Source of the DNA: Selenomonas sp. oral taxon 920
Lineage (GTDB): Bacteria > Bacillota > Negativicutes > Selenomonadales > Selenomonadaceae
DNA: 64,000 nucleotides
Direction: 5' to 3'
Assembly (NCBI RefSeq): GCF_001717585.1
Contig: NZ_CP017042.1
Coordinates: forward strand, 471,501 to 535,500
Positions 1-64,000 of the stretch are shown here, in pieces. The translations under genes were made by a program, and so were the position numbers. Position 1 is the stretch's first letter. Each line of letters begins with the position of its first letter. Below the pieces are notes generated by a model that saw only the letters and a program-made list of their open reading frames with translations, searched no databases and was not told where the DNA came from.

Positions 1-1
1 C

Positions 2-343
2 GCGCATATTGATTACATCGCGCGCAATTCCACGTTTGACAATCCAGAGATCTCCTATGGTGAATTTTCGGACGAGATCGATGCCGTTCTGCGCGCTCTC
101 ATTGAGACAGATACAGCCATCGAGATCAATACGCGCCGTCTCGGCACGCCGCGCGGCATTAAGGAGCTTGCGCCCATCTACCGCCGCTACCGTGAACTCG
201 GCGGACGCTATGTCACCATCGGCTCGGATGCCCATGTCCCCGATGGGGTCGGCCGAAACTATCACCGGGCACGTGAGCTTGCCTGCGCTTTTGATCTACA
301 GATTGTTGCGTTCCGTGAGCGGAAGATGCAGACTTGTGAGTAA
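2..343 (+). CDS. PHP-domain phosphatase (histidinol-phosphatase-like), C-terminal part
   Basis: This is the last 113 codons of a gene that enters from the left edge; it is open from base 2 and stops with TAA at 341-343. The end of the protein carries IGSDAHVPDGVG, the conserved metal-binding SDAH motif near the C-terminus of PHP-family phosphoesterases. EINTRRLGTPRG upstream also resembles the HisJ/HisK histidinol-phosphatase group, which dephosphorylates histidinol phosphate in histidine synthesis. The N-terminal metal ligands lie outside the window, so other PHP hydrolases cannot be excluded. Codon use is GC-rich like the genes at the far right of the window. The gene ends 42 bases before a promoter and is probably not co-transcribed with the next one. 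Confidence 0.75.
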   Translation, partial: AHIDYIARNSTFDNPEISYGEFSDEIDAVLRALIETDTAIEINTRRLGTPRGIKELAPIYRRYRELGGRYVTIGSDAHVPDGVGRNYHRARELACAFDLQIVAFRERKMQTCE

Positions 344-385
344 AATACAGCGAATTTATCGACCTTGTATGCACGTTTTTATGCG

Positions 386-414
386 TTGCCTCTCCTCTCG
401 TTTCCTGCTATAAT
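386..414 (+). promoter_or_regulatory. Likely sigma-A promoter for the AEC permease
   Basis: TTGCCT (386-391) and a perfect TATAAT (409-414) are separated by 17 bases, in the only gap ahead of the permease gene. The start codon follows about 30 bases after the -10 box. The spacing and the consensus -10 are seen directly; promoter activity is inferred. Confidence 0.55.
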
Positions 415-443
415 GCAGGGGATGGATGGGGAGGCGCTTTTAT

Positions 444-1385
444 ATGCTTAGCAATTTTTTCGTTGCGCTCGGTGGTGTTGTTCCCCTTTTCTGTCTCATG
501 GCGGTCGGCGTATTTGTGAAGCGCTCGCGCCTTCTCAGTGAGGAAGAACTCCTGCATATGAACCGTATGGTCTTCCGCGTGTTCTTCTTTTTCATGATGT
601 TCTACAACATCTACATCTCCGATCCGGGGACGGCATTTCAGCCGCTGCTCATGCTCTTCGGTGCGGGCGGCGTGCTGCTCACAGCACTCGTCTTTACGGG
701 CGTTGTCTGCCGCATTGAGCCGGACAATGCGCGGCGCGGTCCGATGATCCAGGCGGTCTTTCGCGGCAATTATGTCCTCATGGGCATCCCGCTCGTCAGC
801 AACATCTTCGGCGATGCGGCGATTGCGGTTCCAACCATGATGATTGCGGTCATCGTTCCGCTCTACAATGTACTCGGCGTGCTCGTGCTCGAGACCTTTC
901 GCGGCGGACGGTTCGACCTCCTGCCGATCCTGCGCAGCGTACTTATGAACCCCATGATCCTGGGAGCGATTGCGGGTGCGCTGTGCCGCCTTGTGCAGCT
1001 GCCGATTCCTGCGCCCGTGCTGAAGCCAGTTGCGCAGATTGCGGCGGCGACCACGCCCGTCGCACTTATCATCCTCGGTGCATCCTTTCACGGTGGGAGC
1101 TATCAGGCGCATTTGCGCCAACTCGTCTTTTCGGTTGCCTCACGTCTCGTCATTGTACCCGCCATCGTGCTTCCACTTGCGATCGCCCTTGGCTTTCGTA
1201 ATGTCGAGCTTGTGACGCTCATTGCCGTGTTTGCCACACCCTGCGCCGTTGCCGGCTTCGCCATGGCGCAGCAGATGCAGGCGGACGCGGAGCTGGCGGG
1301 CAACTGCGTCGTCTACAGCAGCGCCCTCGCCTGTTTTACAATTTTCGGATGGGTGTTTTTGCTCAAGATGTTGGAGTTCTTCTAA
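444..1385 (+). CDS. AEC-family (auxin efflux carrier) permease
   Basis: This is a 313-residue integral membrane protein with about ten hydrophobic segments and the two-half arrangement of the AEC/BART transporter superfamily. Members export or import small organic anions such as malate; the substrate cannot be read from the sequence. The N-terminal stretch FVALGGVVPLFCLMAVGVF and the late segment IAVFATPCAVAGFAMAQQM fit the family, in which half-repeats contain broken helices with small residues. I chose ATG 444 because GGGGAGG lies 9 bases upstream; an in-frame ATG at 426 has no ribosome site. It stands between the phosphatase and the glycan locus, 48 bases from wbaP, and is probably unrelated to glycan synthesis. 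GC-rich, host-like composition. Confidence 0.8.
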   Translation: MLSNFFVALGGVVPLFCLMAVGVFVKRSRLLSEEELLHMNRMVFRVFFFFMMFYNIYISDPGTAFQPLLMLFGAGGVLLTALVFTGVVCRIEPDNARRGPMIQAVFRGNYVLMGIPLVSNIFGDAAIAVPTMMIAVIVPLYNVLGVLVLETFRGGRFDLLPILRSVLMNPMILGAIAGALCRLVQLPIPAPVLKPVAQIAAATTPVALIILGASFHGGSYQAHLRQLVFSVASRLVIVPAIVLPLAIALGFRNVELVTLIAVFATPCAVAGFAMAQQMQADAELAGNCVVYSSALACFTIFGWVFLLKMLEFF

Positions 1386-1433
1386 TCAGCTAGTTTATGT
1401 AACATCAGACATAAAAAGGAGGGGAGTGCATCT

Positions 1434-2873
1434 ATGCAAACGAGATCGCAGATGTCGGCTCGCATGCGCAGAGTATGTGCTCCACTCCTTTTTATGCTCT
1501 TTGATTATCTTGCCATCCTGTTTGCGGAGAAAATGGCGTTCGAACTGCACGAGATTTACGGGATGCTTGTGGGACGCACCTTCCATGTACCCGTTCCCTA
1601 TCTTGTCTTTTGGATACCGCTCGTATTCATTGCCTTTCTGTGGGGGATGCAGACCTATACGAAGATGCAGCCCATTCTGGAGACCGTGCGCAAGATTTTC
1701 TATGCTGTACTCTATGCGATGATTGCGTGTATTCTGGTGCTTTACTTCATGCAGGCAGGACTTCTCGCATCGCGTCTCTATGTCATCCTTTTCGGCGTTC
1801 TCGTCCTCTTTAGCATCTATGCCGCACGTTACATCCTGCTGAAACTCCTGAAAACAACGCACACCCTGACCAAGCCCGTCATCTTGATCGGCGCGGGCAG
1901 GACTGCGGAACAGGTGCTGGGCTTTTTCGACGGAGATCTCGGTTACCGCTATGAGGTCATCGGCATCCTCGACGACCACCCGATCTCCAAGACCCTGCCG
2001 CAGCAATTCCAGCTGATGGGTACGCTGGCGGACGCTGAGACGATCATCCGCGACTCCGGTGTCGATACGGTCATCATCACAGCGCCTGGCTTGGAAAAAC
2101 AGAAAATACAGTGCTTATTGGAAGATATACAACCGTATGTGCGGGATATTTCTTTTGTCCCTGATTTAGTGGGAATTCCACTTTATAATGTTGAAGCACA
2201 AACGCTGTTCAGTGAACAAATTATGTTGCTGTCGCTCCGTAATAATTTGGCACGGCGGAGAAACCGGTTGTATAAGCGTTTTTTTGATATCATTGTGGGA
2301 GGATTGTTGTGCATTGCCCTTCTTCCCATCATTCTCTTGATTTCCATCTGCATCAAAATTGATTCCAGAGGTGCAGTATTTTTTAATGCAGAACGCATCG
2401 GGAAAGATGAAAAAATATTTACCTGCTATAAATTTCGCTCGATGCATTTAAACGCAGATGCTATTTTGGAACAGTATCTGCGTGAGAATCCCGCTGCGCA
2501 GATGGAATGGAACACATTTGCCAAGCTCAAGGGCTATGATCCGCGCGTGACTAAGGTGGGGCGGTGGATTCGTAAGTATAGTCTGGATGAATTGCCGCAG
2601 ATCTTCAATGTCGTTCGGGGCAATATGAGCCTCGTAGGTCCGCGTCCCTATCTGCCGCGGGAAAAGGATGATATCGGTGAGTATGTTTCCACAATCACAC
2701 TGACCGTTCCGGGGATTACTGGCTTTTGGCAGACAAGCGGCAGAAACGATGTGAGTTTTGCGGGGCGCGTTGCAATGGATACGTGGTATGTACGAAATTG
2801 GTCAATTTGGCTTGATCTGGCGTATCTGTTTAAGACGGCGAAGATTGTATTTACGGGAAAAGGAGCATATTAG
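1434..2873 (+). CDS. wbaP: Undecaprenyl-phosphate sugar phosphotransferase, WbaP-like (initiating transferase)
   Basis: This 479-residue membrane enzyme is predicted to transfer a hexose-1-phosphate from a UDP-sugar to undecaprenyl phosphate, the first step of lipid-linked glycan assembly. The N-terminal third has several transmembrane helices, followed by a Rossmann-like CoA-binding-type domain ([13 protein letters not shown]) and then the bacterial sugar transferase domain from about residue 280. That domain has a re-entrant hydrophobic helix, KFRSM near 333, [21 protein letters not shown] near 385-405 and [16 protein letters not shown]. The length and the GRNDVSF motif match WbaP rather than the short PglC type. 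A strong AAGGAGGGG lies 9 bases before ATG 1434. Composition drops sharply from GC-rich to AT-rich near base 2100, inside the gene, suggesting recombination. Confidence 0.85.
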
Positions 2874-2911
2874 AAAATAAAATCTGTGGGGGCTCGGAGC
2901 GTGATATTTGT

Positions 2912-3667
2912 ATGAACATTACAGTCATTACTTCTGTGTATAATGGTGAAGATACAATAAAGAAAACAATTGAGTCCGTCTTGGCACAGAAAGTGAAACC
3001 ATATGAATACCTCATTGTTGACGGTTTATCTTCTGATCATACCGTAGAAATTGCAGAATCTTATCGTGAAGCCTTTGAAAATAGGGGAATAATATACAAC
3101 ATTGTTTCGGAAAAAGATAGTGGAATATACGACGCGTTCAATAAAGGTGTGCGCCTTGCAAAAGGGGAGTATATTGCTTTCTTGAATGCGGACGATTGGT
3201 ATACGCCGACTGCTCTTAAGACAGTACAGGAAACGTACGCTAAGACACCTTTTGATTTCGCGTATGGTACGATTCAATATATGGGCACAAAGGGGGCAAT
3301 CCTGAAAAAGAAATCACGCCTAGACAGTTTTGTATCCAGCAGGAATTGGAATCATCCCAGCAGCTTTGTTAAAAAGAATCTTTACTTGGATGCGCCATTT
3401 GATCTTCAGTTTAAAGCATATGCTGATTTTGATTGGTTCTTAAAGGTTCGAAAACGCCCTATTAAAATTGTTATCTTTCCAGAGAATGAAGTTATTGCTC
3501 ATTTTCAAGCCGGCGGAACAAGCATCAATGCCGATTTTTCAAAAATGATGCAGCGCGCCTCAGAGAAGGCTTATGCTTATCGAAGAAATGGATACAGCAG
3601 GATCTATTTCTTTGAAGCATATGGGTGGGAGTTCGTGAAATACCTTTTTTCTGTTATTTTTACATGA
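2912..3667 (+). CDS. Family 2 glycosyltransferase
   Basis: This 251-residue GT-A fold transferase opens with ITVITSVYNGEDTIKKTIES and continues with YLIVDGLSSDHT, the nucleotide-binding half of GT2 enzymes. The metal-binding DXD is in FLNADDWY near residue 95. The relation is closest to WcaE/WcaA-type colanic-acid glycosyltransferases (SEKDSGIYDAFNKGV is typical of that group). It should add one sugar to the lipid-linked glycan at the inner face of the membrane; donor and acceptor are unknown. It is 38 bases after wbaP and 34 bases before the next transferase, so they are co-transcribed. AT-rich compared with flanking housekeeping genes, which suits a horizontally exchanged glycan gene. Confidence 0.85.
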   Translation: MNITVITSVYNGEDTIKKTIESVLAQKVKPYEYLIVDGLSSDHTVEIAESYREAFENRGIIYNIVSEKDSGIYDAFNKGVRLAKGEYIAFLNADDWYTPTALKTVQETYAKTPFDFAYGTIQYMGTKGAILKKKSRLDSFVSSRNWNHPSSFVKKNLYLDAPFDLQFKAYADFDWFLKVRKRPIKIVIFPENEVIAHFQAGGTSINADFSKMMQRASEKAYAYRRNGYSRIYFFEAYGWEFVKYLFSVIFT

Positions 3668-3701
3668 TTCATAGAATGTTGTATTTGGGAGATTAGGACA
3701 T

Positions 3702-4703
3702 ATGCCTGATGTAAGCCTGTACAGAAAAGTGTTATTTCTTGAAACGAGAAATTTTGGCGATGCGATTATAAAGAGCACGTTGATCTCTCAGTATGGTGCA
3801 GGACATCCGGAGCAGCGGGTCGATCTTTGGGCAAAGAAGCAGTTTGCAGGTATATTTTCAAGAAATACACGAATCAATAAATTTTATACCTCCGGATTTC
3901 CCATCGCCGGGATGAAGTCATGGAATATCATCACACTTGCGAGAACGATATGGACACTTCGTAAGGAACGTTATGACCTTGCAATTGATACAATGGGAGA
4001 TTTTCGCGAGAGATTGCTCCTGTGGTTGGCTCATCCGAAAAGGATAATCAGTATTGAGCGAGAGCAGGGGCATCCCTTCAATCACCTGATTCGCCGAGGT
4101 TTATCGTTCCTTGTTGAGCCTGTCGTCATACCGAAGGATATGGTAAATGTCTATATCCAACTTGCATATTTACTAAAGTATTTAGATGTTCAAAAATGGA
4201 CGCAGGAACCCAACGGGCTATGTGCTTCCCCTCCAATTATTGGAATACATCCTTTTGCCAGTCAGAAATGCAGATTATGGGAGTGGGAAAAATGGAATAG
4301 ATTGTATAGATTATTGCTTGAAAAAGGCTGTGTTGTACAATTCTTTTGTTCCCCCGCAGAACGAGCAATTCTCGAAGAAAATATCGAGATTGATCAGAGT
4401 TCCAATATCATTGCGGGAGATCTGCAATTTTTTTTAGAAGAGCTTCGGCACATTGATTTGCTTATTTGTTTGGATAGTTTCGCTGTTCACGCTTCTTACA
4501 GTTTAGGCGTCCGCAGTATAATGTTGAATGGGGCTAATGATTTTCATATTTGGCAGACGCCTCTCAGCAGCGTTGTGACAGGAAAATTTGATTGTGAATA
4601 TTGGCCATGTTACAATAAACCGAAGTGTACGGATTATAGGTGTATTCGCAGCATCAATGCAGAGGATGTGGCACAGCTTGCCTATACGCTTTTATGTAGA
4701 TAA
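3702..4703 (+). CDS. Family 9 glycosyltransferase (heptosyltransferase-like)
   Basis: This 333-residue protein looks like a GT-B fold GT9 family member, the family of ADP-heptose:LPS heptosyltransferases. Seen are an N-terminal FLETRNFGDAIIKSTLI, where GDAI replaces the usual GD-in-loop, and a C-terminal nucleotide-binding half with IGIHPFASQKCRLWEWEKW and DLLICLDSFAVHASYSLG, equivalent to the heptosyltransferase D-S-x-x-H-A signature. The second half lacks the GTT run common in LPS heptosyltransferases, so the donor may differ. It sits between GT2 and GT4 family transferases in a run with short gaps. It probably adds a heptose or a related sugar; the assignment to GT9 is fairly sure, the substrate unknown. 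Confidence 0.75.
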   Translation: MPDVSLYRKVLFLETRNFGDAIIKSTLISQYGAGHPEQRVDLWAKKQFAGIFSRNTRINKFYTSGFPIAGMKSWNIITLARTIWTLRKERYDLAIDTMGDFRERLLLWLAHPKRIISIEREQGHPFNHLIRRGLSFLVEPVVIPKDMVNVYIQLAYLLKYLDVQKWTQEPNGLCASPPIIGIHPFASQKCRLWEWEKWNRLYRLLLEKGCVVQFFCSPAERAILEENIEIDQSSNIIAGDLQFFLEELRHIDLLICLDSFAVHASYSLGVRSIMLNGANDFHIWQTPLSSVVTGKFDCEYWPCYNKPKCTDYRCIRSINAEDVAQLAYTLLCR

Positions 4704-4738
4704 TGTCTGAGAAAATACTGCGTTTAAGGAAGGATTAA

Positions 4739-5926
4739 ATGAAAACTGTCCTGCAAATTATGACGCGAAAAAATTACCCGATTTCGGATGGCGGTCAGAA
4801 GTGCATTGCAATGCACAGCCGTATTTTGAAGTTTTTAGGTGCGGATTTGCATGGCGTCATGGGAAATGTCGAAGATCCGTGCGAGGATTGGCATGAGCAT
4901 ATGACAGAATTCTCCAATCTGCTTATATTTCAAAGATGCCATGCGAGCGTAAGAAAAGCGCCTTTTCGAGCCATAGCGGACTATATATTTTCAGGGAAGC
5001 CAAGAAATGCGCAGGTCTTGGCTTCCGAAGAAAATAAAAAGCAGGTGATGGATTATATTGCGCAGAATCAAATCGAAACTGTCCTGTTAGAGTCTCCTTA
5101 TGCCGGGGAATACATTGATTATGACCGCTTAAAGGCCAAGAATATACGCATCATCACGTTTGCGCATAATGTAGAATATGAATTTCAAAAAGATGTGCTG
5201 TCTAAGTTTGGCTTTTTATCAAAGTTGGAAATAAACCGTACCTACCACTATGAGAAAGTGAATTTAAGGAAAGCCGATCGGGTTATTTCTATTTCTCCTG
5301 CTGATTATCATCTTTTGCAAAAAGAGTTTCAATTGGACAATATTGTATATATGCCGACGCCTTACCTTCGCTCAGAGCATAGATGGTATGATACGAACAG
5401 TGAATATATTGTATTTAACGGCACGCTGGATTTTTATCCAAATTATTACAGCATGAAGCACTTTGTATCGTCGGTGTTTTATCCATTTGTCGAAAGGCAT
5501 CCGGACATAAAACTTCTCATTACTGGAAAAAATCAGGAATCGGTTCAGAAGGAATTTCGGCATAAAAATATCGAATTTACAGGATTTCTTGCGGAAGAGG
5601 AACTGTATCGTCTTATGCAGAATTGCTTGTTCCTTGTTTCCCCGGTTATAAAAGGATCCGGGACAAAAATGAAATTGGTTCAGGGCCTTTCCATGGGAAT
5701 TCCAATCATTGCTTCCACGCATTGTTTTGACGGTGTTCCCTTTGATGAGAAACAGCCTGTTCCATATTTCGTAGCGGATACGAAAGAGGATTATATTCGC
5801 TGTATGGAATGCTTGTTGTCACATCGCGGGGAACGCGAACAATTGTCTGCAAATGCAGACATTTTTTTCAAGGAGCAATACGATTATCGGTACAACAAAA
5901 AAAGATGGCAGGAATTGCTCTTTTGA
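4739..5926 (+). CDS. Family 4-type glycosyltransferase
   Basis: This 395-residue GT-B transferase has an N-terminal acceptor domain with MTRKNYPISDGGQKCI and a C-terminal donor domain starting near FNGTLDFYPNYYSMKHF. The GT4 signature is VSPVIKGSGTKMKLVQGLSM (about residue 300), in which the glutamate usually found as EXXXXXXXE is not obvious and a lysine-rich GSGTKMK loop is present, as in GT4 proteins of the exosortase and glycan-cluster type. It has a good AAGGAAGGA ribosome site before ATG 4739. The gene is 35 bases after the GT9 gene and clearly in the same transcript. The sugar and linkage are unknown. AT-rich. Confidence 0.8.
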   Translation: MKTVLQIMTRKNYPISDGGQKCIAMHSRILKFLGADLHGVMGNVEDPCEDWHEHMTEFSNLLIFQRCHASVRKAPFRAIADYIFSGKPRNAQVLASEENKKQVMDYIAQNQIETVLLESPYAGEYIDYDRLKAKNIRIITFAHNVEYEFQKDVLSKFGFLSKLEINRTYHYEKVNLRKADRVISISPADYHLLQKEFQLDNIVYMPTPYLRSEHRWYDTNSEYIVFNGTLDFYPNYYSMKHFVSSVFYPFVERHPDIKLLITGKNQESVQKEFRHKNIEFTGFLAEEELYRLMQNCLFLVSPVIKGSGTKMKLVQGLSMGIPIIASTHCFDGVPFDEKQPVPYFVADTKEDYIRCMECLLSHRGEREQLSANADIFFKEQYDYRYNKKRWQELLF

Positions 5927-6003
5927 CAGTTGGATTTAAATGTTTGGATGTGTTTCTGTGAACTAGAGACTCTTATATTTGTGTCAAAAGGAGAAGGTTT
6001 ATT

Positions 6004-6870
6004 TTGAAGCAGTTACCCAAAATAACGATTCTTACAGCATCGTATAATGCAGCTGCAACGATTGAACAGACGATAGTAAGTGTTGTTTATCAGGATTATC
6101 CCAATCTTGAATACATCATAATTGATGGGGGCTCTACAGATGGAACGATTGATATTTTAAAGAAGTACGAAAAAGATGGACTGCGTTGGATTAGCGAACC
6201 GGATCGTGGGCTTTATGATGCGCTGAATAAAGGTGTTGGTATGGCATCGGGAGAGTATATAGAGGTTCTAGGCGGGGATGACGCGCTCGTGGATCAAAAT
6301 ATTATTTCTCGTATTGTGCATCAAATTGAATTGAATACGGATATCCTATGTGGTCAAGCATGGTGCGTAGATGAGAAGAGCAGTATGCAATTTCCGTATT
6401 TTAATGAGATGGCGCGAAATAAGGAGACATACCAAGGTGGAATGGTTCCCCATGCAGCGATGTTTGCTCGCAAGGAATTACTTCTGCAGCATCCTTTTGA
6501 TATAAATTATCGTATTGCAGCAGATTATAAATTTTTTTTGCAGTGTTATTATGATGAAATGGTGCGAATACAATATAGTGATGAAATGGTCGCCTTTTTT
6601 TCGATAGCAGGCATAAGTTCCGATATGCAGGCCTGCCACAAAGAAGATAATAGGATTTATGAAGAGTTGGGATTGCCTTTTCATTCACCGAATGATATGC
6701 TTGCTCGGCCTATAAAGCGCAGGATGAAGAAGGCGCTTGCAGCAGTAGGCCTTTTCCCCATTGCTAAACGTCTCTGGATTCCTGTTCGGCGATTTCTTAA
6801 CACGCATATCCGGTGGCAGAAACATCAATGTACAAATCCAATTTGTCGTTGGTGCGGACGTGTTGAATGA
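6004..6870 (+). CDS. Family 2 glycosyltransferase (TTG start)
   Basis: This 288-residue GT-A enzyme begins [18 protein letters not shown] and has [19 protein letters not shown] and a GGDDALVD segment that provides the metal-binding acidic motif near residue 95. [15 protein letters not shown] places it with WcaA/WcaE-like transferases, as for the first GT2 in this locus, although the two are clearly diverged. The start is a TTG at 6004 because AAAAGGAGAAGG lies just upstream and no in-frame ATG precedes the conserved first strand. The C-terminal 50 residues are basic and may touch the membrane. It ends 32 bases before gmd, at the boundary from AT-rich to GC-rich sequence. Confidence 0.82.
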
Positions 6871-6902
6871 GTTTTATGTATATAGGCAGACAGGAGAATC
6901 AC

Positions 6903-7934
6903 ATGAAAAAAGCATTGATTACAGGAATTACGGGGCAGGACGGTTCGTATTTGTCCGAGCTTCTGCTCGCAAAGGGCTATGAGGTACACGGTATCATTCG
7001 TCGGCATAGCACGCCATGCATGGAGCGGATCGATCATCTCCTGTCTGATGTTCAGTATGATGGGCGGCTCTTTCTCCACTACGGTGACCTGACGGATTCG
7101 AGCAATGCACATGCACTCATTCGTGAGATTCAGCCGGATGAGGTCTATAACCTCGCAGCGCAGTCCCATGTGGCGGTTTCGTTCGAGGTGCCGGAGTATA
7201 CGGCAGAGGCGACGGGTGTCGGGACGATCCGCCTTTTGGAGGCGGTGCGACAGAGCGACTTGCCGATCCGTTTCTATCAGGCATCGACATCGGAGCTCTT
7301 CGGTGGGCTTCCGGATACGGCGCCGCAGAGTGAGACAACGCCGTTCTATCCGAAATCACCTTATGGAGCGGCAAAGCTCTACAGCTTCTGGATTACGAAG
7401 AACTACCGCGAATCCTACGATATGTTCGCAGTGAACGGGATTCTCTTTAACCACGAGTCACCGCGCCGTGGGGAGACCTTTGTCACGCGCAAGATCACGC
7501 TTGCTGTTGCCCGTATCCTTGCAGGGAAGCAGGAAAAACTTTCGCTCGGGAATCTGGCTGCAAAGCGCGACTGGGGCTTTGCAGGCGACTATGTTGAGGG
7601 CATGTGGCGGATGCTTCAGCAGGATATGCCGGATGACTATGTGCTTGCGACGAATGAGACGCATACGGTGCGCGAATTTGCGGAGCTGTCCTTCCGTGCA
7701 GCAGGCATCGAGATTGAATGGCGAGGAAGCGGTGTTGGGGAGAAGGGCTATGACGCAGAAACGGGGCGTCTGCTCGTCGATGTCGATCCGCGTTATTTCC
7801 GTCCTGCCGAGGTGGAGCTTCTCTGGGGAAATCCGTCGAAGGCGGAACGAGAGCTTGGATGGCAGCGCAAGGTGTCTTTCGCTGACCTCGTCCGCATGAT
7901 GGTACAAGCGGATCGAGAGAAGTACGGACATTGA
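6903..7934 (+). CDS. gmd: GDP-mannose 4,6-dehydratase
   Basis: This 343-residue extended SDR enzyme converts GDP-D-mannose to GDP-4-dehydro-6-deoxy-D-mannose, the first step to GDP-L-fucose and GDP-D-rhamnose. Seen are the NADP-binding [16 protein letters not shown], the active-site ASTSELFG, and the YxxxK pair in [27 protein letters not shown] is diagnostic for Gmd. ATG 6903 follows AGGAGAATCAC; an upstream in-frame ATG at 6867 overlaps the previous stop but lacks a ribosome site. It is followed by manC and fcl, so the three make GDP-L-fucose from mannose-1-phosphate. The cassette is GC-rich and looks native or acquired as a unit distinct from the preceding transferases. Confidence 0.95.
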
Positions 7935-7958
7935 GATTCCTGTCGAAGGAGAACGTAT

Positions 7959-9281
7959 ATGCACATTGTCCTGCTTTCGGGCGGTTCGGGGAAACGGCTC
8001 TGGCCGCTGTCGAATGACATTCGTTCCAAGCAGTTCATTCCGCTTTTTCGACAGAATGACGGATCGCGGCATTCGATGGCACAACGTGTCTGCGAGCAGG
8101 TGCGCCATGCTATTCCGGATGCAAAGATCACGATCGCAACATCGAAGGCGCAGGTCTCGGCACTGCGCAGCCAGCTCGGTGATCTGGTCGATATCTCTGT
8201 CGAGCCGTGCCGCCGCGATACGTTTCCTGCGATTGCACTTGTCAGTGCCTACCTGCATGATGTGAAAGGCGTTGGGTGCGATGAAGCCGTCGCCGTCTGT
8301 CCGGTCGATCCCTATGTCGAGGACGGATATTTCTCCTCGGTTCACCGTTTGGCACAGCTTGCTGCAGACGGTGCGGCGAGTCTCATGCTTATGGGCATTG
8401 AACCTTCCTATCCGAGTGAGAAGTACGGCTACATCATGCCGCAGGACAAAGAGCCCGTGAGCCGCGTCCTCTCATTTCGCGAAAAACCCGATGAAGCTGC
8501 GGCAAAACGGTACATCGAGCAGGGGGCACTCTGGAACAGCGGCGTGTTTGCCTATCGTCTGGGCTATGTGCTAACGCGTGCGCATACGCTGCTTGGATGC
8601 GCGGACTATAAGTCACTGTTTTCGATCTATGACCGTCTTGAAAAGATCAGCTTTGACTATGCCGTTGTCGAGCGGGAGAAAAATATCGGCGTTCTGCGCT
8701 ATGCAGGGGCATGGAAGGATCTCGGGACGTGGAACACGCTGACGGAGATCATGGAGGAAGCCTCGCTCGGAGATGTCACGATGGATGAACGATGCCGCAG
8801 TACCCACGTTGTCAACGAACTGGATGTCCCGATTCTGGTGATGGGCGGGCAGGATCTCATTGTTGCGGCAAGTCCCGAGGGCATCCTTGTGGCGGATAAA
8901 GCAGCGTCGAGCCATATGAAGCCCTATGTTGAGCAGATCAGTCAGCCCGTTATGTTTGCCGAAAAATCGTGGGGGAGCTTCCGCATTATCGACGTGGAGG
9001 AAGGCAGCTTGACGATCAAGGTGACGTTGAATGCAGGACACGCGATGAATTACCACAGCCACGCGCGTCGCCGTGAGATCTGGACTGTCGTGAGCGGCAG
9101 CGGGACGGTTCTGCTCGATGGGAAGGAACGTGCCGTGGGCTCAGGGGATATCGTTGATATTCCTGTGGGGATGAAGCACAAGATCAGCGCAGAGGAGCAT
9201 ATGGTTGTAATCGAAGTTCAGATCGGCGAGGATATTGTAAAAGAGGATAAAATCAAGTGGTCGGAAGAGGTAGTACGATGA
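7959..9281 (+). CDS. manC: Mannose-1-phosphate guanylyltransferase / mannose-6-phosphate isomerase
   Basis: This 440-residue bifunctional-type enzyme has an N-terminal nucleotidyltransferase domain, with [15 protein letters not shown] and the substrate loop [20 protein letters not shown], and a C-terminal type II cupin domain with [16 protein letters not shown] and IPVGMKHKI. The first domain makes GDP-mannose from mannose-1-phosphate and GTP; the cupin domain is the phosphomannose isomerase part. At 440 residues it is slightly shorter than ManC/AlgA of enterobacteria and pseudomonads, but both domains look complete. It supplies GDP-mannose to the Gmd encoded just upstream, 24 bases away. No phosphomannomutase gene is in the window, so mannose-1-phosphate must come from elsewhere. 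The stop overlaps the fcl start as ATGA. Confidence 0.93.
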
Positions 9282-10222
9282 TGGAAAAGGATGCAAAGAT
9301 CTACGTGGCGGGGCATCGCGGCATGGTTGGCTCTGCCATCTGCCGAGAGCTTGAGCGGCAGGGATATACGAACATCATAACGCGCACGCACGCGCAGCTT
9401 GACCTTTGCCGGCAGGATGCTGTCGAGACTTTTTTTGCGGAGGAAAAGCCATCGTATGTTTTTCTGGCGGCGGCAAAGGTCGGCGGAATACAGGCAAATT
9501 CGGAAGCTCCCGCCGACTTTATGTATCAAAACATGATGCTCGAGATGAATGTCATCCATGCCGCTTGGGAGAATGGATGCAAGAAACTCGAATTCCTCGG
9601 ATCTTCCTGCATCTATCCGCGTCTCGCCCCGCAGCCGATGAAGGAGGACTGCCTGCTGACATCGGCACTGGAGGAGACGAACGAGGCATATGCGCTTGCA
9701 AAGATCGCGGGGCTGAAATACTGTGCGTATCTGAACAAACAGTACACAGCGGACTATATCTCAGTCATGCCGACGAATCTCTACGGCCCGAACGACAACT
9801 ACCATCCGGAGCACAGTCACGTTCTTCCCGCACTGATCCGACGGTTTCACGAGGCGAAAGAAGCGGGCGCGCCGTCCGTGACCTGTTGGGGCGACGGCTC
9901 ACCGCTGCGCGAGTTCCTCTATGTCGACGATCTTGCAAACCTCTGTGTTTTCTTGATGAATCACTACAGCGGAGACGAGACGGTCAATGCGGGGAGCGGC
10001 AAGGAAATCTCGATCCGCAAACTCGCGGAGATGGTTGCACGTGTGGTGGACTATCGCGGAGAGATTCTGTGGGATACAACGAAGCCGAACGGAACGCCGC
10101 GCAAGCTACTCGATGTCTCCAAGGCGGCAGCGCTCGGTTGGCAGTACACAACAGAACTCGAGGACGGGATTCGACTTGCATACGAGGATTTTTTGAACAA
10201 CCCAGTGCGTGCGGAACGGTAA
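9278..10222 (+). CDS. fcl: GDP-L-fucose synthase
   Basis: This 314-residue SDR epimerase-reductase turns GDP-4-dehydro-6-deoxy-D-mannose into GDP-L-fucose with NADPH. Seen are [20 protein letters not shown] at the N-terminus, [20 protein letters not shown] around the active-site Ser/Cys, and [12 protein letters not shown] for the catalytic Tyr and Lys. [19 protein letters not shown] is typical of Fcl. ATG 9278 overlaps the manC stop and has GGAAGAGG 8 bases ahead; ATG 9281 is an alternative. The tight coupling with gmd and manC supports a fucose-containing glycan. A promoter follows about 50 bases after its stop. Confidence 0.94.
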
Positions 10223-10271
10223 GTGGATTGATGAAGCAAATGCTTCTATTGCAGCGACGTTAAGGCATATA

Positions 10272-10300
10272 TTGACAGTCTACCTGCTTACATCTATACT
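10272..10300 (+). promoter_or_regulatory. Strong consensus sigma-A promoter inside the glycan locus
   Basis: A perfect TTGACA (10272-10277) and TATACT (10295-10300) are separated by exactly 17 bases in the 163-base gap after fcl. It would start transcription near 10307 and drive the ABC flippase and the Pse block. An inverted repeat, CTACCTG (10280-10286) and CAGGTAG (10310-10316), lies across the spacer and start site, followed by CTTTTTATT. This could be an operator with half-site centres 30 bases apart, or a weak terminator hairpin. The boxes are seen directly; their use is inferred. Confidence 0.7.
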
Positions 10301-10385
10301 GTTGTGTGTCAGGTAGCTTTTTATTGTGTCTGCAATTTGTGTCGTTGCTTAGTGATTTTGCATAGAACTAGGGAGCTTTTTCCGG

Positions 10386-12125
10386 ATGAAATTGTTTCTG
10401 AAAATCTTTTCGATCTTCACGCCGAAGGAACTGCGCTACTGTGCCTTTTTGGTTGTTGTGATGATGGTCGGTGCTGTCCTTGAGGCGGTCGGCATCGGCG
10501 CGATCCTGCCCCTGATCTCACTTATGGGACAGCCGGATTTTCTTGCACAACATGCGGAGATTGCAGACTATGCGGCGAAGGTCGGCATTACAACGCATAC
10601 AGAACTTATCATTGGGCTCTCGCTCTTCCTTATTCTTCTCTATATCCTGAAAAATCTCTATCTCGTTTGGCAGCTTCATTTGCAGATCAACTTTGCTGTC
10701 TTGAATCAGATTCAGTTTTCCAAGGAAATTATGGCAAGCTATCTTGCCAAACCCTATCTTTTCCATCTGAATCATAATACGGCAGTGCTTCTGCGAAATG
10801 TCAATAGCGGCGGTGTTATTATATTTTCTAACATCTTAGTTCCTGTTTTTCAGCTGTTGACGGAGATTATTACTGCGTTGACCATTTGGGGAATGCTTGT
10901 CCTTGCAGATCCCTTTACAGCGATTGTTGTAGCAGGTGTGATGGGGGGGCTGATCTATTCACTGCTTCGGTCATTTCGGCGCAGGATTGGTGAGACTGGG
11001 CAGATACAGAATGTATATGCTGCAGCGTACGTTCAGGCCGTGAATCAGGGACTGGGGGCGGTCAAGGAAACGAAGGTGATGCGCAAGGAACAGTTCTTCC
11101 TTCAGGAATTCATACAGAACTACGAAAAATATGGACTGGCAAATGGACAGTTCATGTTTTTGAATCAATTGCCCCGCATCATCATTGAGACGCTCATTGT
11201 ATGTGCATTACTTTTCCTCATCATTGAGAAGATGACTATGGGGTATACGCCGATGGAGATCGTCCCTCTGCTCGGAGTTTTGGCACTTGCGGCTTTTCGT
11301 CTGATGCCGAGTGCGAACCGTATTGTGACCCTTTCAAACGGAATCAAGTTTCAGCTTCCGCTGTTTGAGGAGCTTTACCGCGAACTGATTGCGATTAAAT
11401 CCCGCAAATATCATCAACGGAAACTCAAGATGGCAGATCTGCCGCCATCACTTCCCTTTGCCAATGTGATTCGTGTGGAGCATCTGGGGTTTTATTATCC
11501 AGGCACTTCAGAGGATGTGCTCACAGATGTCAGCTTTTTAATACCGAAGGGGAGCTTTGTTGGAATCGTGGGTCCTTCGGGGGCGGGAAAAACCACCTTT
11601 GTTGACATCCTTCTGGGGCTTTTCGTTCCGACACGCGGCAGGATCACCGTTGATGGCGTGGACATTCGCCATCAACTGCGTGCCTGGCAGGCGAATATCG
11701 CCTACGTTCCACAATCCATTTACCTGATCGATGCGACCATTCGTGAGAACGTGGCACTGGGGGAGTCCACCGATGAAATTGATGATGTTCGCGTTCACAA
11801 AGCCCTTACTATGGCAGAATTAGATTTGTTTGTGAACGCACAGCCCAAGGGCATCGAAACCATGGTCGGTGAACGCGGCGTGAAGCTCTCGGGCGGGCAG
11901 CGACAGCGCATAGGAATCGCGCGTGCTCTCTATCAGCAGCCCGAAGTTCTGATTCTTGATGAAGCAACCTCAGCTCTTGATAACGAAACGGAAAAGAGTA
12001 TTACTGATACAATACTGAAGTTCAAAGGGCAGATTACCATCATTGCGATTGCGCATCGTGTCAGCACACTTGCAGAATGCGACTTCAAAGTGCGATTTGA
12101 GAATGGAAAAGCGGAAACACTATAA
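10386..12125 (+). CDS. ABC transporter, fused permease and ATPase (MsbA/PglK-like flippase)
   Basis: This 579-residue half-transporter has six predicted membrane helices in about residues 15-310, then an ATPase domain. Seen are Walker A GPSGAGKTT near residue 396, the ABC signature KLSGGQRQRIGIARAL near 500 and Walker B VLILDEATSALDNET near 520. A homodimer of this type (MsbA, PglK/WlaB) flips lipid-linked sugars across the inner membrane. No Wzx, Wzy or Wzm/Wzt is found in the window, so this is the best candidate for moving the product of this locus; the substrate is inferred from context only. It has its own promoter 86 bases upstream. A run of seven G at about 10943-10949 (GTG ATG GGG GGG) could slip. 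Confidence 0.82.
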   Translation: MKLFLKIFSIFTPKELRYCAFLVVVMMVGAVLEAVGIGAILPLISLMGQPDFLAQHAEIADYAAKVGITTHTELIIGLSLFLILLYILKNLYLVWQLHLQINFAVLNQIQFSKEIMASYLAKPYLFHLNHNTAVLLRNVNSGGVIIFSNILVPVFQLLTEIITALTIWGMLVLADPFTAIVVAGVMGGLIYSLLRSFRRRIGETGQIQNVYAAAYVQAVNQGLGAVKETKVMRKEQFFLQEFIQNYEKYGLANGQFMFLNQLPRIIIETLIVCALLFLIIEKMTMGYTPMEIVPLLGVLALAAFRLMPSANRIVTLSNGIKFQLPLFEELYRELIAIKSRKYHQRKLKMADLPPSLPFANVIRVEHLGFYYPGTSEDVLTDVSFLIPKGSFVGIVGPSGAGKTTFVDILLGLFVPTRGRITVDGVDIRHQLRAWQANIAYVPQSIYLIDATIRENVALGESTDEIDDVRVHKALTMAELDLFVNAQPKGIETMVGERGVKLSGGQRQRIGIARALYQQPEVLILDEATSALDNETEKSITDTILKFKGQITIIAIAHRVSTLAECDFKVRFENGKAETL

Positions 12126-12179
12126 TGGCAGCGCGAGCCTTTCTACACATAACCTTTAGAATATCTTGATTCTTACTAG

Positions 12180-14322
<2,143 letters not shown>

Positions 14323-14326
<4 letters not shown>

Positions 14327-15243
14327 TAACCAGAGTTTCAGATTCGGAAAAGAAGGTGCTGTTTGTGCAGGATTTGAAAGCTAAACTCTGTCTCGGGACG
14401 GTGCAGTTTGGCATGCAGTACGGCATCAATAATTCGCTTAAGCGCCAACCGACAGATGAGGAAGTCTGTACTGTTCTGGACATAGCTCTTGCTCAGGGAA
14501 TTCATATGTTTGATACGGCAAGCGCTTATGGGACGGCAGAAACTATTTTAGGCCGCTATGGGCTTGTGAAGAAGGCTCATATTGTATCGAAGCTGTCTCC
14601 CGGTGCTGCAGATTGTAAAGAAGAGGTGCTTGCCGAACTTCGTTGCTCTCTTCAGCGTTTAGGGGCAGAAAAACTCTTTTGTTACATGCTTCATCGTGCA
14701 GAAGATTTAGACAGAAGCGGCATTATGGATGGAATGTGTACTGCGAAAGAACGTGGTCTTACAGAAAAGATCGGGATCAGCGTTTATGGGCCGCAAGAGG
14801 CCATGCAGGCAGCACAGGATGATCGCATTGATGCAATACAAATTCCGTATAATGTGCTCGATCAACGCCTTGATGTGTGCTGTTTTTTTGAATTGGCAAA
14901 GAAAAACAGCAAAATAATCTTTGCAAGGAGTGCCTTTTTACAGGGGCTTCTCCTTATGAATCCAAGAGCTGCAGAGGCAAGGGTCAAGGGCAGTGGCCGA
15001 TTGATAGAATGCTTTCAAAAGAAGGCTCAAGAGAGTGATTGTTCACCTGTTGAGGCAGCAATGCTTTATGCGCTTTCGCATCCTCATATTGACTATGTTG
15101 TATTTGGTGTTGATACACCTGACCAGCTGATAGAGAATATTAAAATATCGAAGAAAGGGGCCGCGTCGATGCGGTGCTATCAGCATCTGCAAGGCGCTTT
15201 TTTAGATACACCATTGGAAATTATTCAACCAAATCTTTGGTAG
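14323..15243 (+). CDS. Aldo/keto reductase in the pseudaminic acid block
   Basis: This 306-residue TIM-barrel NAD(P)-dependent oxidoreductase shows the aldo/keto reductase tetrad: Asp and Tyr in FDTASAYGTAE, Lys in IVSKLSPG and His in YMLHRAEDLD. It overlaps the pseC stop by ATGA, so it is made with PseB/PseC. A GTG at 14365 is a possible later start, just before the conserved LCLGTVQFGMQYGI. It is not one of the six classical Pse enzymes. In this position it may reduce a keto-sugar or an acyl substituent and so produce a Pse variant; that is inference. Composition is a little more AT-rich than pseB/pseC. Confidence 0.85.
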
Positions 15244-15254
15244 GGGGAATATTT

Positions 15255-15908
15255 ATGACACAGAATATGATTTTTAAAAATGGAGAAGGAGATCAGTGGT
15301 ACAAACGTAATAAATCAAAGTTGGTTCCAAAAGAAGATTATGTTTGCCGCATGATTGAAAATATTGGTGTGCGGCCGCAGCGGATTGTGGAGCTTGGATG
15401 CAGCAACGGCTGCCGGTTGGAACACTTGCGGCAGAAGTATAACGCTGTGTGCTATGGATATGATATTTCGCATGAAGCGATTGAGGCAGGGAGCAAAGCA
15501 TTTTCCCATGTTCATTTGGCGCAGAAGGCGCTGCATGAGGTTCCCTCTGATGAAACGTTTGATCTTGTAATCTGCAACTTTGTATTGCATTGGGTTGATC
15601 GAAATCATCTGGCGCAATCGATGGTCACTATTGATGCGCTTGTCCGAGGAGGGGGGACGTTAGTGCTTGGCGATTTTTGCCCCGACTATCAGCAAAAAAG
15701 AAAATATCATCACTTGCCAAATGAGGAAGTTTATACCTATAAACAAGATTATGCGGCATTTTTCAAGGCGATAGGCTTATATCGGGAAGTTGCAGTATTT
15801 ACATTTAATCATGATAAACTAATATATGGATATGCACCATCTGAAGAGCGGGGGATGTGTACAGCCCTTCGTAAGATGGAGGACAACGAATACTATGTAT
15901 TGGTGTAA
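15255..15908 (+). CDS. Class I SAM-dependent methyltransferase
   Basis: This 217-residue protein has a Rossmann methyltransferase core: motif I is IVELGCSNGCRLEHL, followed by YGYDISHEAIEAG with the acidic residue that binds the ribose of SAM, and VICNFVLHWV. The N-terminal NGEGDQWYKRNKSKL resembles the small methylases that accompany pseudaminic acid genes. ATG 15255 follows GGGGGAA by 6 bases; an upstream in-frame extension overlaps the reductase gene and is unlikely. It may O-methylate the sugar or its acyl group, or have another role. The target cannot be read from the sequence. Confidence 0.78.
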   Translation: MTQNMIFKNGEGDQWYKRNKSKLVPKEDYVCRMIENIGVRPQRIVELGCSNGCRLEHLRQKYNAVCYGYDISHEAIEAGSKAFSHVHLAQKALHEVPSDETFDLVICNFVLHWVDRNHLAQSMVTIDALVRGGGTLVLGDFCPDYQQKRKYHHLPNEEVYTYKQDYAAFFKAIGLYREVAVFTFNHDKLIYGYAPSEERGMCTALRKMEDNEYYVLV

Positions 15909-15952
15909 TTAAATAATGTGCACATTTTTTACGTTCACTAGGAGGAAATATA

Positions 15953-16705
15953 TTGGTTTTAGCAATTCTGCAGGCAAGGACTTCCTCCAGGCGTCTGCCA
16001 AGAAAGGTGCTGCAGCCTCTCTTGGGGCGTGCGATGATTCTTAGACAAATGGAACGGCTCAATCGAAGCAAGGAAATTACTAAGATCGTTCTTGCAACTA
16101 GTGTAGATGAAAGTGATGATATGCTTGCCGCGACAGTCAAGACAGCTGGGTACGCGCTCTATCGCGGCAGCCTCGATGATGTTCTTAGGCGTTACTATGC
16201 CTGTGCAGCAGAATATGCTGCAGATCATATTGTGCGTGTAACGGGAGACTGCCCACTCATTGACTGGCGTGTTGTTGATGATGTGATTGTGCGGCATCTT
16301 GCCGAGCAGAATGACTATACGCATACAACGGAACGATTCCCAGATGGACTTGATACTGAGGTCATGACATTTGCTGCCCTCACACGGGCGCATCAGGATG
16401 CAAAAATGCCCTCCGAGCGGGAACATGTCACTCTCTACTTCCGCAATCATCAGGAGCTATTTCGCATTGGCAGTGTGGACGCAGCGGCGGACTATGGTGA
16501 CCTGCGTTGGACGGTGGATGAGCCACGTGATTTTGCTTTTGTTGAGGCTGTGTATACCGAACTCTTTCCACGCAACAATGACTTTGCTATGCAGGACATC
16601 CTTGCATTGCTCGATGAGAAGCCGGAGCTGCGGGAGATCAATCAGGGAATTTTACGCAATGAGGGGTTGCAGAAATCCATAGCAGAGGATGCACTGCTGT
16701 TATAG
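15953..16705 (+). CDS. spsF: SpsF-type cytidylyltransferase (probable CMP-Pse-type sugar synthetase)
   Basis: This 250-residue nucleotidyltransferase begins VLAILQARTSSRRLPRKVLQ, the nucleotide-binding signature of SpsF/KdsB-like CTP transferases, and includes VTGDCPLIDWRVVDDVI with the metal-binding Asp. In this position it should activate the nonulosonic acid with CMP, the PseF step; the sequence is SpsF-like and not the classical PseF with IPARGGSKRIPRKN. The start is TTG 15953, 7 bases after AGGAGG. It is followed by a class III aminotransferase and pseG, an order also found in other sps/pse loci of Firmicutes. Confidence 0.82.
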   Translation: MVLAILQARTSSRRLPRKVLQPLLGRAMILRQMERLNRSKEITKIVLATSVDESDDMLAATVKTAGYALYRGSLDDVLRRYYACAAEYAADHIVRVTGDCPLIDWRVVDDVIVRHLAEQNDYTHTTERFPDGLDTEVMTFAALTRAHQDAKMPSEREHVTLYFRNHQELFRIGSVDAAADYGDLRWTVDEPRDFAFVEAVYTELFPRNNDFAMQDILALLDEKPELREINQGILRNEGLQKSIAEDALLL

Positions 16706-16738
16706 TTGGGGCGTGGAGAGGCGAGGAGGAGCATCAAC

Positions 16739-18031
16739 GTGAAGATCAATCAGAGAAGCTTGAAAAAATCCGATGAGTTGTGGCAAAGGGCGCAAGATAC
16801 GATTCTTTCCGGATGTCAGTTATACAGTAAAGGCCCGGAGACGCATATCAAGGGTGTGTCTCCTATTTATATTGATCATGGCAAAGATGGGCACGTCTGG
16901 GATCCGGACGGTAATGAGTACATCGACTACGATATGGGGCTTGGGCCAATCCTGCTTGGCTATCAGTACAAGGCGGTGGATGATGCTGTACTCGCACAGC
17001 TGCGCCGCGGCATGGGATACTCCCTCGTTGCGCCCGAGGAAGTGGAGTACGCAGAACTTTGCATAAAGCATATCCCAAGCGCGGGTAAAGTCCGCTTCCT
17101 CAAAACCGGTTCTTCTGCGACGGAGGCGGCTGTCCGCATCGCACGTTGCTATACGGGGCGCAAGCATATCGTGCGCGGGGAGTATCACGGTTGGCATGAA
17201 TGGACAACGGCGGCGGAGAGCGTTCGTCAGGGCGGTATTCTGCCTGAGGTGCGGCAGTTCGTGCATAAGTTTGACTACAACGATCTGGCAAAGGTCGAGG
17301 AATATTTTGAAACCTACCCTGGGGAAATCGCTGCTGTCATTACCGAGGCAGTCGAGGTTGAGCCGCCGAAAGAGGGCTTCCTTGAACAACTGAAGGATCT
17401 CTGTCATCGGAACGGAGCGTTGCTGATTTTTGATGAGGTTGTCAACGGATTCCGCTTCTCAATCGGTGGTGCGCAGGAATACTTTGGTGTGACACCTGAT
17501 ATTTCGACGTTCGGCAAGGCGACGGCGAACGGAATGCCGCTCTCCATTGTCGCGGGACGCAAGGACATCATGGAGGAAGTAGATAAGAAAATCTTTATCT
17601 CTACTACCTTTGGCGGTGACTGTCTGTCCCTTGCTGCCGGTATTGCTGTGATGAAGGAACTCGAGTCTGGTGATGTTATAAAGGCAATCTGGGCGAAGGG
17701 GAAATACCTTCAAGATAATTTCCGTCGGCTTGCCAAGGATATTGATGTGCCGATTGACCTCAGCGGTTACCCCTGCCGTCTGAATCTTGAGTACACGGAC
17801 TATGACGGGAAAAAGGACTGGCTATACAATTCTATATTTATGCAGGAGAGTGTCAAGCGCGGCGTCCTTCTCGGCTGGCACATCTTCCCCTGCTACACGC
17901 ATACACAGGAGGATCTCGACTTCACGCTTAATGTATTCGAGGATGCGATGAAGGTCTATCGTGAGGCGCTCAGGAGCGGACATCCCGAAACCTATATGGA
18001 GGGACAGCCGTTGAAGATCGTTCTTGGATAA
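16739..18031 (+). CDS. Class III aminotransferase (glutamate-1-semialdehyde aminomutase-like)
   Basis: This 430-residue PLP enzyme resembles glutamate-1-semialdehyde 2,1-aminomutase but sits in a sugar locus. Seen are FLKTGSSATEAAVRIARCYT for phosphate binding, LIFDEVVNGFR with the cofactor-binding Asp, and FGKATANGMPLS with the PLP lysine. I chose GTG 16739 because GAGGAGGA lies 8 bases upstream; the frame stays open to TTG 16706 but that start lacks a ribosome site. True HemL belongs with haem genes, so the role here is likely amination of a sugar or an acyl precursor. The stop codon overlaps the first possible pseG start (TAATG). Confidence 0.83.
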   Translation: MKINQRSLKKSDELWQRAQDTILSGCQLYSKGPETHIKGVSPIYIDHGKDGHVWDPDGNEYIDYDMGLGPILLGYQYKAVDDAVLAQLRRGMGYSLVAPEEVEYAELCIKHIPSAGKVRFLKTGSSATEAAVRIARCYTGRKHIVRGEYHGWHEWTTAAESVRQGGILPEVRQFVHKFDYNDLAKVEEYFETYPGEIAAVITEAVEVEPPKEGFLEQLKDLCHRNGALLIFDEVVNGFRFSIGGAQEYFGVTPDISTFGKATANGMPLSIVAGRKDIMEEVDKKIFISTTFGGDCLSLAAGIAVMKELESGDVIKAIWAKGKYLQDNFRRLAKDIDVPIDLSGYPCRLNLEYTDYDGKKDWLYNSIFMQESVKRGVLLGWHIFPCYTHTQEDLDFTLNVFEDAMKVYREALRSGHPETYMEGQPLKIVLG

Positions 18032-19098
18032 TGCAGTGTGGAATAACAGATCGGATGGATGCTGTGAGCAGTGTTGCGGTGATTCGCGTAGATTCGTCCG
18101 AGCAGATTGGAAGCGGGCATTTGATGCGCTGTTTGACACTGGCGGAGCAGATGCGGAAGAAAAATGCGGAGGTTCATTTTATCTCGCGTGATCTTATAGG
18201 AAGTCTGCATCGGATGGTTACGGAGCATGGATTCTCTTTGCATCTCCTGCCGCGTCATGAGATGCAGGCAAATCTTACGGGCTATGCGGCATGGCTTACA
18301 GTTTTGCAGACTATGGATGCGGAGGAAACAGCGACGATTTTGCGCCAGATTCCACCCGTGGACCGTCTCGTTGTGGACAGCTATGCACTTGATATTGTTT
18401 GGGAACAGCAGATGCGGTCTCTGGTTCGAGAAATCTTCGTGATTGATGACCTGGCAAATCGCCAGCATGACTGTGATATCCTTCTCGATCAGAACTTCTA
18501 TCGTGAGATGCAGTACCGTTATGATGGGCTTGTACCACCGAAATGTAAACTTTTGCTTGGTCCACCCCATGCGCTCCTGCGAGAGGAGTTTTATGCGGCG
18601 CGTGCACATCTCAGAAAGCGGGACGGCCGTCTGCGCCGTATTCTCGTATTCTATGGCGGCAGTGATGCGACGTGCGAGACAGAGAAGGCGATTCATGCGC
18701 TTTTGCAGCTGCATTTGCCTTCTGTTGATGTAGATGTTGTTGTTGGCGGGAGCAATCCGCAACGTACGTATATCGAGAACCTTTGCGCGTCACATGGATT
18801 TCTCCACTACCATTGTCAGGTTTCCCATATGGCGCAGCTCATGGCAAATGCTGATCTTGGTCTTGGGGCTGGAGGAACGACCTCTTGGGAGCGTTGCTTT
18901 TTGGGGCTTCCCACCATTGTAACGGCAATCGCCGAGAATCAGTTTGAGGTTTGTCGGGACTGTGCCGAAGCGGGACTGATTCACTATCTGGGTAAATGGG
19001 ATGAAGTGACAGCGGCAGATCTTATGAGAGCAGTGTCGAAATATATGAATCCTAAGCTCCTTAAGGATTTTCAGCAGACCTGCAGTATCCATATGTAA
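18031..19098 (+). CDS. pseG: UDP-2,4-diacetamido-2,4,6-trideoxy-beta-L-altropyranose hydrolase, PseG
   Basis: This protein of up to 355 residues has the PseG (GT-B-like hydrolase) signatures AVIRVDSSEQIGSGHLMRCL, VDSYALDIVWEQQMR, IDDLANRQHDCDILLDQN and ADLGLGAGGTTSWERCFLGLP. PseG removes UDP from the sugar to release 2,4-diacetamido-2,4,6-trideoxy-L-altrose for PseI. No GNAT domain is fused at the C-terminus, unlike some PseG-PseH fusions, so the PseH function is not hidden here. ATG 18031 overlaps the preceding stop; ATG 18055 is a reasonable alternative nearer the conserved first strand. Confidence 0.9.
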   Translation: MQCGITDRMDAVSSVAVIRVDSSEQIGSGHLMRCLTLAEQMRKKNAEVHFISRDLIGSLHRMVTEHGFSLHLLPRHEMQANLTGYAAWLTVLQTMDAEETATILRQIPPVDRLVVDSYALDIVWEQQMRSLVREIFVIDDLANRQHDCDILLDQNFYREMQYRYDGLVPPKCKLLLGPPHALLREEFYAARAHLRKRDGRLRRILVFYGGSDATCETEKAIHALLQLHLPSVDVDVVVGGSNPQRTYIENLCASHGFLHYHCQVSHMAQLMANADLGLGAGGTTSWERCFLGLPTIVTAIAENQFEVCRDCAEAGLIHYLGKWDEVTAADLMRAVSKYMNPKLLKDFQQTCSIHM

Positions 19099-19121
19099 AA
19101 TCTACAGTAGGTGGAAGTGTT

Positions 19122-20021
19122 ATGTGGGAAAATATCAGTGGTGTCAAAAAGAATGAATATGGTTTTTTTCAACTTGATCCTATCCCCCAATTGGAGGAGT
19201 TGGAGAAACATTATCGGGAAAGATATTATCAAGAAACCAAATCTGATACATACGAACAAGAGTATGATGCAGAGGAACTGGAGTATATCCGCGCCAACTT
19301 GGAAGAGAAAGAGTATTTATTAAATACTCTTTGTGTGCAGGAGGGGGACAAGAGTTTCTTTGATATAGGCTGCGGTGAGGGATGGGCACTCGCATATTTT
19401 CATGAACGCGGATGGTCTGTTGAAGGTTGTGATTTTTCCTGTTATGGAATTCAAAAGCATAATAAGAGCGTGGAAAAATTCTTTGTTCAGGGAGATGTCG
19501 AATCTGTTTGTGACGCTCGCATTGCTGCGGGGAAAGTATATACTGTTGTCCATATGGAAAATGTTCTCGAGCACGTTATTGACCCAAAGTTGATTTTACA
19601 AAAATGTGAACAACTCTTAGCGCAAGGTGGCATACTCTATATTAATGTGCCAAATGATTTCAATCCGTTGCAGGGATACCTTTATGAAGGTGGACTCATC
19701 AAAAGGACAAAATGGATTGCTGAGATGGAGCACATCTCATATTTTAACAAAGATGGTTTGGTGAATTTGGCTCAGGAGTGTGGCTTAGAAACTAAGCTTG
19801 TTCTGGGAACAGACATCATAGAGTTCTTTGGATTGAATCCGGATACGAACTATTATGACCATCCAGAAGTCGGACATAATTGTCATGTCGCAAGAAGGCA
19901 TTGGACAAAACTTTTGCGCGAATTTTCTTTGAACGAAAAGATTGCACTTTACAAAGCTCTGGGAGGTATGGGACTGGGTCGTAATTTAATTGCTGTGTTT
20001 GGGAAAAGGCAAATGGGATGA
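19122..20021 (+). CDS. Class I SAM-dependent methyltransferase
   Basis: This 299-residue protein has motif I SFFDIGCGEGWALAYFHERG followed by VEGCDFSCYG, and ENVLEHVIDPKLILQKCEQL, a pattern of the Methyltransf_23 group common in glycan loci. The N-terminal 75 residues are rich in Tyr, Glu and Lys (YRERYYQETK) and may bind a carrier or acceptor. It is more AT-rich than pseG upstream. It overlaps the next SDR gene by ATGA. Together with the earlier methylase it suggests a multiply modified nonulosonic acid; the actual methyl acceptor is unknown. Confidence 0.78.
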   Translation: MWENISGVKKNEYGFFQLDPIPQLEELEKHYRERYYQETKSDTYEQEYDAEELEYIRANLEEKEYLLNTLCVQEGDKSFFDIGCGEGWALAYFHERGWSVEGCDFSCYGIQKHNKSVEKFFVQGDVESVCDARIAAGKVYTVVHMENVLEHVIDPKLILQKCEQLLAQGGILYINVPNDFNPLQGYLYEGGLIKRTKWIAEMEHISYFNKDGLVNLAQECGLETKLVLGTDIIEFFGLNPDTNYYDHPEVGHNCHVARRHWTKLLREFSLNEKIALYKALGGMGLGRNLIAVFGKRQMG

Positions 20022-20695
20022 AAGACATCATTTTGACAGGTGTTTCACGAGGTCTTGGACGAAGTTTGTTCCTCTCGTTGAATCATCAAACTGATATTCG
20101 CTTAACCTGTATGGGCAGGCATGTTCCTGATAACAAAGAAAAAATCTCGGGTTTATTCATTGTATGGGATTTTGCAAAGCCAGATCAGATGCCTCAAATA
20201 GATCATGCGTTATTAGATGAAACAGAATCCATCGTGTTTATTAACAATGCAGGGACGATAGCACCCATTGGTGAAATCGGAGTGCTTTCTGATAAACAAC
20301 TCGAAGAAGCTGTACACATCAATTTTGTTTCTCCTATGGCTTTTTGTAACCAGCTTGTTGGCTTTTGCCGCAGAAAAAAAAGGAAGCTCAAGATCATCAA
20401 TATCTCGAGTGGGGCAGCAGATCATCCAATTGCCGGGTGGGGCGCATACTGCTCAACTAAAGCGGCGTTTAAAATGTTTCTTGATGTCTTGGCGGAACAA
20501 GGAAAAGCAGACAGAGATGTCGAGGTCATCCACGTAGATCCCGGTGTTATGGATACGGACATGCAGGAACAGATTCGCGCGTCAACCGCGGCGTCTTTTC
20601 CTCGTCTTGCGGAATTCCGCTCATATAAGGTAAATGGGAAACTGCGTGATCCCGATGAAGTCGCGCAAGAGATTATCCGAAAGTATATTTTATGA
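20018..20695 (+). CDS. Short-chain dehydrogenase/reductase
   Basis: This 225-residue classical SDR shows the cofactor motif ILTGVSRGLGRSLFLS, the NNAG strand in VFINNAGTIAPIG, and the catalytic Ser-Tyr-Lys in ISSGAADHPIAGWGAYCSTK. It resembles the sepiapterin/benzil reductase-like branch. It begins within the previous methylase gene (ATGA overlap) and ends within the next gene, so three proteins are translationally coupled. It probably reduces or epimerises a keto-intermediate of a sugar or acyl group in this pathway; no specific substrate can be assigned. Confidence 0.84.
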   Translation: MKDIILTGVSRGLGRSLFLSLNHQTDIRLTCMGRHVPDNKEKISGLFIVWDFAKPDQMPQIDHALLDETESIVFINNAGTIAPIGEIGVLSDKQLEEAVHINFVSPMAFCNQLVGFCRRKKRKLKIINISSGAADHPIAGWGAYCSTKAAFKMFLDVLAEQGKADRDVEVIHVDPGVMDTDMQEQIRASTAASFPRLAEFRSYKVNGKLRDPDEVAQEIIRKYIL

Positions 20696-21393
20696 GCCTG
20701 ATCGCTGTTCTCTCTGATATTCATGGAAATGCTGTTGCATTGCAGGCGGTCTTACAGGATATTCGGCGACAGAAAATTGAAGAATGTTTTATATTGGGGG
20801 ATTTGATCGGGTATTACCATCGTCCTCTCGAGGTTCTTCAGCTTTTGGAGGAGTCCAAGCTTCGGTGCCGTATGATTCGTGGAAATCACGAGCGCATGCT
20901 GGAACGTGCACTGCAAGGTAGTATAGACTGGGACAAGATATGCGTAAAATACGGGCATGGGCTTGAAATCGCCGCACAGCAGATTCCTACAAAGAGTTTG
21001 ATGGAGTTCCTCTCACTGCCTAATCAGCGACAGGAAGAACGTGACGGTAAACGCTTCCTTCTGTGTCACGGATCACCACCTGATGAAGATCGCTATATTT
21101 ATCCCGATGCGAAAGCAGAGATGTTTGATTTCGCGGAGATTGAAGCTGATTATGTCCTTCTGGGACACACGCATTATCCAATGATTCGATGCAGCAAATT
21201 CTTTTGCGTCGTCAACCCTGGATCTGTCGGACAGGCGCGTGAGCGGGGCGGATATGCCGATTGGTGTATCATCAATACGGAAAATGATGTTATAACGATG
21301 CGGCAGACACCGTACGACATCACGCAGGTTTTGAACGAGTGTCGTCAATACGATCCGGAACTTGGATATTTGCAGGATGTTCTGCGTCGCTGA
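20692..21393 (+). CDS. Calcineurin-like metallophosphoesterase
   Basis: This 233-residue protein carries the five metallophosphoesterase motifs: LSDIHGN, LGDLIGY, RGNHERML, LCHGSPPDE and LGHTHYPM. It belongs to the compact YfcE/MJ0936-like branch (CVVNPGSVGQARERGG is typical). It starts in the stop of the SDR gene (ATGA). A phosphatase may be needed here to remove a phosphate from a sugar or acyl intermediate, for instance the 9-phosphate product if the synthase accepted a phosphorylated sugar; that is speculation. Complete length. Confidence 0.85.
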   Translation: MSLIAVLSDIHGNAVALQAVLQDIRRQKIEECFILGDLIGYYHRPLEVLQLLEESKLRCRMIRGNHERMLERALQGSIDWDKICVKYGHGLEIAAQQIPTKSLMEFLSLPNQRQEERDGKRFLLCHGSPPDEDRYIYPDAKAEMFDFAEIEADYVLLGHTHYPMIRCSKFFCVVNPGSVGQARERGGYADWCIINTENDVITMRQTPYDITQVLNECRQYDPELGYLQDVLRR

Positions 21394-21411
21394 GAGAAAA
21401 GGAGACACATC

Positions 21412-22344
21412 ATGCTGTTTCACAAGGTTCTGGTGACTGGCTGCGGCGGCGATATTGGGCTTGCGATCGGACGTATCTTACAGGAAGAACGGTGCGCAGC
21501 CGCTGTGATCGGCTGCGATATAGAGGCGGATCATGCGGGATGGGTATTCTTTGATGACTGCTTTGTTGTTGAGAGAGCGACATCGTCGAACTACATGGAT
21601 TCCTTGATGCAGCTTGTGGAGAAGGAGCATATAGATCTCGTTATTCCGAGTTCTGAGCCTGAGCTGCGGACGCTGTACGCAAACGACTTTTTCGGACGGA
21701 AAGATCTGTTCCTGACCGCCAATAAGAAAGCGATGGAAGTTGGATTCGATAAGTATAGAACAGCAGAGTTCCTGCAAAAACATGGACTTCCTCATCCTTG
21801 GACACAAATTGCTGCACATGGGATGCCGCAGGAATTCCCCTGCATTTTGAAAAGTCGGACAGGGTGCGGCAGCAAGGATGTACGCATTCTTACAGAGGAA
21901 AATAATTGCGATCAGGTTTTTGAGAGCAAAGACGAAATCTTTCAAGAGTTGATCGAGGGCGATGACGCCGAATACACGTGTGGGCTTTTCCGCAGCTCCT
22001 CGGGAGAAATACGAAGCATTATTCTTCGGCGGAAATTGCGCGGCGGACTCACAGGAAGCGGCATTGTTGAGACGAACTCTGAGATCGAGGAATTGCTTCA
22101 TGCGATAGCCCTGCATCTTGATTTGCAGGGGAGCATCAATGTTCAGCTGCGTTTGCGTGCGGGTATTCCGTATGTTTTTGAAATCAATCCACGTTTTTCC
22201 AGTACGGTGCGGTTTCGATATAAGCTTGGATTTTCGGATGTGATTTGGTCAATGCAGGATTTTTTACATCGTGTTGTTGACCGTTATCAAACGCCTATGA
22301 TCGGGACTCGTTTTTACAAGATCTATGAAGATATTATTGGATAA
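21412..22344 (+). CDS. ATP-grasp ligase (carbamoyl-phosphate synthase-like)
   Basis: This 310-residue protein has an N-terminal pre-ATP-grasp Rossmann region (VLVTGCGGDIGLAIGRIL) and an ATP-grasp domain with FPCILKSRTGCGSKDV for the ATP-binding lysine, ELIEGDDAEYTCG, and the metal-binding INVQLRLRAGIPYVFEINPRF. Members join a carboxylate to an amine through an acyl phosphate (PylC- and carbamoyl-phosphate-synthase-like). Since PseH is not evident, this ligase is a candidate for acylating an amino group, perhaps with an amino acid; that is inference. AAAGGAGA precedes ATG 21412. It lies 23 bases ahead of pseI. Confidence 0.82.
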   Translation: MLFHKVLVTGCGGDIGLAIGRILQEERCAAAVIGCDIEADHAGWVFFDDCFVVERATSSNYMDSLMQLVEKEHIDLVIPSSEPELRTLYANDFFGRKDLFLTANKKAMEVGFDKYRTAEFLQKHGLPHPWTQIAAHGMPQEFPCILKSRTGCGSKDVRILTEENNCDQVFESKDEIFQELIEGDDAEYTCGLFRSSSGEIRSIILRRKLRGGLTGSGIVETNSEIEELLHAIALHLDLQGSINVQLRLRAGIPYVFEINPRFSSTVRFRYKLGFSDVIWSMQDFLHRVVDRYQTPMIGTRFYKIYEDIIG

Positions 22345-22366
22345 ATGATTATATGGGAGCTCGGAT

Positions 22367-23392
22367 ATGTGGAGTAAAATGGGGACGCCTTTTATCATTG
22401 CAGAGATGTCGGGCAATCATAACCAATCACTCGAGAGAGCACTCGCCATCGTTGATGCTGCGGCAGCGGCGGGGGTTGATGCGGTCAAGATTCAAACCTA
22501 TACCGCAGATACGATGACCCTCGATATTGATACGGGCGAATTTTTTATTGCGGATAAAGACAGCCTATGGGAGGGCGAGTCGCTATACCATCTATATGAG
22601 AAGGCGCATACCCCATGGGAATGGCATAAGCCTATCTTTGACCGCTGCAAGGCACACGGAATTATGGGATTCAGCACGCCGTTCGATGATACGTCGGTCG
22701 ATTTCCTTGAGGAACTTGGCGTTCCGTGCTATAAGATTGCATCATTTGAGAATGTCGATCTTCCTCTTATTCGGAAAGTTGCGCGGACAGGGAAGCCGCT
22801 TATTGTCTCGACCGGCATGACGACCGTATCGGAACTTGATGATCTCGTTCGAACGGCACGGGAGAATGGCTGCACAGATTTGACACTGCTCAAATGTACG
22901 AGCAGCTATCCGTCCTCTCCCGAGGGGACGAATCTTCGAACAATCCCACATATGCGGGAACTATTCCGTTGTGATGTGGGGCTGTCCGACCATACGCTCG
23001 GTATCGGTGTTGCCGTTGCGAGTGTTGCATTGGGGGCGACCGTGATCGAGAAACACTTTACATTGTCGCGTGCCGACGGAGGCGTCGATTCGGTCTTCTC
23101 TTTAGAGCCGGATGAGATGGCACAGCTCGTTCGAGAATGCCGTGTTGCTGCACTCGCGATGGGCGAGGTGCGCTATGAGATTACGGAACAGGAAAAGAAG
23201 TCCCTGCAGTTCCGACGTAGCCTATACGTTGCGGAGGATATGAAGGCGGGAGATGTCTTTACCGAAAAGAATCTGCGGCGCATCCGCCCGGGATTTGGCC
23301 TTTTACCCCAATACTATGATACGTTGCTTGGGCGACGAGTCAAATACAATGTGAAATGTGGGACACCTGTGTCTTGGGATTTGGTAGAGTAA
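22367..23392 (+). CDS. pseI: Pseudaminic acid synthase, PseI
   Basis: This 341-residue NeuB-family enzyme condenses the free altrose derivative with phosphoenolpyruvate to give pseudaminic acid. Seen are FIIAEMSGNHNQSLERAL, VDAVKIQTYTADTMTL, GFSTPFDDTSVDFLEELGV, the LLKCTSSYPSSPEGTNL strand and EKHFTLSRADGGVDSVFSLE. The C-terminal 60 residues form the SAF antifreeze-like domain (RSLYVAEDMKAGDVFTEKN). AEMSGNHN and the SRADGG-D region fit PseI more than NeuB or LegI. A GGGAG ribosome site precedes ATG 22367. Its presence with pseB, pseC and pseG makes a Pse-type product very likely. Confidence 0.92.
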   Translation: MWSKMGTPFIIAEMSGNHNQSLERALAIVDAAAAAGVDAVKIQTYTADTMTLDIDTGEFFIADKDSLWEGESLYHLYEKAHTPWEWHKPIFDRCKAHGIMGFSTPFDDTSVDFLEELGVPCYKIASFENVDLPLIRKVARTGKPLIVSTGMTTVSELDDLVRTARENGCTDLTLLKCTSSYPSSPEGTNLRTIPHMRELFRCDVGLSDHTLGIGVAVASVALGATVIEKHFTLSRADGGVDSVFSLEPDEMAQLVRECRVAALAMGEVRYEITEQEKKSLQFRRSLYVAEDMKAGDVFTEKNLRRIRPGFGLLPQYYDTLLGRRVKYNVKCGTPVSWDLVE

Positions 23393-23462
23393 TGGCTCTG
23401 TTTGAATCAATCGTAAAACACTCAATAGAGAATAAATAGTCAATACGTAAGGAGAATTGCAG

Positions 23463-25331
23463 ATGAGTGTGGAGATGACTAAAAAGAACAACAGAGTATT
23501 TCTTCCTATAACGATAAATAGAAAACTATGGAACTTTGATGCAGCAATGATTTTTCTTAACCAAGTATATTGTGAGCAGCTTGATGAAAAAGAAAAATCA
23601 AGATTACATTATAGCTTTTGTAATGTAAAACGGCCCATTAAGGATAAGCTTTTTCAGGATAATATCAAAGCTGTCGCTGCATGTATTGGCCAAGTTATAA
23701 GTAGTCATTCTAAGATTTATGAAGATAGGGAATACTGGGAGAGACTGTTTTTTAGATGCTTGTTGTATATTGTGTATGATGTCCAAGTAAAAATACTGCA
23801 ATTTGAGGCTCTCAAGAGCCAGTATCGTGGGCAGGAGTTTTATACATATACAAAAAAAGAATTCATGGATAAGAACTATTTTGAAGGCAGGCCAGATTCT
23901 CTATGGACGGATGATTATCATCTTTGGCTTTATACTTATTTGGCAAAAAGATATTTTGGAATTCAAGTAGAACCTGTCGAGATTAAAGGCCCATCCGTCG
24001 CAAGGGGAGAGATAGAGAAGAAAAAAAACTCTTTTCTACATACACTATATTATAAAATCAAGAAAGCATGTACGTCATCTCCACAATATATACTGAGAAA
24101 ACTAAGAGAATACATGTACATTAAAATTTTTCGTGGTAAAGAGGAGGTGTTGTATTATTGTTTAGACATTCCTGCTGATACGAGCTCGAAGTGGTTAATT
24201 GGATCCGTCGGAAAAATACAGCCTCTACAATTGCCCTTAATTGAAGTGAATGTTTCTATTTCGGATGAGTTGCGGCGGGACATAATATTTGCACTAAGGA
24301 ATGTTAACAATATATCCCCTATTGTTGCGGATATTATAGGGCGAACCTTACCGAAACTCTATCTTGAAGAATATAAATATCATCATGAAAACAGCTTGCA
24401 TTTCTTAACAACACATAAGAAATTGAAAGTCATATTATCATATACTGGAATACTGTCTTGCAGTAAGGAAACCATTTTTTCCTTCCTAGCGCAACGTCGT
24501 GGCGTAAAAATCCTGGAGCTGCAGCATGGGGGAAATTACGAACTAGTAGAAGGTATACTTGAACAAGAAGAATATTTAAGTGATGTTTTTTATTCATGGT
24601 CCAGAGGGGCAGCGAAGCCACGCTCTTCTATATGTGAGATTCTGAGCTCACCCTCATATAAATTTAGCTACTATTGGGATATGAAAAGCTCAGATCGATA
24701 TGTTCTTTTTGTTGGGACTGCATTCTGGGTGTATCCACACTATGATGACTCCTTAGATGATGTTCACAAGAAAAGATATATAGATCGACAGATTGAATTC
24801 TTTTCTGCTTTAGAAAAGCATGTGAGAGATAATCTATATGTAAAAGAATTCTATGTAGACTATGGCTGGCATATAGTATCTTGTCTAACAAAGTTGTTTC
24901 CTATGCTTCAATTTTTAGGCACTGAAAAGATTGCAACAAATTTCAGTGAAGTGGATATGATAGATAGAAATATTTCCTTTGCCGAGGTTTTGACAGGATG
25001 TAGGTTGATGGTATGTGATCATCTCTCAACGACATGGCGAGAAGCGCTGTATCTTAATAAGCCATTCATTATGCTTTTGGATAGACAAACATCGCATTTT
25101 AGAGAAGAGGCTCTTGAAAATGTACGTTTGATGGAGGAAGTTGGTATCATCATATATGATTGTGACGAAGCGGCCTGGTTGGTAAACCGGATACATGAAA
25201 ATGTTCAAGGGTGGTGGAATGAGCCCACGAGACAACGAGTTGTGAAAAAAATCCGAGAGGATTACTTATCTGAAGTGGATGATATTGATGATTGGTGGAT
25301 ACATGAATTACTGCGCCAAGCAAGGAAATGA
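23463..25331 (+). CDS. LIC12162-family-like putative transferase
   Basis: This 622-residue soluble protein resembles the LIC12162 family of putative transferases found with surface glycan loci. Near residue 350 is ILELQHGGNYE, which recalls the family's GxQHGGxYG, and near 517 is CDHLSTTWREALYLNKPF, matching its IDHLGTTxLEALAxNKP region, followed by the usual GWWNEP end pattern. The fold is probably GT-B-like. The first 350 residues are poorly conserved to my eye. It is markedly AT-rich and follows pseI, a place where a nonulosonic acid transferase could be expected. ATG 23463 has GGAG 8 bases upstream. Function is inferred only; no Maf-type transferase was found. Confidence 0.6.
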   Translation: MSVEMTKKNNRVFLPITINRKLWNFDAAMIFLNQVYCEQLDEKEKSRLHYSFCNVKRPIKDKLFQDNIKAVAACIGQVISSHSKIYEDREYWERLFFRCLLYIVYDVQVKILQFEALKSQYRGQEFYTYTKKEFMDKNYFEGRPDSLWTDDYHLWLYTYLAKRYFGIQVEPVEIKGPSVARGEIEKKKNSFLHTLYYKIKKACTSSPQYILRKLREYMYIKIFRGKEEVLYYCLDIPADTSSKWLIGSVGKIQPLQLPLIEVNVSISDELRRDIIFALRNVNNISPIVADIIGRTLPKLYLEEYKYHHENSLHFLTTHKKLKVILSYTGILSCSKETIFSFLAQRRGVKILELQHGGNYELVEGILEQEEYLSDVFYSWSRGAAKPRSSICEILSSPSYKFSYYWDMKSSDRYVLFVGTAFWVYPHYDDSLDDVHKKRYIDRQIEFFSALEKHVRDNLYVKEFYVDYGWHIVSCLTKLFPMLQFLGTEKIATNFSEVDMIDRNISFAEVLTGCRLMVCDHLSTTWREALYLNKPFIMLLDRQTSHFREEALENVRLMEEVGIIIYDCDEAAWLVNRIHENVQGWWNEPTRQRVVKKIREDYLSEVDDIDDWWIHELLRQARK

Positions 25332-25460
25332 CTGAATTATGATGAAGAGAAGGCTATTTGATGAAAGTGGAAAGCATATCAACTGTTCTTCAGATAAAAG
25401 CCCCTTTATTTTATCTCAGCTTGGTCTAGGGATATGGCTGCTATGGAGTGATATGGAACT

Positions 25461-26678
25461 ATGCCCTTTTTTTCAGTGATAATACCGACAAAGGCAAGAC
25501 CTGCTATGGTGGATATAGCACTTTATTCCTTACATCACCAAACGTTTTCAGATTTTGAAGTCATCATTACCGACGATTATGATGATGAAGATCTTTCCTG
25601 TAAGACCATTGTTAAAAAATATCAAGATGAGCGCTTTATCTATGTGCATCCACCAGATGATCCCGTTTTGGGAATGTGTGGGAATTGGGAATATGGATTA
25701 CAGTTTGCATCTGGACGGTATGTCGGCTTCATGCAGGATAAGATGTATATGTATTCAGATACACTACAGAGCCTACACACATGTATTCAGGAAGAAAAGA
25801 TGCCGGATATGCTTAATTGGGGGTGGGACTTTTACAGTTTATATCAAATGGATGGAAAATCGTTTGAAGGAAAATTGGATCGTCGCCTAGATACGGTGAA
25901 CAAGTGGGAAAAATGTGATCCGAAGGCGGCGATTGCAAAAAAGTTGGATTTTCCTAATGGAAATTTTCAAGATCATGGTGGCATTCCCGGATGTGGCAGT
26001 TTGTTAGGAGGGGTTATAAGAGCAGAAATTCTTCATAAAATCAAGGATACATATGGCAGCGTATTCAATTTTTTTAATCCGGACTATGGGCCGCCTTTAT
26101 TGATTTTGAGCTATGTGAAAACGCTGGTTTTTTTTCGTGATAATTTGTATGTTATGATCCCCTTGTCGGATTCGGAAGGGATTGTACATAGCATATCGTA
26201 TGCGGCGGCATGTAAATTTCAAGAGCTGAGTCCATGTGGGATAGAACGTTTGCAGTATGCGACTGTTCCGCATCTGCGGATTACGAATACAAATATGATT
26301 TCAGCGGATTATAATTATACAATGCATATGCTTAGTAGGAGCGAACGTTGCAATGAAGAAAATGTGTTTAAAGGTATTATCAGGGAGGCAGAATGCATAA
26401 GATATGATACACAGGAGGACTATCAACGAGAAAATGAGAGAATAAAAAAAGCCTGTCAGAAAAGGAATTGGGAAGTAGTGAAACTGCCTCAGGATACGAG
26501 AGGTGGCGCGATATTGCAGTGTGTGAATGAAGAAAAAAAGGGAAATATTCTATTGGATCTTATTCGCAGAGTTATTCCTTCCTGGCTGAAAAGCGTGATA
26601 AAATCTTGTTTAGGAATGCCTCGATATATAACAGTGCAGTATCAGTCGCCAAAAGAGAGTGTTTTTCGTCAGTGCTGA
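25461..26678 (+). CDS. Family 2-type glycosyltransferase
   Basis: This 405-residue GT-A protein begins FFSVIIPTKARPAMVDIALY and has FEVIITDDYDDEDLSCKTIV; the pattern GRYVGFMQDKMYMY near residue 90 stands where the DXD motif normally occurs and reads QDK, so metal binding may differ. The C-terminal 150 residues are not obviously part of the GT core. It is AT-rich like the preceding LIC12162-like gene, from which a 129-base gap without a convincing gene separates it. It ends 45 bases before ugd. Acceptor and donor are unknown. Confidence 0.75.
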   Translation: MPFFSVIIPTKARPAMVDIALYSLHHQTFSDFEVIITDDYDDEDLSCKTIVKKYQDERFIYVHPPDDPVLGMCGNWEYGLQFASGRYVGFMQDKMYMYSDTLQSLHTCIQEEKMPDMLNWGWDFYSLYQMDGKSFEGKLDRRLDTVNKWEKCDPKAAIAKKLDFPNGNFQDHGGIPGCGSLLGGVIRAEILHKIKDTYGSVFNFFNPDYGPPLLILSYVKTLVFFRDNLYVMIPLSDSEGIVHSISYAAACKFQELSPCGIERLQYATVPHLRITNTNMISADYNYTMHMLSRSERCNEENVFKGIIREAECIRYDTQEDYQRENERIKKACQKRNWEVVKLPQDTRGGAILQCVNEEKKGNILLDLIRRVIPSWLKSVIKSCLGMPRYITVQYQSPKESVFRQC

Positions 26679-26723
26679 ATATACCATTTACTTGTTGTCC
26701 GACAAAGTCATAGAGAGGGAAAT

Positions 26724-27890
26724 ATGAAGATCGCAATCACGGGTACAGGTTATGTAGGACTGTCGAACGGTCTTTTGCTTGCACAGAATCATGATGTGTG
26801 TGCGTATGATATTGATCCTGCCAAGGTGGCGCTGCTCAATCAGCAACGTTCGCCGATTGTCGATGCAGATATTGAGGCGTATCTTCGTAAGGAAGCATTG
26901 TCCTTCTGTGCTACAACAGATCCCGAGGAAGCGTTTTGTGGGGCGGAATATGTCATTATAGCAACGCCGACGGACTATGATCCCAAGCGGAATTTTTTCG
27001 ATACATCATCGGTGGAGGATGCGCTGAAGAAGATCCTCGCGATCAATCCGAATGCTCATATTGTCATTAAGTCCACTGTGCCGGTCGGTTACACGAAGTC
27101 GCTCCAGCGACATTATACGTGTGAAAATATCTTTTTTGCGCCGGAGTTTCTGCGCGAGGGGAAGGCTCTTCATGACAATCTCTATCCGTCGCGCATCATC
27201 ATCGGTGCACAGACGGCGGCGGCAAAGCTATTTGCACAATTACTGGTTGAAGGCGCGATAAAAAAAGATGTGCCGGTGCTCTTTATGGAGTCAACGGAAG
27301 CAGAGGCAGTCAAGCTCTTTGCGAACACCTATCTTGCTCTTCGTGTGGCGTACTTTAACGAGCTGGACAGCTATGCGGAACTGCGCGGTCTGGACAGTGG
27401 GCAGATTATTGAGGGCGTATGCCTCGATCCGCGCATCGGTATGGACTATAACAATCCTTCGTTTGGGTATGGAGGGTACTGTCTGCCGAAGGATACAAAG
27501 CAGCTTTTAGCAAATTATAAAGATATACCGCAAAATCTTATCACTGCTATTGTGCAGGCGAATCATACAAGAAAAGATCACATCGCCGAGATGATCCTTG
27601 CAAAAGAGCCTCGGACGGTAGGCATCTATCGATTGACGATGAAAACAGGATCCGATAATTTCCGTGCTTCGGCGATTCAGGGGATTATCAAGCGACTCCG
27701 CGCAGAGGGCGCGCAGGTCGTTATTTACGAGCCAATGGCGGAGAAAGCGGAACTGTTTCACTGCCGGATTCTCCATGATATCGAGGAGTTTAAGCGGGGG
27801 AGCGATATCATCGTAGCGAATCGCTGGTCGGCAGAGTTGTCTGATGTCAAGGACAAGGTCTACACACGGGATATTTTTAGAAGAGACTAG
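26724..27890 (+). CDS. ugd: UDP-glucose 6-dehydrogenase
   Basis: This 388-residue enzyme oxidises UDP-glucose to UDP-glucuronate. Seen are the N-terminal NAD motif [19 protein letters not shown], the strand [30 protein letters not shown], and the catalytic cysteine in [18 protein letters not shown]. It has the short form length of enterobacterial Ugd. GAGAGGG precedes ATG 26724. The next gene is an asparagine synthase-like amidotransferase, so UDP-glucuronate or a derivative may be amidated. UDP-N-acetyl-sugar dehydrogenases (WbpO/WecC) are longer and differ in the active-site loop, so Ugd is the better call. Confidence 0.92.
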
Positions 27891-27916
27891 GGTCTTAGGC
27901 CAGGAGGTGAGAGCGT

Positions 27917-29812
27917 ATGTGCGGATTTGCGGGGATCGTACGTCCAGGAGCAAGTGAGGAGAAAGAGTGTGTTGATGCAATGCTTGACACGATCCGACAT
28001 CGTGGACCGGACGAGCAGGGCGTGTATATGTTCTCAAACTGTGCTCTCGGACATGTGCGTCTTAGCATCGTAGACATGGTGTCCGGGCGGCAGCCCATGC
28101 TCTCGGAACACAATGATATGGGCGTTGTGTTCAATGGGGAAATCTATGGATTTCGTGAAATTCGTGAGGAACTTTACGCAGATGGGACGGCCTTTCACAC
28201 CAACTCAGATACGGAGGTTCTCCTTGCGCTTTATCAGAAATATGGCGGACAGATGCTTTCGCATCTGCCGGGCATGTTTGCCTTTGCTCTATGGGATGAT
28301 CGGGAGCAACGTCTTTTTTGTGCGCGTGATCGATTCGGAGAGAAGCCGTTTTACTATGCTGTCGGACGAAATGGAGAGCTGATCTTCGCCTCAGAAATCA
28401 AGTCGATCCTAGCAAGCAATCTCGTTGACCCTGTCCTGGATATGCGTGCAGTCTCGCATTATTTGAATTACTCATATATTTATCCGACACTTACAATTTA
28501 TAAGAACATATTTACGCTGCCGCCCGCGCATTCGCTTTGCTATCGTGCAGGGTGCATTGAGGTCGAACGGTACTGGACACTTCCCGAGACGAATACGAAA
28601 ATCGGGGAGGAGGAGGCTGTCGAGGAGTTTTCGCGGCTTTTTCATCAGGCGGTTCGGCGGCAGCTGGTCGCCGATGTCCCTGTGGGAGCGTTTCTCTCCG
28701 GCGGACTGGACTCCGGCTCTGTTGTTGCGATTGCATCGGACTATGTGCCGAAATTGACGACCATTTCGTTTTCCTTTCGCGAAGGGATTGACGAGTCGCC
28801 GATTGCACATACGATGGCGGAACGATATGGAACGAACCATATTAATGTGCGAGATATTGATTTTGATACGGCATCGATGTTGATAAAGATGCAGGAAATC
28901 TTCGATGAGCCGTTTGCCGATCCTGCTGCGATTCCTGCCTATCTGATCGCGAAGGAGGCGCGCAAGCATGCTAAGGTCGTTCTGACCGGAGATGCCGGCG
29001 ATGAGATGCTGGGCGGCTACGATACCAAATATTCCGCATTCGCCTATGCACGGCGTTTTGAGGAACAAAATATTTCCATCTCGTTATATCGACGACGGCT
29101 TCAGGCAGCTCATTTCGCGCAGCGTGTAAAAAGAAAACTGAAAACACTGTGCTCTATGGACAGACAGTCATCTGCTGTGCGTGATACGGAGATTCGTATG
29201 CGTGCTCTCGACATCTATGCGGATGCTCCACAAAACATTGCGGATTACGCACGGAGCACGTTTCGACTGCTCAGTAAGGAACAGGCACATGCGCTCGGTC
29301 TTGCACCGCTTGGCGATGATTATTGGCTGAACGAGGGACTTCTCGGAGGGAACGCGCTTGATGATGCAATCCGCATTGACTTGCTCGACTATCTTCCGGG
29401 CAACGGGTTCGTCAAATCGGATCGAACGACGATGGCGGTTTCTCTTGAAAGCAGGACGCCGTTCTGTGATGTCGAATTGGCAATGTTTGCGATCAGTCTG
29501 CCATTTTCGATGAAAGTGCGCGAGAAGTCCGCGAAGTACATCATGCGAAAAGCCTTGGGCAATCGCTGGACGGATGCGGTAAAGGGCTTTGCCAAAAACG
29601 GATTTTCGCCACCGTTCGGCGCATGGCTGCAGGAACCCAAGGTGAAGGAGATGACTTCGGTTTATCTGCACGAACGAGACAGAAAGATCTTTGATGTTCT
29701 TGATTTCGATGGTGTACAAGCGATTATGAAAGACCAGAATGCTGTTTGGCAGCAATGGATGCTGCTGCAGCTCTCCATGTGGCTGGAACTGCATCCATGC
29801 AGACTGGCGTGA
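27917..29812 (+). CDS. asnB: Glutamine-hydrolysing asparagine synthase-like amidotransferase
   Basis: This 631-residue protein has an N-terminal class II glutaminase domain starting MCGFAGIVRPG with the nucleophile Cys2, RHRGPDEQG and GVVFNGEIYG, then a synthase domain with the PP-loop AFLSGGLDSGSVVAIASDY near residue 260 and VVLTGDAGDEMLGGYD. True AsnB makes asparagine; paralogues in glycan loci (such as WbpS) amidate hexuronic acids. The location directly after ugd, 26 bases away, and before a glycosyltransferase supports the second role, by inference. A strong AGGAGGTGAG ribosome site precedes the ATG. Complete length. Confidence 0.85.
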   Translation: MCGFAGIVRPGASEEKECVDAMLDTIRHRGPDEQGVYMFSNCALGHVRLSIVDMVSGRQPMLSEHNDMGVVFNGEIYGFREIREELYADGTAFHTNSDTEVLLALYQKYGGQMLSHLPGMFAFALWDDREQRLFCARDRFGEKPFYYAVGRNGELIFASEIKSILASNLVDPVLDMRAVSHYLNYSYIYPTLTIYKNIFTLPPAHSLCYRAGCIEVERYWTLPETNTKIGEEEAVEEFSRLFHQAVRRQLVADVPVGAFLSGGLDSGSVVAIASDYVPKLTTISFSFREGIDESPIAHTMAERYGTNHINVRDIDFDTASMLIKMQEIFDEPFADPAAIPAYLIAKEARKHAKVVLTGDAGDEMLGGYDTKYSAFAYARRFEEQNISISLYRRRLQAAHFAQRVKRKLKTLCSMDRQSSAVRDTEIRMRALDIYADAPQNIADYARSTFRLLSKEQAHALGLAPLGDDYWLNEGLLGGNALDDAIRIDLLDYLPGNGFVKSDRTTMAVSLESRTPFCDVELAMFAISLPFSMKVREKSAKYIMRKALGNRWTDAVKGFAKNGFSPPFGAWLQEPKVKEMTSVYLHERDRKIFDVLDFDGVQAIMKDQNAVWQQWMLLQLSMWLELHPCRLA

Positions 29813-29848
29813 CTTCGATGCAGTGCAGACGATCTTTCGATTGAATGG

Positions 29849-30826
29849 GTGATTGATTTGAACTACGCCGACTTGGTATGGGATCATGACGAGAATGCTC
29901 ATGCAGAGTATATGAACAATCTTGCGCCGATTGTACTTTTTACCTATAACCGCCTTGACCATACAAAGCAGACGGTGGAGGCTCTTCGGGAAAATCTCTA
30001 TGCAAAGGAAAGTGTGCTCTATATATACTCCGATGCGCCAAAGACGGAGACGGCGGCCGAAGCTGTACAGGCGGTGCGCGACTATCTCCATACGATTGAT
30101 GGATTTCGTGGAGTCCATATCATTCTTCGTGAGGAGAATTGGGGGCTTGCACGCAATATCATGAATGGTGTGACGCAGATTGTAAATCAATATGGGAAGA
30201 TCATCGTTCTTGAGGATGACATTGTTACATCAAAGTATTTCCTGAAGTACATGAATGATGCGCTTGAGATATACAAGGGATCTCCGCGGGTTATGAATAT
30301 CTCTGCTTACATGTATCCGCTCGCAACGGAGGATTTACCTGAAGTCTTTTTCATGCATTATGGGTATTGCTGGGGATGGGCGACGTGGAAGGATGCATGG
30401 TCACATTTCGAGAGAGAACCGGAGAAGTTAATACAAGAATTTACAAAAGATGATATCTATCGGTTCAATCTTGAGGGTGCAGTGGACGTTTGGCAACAAG
30501 TCATAGCCAATGAGGAAGGTCAACTATACACGTGGGCTGTTTTCTGGTATGCTGCTATTTTCCGGAATCAGGGACTGACCCTGACACCAAGAACCTCACT
30601 TACGCTGAATGTCGGTATGGATGGAACGGGCGAGCATTGTGGTACGACCAATCTATATGACTCCGCTGTCAATATGGATGTAATACAATATTTTCCTTTA
30701 GAGATCCAAGAACTTCCCCTTGCAAGAGCACGCCACCGCCTCTTTTTTGAGAGACAGAAACAGAGTTTCCTTAGGCGATTGGCAAGCAAAGGGAAGAACA
30801 GCATACGAAAACTGTTACAACCTTAG
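29849..30826 (+). CDS. GNT-I-like glycosyltransferase
   Basis: This protein of up to 325 residues resembles the GNT-I/alpha-1,3-mannosyl-glycoprotein N-acetylglucosaminyltransferase type of GT-A enzymes. Seen are PIVLFTYNRLDHTKQTVEAL, IYSDAPKTETAAEAVQAVRD, and IIVLEDDIVTSKYFLKYMND with the metal-binding EDD; GYCWGWATWKDAWSHFERE is a hallmark of the group. The GTG at 29849 has a poor ribosome site; TTG 29858 and ATG 29912 are alternatives, the last placing the conserved APIVLFTYNR at the N-terminus. It follows asnB by 36 bases. The donor is not readable. Confidence 0.8.
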   Translation: MIDLNYADLVWDHDENAHAEYMNNLAPIVLFTYNRLDHTKQTVEALRENLYAKESVLYIYSDAPKTETAAEAVQAVRDYLHTIDGFRGVHIILREENWGLARNIMNGVTQIVNQYGKIIVLEDDIVTSKYFLKYMNDALEIYKGSPRVMNISAYMYPLATEDLPEVFFMHYGYCWGWATWKDAWSHFEREPEKLIQEFTKDDIYRFNLEGAVDVWQQVIANEEGQLYTWAVFWYAAIFRNQGLTLTPRTSLTLNVGMDGTGEHCGTTNLYDSAVNMDVIQYFPLEIQELPLARARHRLFFERQKQSFLRRLASKGKNSIRKLLQP

Positions 30827-30857
30827 GTTAGAGAGAGGGAGAATCTTAACAATAACA

Positions 30858-30878
30858 TCAAAAGCAATGTGCTTTTGA
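30858..30878 (+). promoter_or_regulatory. Perfect hairpin just before a ribosome site
   Basis: TCAAAAGCA (30858-30866) and TGCTTTTGA (30870-30878) form a perfect 9-base-pair stem with a 3-base loop. The right arm ends directly before GGAAAAGG, the likely ribosome site for the gene at 30898. There is no T-run after it on the + strand, so it is not a standard terminator. It may protect the RNA 5' side or tune translation; function is inferred. Confidence 0.4.
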
Positions 30879-30897
30879 GGAAAAGGTGCGATGATAG

Positions 30898-31512
30898 ATG
30901 CTATATGCTGTGATACTTCGTTTATTATGTCGCATGATAAATTTATGGGAACATATTCATAATAGGTTACAACAAAAACGTTGTATTGTGGGGAGTAACA
31001 CTAAGTTTTATCGACAATCCAAAATAATAAATATGTCAAATGAAAGTGATAATATTTTGATAGGGAGAGGAACCCATATTCGTGGAGAACTTTTAGTTTA
31101 TCCATATAGAGGAAAAATTCAAATTGGCGATGATTGTTATATTGGAGAGGGAACGAGAATTTGGTCTGAGAAGAGGATTTCTATTGGCGACCGCGTGCTA
31201 ATTGCACACAATGTCGATATACATGACTCTAATGATCATCCGGTAGAAAAGAAAGCACGGCATAATCATTTCTTATCTATTATAAAAAACGGTTTTCCTA
31301 AAAATTTTGATCTGAATGGTCAGGAAATTTGCATTAAGGATGATGTATGGATTGGATTTGGTGCATGCGTCATGAAAGGTGTAACAATAGGAGAAGGTGC
31401 AGTGATCGCCGCTCACGCTGTTGTGATTAGGGATGTTCCACCCAGTGTCATTGTCGGTGGAAATCCAGCTCAGATTATAAAAAAATTGTCGGATGACCAT
31501 CCGTTGGAGTGA
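30898..31512 (+). CDS. Left-handed beta-helix acyltransferase (hexapeptide repeat)
   Basis: This 204-residue trimeric-type acyltransferase has hexapeptide repeats such as IQIGDDCYIGEGTRIW, ISIGDRVLIAHNVDIH and CIKDDVWIGFGACVMKGVTI. The catalytic His is in DSNDHPVEKKARHNHF, and GGNPAQIIKKL is the common C-terminal end. The family moves acetyl or other acyl groups from CoA (or ACP) to sugar hydroxyls or amines, as in WcaF, NeuD and maltose acetyltransferase. The next gene is a second enzyme of the same family, 7 bases away. The sugar acceptor is unknown. AT-rich. Confidence 0.86.
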   Translation: MLYAVILRLLCRMINLWEHIHNRLQQKRCIVGSNTKFYRQSKIINMSNESDNILIGRGTHIRGELLVYPYRGKIQIGDDCYIGEGTRIWSEKRISIGDRVLIAHNVDIHDSNDHPVEKKARHNHFLSIIKNGFPKNFDLNGQEICIKDDVWIGFGACVMKGVTIGEGAVIAAHAVVIRDVPPSVIVGGNPAQIIKKLSDDHPLE

Positions 31513-31518
31513 GAATAT

Positions 31519-32142
31519 ATGTTAAGAGCATTTCTGCAATGGTTACGAAAACGATTGGGATATGATATACATAGAGAAATTGATCGACATCCCTATTTCG
31601 TAAAAATAGGAAAAGCATCTTCGTTTATGGATAGTGCACGTATTGATTGCCGTATTGATCATGGTAAACAACGTGTTTCTATTGGGGATGATTGCATCTT
31701 AGGGTGCACGTTTGTCTTTGAGTCTGACCAAGGCTTTGTCTCTATAGGAGATCGTTCCTTTATCAACAGTGGAACGTGGCTGATTTCGCGCAGTAAGATT
31801 GAAATTGGTAATGATGTAACCATTGCTTGGGGGGTTTGCATTTACGACCATGACTCACATTCCTTGGATTGGCGGGATCGGGTTGAAGATATTCGTCAGC
31901 AAAATGAAGATTTTCATGCAGGAAGAAATTTCATTGCAAACAAAGATTGGTCTAAGGTGAATACTGCACCAATTAGGATATGTGATAAGGCTTGGATTGG
32001 CATGAATGCGATCATCTTAAAAGGTGTTACGATTGGCGAAGGCGCAGTTGTTGGCGCTGGTGCCGTGGTAACACATGATGTGCCTGCATGGATTGTTGTG
32101 GCAGGAAATCCGGCGTGTGAGGTGAAAAAACTGCAGCATTGA
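31519..32142 (+). CDS. Left-handed beta-helix acyltransferase (hexapeptide repeat), second copy
   Basis: This 207-residue protein has repeats [37 protein letters not shown] and [19 protein letters not shown], ending [24 protein letters not shown] carries the catalytic His. It shares only the family frame with its neighbour at 30898, so it probably acts on a different position or sugar, not a recent duplicate. The two genes are 7 bases apart. The acyl donor is not determined. Ends 12 bases before an epimerase start. Confidence 0.86.
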
Positions 32143-32153
32143 GGAGGGATTGG

Positions 32154-33083
32154 GTGAAGCACATTTTGGTGACAGGTGCCTATGGTTTTATTGGAAGGTA
32201 CACAGCAAAAACCTATCATAATGCTGGCTTTTACGTCATTGGATTGGGACATGGAACATGGAGTGTATCTGAGGCAAAAGTATGGGGAATTGATGAGTGG
32301 CACAATGCTGATGTTAACATGGATTCGCTTCAAAGCTATGCTTCTGATGTGGATATTATCATTCACTGTGCAGGCAGCGGATCGGTCGGCTTTTCTCTGT
32401 TCAATCCAATGAAGGATTTTGAGCGAACGGTTTGGACAACGCATTATGTGCTCGAATACATTCGTGTTTTCTCTCCACAGACACGACTGCTGTACCCATC
32501 CAGTGCGGCAATTTACGGCAATCAAGAGATGCTTCCGTTGACGACGGACATGACGCCTAATCCGATTTCTCCCTATGGCGTGCATAAAAGCATCGTGGAA
32601 GAGCTGTGTGACATGTATGCGAAGCAATATGGGGTTCGTGCTGCGGTGCTTCGGTTGTTTTCGGTATACGGGAACGGTCTGAAAAAACAGTTGCTGTGGG
32701 ATGCTTGCAGCAAGCTGTCACAGGGCATCAATACCTTTTGGGGGACCGGTGAGGAGACGCGGGACTGGGTTCATGTTTCCGATGTGGCGCAGGCATTTCT
32801 AATTGCAGGGGAAAAGGCATCGTCCAAATGTCCCGTTGTCAATGTGGGAACGGGTCATGCAGTGAAGATCAAAGAGGTTTTGGGCATCCTTTTTGAAGCT
32901 TATGGGGCGCAAGAGCGGCCGGCCTTCGGTGGAGAAGTCAATGCAGGGAATCCAAATCATTATGTGGCGGATGTTGCTGCGGTGTCCGAATGGGGATGGC
33001 ATCCGTCTGTCGATTTGACACAAGGGATTAGAGAGTATGTAAGGTGGTATCGGGAGTATGGTGACCGTAGCATTCGTGCTTGA
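32154..33083 (+). CDS. NAD-dependent sugar epimerase/dehydratase
   Basis: This 309-residue extended SDR has ILVTGAYGFIGRYTAKTYH for cofactor binding, YPSSAAIYGNQEM for the active-site Ser/Thr, and ISPYGVHKSIVEEL with the Tyr-x-x-x-Lys pair. It matches nucleotide-sugar epimerases and reductases in general; the substrate is not specific from sequence. The start is GTG 32154: the GAGGAGG at 32141-32147 is well spaced and would lie inside a longer TTG start at 32139. It runs 26 bases into the next gene in another frame, which looks like natural overlap and not an error. Confidence 0.83.
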   Translation: MKHILVTGAYGFIGRYTAKTYHNAGFYVIGLGHGTWSVSEAKVWGIDEWHNADVNMDSLQSYASDVDIIIHCAGSGSVGFSLFNPMKDFERTVWTTHYVLEYIRVFSPQTRLLYPSSAAIYGNQEMLPLTTDMTPNPISPYGVHKSIVEELCDMYAKQYGVRAAVLRLFSVYGNGLKKQLLWDACSKLSQGINTFWGTGEETRDWVHVSDVAQAFLIAGEKASSKCPVVNVGTGHAVKIKEVLGILFEAYGAQERPAFGGEVNAGNPNHYVADVAAVSEWGWHPSVDLTQGIREYVRWYREYGDRSIRA

Positions 33084-34203
33084 CCTATCGAACAACTGGC
33101 TTGGCGGAGTAAATTACTATCGGAATCTCCTTACTGCGATTTCGCGATATGCATCGGACTCTATTCGTGTCAAGGTGTTTCTCCCCGAAGGGCAGGATAT
33201 GGATGCGTTTCGTGATCTGTCAAAGAATATCGAGTTTGTATCTGTATCATTTCCTGCACGATGGACACTTCCTTGGTTCGTGCGAAAACTGGGGATGAAA
33301 TTTTTTCATGAAGATCGATTTCTGGCGCGGCATCTTCGTTGTCATGGTGTCGGAGTTCTCTCCCATGCGCCGGATTCCGTTCGGTGTTCGGGAGTAAAAA
33401 ATATCGCATGGATTCCGGACTTTCAACACAAGTATCTGCCGGAATTTTTTTCAAAAGAAGAGCTTTCTGGACGAGATGCAGAATTTGAGCATATAGCAGA
33501 ATGTATGGATAAGGTGATCCTCAGCAGTGAGACCGCAAAGGCTGATTTTATAAAATATTACCCACAGTATAAAGAAAAAGCATGTGTCCTGCGTTTTGCT
33601 CCCGTTTTGGATTTTGATTCGCCCAAACAGGTGAATTTGGTTGAGGAGAAATATGGCATTACAGGAAAGTATTTCTTTTTGCCGAATCAATACTGGAAAC
33701 ATAAAAATCATAAGGTGGTTCTAGAAGCACTCCGTATTCTAAAGGAAGAAGGAAAGTTTGTCCGCGTCGTATCAACGGGGAATACGCATGATTATCGAGC
33801 ACCGGGACACTTTGCTGCGATCGAAGCGTTCGTTAAGGAACACGAACTCAGCGACCGATATTTGATCTTGGGCATGATTCCCTATGCAGATGTGCAGGCC
33901 TTGGCAGAGGGCTCTTTGGGGTATATCAACCCTTCGTTTTTTGAAGGGTGGAGTACCACAGTAGAGGAGGCAAAATATCGGGGGAAACCGATACTGCTGT
34001 CAGATCTGAAGGTACACAGAGAGCAAGCACCGTCGAAAGGTGTGTTTTTCAATCCAAAAGATCCTGAAGATTTAGCGAAGAAGATGTGGGATATGTTGCA
34101 GCAGCCGGCACTGGATGAAGACGTTGAGGTATTGAAGAGAAGAAATGAGACAGCTCTTCAAAAATTTGTACAGGACTATGTTGAGATCGTGCTGTCATCA
34201 TGA
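33058..34203 (+). CDS. Family 4-type glycosyltransferase
   Basis: This 381-residue GT-B transferase has an N-terminal GGVNYYRNLLTAISRY motif and a C-terminal donor domain with YFFLPNQYWKHKNHKVVLEA and INPSFFEGWSTTVEEAKYRG, the GT4 E-x7-E-like signature (glutamates in FFEGWSTTVEEA). It overlaps the epimerase by 26 bases in a different frame. It is the last glycosyltransferase of the locus, just before the acyl-modification module. The donor may be the product of the epimerase upstream, by inference from coupling. Confidence 0.82.
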   Translation: MVTVAFVLDLSNNWLGGVNYYRNLLTAISRYASDSIRVKVFLPEGQDMDAFRDLSKNIEFVSVSFPARWTLPWFVRKLGMKFFHEDRFLARHLRCHGVGVLSHAPDSVRCSGVKNIAWIPDFQHKYLPEFFSKEELSGRDAEFEHIAECMDKVILSSETAKADFIKYYPQYKEKACVLRFAPVLDFDSPKQVNLVEEKYGITGKYFFLPNQYWKHKNHKVVLEALRILKEEGKFVRVVSTGNTHDYRAPGHFAAIEAFVKEHELSDRYLILGMIPYADVQALAEGSLGYINPSFFEGWSTTVEEAKYRGKPILLSDLKVHREQAPSKGVFFNPKDPEDLAKKMWDMLQQPALDEDVEVLKRRNETALQKFVQDYVEIVLSS

Positions 34204-34239
34204 AAAATGCTCTTGTGGATAGAAAGGAGAGAACCGTAT

Positions 34240-35550
34240 ATGTTATCGGTACATCATAAAGGACAGAATATATACAATCTGGCAAAAAAGATATTCCCGT
34301 ATTGCAGAAGTATCACGGGAGGGGGCGTTCGCTGTACGTTTGCGGATTTGAAGGAATATATTGAAACCGGAACCAATGCTCAACTGCATATTCACGAAAT
34401 TCCCTCGGGTACGCCTGTTTTTGACTGGACAGTTCCAAAGGAATGGCGTATTCAGGAGGCCTATATTGAGGATGAGGCGGGAAACCGTATTGTTGATATG
34501 CAGGAAAATAACCTGCATGTTATGGGGTATTCAACCCATGTGGATCGTTGGGTGGATCTGGATGAACTGAAGGAGTATATCTATACAGAGCGGAACCAGC
34601 CCAACGTAATCCCCTATGTTACATCCTACTACAAGGAGCGTTATGGGTTCTGTATGAGTGAATGTCAAAAAGATACACTTGCTCATGGGAAGTATCACAT
34701 GTATATCGACAGTGAGCTGTTTGACGGTGTATTAAATTATGCAGAGGCAGTTATCCCAGGTGAGATGGAGCAGGAGATTTTCTTCTCTACCTACATCTGT
34801 CATCCGTCGATGGCAAACAATGAATGCTCGGGTCCCGCACTTGCGGCGGAGCTGATTCGGTTTGTTGCAAGTATGGAACGGCGCAAATACACTTATCGTT
34901 TTATCTTTATTCCAGAAACGATCGGATCGATCAGCTATATGAGTACGGAAGATCATCTGGCTCATATGAAGGCGACAATGCTAGCCGGCTTCAATCTCTC
35001 TTGTGTCGGTGATGATCGAGCCTATTCCATTGTGGAGACGAGGTATGCTGACACACTTGCGGATCGGGTGCTGAAGAATGTGCTGCGCTACCATGTGGAC
35101 GACTATACGACGTATTCTTTTTTGGAGCGTGGTTCAGATGAACGCCAGTACAATGCGCCTGGTATCGATTTACCTGTTGTATGCTACTGCCGCTCTAAGT
35201 TTGGAGAATATCCTGAGTATCATACATCAGCGGATGATATGACACTGGTCTCCCCAGAGGGCTTTCAGGGCAGTTATGAGGTCATGACGCAAGTCATTCA
35301 GACACTAGAAGCCAACGAAAAATATCAGATGATGGTTCTCGGTGAACCGCAGCTAGGGAAACGCGGTCTGTATCCAACGGTTAGTCAGAAGGGCAGTTAT
35401 GATGGGATCGCGGCAATGGTGGATTTCATTGCCTATGCAGACGGGAAGCATGATCTGATAGAGATCAGTGAGCGAATCGGAGTATCTGTAAATCAATTGA
35501 TCCCTATTATTCGGCGATTAAAAGAGGCTGAATTGCTACGAGTAGTATAA
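34240..35550 (+). CDS. DUF4910/DUF2172 aminopeptidase-like protein with C-terminal winged helix (Cj1295-like)
   Basis: This 436-residue protein resembles the DUF4910 (DUF2172) family, which has an aminopeptidase-like fold. Seen are IFPYCRSITGGGVRCTFADL, STYICHPSMANNECSGPALA with likely metal ligands, and YSFLERGSDERQYNAPGIDL. The last 55 residues (IEISERIGVSVNQLIPIIRR) look like a small winged helix. I recall that Campylobacter jejuni Cj1295, of this type, is required to put di-O-methylglyceric acid on pseudaminic acid of flagellin. A role in acylating the Pse-type sugar here is therefore attractive but inferred. ATG 34240 has AAGGAGAG upstream; an in-frame start at 34207 is weaker. Confidence 0.78.
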   Translation: MLSVHHKGQNIYNLAKKIFPYCRSITGGGVRCTFADLKEYIETGTNAQLHIHEIPSGTPVFDWTVPKEWRIQEAYIEDEAGNRIVDMQENNLHVMGYSTHVDRWVDLDELKEYIYTERNQPNVIPYVTSYYKERYGFCMSECQKDTLAHGKYHMYIDSELFDGVLNYAEAVIPGEMEQEIFFSTYICHPSMANNECSGPALAAELIRFVASMERRKYTYRFIFIPETIGSISYMSTEDHLAHMKATMLAGFNLSCVGDDRAYSIVETRYADTLADRVLKNVLRYHVDDYTTYSFLERGSDERQYNAPGIDLPVVCYCRSKFGEYPEYHTSADDMTLVSPEGFQGSYEVMTQVIQTLEANEKYQMMVLGEPQLGKRGLYPTVSQKGSYDGIAAMVDFIAYADGKHDLIEISERIGVSVNQLIPIIRRLKEAELLRVV

Positions 35551-35579
35551 AAATTGTCTAGGTCATAGGAGCATTCTTT

Positions 35580-37010
35580 ATGCAAGGGGCATTCTCTCAT
35601 ATTTTGCAGCTGTTGGATTCGATTCCACCAGGGCATGTTGTTCTTAATGACAACATTTGTGAAAGAAAATATACCAATGCTGAGTTTTCTGCTGCAGTAA
35701 ATTTCCTGTCCGCCTATATGAAAGAACATATGGCAGATGAGGTTCTTATTTGTGCAGATAACTCTGCAGAACTTGTAATCTTATATTTTGCGGGGCTTTT
35801 TTCAGGGAAAGTGATGGTCCCGATTGATCCAGAAAAAGAAATCGGAGAGATCCAGCGGATCAGGGAGCTGCATTCTGCGGCTTTTTTCTTGGACAATAAT
35901 GCAGTCCAGAAGCTCGTGTCTTTCCCAGTATATGCAGAAAAAAAATCCACGCGGCTTTTATGGGAACGCGTGGATTTTGACAAACTTTTTTTAATCACCT
36001 ATACTTCTGGGAGTACAGGAATGCCGAAGGGCGTTCGACATACGGCGTCGAATTTGTTTCATGCGGCGTATGAGTTTGGCATCATGCTCAAATATGATCA
36101 CCGCACGGTCATGGGACATTGTATGCCGATGACCTATATGGCCGGCATATTGAATACCGTCATCATGCCGTATCTTATGGGCGGCTGTATTGTCGTACTT
36201 CAGCGTTTTTCGATGAAAAGTTCGTTTTCCTTTTGGGATAATATCAAGAAGGGCTCGGTTAATACACTATGGTTATCCCCGACCATGCTTCGCATTGCCA
36301 ACATGATGGATAAGCGCGCCGCGATGAAGGCGTATCTGCATGAGCATAACGTAAGGATCAGTGTCGGAACAGCGCCATTGGATAAAAATCTGCGGGATGA
36401 AGTGGAAGGAAAATATGGCATCCGGCTTTATCAAAGCTATGGACTCTCGGAAACCCTGTTCATTTCGACGGAAATTCCAGAGGAGTATATATCAAGACAT
36501 ACGGTTGGGCGACTTTTACCTAGCGTAAAAATTCGCTGTTCCGAGGATGGTGAACTGCAGATCAGTGTGCCTTGGATGTTTCTAGGGTATACCAATGAAG
36601 ACACGTCCCTCTATATGAACGATGAATTTTATTTGTCAGGTGATCTTGGGCGGTTTGATGACAATGGAAATCTCGTCATTGCAGGACGAAAAAAAGAGGT
36701 CATTGTTAGAGGTGGTTATAATGTCAATCCGAGAGATATTGAAAACACCGTACTCGAACAGGAAGATATCTCTGAGTGCGCCGTTACCTCTGCGTTGATT
36801 CGCGGCGAAGAAATGATTGTATGTTGCTACGTTGCTGCTAGGGAATACGGCATAACAGACATTAACCATATGATTGTAAGCGTACTTGGTAAACACAGCA
36901 AAATAGATTTTCTTGAGCGTATGAGGTCACTTCCCAAGAATCTGAACGGTAAAGTAGATAAACGTGCGATTGCAAACATTGTGGAGGAGCAATATGATAC
37001 TAAAGTTTGA
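35580..37010 (+). CDS. AMP-forming acyl/aminoacyl ligase (ANL superfamily)
   Basis: This 476-residue adenylating enzyme has the P-loop-like LITYTSGSTGMPKGVRHTAS near residue 140, the aromatic motif RLYQSYGLSETLF, YLSGDLGRFDDNG and a C-terminal RKKEVIVRGGYNVNPRDIE, ending in LPKNLNGKVDKRA with the catalytic Lys. It activates a carboxylic acid as AMP ester and loads it on a carrier, probably one of the two acyl carrier proteins in the module. The acid is unknown. It has the size of DltA-like and other stand-alone ligases. It overlaps the next gene by 17 bases. Confidence 0.87.
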   Translation: MQGAFSHILQLLDSIPPGHVVLNDNICERKYTNAEFSAAVNFLSAYMKEHMADEVLICADNSAELVILYFAGLFSGKVMVPIDPEKEIGEIQRIRELHSAAFFLDNNAVQKLVSFPVYAEKKSTRLLWERVDFDKLFLITYTSGSTGMPKGVRHTASNLFHAAYEFGIMLKYDHRTVMGHCMPMTYMAGILNTVIMPYLMGGCIVVLQRFSMKSSFSFWDNIKKGSVNTLWLSPTMLRIANMMDKRAAMKAYLHEHNVRISVGTAPLDKNLRDEVEGKYGIRLYQSYGLSETLFISTEIPEEYISRHTVGRLLPSVKIRCSEDGELQISVPWMFLGYTNEDTSLYMNDEFYLSGDLGRFDDNGNLVIAGRKKEVIVRGGYNVNPRDIENTVLEQEDISECAVTSALIRGEEMIVCCYVAAREYGITDINHMIVSVLGKHSKIDFLERMRSLPKNLNGKVDKRAIANIVEEQYDTKV

Positions 37011-37629
37011 TCATATTTCATTCTCGTGTTCCAGTGAAGTGGAGGCGGCGAGGTATGTTCCCGCACATTACATAGAGGTTTTTCGGGACATAGAACTCAA
37101 TAATATTCCGTGTAAGATGAAGTATTTGAAATTTAAGAGTCCAAAGCATAATATTATTATGCTCGCTCCAACTGCTCCGAATGGCCGAGGCATTCCGATC
37201 GAAATCACCCAATATCCGGAGGTTCTTCCGAACACGAAAACCTTATCATTCAAGGATGATACGATCTTTTGGGAAGTTTCTGACATACCGGCTGCCCACA
37301 GATTTTTTCTTTCTCTTGGAGCAAAAGAGGCAAACAATATGAAACATTTGGTTCTATCTCCGTTTTTGGATAAAAACAAGATTTTTATTCAACTCTCTGA
37401 GAATTCTATGTGTGCGAGAGAGCCTTTTCTGGATATTGCCGGATTTTCATCGATCGGGATCTTTGTCGATAATATCCAAAAACATCTGGCTCAATGTGCT
37501 GCCGCCGGTTTTCCAATCTCGGAGATATCCCCTATCAAAGTACAAGAACGATGGATGAATATTGCATTTGCTGAAGGAGAGAATGGGGAATTGGTAGAAT
37601 TGATTTCTATCAAGAAAGAGAGGGCTTGA
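36994..37629 (+). CDS. VOC-family protein
   Basis: This 211-residue protein has two beta-alpha-beta-beta-beta units of the vicinal-oxygen-chelate (glyoxalase/methylmalonyl-CoA epimerase) superfamily: ILKFDHISFSCSS at the start and SSIGIFVDNIQKHLAQCAAA in the second half, ending IAFAEGENGELVELIS with a probable metal-binding Glu. ATG 36994 follows GGAGGAG and overlaps the ligase gene; an earlier in-frame start lacks support. It may epimerise or isomerise the acyl precursor. Function by context only. Confidence 0.72.
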   Translation: MILKFDHISFSCSSEVEAARYVPAHYIEVFRDIELNNIPCKMKYLKFKSPKHNIIMLAPTAPNGRGIPIEITQYPEVLPNTKTLSFKDDTIFWEVSDIPAAHRFFLSLGAKEANNMKHLVLSPFLDKNKIFIQLSENSMCAREPFLDIAGFSSIGIFVDNIQKHLAQCAAAGFPISEISPIKVQERWMNIAFAEGENGELVELISIKKERA

Positions 37630-37630
37630 T

Positions 37631-38281
37631 ATGAAGATCATCGATCTTAGCTACACCATAGATAAGAACTGTATGACGTGCGGCACACCGTGGCACGAAA
37701 AAGTAAAGCTTGCGCCGCTTGGAACGCTTGCGACGGTGGGAAGAAATACGCATAGCATAACGCTGGGCAGTCATACGGGAACACACATGGATGCCCCACT
37801 GCATTTTTTGGATAGGACGGCAGGAATCGATCAGGTTGATTTGGACAAAATCTGTGGTTCATGCCAGGTTGTCAATATGACACATAAAGGTACGGGAGAT
37901 ATTGTTTCCCTGCAGGATGTAAAACCCCTTGCTGTAACAAAACGGATGCTGTTTCGTTTCGATTGGTTCCGCCACTGGCAGACCACACAGTTTTACAAAG
38001 ATTTTCCGTTCTTTTCGGAAGATGCTGCGCGGTATCTCGTCGATGGCGGTATGCGTGTTCTTGCACTCGATACACCATCTCCCGATACCGGAGCTGCAAT
38101 CGGAAAAATGGACGATTCACCCGTACATAAGATTCTCTTGAAATCGGATGTGACGATTATTGAATATTTGACGAATACGGATCAGCTTGATCTCACGAAG
38201 TCTCATACAATCTTTCCGCTTCCCTTGAAACTAAGGGATTGTGACGGTGCTCCGTCAAGAGTAATTGTGCTGGAGGAGTAA
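37631..38281 (+). CDS. Cyclase-family metal hydrolase (kynurenine formamidase-like)
   Basis: This 216-residue protein has the metal-binding signature GSHTGTHMDAPLHF (HxGTHxDxPxH), the hallmark of the cyclase/formamidase-like family (PF04199), plus VLALDTPSPD. Members hydrolyse amides or esters or close rings on polyketide-like chains. Here it lies one base after the VOC gene and 2 bases before an acyl carrier protein, so it probably acts on the acyl group. Complete length for the family. The exact reaction is unknown. Confidence 0.82.
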   Translation: MKIIDLSYTIDKNCMTCGTPWHEKVKLAPLGTLATVGRNTHSITLGSHTGTHMDAPLHFLDRTAGIDQVDLDKICGSCQVVNMTHKGTGDIVSLQDVKPLAVTKRMLFRFDWFRHWQTTQFYKDFPFFSEDAARYLVDGGMRVLALDTPSPDTGAAIGKMDDSPVHKILLKSDVTIIEYLTNTDQLDLTKSHTIFPLPLKLRDCDGAPSRVIVLEE

Positions 38282-38283
38282 AG

Positions 38284-38529
38284 ATGAACCACTTGAATTG
38301 GGTCATACATTGGTTTGCTGCACATGGAGCTGCCGAGGCTGCAATCAAGGAGCACCTCGACGAGAATTTTTTTGATTTGGGATACATTGACTCGTTTGCC
38401 TTTATTACGTTGATGTCCGACATTGAGGACGAATTTGGCGTATCTTTTGACAACGATCGGTTTCAGGATCGCGCTTTTTCCACTATTCGTGGTCTTGCCA
38501 AGGCTTTGGCAGAGGAAGCAGAAAAATGA
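38284..38529 (+). CDS. Acyl carrier protein 1
   Basis: This 81-residue protein has the acyl carrier fold with LGYIDSFAFITLMSDIEDEF; Ser37 in DSF is the expected phosphopantetheine site. DSF instead of DSL is common in stand-alone carriers of secondary pathways. It is acidic as expected. It overlaps the next acyltransferase-like gene by ATGA, suggesting that the carried acyl group is passed to that enzyme. Loading is likely by the AMP ligase at 35580 or the FkbH-like protein at 40808. Confidence 0.87.
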   Translation: MNHLNWVIHWFAAHGAAEAAIKEHLDENFFDLGYIDSFAFITLMSDIEDEFGVSFDNDRFQDRAFSTIRGLAKALAEEAEK

Positions 38530-39305
38530 GGGGAGATTATACGACTCAAGATATCACAAAAGCGCTTATGGATATTGGGATCGACAAGGGGGATGATGTG
38601 TTCATTCACAGCAACCTCGGATTTTTTGGTGTTTTGGAGGGATGCCGTTCTGCCGATCAGCTTTGTGAGATGTTCCTGACTGTAATTCGATCAGTCATCG
38701 GGGATGAGGGAACTGTTGTTACACCAACATTTTCGTATTCTTACTGCCATAATGAAGTGTATGATCCCTATCAAACAAAGACAAACTGTGGTATGCTGTC
38801 CGAGTATATGAGAAAAACATATCCGAATAATCGCACGTTAGATCCGAATTTCTCCGTATGCGGTGTTGGAAAGCATATGGCAGAGTATATGCAGAGCAAT
38901 ATCCATGAGGCTTTTGGGAAGAGTTGCTTTTGGGATAAATTTATGCAGCATAACGGCAAGATTATCTGCATGAATTTTGATTCCGGATCTACCTTTATAC
39001 ACTTTATCGAGCGGAACAATAATGTTTCTTATAGATATAATAAAGCGTTCAATGGAAAGACAATAATCCATGGTATTGTAAAAAAAGATTATGCCGTACA
39101 TTTTGTGTTTGACGGAGCGGATGATGCCCCGTCTATGGAACGTGTTGATGAACTATGTAAGGCACAGAATGTGTCGAAGCAGGTGAATCTGGGGAAGGGA
39201 ACAATCCTAGCGTTTTCGACACAGAAATACTACGATTTTTTCACAGAATTGCTGAAAGTGCGCCCAAGAGTTTTTTGCGTCAAGGAGTCGCTTCCCGATG
39301 AATAA
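38526..39305 (+). CDS. AAC(3)-family-like N-acyltransferase
   Basis: This 259-residue protein resembles the aminoglycoside 3-N-acetyltransferase fold (antibiotic_NAT): DDVFIHSNLGFFGVLEG corresponds to the VHSSL region, followed by GTVVTPTFSYSYC, NFSVCGVGKHMAEYM and FGKSCFWDKFMQHNGKIICM. Such proteins in glycan loci acylate amino sugars and do not give drug resistance. It is coupled to acyl carrier protein 1, so an ACP-bound acyl donor is likely. It is a candidate for the acylation that PseH normally performs. It overlaps the aldolase gene by 8 bases. Confidence 0.8.
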   Translation: MRGDYTTQDITKALMDIGIDKGDDVFIHSNLGFFGVLEGCRSADQLCEMFLTVIRSVIGDEGTVVTPTFSYSYCHNEVYDPYQTKTNCGMLSEYMRKTYPNNRTLDPNFSVCGVGKHMAEYMQSNIHEAFGKSCFWDKFMQHNGKIICMNFDSGSTFIHFIERNNNVSYRYNKAFNGKTIIHGIVKKDYAVHFVFDGADDAPSMERVDELCKAQNVSKQVNLGKGTILAFSTQKYYDFFTELLKVRPRVFCVKESLPDE

Positions 39306-40347
39306 TAAATTTGAGATCATGGATGTTACCTGCCGTGATGGCAGCTATGTTGTCAAGTTCCAGATGTCCACTGCAGATGAGAAACACATCTGTCAAGGAG
39401 TAGAGGATCTAGGCTTTCACTATACAGAGATCGGCCATGGGATGGGGCTTGGTGCTGACCGTATTAAGAAATGGGAGGCACTTCATAACGATGAAGAGTA
39501 TCTGAAATGTGCGCAAAAGAATCTGCATCGTATCAAATATGGCATATTCTGCATCCCTGGCATTGCCGAACTGGATGATATTAAACTGGCAGCAGATTAT
39601 GGGTGTAGCTTTATTCGTATTGGCTGCAATGTAGAAGACATTGACAAGACGGAAGCCTATATCAAAGAAGCAAAGAGGCTGGGGCTCTATGTTGCATCAA
39701 ACTACATGAAGTCCTATGCATCGTCATTGGAAGAATTTCAGGATGCAGTGCGGAAATCAGAGTCGTGGGGCAGTGATTTGGTCTATATTGTAGATTCTGC
39801 CGGTGGCATGCTGCCGTCCGATGTGGAGCGATATTTCAATGCCATCAAGCAGATCAGCAATATCAAGACAGGCTTTCATGGGCATAATAATATTGGGATG
39901 GCACTCGCAAATAGTTTGTATGCCGTCGAGCTTGGGATTGACTTTATCGATTGCTCCCTGCAGGGACTAGGAAGAAGTGCGGGTAACACATCTCTGGAGG
40001 AACTCACCATATGCCTGCAGAAAATGGGCTGTGATCTCCATGTTGATGAAATAAAAATGCTGTTGCTCAGTAAAAAGTATGTCTATCCTCTGGTGAAGAA
40101 TCGTGGAATCAACCCTATTGATGTAGAATGCGGCATCTCCGGATTTCACAGCAGTTATTTGCAGGAAATTCATAAAGTCTCTGCTGCCTATGAAGTAAAT
40201 CCGCTGATGCTCATTCGAGAGTACTGCAAATATGATCAGGTAGGCATGAATGTCGATACGTTGAAGGAATTGGCCGGGAAACTGCCGCAGGATCATGAGA
40301 GCGGGATGTTGCTTGATTTCTTTAACTACTTTGGTGGTGAACAGTGA
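39298..40347 (+). CDS. DRE-TIM aldolase (HMG-CoA lyase-like / 4-hydroxy-2-oxovalerate aldolase-like)
   Basis: This 349-residue TIM barrel starts EIMDVTCRDGSYVVKF, with the D-x-x-x-R-D-G metal and substrate motif of HMGL-like enzymes, and has VYIVDSAGGMLPSDVERYF and TGFHGHNNIGMALANSL with the HxH metal ligands. These enzymes make or break C-C bonds next to a keto group. Relatives often occur in O-antigen loci with acyl carrier proteins. Here it could build a branched or hydroxylated acyl chain. Its stop overlaps a GTG-started remnant ORF. Confidence 0.82.
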   Translation: MNNKFEIMDVTCRDGSYVVKFQMSTADEKHICQGVEDLGFHYTEIGHGMGLGADRIKKWEALHNDEEYLKCAQKNLHRIKYGIFCIPGIAELDDIKLAADYGCSFIRIGCNVEDIDKTEAYIKEAKRLGLYVASNYMKSYASSLEEFQDAVRKSESWGSDLVYIVDSAGGMLPSDVERYFNAIKQISNIKTGFHGHNNIGMALANSLYAVELGIDFIDCSLQGLGRSAGNTSLEELTICLQKMGCDLHVDEIKMLLLSKKYVYPLVKNRGINPIDVECGISGFHSSYLQEIHKVSAAYEVNPLMLIREYCKYDQVGMNVDTLKELAGKLPQDHESGMLLDFFNYFGGEQ

Positions 40348-40496
40348 TTTATATTCCAAATAGTCCGTTTCTGATCGTGAAGAGGATGTTCCATGCGGGT
40401 AAGACAAGGTATCGTGGACTCAGGAAGAACCTGCTCCAATACTATCTGCTCTTTGCGTTGGCGAATCTCGCTACGTGTTTGAAGGCGGGAAGGTAG
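40344..40496 (+). pseudogene. C-terminal remnant of an IS transposase, fused to a short leader
   Basis: From about 40377 the frame encodes KRMFHAGKTRYRGLRKN and then LLQYYLLFALANL, the typical end of IS5-like DDE transposases, with a stop TAG at 40494-40496. The rest of the transposase is absent. In the same frame a GTG at 40344, overlapping the aldolase stop and preceded by GGTGGTGAA, starts the leader IYIPNSPFLI, which could be the first residues of a lost glycan gene into which the element inserted. So a cluster gene may have been disrupted here. No catalytic residues remain; the sequence is not functional. Confidence 0.65.
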
Positions 40497-40807
40497 AGTG
40501 CGTTTTGTATGATAATGGGATAAGTGCGCCCATGTTCCCGAATTTCTCGTCCAAACGGAAAATTCGGGGAAGGAAAGGGAGCAACGGGGCGGTGTTGTAC
40601 TCTGTTTTTCACTGCAATTTGTGAAAATTGTGTCTGCGGATGTGATTATTCACTATGTTTCACTGATTCTCTAGCAGAACTGGTGATGTTACTGGCACAA
40701 AACCTGTGAAAATGTGCATAGGGGATGTGTTTTTGTACCTATAGAACTAGAATTTTCAAGGTTTGACATATGTTTTTGATATGCGAAGTTTGAGTGAGGA
40801 AAATAAA
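40497..40807. other. Non-coding scar of the insertion element, with a hairpin
   Basis: No gene is evident in this 311-base stretch. It holds an inverted repeat, CCCGAATTT (40537-40545) and AAATTCGGG (40560-40568), with a 14-base loop, and two loosely similar segments around 40620 and 40707 (TGTGAAAAT-GTG followed by GGATGTG or GGGATGTG). These look like the remaining end of the mobile element. A TTGACA at about 40762 has no good -10 partner, so no promoter is called. Confidence 0.45.
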
Positions 40808-42613
40808 ATGAAGCGTATATTGACCTATCCGGTAGATTCTGTCAAGTTGTTGAAGAAGCGCAAAAAAATAAAGAAGATGCTGATGGAGAAGCTTGAAGGA
40901 GAAATGTGTGTTGAAAAACGCATTGCAATCCTCGGGGGGTCCACAACACATGATGTTCGTGATATGTTAGAGTTGTTTCTCCTAGATGCAGGTATCATAC
41001 CTTCGTTTTATGAGTCGGAGTATAATCAGTATTGGCAAGATGTTATATTTGATAATCCTGCACTATCGGAGTTTCAGCCGGATATCATCTATATTCACAC
41101 AAGTTCGCGCAATATCCATAGGTTTCCTTCACCTAAAGAGCCTTTGATAGATATTGATGCACTTGTGGATGAAATATATCGACCCTATGTACAACTGTGG
41201 GAAAAAATAGCAGCTGACTATCACTGCCCTTTGATCCAGAATAATTTTGAGCTGCCATTTTATCGACTCCTTGGGAATAATGATTTTTCTGATCCTCATG
41301 GTCGTGTGCGTTTTGTTAATACACTGAATGAAAAGTTTTGTCAATACGCACAATCCCATGAGAGTTTCTATATTCATGATATTCACTATATGGCTTCCTG
41401 TTATGGACTGCAGCAATGGGCAGATCCATACGCATGGCATATGTATAAATATGCTTGCGCCGTTGAAGCCATCCCGGAACTTGCCTACAATCTGTCAAAT
41501 ATGATAAAATCGCTTTACGGGAAGTCACAAAAAGCTCTTGTCCTTGATCTTGATAATACATTATGGGGCGGCATTGTCGGTGATGATGGTGCTGATAATA
41601 TTGAAATTGGACAAGAGACATCTATGGGGCAGCTTTATAGTGAGTTCCAAACTTATATTAAGGAATACAAGGAGCGAGGTATTCTCCTTGCAATTAACTC
41701 TAAGAATGATATAGAAAATGCACTGGCAGGGTTGAATCGACCGGATAGCACTTTGAGACCGGAGGACTTTCTTGTAATTAAAGCAAATTGGGAAGATAAG
41801 GATTGTAATATTCGGCAGATAGCACAGGAATTAAATATAGGAACAGATACACTTGTTTTCGTAGACGATAATCCCGTTGAGCGTGATATTGTGAGGACTC
41901 GGGTTTCAGATGTCAAAATTCCGGAGGTTGATGATCCTGCGCAGTTTATCAGTGTATTGGATCGTTCCGGCTATTTTGAGGCAATGCAGCTGTCTGCAGA
42001 AGATGTGCAGCGTACAGAAATGTATCAAGAAAACATTTCTCGAAAAAAATCGCAGGAAAGCTACGCGGATTATTCGGACTATCTTCGTTCTCTTCAAATG
42101 AAAGCGGAGATAGCACCCTTTTCTCCCGTCTATATGTCTCGCATTGCACAGCTTACAAATAAAAGCAATCAGTTCAACTTGACAACAAAGCGATGCAGTC
42201 AGGCGGATATGGAAGGATATGTGAATAATCCCGAATATATCACGCTATATGGGAAATTAGAGGATCGATTTGGCGATAATGGTGTCGTGTCTGTCGTGTT
42301 TGGTCATGTGGATCAAGGAGATGCCACATTATTCCATATTGACTTGTGGCTGATGAGCTGCCGTGTACTGAAGAGGGATATGGAAATCGCAATGATGGAT
42401 GAACTTGTCGGAAAATGTCGTGAACGTGGTGTTCGATGTCTCCGTGGCTATTATTATCCTACGGCTAAAAATGGTATGGTGAAGGGCTTTTATGGTCAGC
42501 AAGGATTCACAAAAATCCAAGAGGACGAGAACGGAAACACTGTTTGGGAATTTTTGATTACAAACGACTATAAGAACAGAAATCAGGTGATTGAGGTTCA
42601 TGCAGACAGTTAG
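40808..42613 (+). CDS. FkbH-like HAD-IIIC family protein
   Basis: This 601-residue protein has an N-terminal part with ILGGSTTHDVRDMLELFLL, a central HAD domain with LVLDLDNTLWGGIVGDDGA (near residue 245) and VFVDDNPVERDIVR, and a C-terminal GNAT-like end with KGFYGQQGF. FkbH enzymes of tetronate and FK520-type pathways take 1,3-bisphosphoglycerate and load a glyceryl unit on an acyl carrier protein. This suggests a glyceryl- or glycerate-derived acyl group here. ATG 40808 has GAGG 8 bases ahead; the frame also extends to 40763. The stop overlaps the next gene. Confidence 0.86.
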   Translation: MKRILTYPVDSVKLLKKRKKIKKMLMEKLEGEMCVEKRIAILGGSTTHDVRDMLELFLLDAGIIPSFYESEYNQYWQDVIFDNPALSEFQPDIIYIHTSSRNIHRFPSPKEPLIDIDALVDEIYRPYVQLWEKIAADYHCPLIQNNFELPFYRLLGNNDFSDPHGRVRFVNTLNEKFCQYAQSHESFYIHDIHYMASCYGLQQWADPYAWHMYKYACAVEAIPELAYNLSNMIKSLYGKSQKALVLDLDNTLWGGIVGDDGADNIEIGQETSMGQLYSEFQTYIKEYKERGILLAINSKNDIENALAGLNRPDSTLRPEDFLVIKANWEDKDCNIRQIAQELNIGTDTLVFVDDNPVERDIVRTRVSDVKIPEVDDPAQFISVLDRSGYFEAMQLSAEDVQRTEMYQENISRKKSQESYADYSDYLRSLQMKAEIAPFSPVYMSRIAQLTNKSNQFNLTTKRCSQADMEGYVNNPEYITLYGKLEDRFGDNGVVSVVFGHVDQGDATLFHIDLWLMSCRVLKRDMEIAMMDELVGKCRERGVRCLRGYYYPTAKNGMVKGFYGQQGFTKIQEDENGNTVWEFLITNDYKNRNQVIEVHADS

Positions 42614-43445
42614 GCTTCTCAATGGCGTTTTGATGCCGCAGATTGGAATGGGTACATGGCAGATCAATGACAGAGAGGTCTTAGCGAATATCATTGAGCG
42701 CGGATATGACATGGGGTATCGTCTTATTGATACCGCTGCAGCATATGGCAATGAAATTGGGATTGGAAAGGCTCTGGAGAAGTTATCTGTACCACGAGGA
42801 GAGATGTTCCTCTCGGATAAGGTTTGGAATTCCTGTCGCGGTTATGAAAAGGTTCGTGAAGCCTGTAAACGCTCTATGAAAAAACTGAAAACGGACTATT
42901 TGGATCTCTATCTGGTGCACTGGCCTGCTTCTCCTAAGTTGTATTCAGACTGGGAGGCGCAGAATGCAAGCACGTGGCGTGGCATGGAGTCTCTATATCG
43001 GGACGGATATGTGCGCGCGATCGGTGTATGCAATTTTAAGCCGCATCATTTAGAGGCTTTGGGAAACACTGCGGAAATTCAGCCTATGGTGAATCAAATT
43101 GAGGTTCACCCCGGTATGATGCAAAGTGATACGACGACATTTTGTGCGGAAAAAAATATCTGTATCGAGGCCAGCAGTCCGTTGGGGAATGGTCAGATCC
43201 TTTCACACGAGTTGATCAGCACGATAGCTAAATCGCATGATAAGACACCTGCACAGATCTGTTTACGGTATGCTGTGGAACAAGGTTTTGTAGTGATCCC
43301 TAAAACGAGCAGTTCTGTTCGTTTGGCAGAGAACATGGATATATTCGACTTTTCCCTGACCCCGGACGAAAAGTCGAGCTTGAGTAAGATGCCCTATTGC
43401 GGTGGTGTCGGCATTGATCCGGATGAGGTGACTGAATTTGGATGA
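42600..43445 (+). CDS. Aldo/keto reductase (diketogluconate reductase-like)
   Basis: This 281-residue enzyme has the tetrad Asp and Tyr in RLIDTAAAYGNEIGIGKAL, Lys in LSDKVWN and His in LYLVHWPASP, plus GVCNFKPHHLEAL and VVIPKTSSSVRLAENM for NADPH binding. It belongs to the AKR5 type and differs from the aldo/keto reductase at 14323. It overlaps the FkbH-like gene and the next transketolase gene, so all are coupled. It may reduce the keto group of a transketolase product or acyl precursor. Confidence 0.87.
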   Translation: MQTVRLLNGVLMPQIGMGTWQINDREVLANIIERGYDMGYRLIDTAAAYGNEIGIGKALEKLSVPRGEMFLSDKVWNSCRGYEKVREACKRSMKKLKTDYLDLYLVHWPASPKLYSDWEAQNASTWRGMESLYRDGYVRAIGVCNFKPHHLEALGNTAEIQPMVNQIEVHPGMMQSDTTTFCAEKNICIEASSPLGNGQILSHELISTIAKSHDKTPAQICLRYAVEQGFVVIPKTSSSVRLAENMDIFDFSLTPDEKSSLSKMPYCGGVGIDPDEVTEFG

Positions 43446-44268
43446 GAAGACAACAGCTACATTGAGGATGCTGCGCAAACAAATTGCTGTTACAGGATAT
43501 CGTGGCGGGATGGCTCATCTTGCATCTTCATATTCTTGTCTTGAGATTTTATATACTTTGTATGCAGGGGGAATCCTGCGCTTGAATCGTGATGACCCTA
43601 TGTGGGCAGATCGGGACCGTCTGATTTTGAGCAAGGGACATGCAGGTTTGGCACTCTATGCTATTCTGACACATATGGGGTTTATGAGAGAGGATGAATT
43701 TTCGTCATATCTTCAGCTCAAAGGCTGCATTGGTGGTGAGCCGTGTATGCGTGATAGCAAGTGGGTAGAGGCTACAACGGGTTCTCTTGGACACGGACTC
43801 TCGTTTGCTGCCGGAATTGCTATGGCTCTTCGGCTTAATCACAGTCTCGCTAAAGTGTATGTTGTCCTTGGTGATGGTGAATGCGAGGAGGGGGCTGTAT
43901 GGGGAGCGGCAATGTCCGCAGCAGCGCATCAATTGGATAATCTGGTTGTGATTTTGGATTGCAATGAGATTCAGAAAATGGATCGAATTGACCGCATTAT
44001 TGGTGCACCCCGGTGGATGGAGAAATGGACATCCTTTGGCTGGAGTGTTGAAGAGATGGATGGTCATGATATAACGGTGATGAGAGACCATTTTTCTCGT
44101 GAAGGTGTGAAAGGGAAGCCTCGATTTATTCTGGCACATACGATCAAGGGGAAAGGCGTATCCATTATGGAACAGAATCCCAACTGGCATTTTAAGCTGC
44201 CCAATCGCAAAGAGAGGAAGGTCTTTCAGGAAGAATTAGGCATTTCTGAAGCAGAGTGGGAGGGCTGA
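43438..44268 (+). CDS. Transketolase-like N-terminal subunit
   Basis: This 276-residue protein is the thiamine-diphosphate-binding half of a split transketolase. Seen are RLILSKGHAGLALYAIL, TGSLGHGLSFAAGIAMALRL and VVLGDGECEEGAVWGAA with the GDG-E metal and ThDP motif, and HTIKGKGVSIMEQNP. The start is TTG 43438 after GAGGTGA. The second half is encoded 3 bases downstream. A housekeeping transketolase is usually one chain or a pair away from glycan genes, so this pair probably transfers a two-carbon unit in a dedicated pathway. Confidence 0.9.
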   Translation: MDEKTTATLRMLRKQIAVTGYRGGMAHLASSYSCLEILYTLYAGGILRLNRDDPMWADRDRLILSKGHAGLALYAILTHMGFMREDEFSSYLQLKGCIGGEPCMRDSKWVEATTGSLGHGLSFAAGIAMALRLNHSLAKVYVVLGDGECEEGAVWGAAMSAAAHQLDNLVVILDCNEIQKMDRIDRIIGAPRWMEKWTSFGWSVEEMDGHDITVMRDHFSREGVKGKPRFILAHTIKGKGVSIMEQNPNWHFKLPNRKERKVFQEELGISEAEWEG

Positions 44269-44271
44269 TTC

Positions 44272-45186
44272 ATGCAGAGCGCCTATATGGGGAAACTAAT
44301 GGAACTTGCAGAGCGTGATCGGGAAGTCATTCACCTTCTTGCGGACAGTGGTACAGGTTACGATGAGATGTTTCGTCATAATTTTCCAGATCAGATTTGC
44401 AATTTTGGAATTAACGAGGAGCATATGGTTGCCGCTGCTGCAGGGATGGCTACGGTCGGAAAAATTCCGTTTGTCTATACTGCAGGGGCATTTCTTGCAT
44501 ATCGTTCTTTAGAGTTTATCCGCGATGATGTGTGTTTTCAAAATTTGAATGTTAAAATCACAGGAATGGGGAGCGGTCTTTCATGGAGTTCTTTGGGACC
44601 GACGCATCATACAACGGAGGATGTTGCTGTGCTGCGCGCACTGCCAAATCTCATGATTCTGTCGCCGGCAACGCCGTATCAGGTATCGAAGTGTGTGGAG
44701 GCGGCTTATCAACATATTGGCCCTGTCTATACCCGCATTGGAATGAATCATGAAAAAGAATTTTTCGATGAAACATATGATTTTCAAGTCGGTAAAAATG
44801 ATGTTTTGCAGGAAGGGGGGGATCTCTGTATCTTTGTGACAGGGAGTATCTTAGAGGAGGTATACGAAGCTGCGCAGCTTTTAAAGGCGGAAGGCGTTCA
44901 TGCAAGAATTGTTTATGTCCATACGCTGAAACCGTTCGATGAGGAGAATATTTTGTCTATGGTGCAGGACGTGCAGATGTTTATTACCGTTGAGGAGCAT
45001 AATATATTGGGCGGCTTGGGAAGTATTATTTCCGAGGTGCTGTCTGCACATGGAATTGGGATGCGGCTGCATCGAATTGGATTGCACGATTGCTTTGCAT
45101 CGGGCTACGGAACGCATAAAAACGTTAGGATAGAAAATCAGTTGGACGCGAGGAGTATTTTCCGAGAAATCAAGGAAGTGCTATAA
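44272..45186 (+). CDS. Transketolase-like C-terminal subunit
   Basis: This 304-residue partner has the pyrimidine-binding domain with FGINEEHMVAAAAGMATVG (catalytic Glu) and the C-terminal domain with VEEHNILGGLGSIISEVL. It is typical of the second chain of split transketolases or DXS-like enzymes. A run of seven G (44815-44821, in EGGD) is a possible slippage site. It lies one base before the MaoC gene. Reaction and substrates are unknown. Confidence 0.9.
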   Translation: MQSAYMGKLMELAERDREVIHLLADSGTGYDEMFRHNFPDQICNFGINEEHMVAAAAGMATVGKIPFVYTAGAFLAYRSLEFIRDDVCFQNLNVKITGMGSGLSWSSLGPTHHTTEDVAVLRALPNLMILSPATPYQVSKCVEAAYQHIGPVYTRIGMNHEKEFFDETYDFQVGKNDVLQEGGDLCIFVTGSILEEVYEAAQLLKAEGVHARIVYVHTLKPFDEENILSMVQDVQMFITVEEHNILGGLGSIISEVLSAHGIGMRLHRIGLHDCFASGYGTHKNVRIENQLDARSIFREIKEVL

Positions 45187-45187
45187 A

Positions 45188-45616
45188 ATGAAAAAATATA
45201 CATTTTCAGAGATATATGTTGGTCTGCGGGAAACCTTTGAGCAGCAGATCAGCATAGAAATGGAGAATGCCTTTCGTGAGATGTCGGGGGACAATAACCC
45301 TTTACACAGAGATGATGTTTATGCGCGTGAGATTAGTGCAGGAAAGTATCCGGTGCATGTCTCCTTTGGTATGTTGACGGCATCTTTATATTCTACATTA
45401 GCAGGGATGTATCTGCCCGGTGCATATAGCCTTATTCACAGTTTGGAAAACGTATCCTTTTTGAACCCTGTATTTGTCGGAGATGTACTTTTTGTAGAGG
45501 GAGAGGTGACTGATAAGGATGAGAGCCTGCACCTGATTCGTGTGAATGCCTGTATTCACAATCAGGAAAAAAGGAAGGTCTCTAAAGCTAAGATGAAGAT
45601 TATAGTTTTGAAATAG
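45188..45616 (+). CDS. MaoC-like dehydratase/hydratase (hot-dog fold)
   Basis: This 142-residue protein has the MaoC signature MSGDNNPLHRDDVYAREI, with the catalytic Asp-His pair of R-specific enoyl hydratases, and VHVSFGMLTASLYSTLAGM. It should add or remove water at the beta position of an acyl-CoA or acyl-ACP. The next gene, 23 bases away, is an acyl carrier protein, the likely carrier of its substrate. Supports synthesis of a 3-hydroxyacyl or enoyl group. Confidence 0.87.
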   Translation: MKKYTFSEIYVGLRETFEQQISIEMENAFREMSGDNNPLHRDDVYAREISAGKYPVHVSFGMLTASLYSTLAGMYLPGAYSLIHSLENVSFLNPVFVGDVLFVEGEVTDKDESLHLIRVNACIHNQEKRKVSKAKMKIIVLK

Positions 45617-45639
45617 TACATAGAAAGAGGACGTATAAC

Positions 45640-45882
45640 ATGACCAGAGAAGAAGTTTATGAGAGATTGCAGAATGTTTTTCGTGATGTATTCGATGACG
45701 AGAGTATTGTTTTGCATGATGAAACCACAGCGAATGACATAGAGGACTGGGATTCCTTTGAGCATATCAACCTGGTTGTGTCTGTGCAGGATGAATTTTC
45801 CTTTAAGATTCCCATGGGCAAAGTCGTAACAATGAAAAATGTGGGTGAAATGGTAGATCTCATCATGGAGTTGGGGGAGTAG
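45640..45882 (+). CDS. Acyl carrier protein 2
   Basis: This 80-residue protein has the carrier motif IEDWDSFEHINLVVSVQDEF with Ser39 as the expected phosphopantetheine site. DWDSF is common in carriers of DltC-like and secondary pathways. It is separate in sequence from acyl carrier protein 1. It lies directly upstream of an MBOAT gene (13 bases), an arrangement that recalls dltC next to dltB. AAAGAGGAC precedes the start. Confidence 0.88.
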   Translation: MTREEVYERLQNVFRDVFDDESIVLHDETTANDIEDWDSFEHINLVVSVQDEFSFKIPMGKVVTMKNVGEMVDLIMELGE

Positions 45883-45895
45883 GTGATCCGGCAGA

Positions 45896-47404
45896 ATGAA
45901 TTTGATGAGCGGGGAATTTTTTCTGTTTTTGTGCCTTACTCTCGTTTTATACTATCTTTTTCCTAGGGCTCAGAAATATATCCTGCTGACAGCCAGCTTG
46001 ATGTTCTTTTTGACAGCCTCTGCCGTTTCAGAGCCTCTTATGTGTTTGTTGATGGCGTATATTTTTTTTGTTACATATTTAGGTGCGATTGCCATCGAAA
46101 AAACTGAGGGCTGGAAAAAGGATGTTTATTCACTAGTCTCTATTATAGGACTTGTCGCGACACTGTTTATTCTTAAATATGCATTTAATATGGGCGAATT
46201 GTTTTTATCGCTCTTACAGATGGATACGAATCTTTCCTGGTTGGATTTCGTTCCCATTATGGGACTGTCCTATTTTGTGCTGTCAGCCATAGGTTATCTG
46301 CTGGATGTCCGTTGGCAGACGTGTTCAGCGGAGCGTAATCCGACGACAGTGGCATTGTTTCTTTATTATTTTCCCCAGCTAATATCAGGACCTGTAACAC
46401 GATTTACTGCCATGAGGGAGCAGTTCGCAAGAAGATTCAGCCTTCAGTATGAGAATATTGAGTATGGTCTGCGTCGTATGTTGTGGGGATACTTTAAGAA
46501 GCTAGTAATCTCCGAGCGATTCGCTATGGTGGTGACAACTGTTTATGCGAGTCCGGAATCTTATGGTGGAATGGATTTTGTGTTGGCGACGTTGTGCTAT
46601 GCGATACAACTTTATACAGACTTCTCTGGTTGTATGGATATTGTACTGGGTGCTTCGGCACTATTTGGTGTTCGTTTGCCAGAGAATTTTCGTGCGCCTT
46701 TTTTTTCGCGATCATTACAGGAATTTTGGCAGCGTTGGCATATTACATTGGGACTTTGGTTCAAGGACTACGTGATGTACCCAATCCAGATATCTGCACC
46801 GATGGTGGCACTTGGACGTATGTGTAAGAAAAGATGGGGGAAGAAGGCAGGAAAGAAGATTCCGTTCTATCTCTCCATGATAGTACTTTGGTTTCTGATC
46901 GGTGTTTGGCATGGATGTACTGCATATTACTTTGTCGCAGCTGCGTTGGTTCCGTGCACCTTGTTGATACTGAGTGATGGCATTTCAGCGTTGACTGTAA
47001 AGTGGCCGAGTTGCTTGCGTCTTGAATCGGACAATATCTTTGTTGCATATATACAAAGAGTACGAACTTTGTTGTTGATTTGTATTTGTTGGGTGTTTGT
47101 GTGTGCTGGCAGTGTTTCTGCGGGAATCTCGGTTTTTGTTAATATGGTTTCTAATTTTTCGGCATCACATTTTTATGATATATTGAATACGACGGGAATC
47201 GATGGAAAAAAAGCTGTTTTTATGTTTCTTTGCCTCATGCTCCTCGTATTTGCAGAGTATCTGGAAAATAAGGGGAGCTCTATTCAGAGGTTTATGGATG
47301 GACGGCATTATTTATTCCGCATCGGGGCAATTTATCTCGTGGTTTTTCTCATCTTGGGAACAGGCATGATTGGTAAATCGACCTTTATTTATTTTCAATT
47401 CTGA
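45896..47404 (+). CDS. MBOAT-family O-acyltransferase (AlgI/DltB-like)
   Basis: This 502-residue polytopic membrane protein has the MBOAT hallmarks YFPQLISGPVTRF, LYTDFSGCMDIVLGASALFG, PFFSRSLQEFWQRWHITLGL with the conserved Asn/Asp-His region, and LIGVWHGCTAYYF with the catalytic His. AlgI acetylates alginate and DltB passes D-alanine from DltC to outside. Its direct placement after an acyl carrier protein and before an SGNH-like partner favours carrying an acyl group across the membrane to the glycan. The acyl group is not identified. Confidence 0.88.
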   Translation: MNLMSGEFFLFLCLTLVLYYLFPRAQKYILLTASLMFFLTASAVSEPLMCLLMAYIFFVTYLGAIAIEKTEGWKKDVYSLVSIIGLVATLFILKYAFNMGELFLSLLQMDTNLSWLDFVPIMGLSYFVLSAIGYLLDVRWQTCSAERNPTTVALFLYYFPQLISGPVTRFTAMREQFARRFSLQYENIEYGLRRMLWGYFKKLVISERFAMVVTTVYASPESYGGMDFVLATLCYAIQLYTDFSGCMDIVLGASALFGVRLPENFRAPFFSRSLQEFWQRWHITLGLWFKDYVMYPIQISAPMVALGRMCKKRWGKKAGKKIPFYLSMIVLWFLIGVWHGCTAYYFVAAALVPCTLLILSDGISALTVKWPSCLRLESDNIFVAYIQRVRTLLLICICWVFVCAGSVSAGISVFVNMVSNFSASHFYDILNTTGIDGKKAVFMFLCLMLLVFAEYLENKGSSIQRFMDGRHYLFRIGAIYLVVFLILGTGMIGKSTFIYFQF

Positions 47405-47411
47405 GGAGTGA

Positions 47412-48497
47412 ATGATGCGTTTTCAAAACAAGTGGCTGAGATTTCTAGTGCTTTTGCCGATTCCTCTGATTGTTGCTGGTATCAACTATGTTGTAGATCC
47501 ATCGGCCTTGTACCATGATAACACGGAGGCTATGGCACGTTCTATGGCGGCAGGAAATAAAACGTGGTTTGCACATAGTAATGTTAATGAACGTGAAGTG
47601 AAGCGACATTTGATTGAAGCTATGCCAAGGGAAGTGGATTGCATTGCTGTTGGTCCAAGTCTAATTATGGGAGTACGATCTGATACTGTTGGTACGCAGA
47701 GTTTTTATAATTTGAGCGAGTCAGGCGCAGATTTTTATGATATTTTAGCGCAGTTTGCATTGCTGGACTTGCATGAGATTACATATCATCGCGTTATATT
47801 TTGCGTGGATTCTTATTTCTTTGATGAGAAGCTGTATCGTACGCTTACGAGAAGTCAAGGGTTAAAGCCCTATGCACAATATATGATTGATACATTGGAG
47901 CAAAAAGATCCAATCCGACCGCACGGCCCCGCAAACTCGTGGAAAGAACCTGTGAAATCATTGCTATCTCCGTCTTATTTTCAAGCATCAATTGCAGCCC
48001 TGAAAAAAGAAGGAGGACATTCCCTTATTGGTGCACGCTGGGGAATTGTTAATGAAAACTATGAGGGGATATATTATATGCCGGATGGCAGTATCGTCTA
48101 TGCAGTTGAGGCGCAGAATAGAACGGGCGACTATGTGACAAAAGATGCTGAAAACTATAATATAGAATATCAATTTTCGAAGGGAGGGCATATCGATCCC
48201 TACAGTAAGGAGATTTTTGAGAAACTTATTCAGTATCTATTGAAAAAAAATATTAGCGTTGAATTGTTTTTGTGCCCTGTTGCGCCGTCTTTGTGGGAGC
48301 GGATTAACTCTGATGATTATCCTTCGATACCAGAATTAGAGATGTTTGCTCATGAAATGGCTCAAGAGTACAATTTGAGAATTACAGGAACATATAATCC
48401 CTATTGTTTGAGAATGTCAGATGAAGATTTTTATGATGCACGACATGTTAGGCACGATCTTTTGACGAAATACTTTGACTTTAGGCCGTATAAATGA
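47412..48497 (+). CDS. Membrane-anchored SGNH-like acyltransfer partner (AlgJ/DltD-like)
   Basis: This 361-residue protein has an N-terminal signal anchor (FLVLLPIPLIVAGINYVV, about residues 11-28) and an exported domain. CIAVGPSLIMGVRSDTV resembles the SGNH block I with Ser, and DARHVRHDLLTKYF near the end provides the Asp-x-x-His. Such proteins pair with MBOAT enzymes and transfer the acyl group to the polymer on the outer side (AlgJ/AlgX, DltD). It starts 8 bases after the MBOAT gene. Family placement is by pattern and context. Confidence 0.7.
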   Translation: MMRFQNKWLRFLVLLPIPLIVAGINYVVDPSALYHDNTEAMARSMAAGNKTWFAHSNVNEREVKRHLIEAMPREVDCIAVGPSLIMGVRSDTVGTQSFYNLSESGADFYDILAQFALLDLHEITYHRVIFCVDSYFFDEKLYRTLTRSQGLKPYAQYMIDTLEQKDPIRPHGPANSWKEPVKSLLSPSYFQASIAALKKEGGHSLIGARWGIVNENYEGIYYMPDGSIVYAVEAQNRTGDYVTKDAENYNIEYQFSKGGHIDPYSKEIFEKLIQYLLKKNISVELFLCPVAPSLWERINSDDYPSIPELEMFAHEMAQEYNLRITGTYNPYCLRMSDEDFYDARHVRHDLLTKYFDFRPYK

Positions 48498-48662
48498 GGC
48501 ATCAGTAGAATATCGATTGTATTCTCGTTTGGGAGTGTATGTTCTTGAAACTGAAATTGTTTATATGAATAGTGCAAGCATACTATGTGGGCTCTGAGAA
48601 AGAAAGTCTTTTGAGTTCGATGTGTCTGATGACATTGGTATTAACTATGGGAGTTGGGAAAC

Positions 48663-49637
48663 ATGAACTACCATACGATTACATTTCCAAATAACAGTCT
48701 GTTCCTCGTCACGGGCGGTGCAGGGTTTATAGGATCGAATCTGTGCGAGGCGATACTGTCGATGGGACACAGGGTTCGCGTGTTGGATAATCTGTCGACG
48801 GGATATGTGAAGAATATCGCGGGATTTCGAGACAATCCGAAGTTCGAGTTTGTCGAGGGGGATATCCGAGATGCGGCGCTCTGTTATCGCGTCTGTGAGG
48901 GCGTGGACTATGTGCTGCATCAGGCAGCGGCGGTGAGCGTGCCAGAGAGCATCGAGCAGCCTGTGGAGTATACGCTGACGAATATTGTCGGGACCGTCAA
49001 TATGATGGAAGCTGCGGCGAAAAAAGGGGTGAAGAAATTCACCTACGCATCGAGTGCTGCGGTCTATGGTGATGACGAGACGATGCCGAAGCGAGAGGAG
49101 ATTGTCGGGAATCGCCTCTCGACGTATGCGGTGACGAAGTTTGCTGCGGAGGAGTATGCTCATCAGTATACGATGCACTATGGGGTGGACTGCTACGGGA
49201 TGCGCTACTTCAATGTCTACGGTCGCCGTCAGGATCCGAACGGTGCGTATGCGGCGGTGATCCCGAAGTTCATCGAGTGTCTGCTCCGCGATGAGCCGCC
49301 GACGATCAACGGCGATGGGGAGCAGTCGCGGGATTTTGTCTATGTCGAGGATGTCGTGCAGGCGAATCTTCTTGCGTGTGCTGCCTCGCATGAGATGGCG
49401 GGGACGGCGTACAATGTCGCTGCGGGCAAGCGTTCGAGCCTCAATGAGATGTATGCGGTGCTGAGTGCACTGTTCGAGAAGGACTTGAAGCCTGTGTTTG
49501 GCCCTGAGCGCAAGGGCGATATTCGCCACAGTGGAGCGGACATTTCGAAGATCTGCAAGAACCTCGGCTATGCGCCTGAGTATGATTTCGAGAAGGGGAT
49601 CAACGAAGCAATCCAGTGGTATAAAGAGAATTTGTAA
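48663..49637 (+). CDS. UDP-sugar 4-epimerase (WbpP/Gne-like)
   Basis: This 324-residue extended SDR shows FLVTGGAGFIGSNLCEAIL, VLDNLSTGYVKN, YASSAAVYGDDETMPKRE and STYAVTKFAAEEYAHQYT with Tyr-x-x-x-Lys; RYFNVYGRRQDPNGAYAAVI is typical of UDP-GlcNAc/UDP-Glc 4-epimerases of the WbpP kind. It is the last gene of the glycan locus, GC-rich and host-like, 165 bases after the SGNH gene with no gene between. It may provide UDP-GalNAc or UDP-Gal to WbaP and other transferases. A strong terminator follows its stop by 3 bases. Confidence 0.86.
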   Translation: MNYHTITFPNNSLFLVTGGAGFIGSNLCEAILSMGHRVRVLDNLSTGYVKNIAGFRDNPKFEFVEGDIRDAALCYRVCEGVDYVLHQAAAVSVPESIEQPVEYTLTNIVGTVNMMEAAAKKGVKKFTYASSAAVYGDDETMPKREEIVGNRLSTYAVTKFAAEEYAHQYTMHYGVDCYGMRYFNVYGRRQDPNGAYAAVIPKFIECLLRDEPPTINGDGEQSRDFVYVEDVVQANLLACAASHEMAGTAYNVAAGKRSSLNEMYAVLSALFEKDLKPVFGPERKGDIRHSGADISKICKNLGYAPEYDFEKGINEAIQWYKENL

Positions 49638-49640
49638 ACT

Positions 49641-49692
49641 AAACGGCAGTACCGTATTCTACCTCACACGAGAATACGGTACTGCCGTTTTT
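49641..49692 (+). terminator. Very strong rho-independent terminator closing the glycan locus
   Basis: AAACGGCAGTACCGTATTCT (49641-49660) and AGAATACGGTACTGCCGTTT (49671-49690) pair perfectly over 20 bases with a 10-base loop, followed by TT. The A-rich start makes it usable in both directions. It separates the glycan locus from the AT-rich insert. Confidence 0.9.
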
Positions 49693-49778
49693 GCTTGGCG
49701 TGCTTCTGTGGAGAAGGTGATTTGTTTTACAGAGAGAATATATACAATACTGAAATTGTCCGATTGGAGTGATAAGAT

Positions 49779-50495
49779 GTGTATGGATTAACGAGTGCAC
49801 AATGGAAACAAATCTATCATATCTTAGATCGGCATCGCGATCAGATCCACCGGGTTAGGCTTTTTGGTTCAAGGGCACGCGGGGATTACCATGTGACATC
49901 CGATGTCGATTTAGCGATAGAAACCGATCAAGACATAAGAAGCACCTTGTTGGAGGAATTTGAGCAGAGCAATTTACCCTATACATTCGATATTGTGCTT
50001 TACGATCACCAAACGAATGAAAAGCTGCGAGATGCAATTGATCGAGAGGAAAAACTCCTTTTTTGTGTGGAGGCAGGGAGAAGTGTTATGACAGCGGAGC
50101 AGATTCGCCTGAAAGCGGAAGATTATCATCGGGCATTATTGCGCTTGCAGACAGCGTTGGAAAAAGAAGCTGATCTGGATGACATGTATTTGGATGCGAC
50201 GATTCAGCGCTTTGAATTTTGTTTTGAGCTTGCGTGGAAGTTGATGAAGGCCGTTTTAGAGTATGAAGGTATCGAGGCAAACAGTCCGCGCAGCGGCATC
50301 CGAGAGGGATGGAAACAGGGGCTGATTTCGGATGCTGAAGCGTGGCTGGATATGATGGAGAAGCGTAATCTATCATCGCATACCTATGATGAAAATGTGG
50401 CGCGGGATATTTATCATGAGGTTAAAGAGCAATATATTACTCTACTAGAGGCTTTAGATCAAAGAGTGAATATGTGGTTGATGGATATGGAATAG
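49779..50495 (+). CDS. MNT-HEPN fusion: minimal nucleotidyltransferase joined to HI0074/HepT-like domain
   Basis: This 238-residue protein joins two modules normally made by two genes. Residues 1-100 are a minimal nucleotidyltransferase with LFGSRARGDYHVTSDVDLAI (GSx10DxD, Gly30 to Asp44) as in MntA antitoxins. Residues 104-238 are HI0074-like with FEFCFELAWKLMKAVL and EKRNLSSHTYDEN, giving RX4HXY at Arg196, His201 and Tyr203, the motif of HepT-type HEPN toxins. In MntA-HepT pairs the first protein AMPylates that Tyr. The start is GTG 49779; an overlapping ATG at 49777 stops after four codons. AT-rich, between a terminator and a KAP NTPase gene. Confidence 0.82.
   Translation: MYGLTSAQWKQIYHILDRHRDQIHRVRLFGSRARGDYHVTSDVDLAIETDQDIRSTLLEEFEQSNLPYTFDIVLYDHQTNEKLRDAIDREEKLLFCVEAGRSVMTAEQIRLKAEDYHRALLRLQTALEKEADLDDMYLDATIQRFEFCFELAWKLMKAVLEYEGIEANSPRSGIREGWKQGLISDAEAWLDMMEKRNLSSHTYDENVARDIYHEVKEQYITLLEALDQRVNMWLMDME
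50069..50090 (+). promoter_or_regulatory. Possible internal ribosome site and start for the HEPN half
   Basis: Inside the fused gene, GGAGG (50069-50073) and GGGAGAAG (50076-50083) precede an in-frame ATG at 50088. Translation from it would give the 135-residue HI0074/HepT-like half alone. It looks like the relic, or the still active start, of a formerly separate second gene. Confidence 0.5.
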
Positions 50496-50538
50496 TTCAA
50501 GATGCTGCTGGCGTTTACTCTGTAAGGATGTGAGAAGA

Positions 50539-53500
50539 TTGGCTGAATTTTTAAAGAATGAACCGATTGGAGAAGATTTGTTTTCAGGACGTGCCCAAGA
50601 GCATGTTGCAGAGACAATATGTGATAATATAGAGCGCCTCCATGTGATTGGTTTGGAGGGGGAGTGGGGCTCTGGAAAGAGCAATCTAGTAAAAATTCTA
50701 CAGCAGAAATTGAGTAATAAAGACAAAAAATATTTCTTCTTTATTTACGATGCTTGGGCACATCAGATGGATTTCCAACGTCGTGCGATTATAGAGGAAA
50801 TTGTAGAATTTATTGATAGGGAGGATGGTCTCTTAGTAACAAAAGATAAATTGAATTACGTTAAAATAAAAGCATTAGGTACAGTCGTTGAAACAGAAAC
50901 AGAGCTTCAGTCATCCTTTACATGGGCAAGTTTTTTCTTGGTTTGCAGTATTATCCTTACACCAGCAGCAATACAACTGAGTACGACGTTGAAGTTTGAA
51001 TGGATAAACTATGTGATATCTTTGATGCCAATAGGATGTATTTTATTTGCTGTTTTCATTTCAATGAGAAAACAACGTAAAGATTTTTTTAGTATGGGTC
51101 ATTTGGAACACATCAAAAACCAGCTGATAGGTGCGTATAAACAAGGTAATACAAAGTCTACCAAACGAGAATATACGGATACAAAGAGACCTTCTACAGT
51201 AGTATTTCGACAATTTTTTCATGATGTTGATGAGAGTATACCTGAGAAACATGTGTTAATCATTGTTCTTGATAATCTAGATAGGCTGCCGCGAGCTAAT
51301 GTTCAAGAAGTGTGGACAATAATACAATCATGTTTCAGTGATGGTGTTGTAGAGTTCCCAAAAATAAAAATTGTTATACCCTTTGATCGAACACATTTGT
51401 GTGTGAATGATGAACAAGATAGTGCAGGGAATAATATACATGATTATACAGATAAAACTTTTGATGCCGTTTTCCGAGTTGCCTTACCTGTCTTGAATGA
51501 TTGGGAAGAATATTTTGATCGTCAGTGGGAAAAGGCTTTCGGTCAAGATGAGGTGAATGGGGATAGGCAAGAATTAGACTATGTAAAACGCATTTATGAT
51601 TGCTATACAGAAACGATTACACCAAGAAAAATTCATGCTTTTATTAATCAATGCCTTATACTTTCTTTATTGCATAAAGGTCATGGTATAAAATATCGCT
51701 ACTATGCTGTGTTTATCTCCCATAAAGAGCACATTCTAAAGAATATTATTGAGGCGTTAAGTGATTTAGCCTACTTAAAGGGATTGAAGCGAGTGTTTGA
51801 GCAAGACGAAGAGTTCTTTCAAACAATTCCGGCACTTTCACATCAGGTGACATTAGAGCGAGGTCAGGAGATTGCAATTCATAGAGTGTTGCGATTGGCT
51901 CTTGAGAATGGTGATGCTGATAAAGTAAAAGAAATTTCAAAAATACGGACTTTCCCATCGATTCTAGAGACTTTGCTAAGAGAGTTCAACACAGTGGATA
52001 GTCTTCAAATGCCTATTTGTGCCTTGGATGGTTTATCTCCAGAAGACTATGGTGGGGAGGAAATCTATGCTAATCGTTGGAATATGATATTTCAGGGGGT
52101 TTTGGATATAGACCTTGAACTGGATACATCTAAAGACGGGTATTTATTCCAATATCAAAAAGTCCTGATAAAACATGGAAGCAAGGAACAAATTGAAGCT
52201 ATACTAGCAAAACTAATTCCACAATTTAATCAACTAGAAGGAATTAATGCAGCTAGGTATATTGATTGCATCAAGGAAGTTGAAGAGATTGTCGCTCCCA
52301 AAGACATTCAAGTTCTTGATCTCCTTGGGGAAATTGTTGTTCCATGGGAACAACTGGAAAAGATAATTACTGATTCTAAAGGAACTCCTAGCCAGTATAG
52401 GCTTCGGAGTAAAGAAGAGGAGGTTGATAAATTTCTGACAGATTTAACTGTTGAACAGTTAGCAAAGGTTAGCTATATTGGCGAGCTGCATAAAAGTGGA
52501 TATAAATTGGAACAATTTAAAGAGAGGGCGAAAGAAGGTGCGGAACAAACTAATTCATATAATGAGTTTTGCACTTTATGGCGTAATTATCGGGAAGTTA
52601 TTTCGGATAAAATCGAAATTAACTTGGACATAGAATATCTTGATCAGTATATTCGTGAAGCGAAAGAGCACCAGCATTCCGATATTGAGTCGGATTTATT
52701 ATGCTACATATTTTCAAAATTTGATTTCAATACAGTCGAAAATTACTCAGAAATTACGTCTTATCTCAACCAAGAAGATAAGGCTGAGGAGATTTCAGAT
52801 AAAATTTCTTTATATATGAGTTATTCTGATCTTATGTTCCGATCAACACAGTACAAAACTTCTTCGTTGTATTGTGCAATATGTAAGATTGTTACTGGCG
52901 ATATAGAAAGACCATTAAGGGCAAATCCTAAGGAGTTGTTATTGCAATTTGAAATGGTTATAGTGTGTTCAAAGGTTTCTAAGGAAGACCTTTCTGCTCA
53001 ACTATCACGGTGGAAGTTTGTAAAAATCTCCGACAATGAAGTGGAAAAATACTTGCCGGTAGATTTTCTATCGCTTATTGATGAGGTGGAGGATGATTTT
53101 TCGGAAAATTGTCGTACTCGCGTGAAAGACTATCTTGATACACGATCTGAGGAGCAATGGGCTCACTATATTGAGCAGGGAATTGATTCATATGGAATTT
53201 CTGCGGGGCGGATTATTGCCTATGATTGGCCAGATCTCGTTTGGACTAAAATAAAGGACTATCTACAGGGGTTGGTTAATGATAGAAGTCTTCCTGAGGA
53301 TATTGATACATGGAAAAAATATATAGAAGAATTTCTAAAAAAACGAAAGCAAATAGGGCGTATTTTAGGAGTCTTCTATGATAGTCTCAAAACAGAAGCA
53401 ATCTCTGTAGAAGAATTTAAATTTTGGGGAGAATGGCTTTTTAAATACAATAAGGTGGAGCTTGATGACAAGACAATGAGGCGGCTCATCCCACCAGAAT

Positions 53501-53712
53501 TGCTAGATGATGAAGAATGCGTCAAGATTCTTCTTCATAATTTCACGAAGGTTGTTAAAATATACAGACAAGCGAGTGCTGATGAGCATGAGGATTTTGA
53601 TGATAAAATTCAGAAACTCAGTGGTGTAGATGAAAACATAAAAGAGCTAGCCAATAGAATAGGAGGTTTTGACGTGAATAGTGCGTCTAGGCAAGATCAT
53701 AAAGAGAATTAA
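50539..53712 (+). CDS. KAP-family P-loop NTPase with membrane insertion
   Basis: This protein of 1057 residues has Walker A GLEGEWGSGKSNLVKIL at about 38-54 and Walker B HVLIIVLDNLDRLPRANVQE near 240, with two membrane helices between them (SFFLVCSIILTPAAIQL, about 131-147, and YVISLMPIGCILFAVFI, about 158-174). This insertion inside the P-loop domain is the hallmark of KAP NTPases. The long C-terminal two thirds are helical and unrecognised. TTG 50539 has AAGGA 10 bases upstream; GTG 50530 is an alternative but too close. KAP proteins occur in anti-phage islands. It follows the MNT-HEPN gene by 43 bases, AT-rich, probably one transcript. Role in defence is inferred. Confidence 0.8.
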   Translation: MAEFLKNEPIGEDLFSGRAQEHVAETICDNIERLHVIGLEGEWGSGKSNLVKILQQKLSNKDKKYFFFIYDAWAHQMDFQRRAIIEEIVEFIDREDGLLVTKDKLNYVKIKALGTVVETETELQSSFTWASFFLVCSIILTPAAIQLSTTLKFEWINYVISLMPIGCILFAVFISMRKQRKDFFSMGHLEHIKNQLIGAYKQGNTKSTKREYTDTKRPSTVVFRQFFHDVDESIPEKHVLIIVLDNLDRLPRANVQEVWTIIQSCFSDGVVEFPKIKIVIPFDRTHLCVNDEQDSAGNNIHDYTDKTFDAVFRVALPVLNDWEEYFDRQWEKAFGQDEVNGDRQELDYVKRIYDCYTETITPRKIHAFINQCLILSLLHKGHGIKYRYYAVFISHKEHILKNIIEALSDLAYLKGLKRVFEQDEEFFQTIPALSHQVTLERGQEIAIHRVLRLALENGDADKVKEISKIRTFPSILETLLREFNTVDSLQMPICALDGLSPEDYGGEEIYANRWNMIFQGVLDIDLELDTSKDGYLFQYQKVLIKHGSKEQIEAILAKLIPQFNQLEGINAARYIDCIKEVEEIVAPKDIQVLDLLGEIVVPWEQLEKIITDSKGTPSQYRLRSKEEEVDKFLTDLTVEQLAKVSYIGELHKSGYKLEQFKERAKEGAEQTNSYNEFCTLWRNYREVISDKIEINLDIEYLDQYIREAKEHQHSDIESDLLCYIFSKFDFNTVENYSEITSYLNQEDKAEEISDKISLYMSYSDLMFRSTQYKTSSLYCAICKIVTGDIERPLRANPKELLLQFEMVIVCSKVSKEDLSAQLSRWKFVKISDNEVEKYLPVDFLSLIDEVEDDFSENCRTRVKDYLDTRSEEQWAHYIEQGIDSYGISAGRIIAYDWPDLVWTKIKDYLQGLVNDRSLPEDIDTWKKYIEEFLKKRKQIGRILGVFYDSLKTEAISVEEFKFWGEWLFKYNKVELDDKTMRRLIPPELLDDEECVKILLHNFTKVVKIYRQASADEHEDFDDKIQKLSGVDENIKELANRIGGFDVNSASRQDHKEN

Positions 53713-53816
53713 GGCTTATGAAAAATTTGCTCCTAAGTTTGAGTTAGAGAATTGAAACTTTAAGAGGCGGGAAATCTCTTCATTTCCTTGGCAAATTTAG
53801 AAGGGCAAAGGTATAT

Positions 53817-54869
53817 TTATGGCTCTTCATGAAGCTTTGTGAAATCGCTAAAGATTCCCTCCTCCGTCACAATCGCCGTAATGAGTTCGTGATTCGTGAC
53901 ATCGAATGCGGGATTGTACACGTTTATGCCTTTTGGTGCCATGCGTTCTTTGTACCACATGTCGGTGACTTCCTCGGGGGGGCGCTGTTCGATGTGGATG
54001 TCAGCTCCGGTGGGGGTGGAGAGGTCGATGGTGGAGGTGGGGGCGCAGACGTAGAAGGGGATGCCGTAATGTTTGGCAAGGATGGCGACCCCTGATGTAC
54101 CGATCTTGTTGGCAACGTCGCCGTTGGCGGCGACGCGGTCACAGCCGACGAAGACGGCGTCGATCCAACCATTCTTCATGACGGTGGCTGCCATGTTGTC
54201 GCAGATGAGGGTGACGTCCATGCCGGCGGCACTGAGTTCGTATGCGGTGAGGCGTCCGCCTTGGAGGAGAGGACGCGTTTCGTCGGCGTAGATTTTGAAG
54301 TTATAGCCTTTTTGGTGACCGAGGTACATGACGGCGGTTGCGGTGCCGTATTTGGCGGTGGCGAGCTGTCCTGCGTTGCAGTGGGTGAGCAGACCTGCAC
54401 CGGGCTTTACGAGGGTGAGCGCATGCTCTCCTATTTTTTTGCAGATATCGATGTCCTCCTGTTTGATGCGGAGGGCTTCATCGCGCAGGAGTGCACGGAT
54501 CTCGGAGATGGATTTTCCTTCGCTCTTTTTGACGATCCCCTCCATGCGGTTCAGCGCCCATGAAAGGTTGACGGCGGTAGGGCGGGAGGAGTTGAGGTAG
54601 TCGGCGGCTTCGTGGAAGCGCCGTGCAAATTCGGCGTAGTCGTCGGCGTCGATTTCAAGGGCGGCGAGGTAGATGCCGATGGCGGCAGCATCGCCGATGG
54701 CGGGCGCACCGCGTACCTGCAGCTCTCGAATCGCCGTCCAGATTTCGCCCTGTGTTTTGAGGCGGAGGTATTCGGCTTTGTTTGGGAGTTTTGTTTGGTC
54801 AATGATGACGAGGGCGCGTTCCTCTTCGTCGAGGGCGAGGGTTTCCATGTCGAGGATGTTGGTGCTCAT
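53817..54869 (-). CDS. mtnA: S-methyl-5-thioribose-1-phosphate isomerase
   Basis: This 350-residue enzyme of the eIF2B-like family isomerises 5-methylthioribose-1-phosphate to the ribulose form. Seen are [38 protein letters not shown] with the catalytic Cys, [39 protein letters not shown] with the catalytic Asp, and [20 protein letters not shown]. The start at 54869 has AGGAGG 7 bases upstream; the longer open frame in the track of GC-rich DNA is not coding. The class II aldolase gene lies 10 bases upstream in the same transcript, suggesting the DHAP shunt. GC-rich and host-like. Confidence 0.94.
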
Positions 54870-54879
54870 TGTATGCCTC

Positions 54880-55524
54880 CTAAACTGTCGGATACTTCCA
54901 CTTTGCCAGTTCATCCGCAGAGATGGTATCTGGCTCGTGCCCGAGGACGGTGAGGCAGCGGTGGTAGATGTCGGCGAGTTCTTCGACGTAGCTTGCCTTG
55001 AGCAGGGCTTCCTTGAGACTTCCGGCGACGGCGACAACACCGTGCGCCTGCATGAGAGCAACGTCGGAGATGGTGAGCGGCGCAAGTACGTTTTCCGCCG
55101 CTGCGCGCGTACCGGGGCGTCCGTACGGGGCGACGGGAACATAACCCTCCTTGCAGCCGAGGATGGAGAGCTCGTAGACGATGGCGGGAATCGGCTTGTT
55201 CATGACGGCGAATGCGGTCGCTGCGCGCGAATGGGTGTGCGCGACAGCGAGGACATCGCTGCGGCTCCGATAGATTGCCGTGTGCATCATCAGTTCGCTC
55301 GTGGGCTTTCGGTCATTCAGTGACTCGACTGCGCGTCCGTCCATATCAATGACTACGATGTCGTCTGCGGTCATCTCTTCGCGATCCATGCCCGTCGGCG
55401 TGATGCAGATGTGTCCGCTCGCTGCGTCGCGGATGCTGAAATTTCCCGAACGGTGCCGACACAGGCCCGCATGATCCGCTTCGAGTGCACAGCGGAGCAC
55501 GTCCTCTTTGATTTGTTCGAGCAT
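54880..55524 (-). CDS. Class II aldolase (5-methylthioribulose-1-phosphate aldolase / fuculose-phosphate aldolase-like)
   Basis: This 214-residue zinc enzyme shows [39 protein letters not shown] with the catalytic Glu, [15 protein letters not shown] with two zinc His and [13 protein letters not shown] with a third. It is the first gene of a pair with mtnA. In the DHAP shunt such an aldolase cleaves 5-methylthioribulose-1-phosphate (or 5-deoxyribulose-1-phosphate) to DHAP and an aldehyde. MtnB dehydratase is a related alternative, but no mtnC or mtnD gene is nearby. The start follows GGAGGAGGATCGTT. Confidence 0.82.
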
Positions 55525-55550
55525 AACGATCCTCCTCCATTTACAGGTCT

Positions 55551-55580
55551 ATTTTAACGAAGATTCAAGGGATTTTGCAA
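55551..55580 (-). promoter_or_regulatory. Promoter for the aldolase-mtnA operon
   Basis: Read on the minus strand, TTGCAA (55580-55575) and TAAAAT (55556-55551) are separated by 18 bases and lie 27 bases before the aldolase start codon. It is divergent from the gap promoter in the same intergenic region. Seen as boxes; activity inferred. Confidence 0.5.
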
Positions 55581-55637
55581 GTATTTTTCCATATGTATAA
55601 AATTCGATAAATCACGTGCAGATGCAAGATAAAAGGT

Positions 55638-55665
55638 TTGACTTTTATTGGGAATGGTTTATAAT
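55638..55665 (+). promoter_or_regulatory. Sigma-A promoter for gap
   Basis: TTGACT (55638-55643) and a perfect TATAAT (55660-55665) are 16 bases apart, in an AT-rich stretch of an otherwise GC-rich region. The leader to the gap start is about 67 bases and holds GGGGG as the ribosome site. No CggR-type repressor gene is next to it. Confidence 0.75.
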
Positions 55666-55738
55666 ATAAATCGTATGAAGAGCGCGGCGGCAAAAGGATC
55701 GCGGCGCAGAAACTAGGGACTCAACAGGGGGTATTTTA

Positions 55739-56752
55739 ATGGCAGTAAAAGTTGCTATCAATGGTTTTGGCCGTATCGGTCGTCTCGCGTTCCGTCAGAT
55801 GTTCGATGCTCCCGGCTATGAGGTCGTCGCGATCAACGATCTGACGAGCCCGACGATGCTCGCTCATCTCCTGAAGTATGACTCCACGCAGGGGCGTTAT
55901 AAGTATGCGGATTCGGTCACGGCGGGGGACGATTCCATTACGGTCAACGGCAAGAAGATCAACATCTATGCACAGGCGGACGCCTCCCAGATTCCCTGGG
56001 GCAAGCATGATGTCGATGTTGTGCTCGAGTGCACGGGCTTCTATACGGCAAAGGCAAAGGCTGAGGCACATCTGAAGGCAGGTGCGAAGAAGGTTGTCAT
56101 CTCTGCTCCTGCGGGCAATGACCTCCCGACGATTGTCTACAACGTCAACCACAAGAAGCTGACGAAGGACGACAAGGTCATTTCGGCGGCATCCTGCACG
56201 ACGAACTGCCTTGCTCCGATGGCGAAGGCTCTGAATGATCTCGCTCCGATCAAGAGCGGAATCATGGCGACGATCCATGCCTATACGGGCGACCAGATGC
56301 CGCTCGACGGTCCGCAGCGCAAGGGTGACCTGCGCCGCAGCCGTGCAGCAGCACTCAATATCGTTCCGAATTCGACGGGCGCGGCGAAGGCGATCGGCCT
56401 CGTTATCCCAGAGCTCAACGGCAAGCTGATCGGCTCGGCACAGCGCGTTCCGACCCCGACGGGCTCGACGACACTCCTCTACGCTGTGGTTGAGGGCAAG
56501 GTCACGGTCGATCAGGTCAACGCGCAGATGAAGAAGGAAGCAACGGAGTCGTTCGCATACAACACGGACGAGATCGTCTCCAGTGATATCATCGGCACGA
56601 CGTATGGCTCGATCTTCGATGCGACACAGACGATGGTCAGCGACACGGGCGACGGCAACACGCTCGTTCAGGTGGTTTCCTGGTACGACAACGAGAACAG
56701 CTACACGAGCCAGATGGTTCGTACGATCAAGTACTTTGCGGAGCTCGGCTGA
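55739..56752 (+). CDS. gap: Glyceraldehyde-3-phosphate dehydrogenase
   Basis: This 337-residue glycolytic enzyme oxidises glyceraldehyde-3-phosphate to 1,3-bisphosphoglycerate with NAD. Seen are [18 protein letters not shown], the active-site [17 protein letters not shown] with the catalytic Cys, and [17 protein letters not shown] at the end. The NAD-specific class is likely from the N-terminal INDL pattern. A terminator lies between it and pgk, so gap may be made in excess over the following genes. Its product is also the proposed substrate of the FkbH-like protein in the glycan locus. GC-rich with strong codon bias. Confidence 0.97.
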
Positions 56753-56833
56753 GACAAGTAAACAGAGACATACGGGACATGGGTCGGAGTTGCTAGCGCT
56801 TTGATCCGGTTACCGTAAGCATACGATCTTTCA

Positions 56834-56874
56834 CGAGGTCCGGCCGTCGTTTGGGCCGAACCTCGTTTTTATTT
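56834..56874 (+). terminator. Rho-independent terminator between gap and pgk
   Basis: CGAGGTCCGGCC (56834-56845) pairs with GGCCGAACCTCG (56854-56865) with one mismatch, followed by TTTTTATTT. It can end the gap message, or allow partial read-through into pgk. Confidence 0.8.
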
Positions 56875-56919
56875 AGGAAACTCTGATACATTCAGCGGTT
56901 TCATTCTGGAGGGGATAAT

Positions 56920-58113
56920 ATGAATAAAAAGACAATGATGCACATTGATCCACACGGGAAAAAGGTATTCGTCCGCGTGGACTTCAATGTGCCGATGGAC
57001 GAGCATCAGCACATCACGAACGATACGCGCATCCGTGCGACCCTCCCGACGATCCAGCACCTTCTGAACGCGGGTGCGGCGGTCATTCTCGCCTGTCACG
57101 TCGGCCGTCCGACGGAGGCGCGTGAGCCGCAGTTTTCGACGCGTCCGATTGTGGCGCGTCTCGAGGAGTGTCTCGGACAGCCCGTGAAATGGGCATCGGA
57201 CTGCGTCGGTCCCGAGGCGGAGAAGGCTGCTGCCGACCTGAAGCCGGGCGAAGTGCTGCTCCTTGAGAACCTGCGTTACCATAAGGCGGAGAAGAAGAAC
57301 GATCCGGAGTTCGCAAGGCAGCTCGCGTCACTGGCGGACATCGCGGTAGACGATGCGTTTGGTGTGGCACACCGCGCACACGCCTCGAACGTCGGGATTA
57401 CAAAATATCTCGAGACGGTGGCGGGCTTCCTCATGGAAAAGGAGATCAACTACATCGGCAAGACGCTCGAGGCCCCGAAGCGCCCGTTCGTTGCCATCAT
57501 CGGCGGCGCGAAGGTCTCGGACAAGATCGGCGTCATTGAGAACATGATCGATAAGGTGGATACGATCATCATTGGCGGCGGCATGGCGCACACCTTTGAT
57601 GCATCGAAGGGCTATCCCGTCGGCGATTCCCTCGTGGAGCGCGACAAGATCGACCTCGCGAAGCAGCTCCTCGAAAAGGCGGAGAAGAAGGGCGTGAAGG
57701 TCGTTCTGCCCGTGGATGTCGTCATCGCGGACAAGTTTGCGGCGGACGCGAATACAAAGACGGTCGACGTGGACAAGGTGCCCGACGGCTGGCAGGCGCT
57801 CGACAGCGGCGCAAAGACCTCCGAGGAGTACGTCAACGCACTGAAGGGTGCAAAAACGGTCATCTGGAACGGTCCGATGGGCGTGTTCGAGTTCGATGCG
57901 TTTGCAAAGGGCACGGAGGCAGTCGCGCGTGCGGTTGCGCAGGCGACGAAGGAAGGCGCGATCTCCATTGTCGGCGGCGGCGACTCCATCGCGGCGCTGA
58001 AGAAGACGGGGCTGTCCGAGAAGATCTCGCACATCTCGACGGGCGGCGGAGCAACGCTCGAGCTGCTCGAGGGCAAGGTGCTGCCGGGCATCGCGGCACT
58101 TGCGGACGAGTAA
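56920..58113 (+). CDS. pgk: Phosphoglycerate kinase
   Basis: This 397-residue two-domain kinase makes ATP and 3-phosphoglycerate from 1,3-bisphosphoglycerate. Seen are VFVRVDFNVPMDEHQHITND at the start, CHVGRPTEAREP, IIGGAKVSDKIGVIENMID, WNGPMGVFEFDAFAKGTEA and GGGDSIAALKKTGL. The start ATG follows GGAGGGG. It is 27 bases before tpiA. Normal length and no oddities; GC-rich with the codon use of a highly expressed gene. It competes with the FkbH-like protein for 1,3-bisphosphoglycerate if that role is correct. Confidence 0.97.
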   Translation: MNKKTMMHIDPHGKKVFVRVDFNVPMDEHQHITNDTRIRATLPTIQHLLNAGAAVILACHVGRPTEAREPQFSTRPIVARLEECLGQPVKWASDCVGPEAEKAAADLKPGEVLLLENLRYHKAEKKNDPEFARQLASLADIAVDDAFGVAHRAHASNVGITKYLETVAGFLMEKEINYIGKTLEAPKRPFVAIIGGAKVSDKIGVIENMIDKVDTIIIGGGMAHTFDASKGYPVGDSLVERDKIDLAKQLLEKAEKKGVKVVLPVDVVIADKFAADANTKTVDVDKVPDGWQALDSGAKTSEEYVNALKGAKTVIWNGPMGVFEFDAFAKGTEAVARAVAQATKEGAISIVGGGDSIAALKKTGLSEKISHISTGGGATLELLEGKVLPGIAALADE

Positions 58114-58140
58114 GCGTGTAGAGTAGAGGAGAACATATTT

Positions 58141-58890
58141 ATGGCAAGAACACCGATTATTGCTGGCAACTGGAAAATGAACAATACGGTCGCGGCGGGT
58201 GTCGCGCTCGTTAAGGAGCTCGCCCCGCTCGTCAAGGATGCGAAGGCAACGGTCGTGGTCTGCCCGACGGCGACGGCACTCGCGGGGGTGACCGAGGCGG
58301 TCAAGGGATCGAACATCGCAGTCGGCGCACAGAATGTGCACTGGGAGAAGAGCGGCGCATACACGGGCGAGATCTCGACGGATATGCTCACGGAGCTCGG
58401 TGTTTCCTACTGTGTACTCGGTCACAGCGAGCGCCGCGACTACTTCGGCGAGACGAACGAGGGCGTGAACAAGCGCGCCCATGCGGCGTACGCAGCAGGC
58501 ATCACGCCGATCATCTGCTGCGGCGAGTCGCTTGAGATCCGCGAGGCGGGCACCTACCTCGCCTATGTCGCATATCAGATCGAGGCGGCACTTGCGGGCT
58601 TTGCGGCGGCAGACGTGGCGAAGCTCGTCATCGCCTATGAGCCGATCTGGGCGATCGGCACGGGCAAGACGGCGACGTTCGATCAGGCGGAGGAGGTCTG
58701 TGCGCACATCCGCAAGACCATCGAGGCGAAGTACGGCGCGCCAGCAGCAGAGGGCGTCCGCATTCAGTACGGCGGCAGCGTAAAGCCCGAGACGATTGCG
58801 GGGCTCATGGAGAAGCCGAATGTGGACGGTGCACTCGTCGGCGGCGCAGCGCTCAAAGCGAAGGACTTTGCTGCGATTGTCAACTTCTGA
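58141..58890 (+). CDS. tpiA: Triosephosphate isomerase
   Basis: This 249-residue TIM barrel interconverts DHAP and glyceraldehyde-3-phosphate. Seen are IIAGNWKMNNTVAAG with the catalytic Lys, YCVLGHSERRDYFGE with the catalytic His, VIAYEPIWAIGTGKTA with the catalytic Glu and loop 6, and IQYGGSVKPETI. It lies between pgk and gpmI. DHAP made by the divergent mtnA-aldolase pair would enter glycolysis here. Complete. Confidence 0.97.
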   Translation: MARTPIIAGNWKMNNTVAAGVALVKELAPLVKDAKATVVVCPTATALAGVTEAVKGSNIAVGAQNVHWEKSGAYTGEISTDMLTELGVSYCVLGHSERRDYFGETNEGVNKRAHAAYAAGITPIICCGESLEIREAGTYLAYVAYQIEAALAGFAAADVAKLVIAYEPIWAIGTGKTATFDQAEEVCAHIRKTIEAKYGAPAAEGVRIQYGGSVKPETIAGLMEKPNVDGALVGGAALKAKDFAAIVNF

Positions 58891-58920
58891 TATCTAAAAA
58901 TCTCAAAACACACTTAGGGT

Positions 58921-58956
58921 GGCGCGGATTCTTTGCAGAGACGAAGAATCTGCGCC
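58921..58956 (+). promoter_or_regulatory. Hairpin between tpiA and gpmI
   Basis: GGCGCGGATTCTT (58921-58933) pairs with AAGAATCTGCGCC (58944-58956), 13 base pairs with one G-T pair and a 10-base loop. No T-run follows, so it is more likely an RNA processing or stabilising structure than a terminator. Confidence 0.5.
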
Positions 58957-58998
58957 TCCTGAGTATTGAGCAAAAGCTCTTAGAAAGAATCAAATATT

Positions 58999-60555
58999 AT
59001 GGCAAAACTTAAGAATGCGCCCGTCGCCCTTATCATCATGGACGGCTTTGGCAACGGCGATCCGAACGACCTGAAGTACAATGCGATTGCCATGGCAAAT
59101 ACACCGGTCATCGATGGGCTGAAGAAAAAATACAAATACAATCAGATCAATGCATCCGGTGAGTACGTCGGACTGCCGGACGGACAGATGGGCAACTCCG
59201 AGGTCGGTCACACGAACATCGGCGCGGGACGCATCGTCTATCAGCAGCTCACGCGCATCACGCGCGACATCAAGAACGGCGACTTCTTCAAGAACAAGGC
59301 CTTGCTCACCATTGTACGCGGCGTGAAGGAGCGCGGCGGTGCACTGCACGTCATGGGACTGGTCTCGCCGGGCGGCGTACACAGTCATGACGACCATCTC
59401 TTCGGCGTGCTCGAGCTTGCCAAGCGCGAGGGACTGACCGAGGTCTGGATTCACGCATTTCTCGACGGACGCGACGTGCCGCCTAAGAGTGCGACGGAAT
59501 ATCTTGCGGCAGTGGAGAAGAAGGCGGCGGAGATCGGTGTCGGCAGGATCGCGACGGTCAGCGGACGCTATTATGCCATGGACCGCGACCACCGCTGGGA
59601 GCGCGAGCAGCTCGCCTACGAGGCGATCGCGCACGCCAAGGCGAAGTCGACGGCAAAGACGGCGGTCGACGGCGTACTTGCTTCCTATGCCGATACGAGT
59701 GAGAAGCCCGAGGGCGTGACGGATGAGTTCGTTGTGCCGTTCGTGGTCGCGGGCTATCCCGGCATGAAGAACGGCGACGGCGCGATCTTCTACAATTTCC
59801 GCCCCGACCGTGCGCGTCAGCTCACACACGCATTTGTCGATGAGAAATTCGACGACTTCGCGCGTGATGAGTCGCTGAAGATTCCATTTGCGACGTTCTC
59901 GCAGTATGAGGCGGGGATGAACGCGCTCGTGGCGTTCCCGCCCGAGGAGATCGACAACACGTTCGGCCAGTATGTGCAGGATCTCGGCTATACGCAGCTG
60001 CGCATCGCCGAGACGGAGAAGTACGCACACGTCACCTTCTTTTTCAACGGCGGCGTTGAGGAACCATACAAGGGCGAGGATCGCATCCTCGTGCACTCGC
60101 CGAAGGTTGCGACCTATGACCTGCAGCCCGAGATGAGCGCGATCGAGGTCACGGACAAGGTAGTCGAGGCGATCAAGTCGGGCAAGTATGACTTTATCAT
60201 CCTCAACTATGCGAACTGCGACATGGTCGGTCATACGGGTGTTGTTCCCGCCGTTGTGAAGGCGGTCGAGACGGTCGATACCTGCGTCGGGCGCTTTGTC
60301 GATGCCATCCGTGAGGTCGGCGGCGAGGTCTGCATTACGGCGGATCACGGCAACGCAGATAAGATGTGGGACTACGAGACGAACCAGCCGTTCACGAAGC
60401 ACACGACGAACCCCGTGCCGTTCATTGTCGTCTCTGACCGCGTGAAGGAAGTGCATACAGGCGCGCTCTGCGACATCGCGCCGACGCTCCTCACGCTCGC
60501 GGGCATTCCGATCCCGAAGGAGATGACGGGAAAGCCGCTCATCACGCTCGCGTAA
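58999..60555 (+). CDS. gpmI: 2,3-bisphosphoglycerate-independent phosphoglycerate mutase
   Basis: This 518-residue metalloenzyme converts 3- to 2-phosphoglycerate. Seen are LIIMDGFGNGDPNDLKYN with metal ligands, MGNSEVGHTNIGAGRIVYQ with the catalytic Ser, GVHSHDDHLFG, FLDGRDVPPKSA, NYANCDMVGHTGV and ITADHGNADKMWDYET. Length is normal for the family. It closes the glycolytic run gap-pgk-tpiA-gpmI; enolase is not in the window. A terminator follows 17 bases after the stop. Confidence 0.97.
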   Translation: MAKLKNAPVALIIMDGFGNGDPNDLKYNAIAMANTPVIDGLKKKYKYNQINASGEYVGLPDGQMGNSEVGHTNIGAGRIVYQQLTRITRDIKNGDFFKNKALLTIVRGVKERGGALHVMGLVSPGGVHSHDDHLFGVLELAKREGLTEVWIHAFLDGRDVPPKSATEYLAAVEKKAAEIGVGRIATVSGRYYAMDRDHRWEREQLAYEAIAHAKAKSTAKTAVDGVLASYADTSEKPEGVTDEFVVPFVVAGYPGMKNGDGAIFYNFRPDRARQLTHAFVDEKFDDFARDESLKIPFATFSQYEAGMNALVAFPPEEIDNTFGQYVQDLGYTQLRIAETEKYAHVTFFFNGGVEEPYKGEDRILVHSPKVATYDLQPEMSAIEVTDKVVEAIKSGKYDFIILNYANCDMVGHTGVVPAVVKAVETVDTCVGRFVDAIREVGGEVCITADHGNADKMWDYETNQPFTKHTTNPVPFIVVSDRVKEVHTGALCDIAPTLLTLAGIPIPKEMTGKPLITLA

Positions 60556-60572
60556 CGTTTTTCTGCATCGGA

Positions 60573-60605
60573 GGACAGCTGCCATTGTGCGGCTGTCCTT
60601 TTCCA
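60573..60605 (+). terminator. Rho-independent terminator after gpmI
   Basis: GGACAGCTG (60573-60581) pairs with CGGCTGTCC (60590-60598) with one G-T pair and an 8-base loop, followed by TTTT. It ends the glycolytic transcript. Confidence 0.75.
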
Positions 60606-60612
60606 TTTGCAT

Positions 60613-60641
60613 TTGAAAGAGCGTGAGCAGAATGGTATACT
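60613..60641 (+). promoter_or_regulatory. Promoter for the DUF1232-topB-helicase genes
   Basis: TTGAAA (60613-60618) and TATACT (60636-60641) are separated by exactly 17 bases, just after the gpmI terminator and 32 bases before the DUF1232 start. Boxes are seen; activity is inferred. Confidence 0.65.
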
Positions 60642-60673
60642 GAGCATAATGAAAGAAATGATCGGAGGTTTCT

Positions 60674-61033
60674 ATGCTGCGATTTTTGGTGCTGCTGCGT
60701 GCTTTGCGGCGCGATATTGCCGTGCTGCTCTTTGCGATGGTGCGGCGCGATACGCCGCGTGCGGTAAAGTTCCTGTTTCCGCTCGCGCTGCTCTATCTCG
60801 TGAGTCCGATTGACATTGTGCCCGATACGATTCCGCTGCTCGGTGCGGTGGACGATATGGTGATCCTGCCGGCGGCTACGGAGCTGCTTGTGCGCATGCT
60901 GCCCCATGCGGCGCGCGCAGAGGGCGAGGCACGTGTGGCACGCTATGGGACGTTCATACTCGTCGCGGCATCTCTTGTCGTGCTTCTTTGGTTCGTGCTT
61001 CTTATCTGGGCGCTCTCGAAGGTGTTTGCATGA
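60674..61033 (+). CDS. DUF1232 (YkvA-like) membrane protein
   Basis: This 119-residue protein has the DUF1232 core FPLALLYLVSPIDIVPDTIP followed by GAVDDMVIL, a motif of unknown function with the conserved SPIDxxPDxxP. A C-terminal membrane helix (FILVAASLVVLLWFVLLIWA) anchors it; the N-terminal part is basic with Arg-rich LLRALRRDIAVLLF. The start has CGGAGG 5 bases upstream. The stop overlaps topB (ATGA), so topoisomerase III production is coupled to it, a link that has no known explanation. Confidence 0.85.
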   Translation: MLRFLVLLRALRRDIAVLLFAMVRRDTPRAVKFLFPLALLYLVSPIDIVPDTIPLLGAVDDMVILPAATELLVRMLPHAARAEGEARVARYGTFILVAASLVVLLWFVLLIWALSKVFA

Positions 61034-63171
61034 GGCTCTATATCGCGGAGAAGCCGAGTGTCGGGCGTGCACTTGCCGCGTGCCTGCCGCAGCCGCACCG
61101 CAAAGGTTCGGGGTGGATTGAGACGGGCGACGGAGTGGTGACATGGCTCTTTGGTCATGTCCTCAGGCAGGCGGAGCCGGAGGAATACGATCCGAAGCTG
61201 AAGCGCTGGCGCGCAGAGGATCTGCCGATCCTGCCCGAGGTGTGGCAGCTCGTCGTAAATGAGAGTGCGGCGCAGCAGTTTGCTGTCGTGAAGGGGCTGA
61301 TCGAGCGCGCGGATGAGATTGTGCACGGCGGAGACCCCGACCGCGAGGGGCAGCTGCTCGTGGACGAGGTGCTGGACTACCTCAAGAACGAGAAACCCGT
61401 ACGACGCATCCTGATCAATGCATTGGATGATAAAAGTATTCATGATGCACTGAATGACCTGCGGGACAATCGGGATTTCCTCCCGCTGAAATTGTCGGCA
61501 CTCGCACGGGCACGTGCGGACTGGCTCATTGGGATGAATCTTTCGCGCGCCTATACACTTGCGGCACGGCGCGCGGGGCATGATCGGCTCGTGCTTCCGA
61601 TCGGGCGCGTCAAGACACCGACGCTCGCGCTTGTCGTGCGGCGGGAGCGCGAGATTGAGAACTTTAAACCCGCGACCTATTACCTTCTCGACGCAGTATT
61701 CTGCCACGAAAAGACAGGCGACAATTTCCATGCGCGCTGGAAGCCGTCGGAGGAGCACACACCGCTCGATTCCGAGGGGCGGCTTGTAGACGAAAAGGCG
61801 GCGCAGGCGGCACTTGCCTCGTTTGGCGCGGAGCCGCAGGACGCGAAGGTGACGCGCTACGAGCGCAAGAAGAAGGAGGAGCCGCCGCCGCTCCCGTTCT
61901 CGCTGTCCGCGCTGCAGGTGCTCGCGGGCAAACGGTACGGCTACGAGCCGCAGCAGGTGCTCGACACGGCACAGAAGCTGTACGAGGAGAAGCTGACGAG
62001 CTATCCGCGCTCGGACGCGGAGTATCTGCCCGTGAGTCAGCATAAAGACGCGGCGAAGATTCTCTCCAATCTCGCCGCACTGGACGGCTCGGAGCTCGGC
62101 ACATGGGCGCGGGAGGCGGATGCAAAGAAAAAATCCCGTGCGTGGAACGACGCGAAGATCACGGCGCACCACGCGATCATCCCGACGACCGTGCCCGTAA
62201 ATCTTACGCGGCTCAGCGCGGTCGAGCGCAATATCTACGAATTGATTGCACGCGCCTACATCGCACAGTTTCACCCGAACTGCGTCTACGATCAGACGAA
62301 GGTCGAGGTCACTTACCACGGTGAGCTGTTTGCTGCGAGCGGACGTACGGAGCGTGCGGCGGGGTGGCGTGCGATGTACCGTACGGCGAAAAATGAGGAA
62401 GATGTGGAGAAAGAGGACGAAGAAAGTGCCGTCCTGCCGCCGATGAAAAAGGGCGACGTGGCGGACTATGTGTCCGCAGAGCTCGGCACGCGCCAGACGA
62501 AGCCGCCCTCGCGCTTTACCCCCGCGACTCTCCTGCAGGGGATGAAGGAGATTCACAAATACGTCAAGGACGAGGCGGCGAAGAAGATGCTGCGCGATGT
62601 CTCCGGCATCGGCACGGAGGCGACGCGTGCGAGCATTATCGAAGATCTGATACGGCGCAGATTCCTGAACGCGGCGGGGAAGAAGAAGGTGCTCACGCCG
62701 ACGGCGGAGGCGTACCTCCTCATTGATGCGCTCCCTGATACGATGACGTATCCCGATGCGACGGCGGTCTGGGAGGATCGTCTGCACTCGATGGCACAGG
62801 GAGAGGGAACGCCTGAGGAGTTCCTTGCGGGACAGGCGGCGTTTGCGCGCGACCTCTGTGCGGCGGCGCAGACCGCTACGATCACGGGCGGCGGGGGGAT
62901 TCCCTGTCCTGCGTGCGGGCGCGGGGTCATGCAGAAGCGTAAGGGGAAGCACGGCGCCTTCTGGGGCTGCTCCGCGTTCCCGCAGTGCCGCATGACAGCG
63001 AACGATGCGGACGGAAAGCCCGACTTTACGGGAAAGAGCATTCCGCGCAGCGCAGCGGAGACATCGGGAGCGCGTCCCTCCACGCACCCTGCGCCCGCAT
63101 ACGCTCCGCGCGGCAGCTACACGCCGACGGCGAACGAACAGGCGGAGATGGACGCGCTGTTTTTGGATTGA
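61030..63171 (+). CDS. topB: DNA topoisomerase III
   Basis: This 713-residue type IA topoisomerase has the TOPRIM start LYIAEKPSVGRALAACLPQP and HGGDPDREGQLLVDEVLDYL with the metal-binding DPDREG, the active-site Tyr in YEEKLTSYPRSDAEYLP, and ATRASIIEDLIRRRF. A C4 zinc ribbon near the end (CPACGRGVMQKRKGKHGAFW and GCSAFPQC) is typical. ATG 61030 overlaps the DUF1232 stop; a longer frame to 60988 lacks a ribosome site. It relaxes and decatenates DNA through single-strand passage. It is followed 17 bases later by a helicase gene. Confidence 0.95.
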   Translation: MRLYIAEKPSVGRALAACLPQPHRKGSGWIETGDGVVTWLFGHVLRQAEPEEYDPKLKRWRAEDLPILPEVWQLVVNESAAQQFAVVKGLIERADEIVHGGDPDREGQLLVDEVLDYLKNEKPVRRILINALDDKSIHDALNDLRDNRDFLPLKLSALARARADWLIGMNLSRAYTLAARRAGHDRLVLPIGRVKTPTLALVVRREREIENFKPATYYLLDAVFCHEKTGDNFHARWKPSEEHTPLDSEGRLVDEKAAQAALASFGAEPQDAKVTRYERKKKEEPPPLPFSLSALQVLAGKRYGYEPQQVLDTAQKLYEEKLTSYPRSDAEYLPVSQHKDAAKILSNLAALDGSELGTWAREADAKKKSRAWNDAKITAHHAIIPTTVPVNLTRLSAVERNIYELIARAYIAQFHPNCVYDQTKVEVTYHGELFAASGRTERAAGWRAMYRTAKNEEDVEKEDEESAVLPPMKKGDVADYVSAELGTRQTKPPSRFTPATLLQGMKEIHKYVKDEAAKKMLRDVSGIGTEATRASIIEDLIRRRFLNAAGKKKVLTPTAEAYLLIDALPDTMTYPDATAVWEDRLHSMAQGEGTPEEFLAGQAAFARDLCAAAQTATITGGGGIPCPACGRGVMQKRKGKHGAFWGCSAFPQCRMTANDADGKPDFTGKSIPRSAAETSGARPSTHPAPAYAPRGSYTPTANEQAEMDALFLD

Positions 63172-63188
63172 TTCCGCAGGAGGAAACG

Positions 63189-64000
63189 ATGGACTTTGCA
63201 TCGCTTGGCGTGCCCAAGCATCTCAGAGAGGCACTCGCAGGGCGCGGCATCGCTGCGCCGACGGAGATACAGGCTGCGTTCATTCCCGCGGCGCAGGCGG
63301 GGGAGAATCTCATCGGTGAGGCACCGACGGGGACGGGTAAGACGTTCGCCTACCTCCTGCCCGTCATGGAGCGCATCGACCCCGCCGTCCGCGCAGCACA
63401 GGCACTCGTCCTCGCACCGACGCACGAGCTCGCGATGCAGATTGCGACGGTCGCGCGCGAGCTGGCACAGGCGGCAGGGCTGCCGATCGGCGTGCAGGCA
63501 CTGATCGGCGGAGCGAACATCAAGCGGCAGATCGAAGCGCTGAAGAAGAAGCCCGCGCTCATCGTCGGCTCTGCGCCGCGTGTGCAGGAGCTCCACCGCC
63601 TCGGCAAGCTGAAACTCGCGGGCACACGTCTGCTCGTTCTGGATGAGTTCGACCGACTCCTCGGCAAGCAGCATCTGGACGAGGTGCGCACCGTGATCCG
63701 CCTCCTGCCCGCCGACCGTCAGGTGCTCCTGCTCTCGGCGACAGCGGGCACGGCAGCCGTGCGGATGGCACAGGAGCTGTTCGCGCCGCGCCTCATCCGC
63801 GTGGAGGGGGCGAGCGATACGCATGAAAACTACTATCATATTGTACCGTTTCGTGATAAAATAAAGGCTGTTCAAAAACTGACGCGGCGTCTGCCGATCA
63901 GGCGGGGGCTTGTCTTTGTCGGGCGCAGCTTCGATGCGGCACACGCCCTCGAAAAACTGCGCTTTGAGGGGATCAAGGCCGTTGCCCTGCTCGGGCAGGA
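63189..64000 (+). CDS. DEAD-box-like RNA helicase, N-terminal part (motif II DEFD)
   Basis: The gene runs off the right edge; 270 codons are seen. The Q-motif-like GIAAPTEIQAAFIPAAQAG, Walker A APTGTGKTFAYLLP, motif Ia APTHELAMQ, GG, motif II LVLDEFDRLLG, motif III LLSATAG and the beginning of the second RecA domain (IRRGLVFVGRSFDAAHAL) are present. Motif II reads DEFD where family members have DEAD, so two of four residues differ, including the third. It belongs to the DEAD-box superfamily 2 helicases, possibly a divergent branch. AGGAGG precedes ATG 63189. Coupled in one operon with topB. Confidence 0.85.
   Translation, partial: MDFASLGVPKHLREALAGRGIAAPTEIQAAFIPAAQAGENLIGEAPTGTGKTFAYLLPVMERIDPAVRAAQALVLAPTHELAMQIATVARELAQAAGLPIGVQALIGGANIKRQIEALKKKPALIVGSAPRVQELHRLGKLKLAGTRLLVLDEFDRLLGKQHLDEVRTVIRLLPADRQVLLLSATAGTAAVRMAQELFAPRLIRVEGASDTHENYYHIVPFRDKIKAVQKLTRRLPIRRGLVFVGRSFDAAHALEKLRFEGIKAVALLGQ

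Follow-up and report, generated by a model that had tools for sequence, protein, structure and literature searches.

Two probable adjoining acyl-carrier cassettes in a surface-glycan locus of Selenomonas sp. oral taxon 920

Two probable cassettes meeting at a transposase relic

Genes for two acyl carrier proteins (ACPs) and a wide set of acyl-processing enzymes follow one another at 34207-48497 of the window, the 64,000-nucleotide stretch of Selenomonas sp. oral taxon 920 DNA analysed here, and the question is whether they serve one pathway or several. The original prediction, which started the run at 34240, saw a single pathway for an unusual acyl group, with a glyceryl or hydroxyacyl group on a pseudaminic acid (Pse)-type sugar as its strong hypothesis. 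The run itself is confirmed, with 15 genes all on the (+) strand and the first beginning at 34207, and the families named for it hold by profile search, the VOC protein by predicted fold and the SGNH protein by motif. Our best reading, with a probability of roughly 0.55, is that two independent acyl-carrier cassettes adjoin in a surface-glycan locus, module A acting on an amine of a Pse-type sugar and module C being Dlt-like.

Inside each module, no gap between neighbouring genes exceeds 29 bases, and some genes overlap. The run is interrupted by approximately 460 bases (40348-40807) holding the C-terminal relic of an IS5-family transposase (40344-40493, + strand, TBLASTN), whose best matches to plasmid IS5-family transposases show 53-66% over 35-43 aa (best E = 5e-7) and whose match to DDE_Tnp_1_6 (E = 0.029) is under the cut-off. 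Moreover, sequence clustering places the two carriers, ACP1 and ACP2, in separate classes, one for each module. Judged from the sequence, the run probably consists of two separate cassettes meeting at a dead transposon rather than one long pathway. Each half is also found as a set in further genomes, which is more than chance would give.

Module A and the Pse-type sugar

Module A opens with a proposed N-deacylase (34207-35550), an aminopeptidase-like protein of the DUF4910/DUF2172/HTH_47 type (PF16254, 314.9 bits) which matches PDB 3k9t (E = 2.6e-103) and in which H199, N204, E237, D311, E312 and H339 are invariant among 18 sequences. It is followed by an AMP-forming acyl ligase (35580-37010; PF00501, 149.9 bits), the proposed loader of ACP1, with K458 invariant in 13/13 aligned ligases, and by a two-module VOC protein (36994-37629). 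Sequence searches leave the VOC protein without a match in Pfam or NCBIfam (E 0.001) or in the PDB (E 1); its AF2 model (pLDDT 88.5) contains the paired beta-alpha-beta-beta-beta modules of the VOC superfamily and matches the fold of GLOD4 (3zi1; Z 15.7, rmsd 3.0, 187 aligned). It is probably metal-dependent, and H8, H53, E71 and E203 are invariant among 11 sequences (numbered from the ORF 36991-37626). Next come a cyclase/kynurenine-formamidase-family hydrolase (37631-38281; PF04199, 87.6 bits; H48, T51, D54, P56 and H58 invariant and H52 nearly so among 12 sequences), ACP1 with an IDSF carrier motif (38284-38529; PF00550, 40.4 bits), an AAC(3)-like N-acyltransferase (38526-39305) and a DmpG-type DRE-TIM aldolase (39298-40347). 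For the AAC(3)-like protein the Pfam match alone holds (PF02522, Antibiotic_NAT, 92.7 bits), as it misses the curated NCBIfam AAC(3) cut-off (49.4 vs 270 bits); T156, E162 and R170 are invariant in 24/24 sequences and H159 in 23/24. The aldolase matches HMGL-like (119.3 bits), exceeds the cut-off of NF006049 (256.6 bits; cut-off 229) and falls under that of the equivalog TIGR03217, 4-hydroxy-2-oxovalerate aldolase (231.5 vs 286 bits). R13, D14, Y17, H194 and H196 are invariant among nine sequences, and the RDG-S-(H/Y) position is Tyr17 in 9/9 type A aldolases, the window's included, and never the His that we take to be the catalytic base in BphI.

Module A is present in 11 loci of Clostridia, Bacteroidota and Micrarchaeota MAGs. 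Ligase, cyclase, ACP1 and AAC(3) are found in all 11, VOC in 10, DUF4910 in nine and the aldolase in eight. In four of them (L014, L016, L017 and L020) a single ORF encodes both ACP1 and AAC(3), which argues that AAC(3) uses ACP1. The AAC(3) proteins of the type A loci group on one side of a branch with support 96/96, a side also occupied by the AAC(3) of L022, a contig of only 3 kb, and the window AAC(3) groups with the four Clostridia loci (99/98).

That the locus is of Pse type is borne out, since PseB and PseC (12183-14326; TIGR03589, 549.3 bits, and TIGR03588, 553.9 bits), PseG (TIGR03590, 292.8 bits; cut-off 153.55) and PseI (22367-23392; TIGR03586, 502.7 bits; cut-off 340.25) all exceed their NCBIfam cut-offs. 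PseG shares the segment 15953-19098 with a class III aminotransferase (PF00202) and a PseF-like cytidylyltransferase, which matches PF02348 only and no NCBIfam model at 1e-20. A LIC12162-family transferase (surface glycan) follows at 23457-25331 (TIGR04331, 435.4 bits; cut-off 225), and all these genes are on the (+) strand. PseH is not detected: the host genome (99.82% complete) has no match to TIGR03585 at E 1e-5, and a second model built from the sequences of four relatives finds none in the window; weak matches in these profile searches are unspecific, as 12 of 14 controls also respond. The window also carries hexapeptide transferases at 30898 and 31519, which could acylate the PseH position.

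Under the reading that we prefer, the aldolase would build an acid, with pyruvate and an aldehyde as its probable substrates; the ligase would then adenylate this acid and load it onto ACP1, for remodelling there by the VOC and cyclase-family proteins. The DUF4910 protein would first strip the N-acetyl group (at N5, by analogy with Cj1295) and expose the amine of the Pse-type sugar, to which the AAC(3)-like enzyme would shift the acyl group from ACP1. With PseH undetected, AAC(3) may serve the PseH position too. It is not a simple PseH replacement everywhere, since L011, L015 and L033 have PseH-like GNAT sequence close to AAC(3), fused to PseI in L011, and the PseG proteins of L024 and L027 carry a weak form of it C-terminally.

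One of the closest known counterparts of module A is the flagellin locus of Campylobacter jejuni, where, like in the window, a DUF4910-type protein occurs in a Pse locus; the resemblance to Cj1295 that had been predicted is upheld by the PF16254 match. According to the accessible text of PMC3068675, which proposes that the C5 acetamido group is cleaved, Cj1295 is required for the di-O-methylglyceroyl group at N5; an N-acetyl of Pse is swapped for another acyl group there, as we propose for the window. The window likewise has an AAC(3)-like transferase with an ACP of its own (38284-39305), but here these two are accompanied by VOC, cyclase and aldolase, FkbH is in a separable cassette, and the host genome has no match to PF01973. 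Besides Cj1295 and Cj1296/7, AAC(3)-like, ACP, FkbH-like and AMP-ligase genes are presumably also nearby in C. jejuni. We take PF01973 to be DUF115/Maf, and since this single profile finds no match in the genome, flagellin, which had been named beside the surface glycan as a place to look for the modified sugar, is less likely as the target.

Flagellin glycosylation islands of Aeromonas and Enterobacteriaceae hold genes for ACP, AMP synthetase/CoA ligase, reductase, LuxE and LuxC, the Aeromonas islands hold Pse genes too, and some clusters are without pseH (PMC7874193, PMC4875605, both in part). The Aeromonas Pse clusters resemble the window in having an aldo/keto reductase and a class III aminotransferase (at 14323 and 16706 in the window), whereas the available portions of these two papers name no aldolase, VOC, cyclase or AAC(3), and 'fkbH' is absent from both main texts. 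The exact gene set of module A, or of module C, was not found in the literature searched; the earlier statement that the full set matches no described pathway agrees with this, although partial sets are already published.

It is unlikely, on balance, that module A acylates a different amino sugar of the glycan and not the Pse-type sugar. Such an acceptor would suit the further sugar genes in the window and the four of 11 type A loci, all in Saprospiraceae, that have no Pse genes within 10 kb; the acceptor in these Saprospiraceae loci may indeed differ. However, Pse-type genes lie within 10 kb in the other seven, two of them by weaker matches (L018 PseI, 29%; L019 PseB, 43%), PseH is undetected in the genome, and DUF4910 occurs in Pse loci, Cj1295 itself acting on Pse (PMC3068675, in its accessible part).

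Module C and its likeness to the dlt operon

Two other genomes of the host family, L073 and L074, have module C whole and in the same gene order (52-89% identity). Neither has a match to the module A aldolase (1e-40) or AAC(3) (1e-20), each of which matches in three of 189 genomes, the host's own included. Its first gene encodes FkbH (HAD-IIIC; 40808-42613; TIGR01686, 278.7 bits; cut-off 146.65), the proposed glyceryl loader of ACP2, 72% identical to its counterparts in L073 and L074; comparison with 601-aa homologues makes 40808 the most likely start, the longest ORF beginning at 40763. Then follow an aldo/keto reductase (AKR; 42591-43445; PF00248, 168 bits; 61-66% to L073/L074), the N-terminal (43438-44268; PF00456, 116.8 bits; 66-68%) and C-terminal (44272-45186; PF02779, 98.1 bits, and PF02780, 78.8 bits; 69-72%) halves of a split transketolase, a MaoC dehydratase/hydratase with the motif SGDNNPLH (45188-45616; PF01575, 45.4 bits; 61-63%) and ACP2 with a WDSF motif (45640-45882; 88-89%). 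ACP2 scores under the cut-offs of Pfam (19.8; cut-off 20.8) and of the NCBIfam acyl carrier protein NF009104 (43.4; cut-off 70), and clusters with ACPs from FkbH loci. The MBOAT membrane O-acyltransferase (45896-47404; PF03062, 49.3 bits), the genome's sole MBOAT match at E 1e-5, is DltB-like only, as it falls under the DltB cut-off (TIGR04091, 143.8 vs 375 bits), like the MBOATs of L073, L075 and L018. The last gene (47412-48497) encodes an SGNH-type protein for which a DltD/AlgX-like role is proposed; profile searches give it no family match, DltD included, and its SGNH motifs G81-x-S83 and D342-x-x-H345 are invariant among 16 sequences (the window's and 15 homologues).

The window FkbH exceeds its curated cut-off and has an ACP in the same run, as would be expected of a glyceryl-ACP loader. 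An ACP2 homologue is in the same gene run as FkbH, within approximately 3.1 kb, in 14 of 15 FkbH neighbourhoods. MBOAT is present in six of the 15 and not found in nine, several of which are short contigs. A commoner cassette of FkbH, MaoC, SDR and ACP appears in seven, three of these with MBOAT.

Like the dlt operon, module C combines a DltB-like MBOAT, a small carrier protein and an adjacent SGNH-type protein. Unlike it, none of the eight module C genes in the window, L073 or L074 encodes a DltA-type adenylating enzyme, and FkbH, MaoC, AKR and the split transketolase are there instead. Module C is therefore best read, on its gene content, as a putative Dlt-like surface O-acylation operon with FkbH in DltA's place. 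FkbH would pass a glyceryl group, probably from 1,3-bisphosphoglycerate, to ACP2, where MaoC, AKR and the split transketolase would remodel it, and on the outer side of the membrane the MBOAT and SGNH protein would deliver the acyl group to a surface polymer, at one of its hydroxyls. The acceptor need not be the glycan of this locus, because module C in L073 and L074 sits among genes that look, by eye, like housekeeping genes.

The acylation of the perosamine in Vibrio cholerae O1 is also ACP-dependent, its tetronate genes building, with enzymes unlike those of module A or C, the acyl group that a sugar amine receives. The formation of glyceryl-ACP by FkbH is described for polyketides, and the tetronate and methoxymalonyl pathways, like module C, pair FkbH with a stand-alone ACP (PMC7489565, in part); module C differs in having no FabH-like tetronate enzyme or PKS and in ending with MBOAT and SGNH genes.

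A more ambitious joint version, which we hold only tentatively and with the odds clearly against it, would make module C a new, glycolysis-fed O-acylation operon and module A an undescribed sugar N-acylation pathway. In the commoner FkbH/MaoC/SDR/ACP form, dehydration and reduction would yield lactyl; in module C, a pyruvyl-like intermediate would be extended by two carbons through the split transketolase and then reduced by AKR to a branched acyl group, for instance 2,3,4-trihydroxy-2-methylbutanoyl (+132.042 Da as O-ester). If so, a carrier would be charged by FkbH with glyceryl from 1,3-bisphosphoglycerate without an adenylating DltA, and module A would be a carrier-protein route to sugar N-acyl groups common to Bacteria and Micrarchaeota MAGs.

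Other readings of the combined run

We consider a single pathway quite unlikely, one in which FkbH, transketolase, MaoC and the other enzymes cooperate on one unusual, perhaps glyceryl-derived, acyl group for transfer to Pse by AAC(3). The single run on one strand would fit such a pathway, and so would the split transketolase near AAC(3) and DUF4910 in L029 and L030. In six of the 12 AAC(3) loci that are not of type A, moreover, FkbH and an ACP are close to AAC(3) and DUF4910, and in those loci glyceryl transfer by AAC(3) is likely, as far as gene neighbourhood can tell. L020 has genes for FkbH, ACP2, VOC, SGNH and MBOAT after module A, which suggests that modules A and C can travel together. 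However, the other 10 type A loci are without FkbH, so the window AAC(3) and ACP1 belong to a class mostly lacking it, two genomes that match neither AAC(3) nor the aldolase have module C whole, and the IS5 relic lies at the seam. Because the modules recur apart, have their own ACP classes and are separated by the relic, AAC(3) in this locus probably attaches something other than FkbH-derived glyceryl to the Pse sugar. What stands of the predicted glyceryl pathway is the Pse locus, the families and the proposal that an acyl group carried on ACP goes to a nonulosonic acid, which is supported as such; the glyceryl donor is not supported, as FkbH and ACP2 here accompany the MBOAT and not AAC(3).

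Aminoacyl protection of an ACP-bound acid is a feature of butirosin- and vicenistatin-type pathways, and an ATP-grasp enzyme gene is present in the locus at 21412, with another in L012. It is slightly less probable still that DUF4910 removes, instead of acetyl, an aminoacyl protecting group put on the ACP1-bound acid by this enzyme. The peptidase-like relative of DUF4910 (3k9t) and the ATP-grasp genes would agree with it, but ATP-grasp is matched in one of 23 AAC(3) loci against 18 of 23 for DUF4910, and the sugar modified through Cj1295 bears an acyl group without an amino acid (PMC3068675, accessible text). Finally, a free small molecule as the product of both cassettes is very improbable, for although natural-product papers, in the parts available, also mention FkbH, ACP and MBOAT genes, no polyketide or peptide synthase is among the annotated genes, the cassettes sit among glycan genes, and MBOAT and SGNH are paired in module C as in surface-acylation systems.

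Two recurrent gene modules

The fifteen genes at 34207-48497 had been proposed to form a single acyl-group pathway. The gene run and its protein families were confirmed by profile searches, except for the VOC protein, the SGNH protein and ACP2. The VOC protein is placed by fold only, its predicted model matching GLOD4 with Z 15.7; the SGNH assignment is supported by motif conservation among 16 aligned sequences, and the carrier-protein profile matches of ACP2 are all under cut-off. The single pathway itself gives way to two probable cassettes, because the two modules recur separately and a relic of an IS5-family transposase lies between them. Module A (34207-40347) comprises DUF4910, AMP ligase, VOC, cyclase, ACP1, AAC(3)-like and aldolase genes, and module C (40808-48497) comprises FkbH, aldo/keto reductase (AKR), split transketolase, MaoC, ACP2, MBOAT and SGNH genes. 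Within 34207-40347 and within 40763-48497, neighboring genes overlap or are spaced by at most 29 bases, and the IS5 relic lies in the ~460 bases that separate the end of the aldolase gene from the likely FkbH start (40808). No further copy of these bases was detected in the own genome (2.44 Mb, 2 contigs) at E 1e-5. In a pattern scan, promoter-like sites numbered 44 against 35.0 expected and terminator-like sites 22 against 11.6 expected.

For module A, an alignment of AAC(3) from the window and one relative was run against 84,980 species genomes; the 23 loci found are a lower bound because the scan used two peptide patterns. Most of the loci are MAG contigs, and their gene content was assigned by tblastn and clustering. 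Module A is carried by 11 of them (L011-L021, hereafter type A loci), all with ligase, cyclase, ACP1 and AAC(3); VOC is present in 10 (a fragment in L013), DUF4910 in nine, aldolase in eight and FkbH in one (L020). A methyltransferase gene adjoins the VOC gene in six type A loci (L014-L017, L019 and L020), and methyltransferase pieces follow the aldolase in L013. Among the other 12 loci, FkbH, ACP, AAC(3) and DUF4910 lie close together in six (L023, L024, L026, L027, L030 and L032), and no member of the cyclase, VOC or aldolase clusters was found in any of the 12, three of which are contigs under 7 kb. In a tree built from AAC(3) only, the type labels coming from gene content, a branch (96/96) sets apart the type A rows together with L022, the window groups with four Clostridia rows (99/98), and the six FkbH rows as drawn are separate from type A, in two places. 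Neither VOC nor AAC(3) matched plasmids, and among 398 genomes of the phylum VOC occurs in one and AAC(3) in two, the own genome counted. Two of the type A loci (L015 and L019) come from Micrarchaeota MAGs, either because module A was transferred to DPANN archaea or because the contigs were wrongly binned.

Module C was searched in 189 genomes of the order. An FkbH match was found in 17 genomes including the own one, and 15 of the 16 other neighborhoods were compared, the sixteenth being on a 3.2-kb contig. Two of them (L073 and L074) bear all eight module C genes in the same order with 52-89% identity, and their genomes show no match to the aldolase (1e-40) or AAC(3) (1e-20). Besides the window, the module C form of the split transketolase is found only in these two genomes (66-68% identical), and further homologs of 43-46% identity occur in three more (E 1e-70). 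FkbH is accompanied by MaoC and an SDR in seven of the 15 neighborhoods (L075, L077, L078, L085, L086, L087 and L089, with FkbH interrupted by stops in L089), three of which also have MBOAT, and by a small VOC protein in six, two of which (L079 and L082) share one kind of methyltransferase and another (L088) has a homolog of the window methyltransferase at 19122. The gene run with FkbH includes an ACP2 homolog in 14 of the 15 neighborhoods, and MBOAT is present in six. These results make FkbH, MaoC, SDR and ACP a recurrent unit in the order and a candidate lactyl-ACP cassette. The FkbH, ACP2, VOC, SGNH-like and MBOAT genes of L020 form a distant parallel to module C. In a locus of another genome of the family (L005, 7322-12942), an RDGSH aldolase, a putative DmpF-like dehydrogenase (by eye), a split transketolase and a TPP enzyme (by eye) occur together, possibly a branched-sugar pathway in a CDP-sugar-type locus.

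Carrier proteins, donors and proposed chemistry

The two carriers separate in the same way as the modules: ACP1 (IDSF) clusters with the type A carriers and ACP2 (WDSF) with those of the FkbH loci. Moreover, ACP1 and AAC(3) form one ORF of 341-361 residues in L014, L016, L017 and L020, and such a fusion is strong evidence that AAC(3) draws its acyl group from this carrier. A drug-resistance role of AAC(3) was rejected, the protein scoring far under the AAC(3) cut-offs. Other gene sets surround AAC(3) elsewhere. In L029 (8634-20000), the stretch after DUF4910 and AAC(3) contains LuxE and LuxC, two pairs of split transketolase genes, an ORF resembling an ACP and a weak match to an AMP ligase, and could be another donor cassette for the same DUF4910/AAC(3) pair; in L033 (8143-14780), KAS III-like genes (by eye) lie on both sides of an AAC(3)-like gene, an AMP-ligase match and an ORF resembling an ACP come farther on, and this set may represent a third kind of donor supply.

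The aligned type A aldolases keep D14, H194 and H196 invariant, which we take to be the metal ligands of the family. BphI-type aldolases presumably have His at the position of Tyr17, and the aldolase reaction may thus differ from theirs. The same replacement, together with a run that has no acylating aldehyde dehydrogenase, led us to reject a catabolic role of module A in 4-hydroxy-2-oxovalerate breakdown. The C-terminal Lys of the ligase is kept, as are H8, E71 and E203 of the VOC protein; in the cyclase motif (HTGTHMDAPLH in the window) H48, T51, D54, A55, P56 and H58 are invariant and H52 is nearly so. The aldolase, VOC protein and cyclase are compatible with several acids. For module C, FkbH, MaoC and a reductase could yield a lactyl group, a glyceryl group being dehydrated to the pyruvyl form and then reduced; the window form has the AKR in place of the SDR, and the split transketolase in addition. 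No other protein of the own genome matches the MBOAT family at E 1e-5, and the MBOAT is DltB-like, under the DltB cut-off.

Nonulosonic-acid and surface-polymer acyl groups differ among strains, and to our knowledge few pathways for them are known. If true, the two modules would be portable cassettes with defined parts lists that are separately testable. Module A would pair a deacylase (DUF4910) with a transferase (AAC(3)) and have interchangeable donors bound to ACP, and module C would be a Dlt-like system without DltA, drawing on a glycolytic intermediate; functions would also follow for DUF4910, for a VOC protein without a family match and for an aldolase that differs at one position of its active site. 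Neither module's set is described in the open-licence titles and abstract openings covered. Among these, any four of FkbH, transketolase, O-antigen, acyl carrier protein and aldolase matched only unrelated work, and FkbH with MBOAT only natural-product work; nonulosonic acid, acyl carrier protein and N-acyl together gave nothing in the open-licence literature. ACP-based acyl genes have been described from sequence in flagellin glycosylation islands (PMC7874193, PMC4875605).

Glycan context and the acceptor

Upstream of the run lies the Pse-type (pseudaminic acid) locus, with PseB, PseC, PseG and PseI all over cut-offs and a profile match for a PseF-like cytidylyltransferase. Also upstream are Gmd and an LIC12162-family transferase, both over cut-off, profile matches to other GDP-fucose-type genes, and a PglK-like ABC exporter (298.2 bits, under its cut-off). 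Flagellin as a Maf target is less likely, as PF01973, which we take to be DUF115/Maf, has no match in the own genome (one profile, with control matches in four archaea only). Seven of the 11 type A loci have Pse-type genes no more than 10 kb away (weaker matches in L018 and L019), and the four loci without them are all from Saprospiraceae.

No PseH was detected at E 1e-5 in the own genome, which is 99.82% complete. Weak GNAT matches to the PseH profile are common (18 of 21 genomes and 12 of 14 controls), with only 1 of the 21 over cut-off, and a second model made from the sequences of four of these matches found nothing in the 64-kb window. The second model detected sequence resembling PseH in L011 (there joined to PseI), L015 and L033, and weak matches at the C-terminal ends of PseG in L024 and L027. 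A formyltransferase-like gene lies near PseF, PseG and PseI in L013 and L029, the L013 copy having a Pfam match. From these genes, N7 in some relatives seems to receive its group from a formyl transferase or one resembling PseH, with AAC(3) and DUF4910 acting at another position. This agrees with the product of Cj1295, a Campylobacter jejuni DUF4910-type protein, which is CMP-7-acetamido-5-(2,3-di-O-methylglyceroyl)amino-nonulosonic acid, and with the proposal made in that study that Cj1295 cleaves off the C5 acetamido group (PMC3068675). For the window two arrangements are possible: AAC(3) acts at both sites, or N7 is left to a hexapeptide transferase (30898, 31519).

Within the window's Pse cluster lie an aldo/keto reductase (14323-15243) and a class III aminotransferase (16706-18031), both of which have homologs beside Pse genes in L024 and L027; a homolog of the aminotransferase occurs in L015 as well. 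The same pair is listed for Aeromonas group I islands, and in the window it may provide an extra amination of the sugar. A metallophosphoesterase and ATP-grasp pair (20692-22344) was found again in L012 and L079. Finally, the genes at 49779-53712 encode a nucleotidyltransferase of the polymerase-beta type that has a substrate-binding domain, and then a protein of 1060 aa in which a P-loop was seen by eye; they may be a defense or toxin-antitoxin unit.
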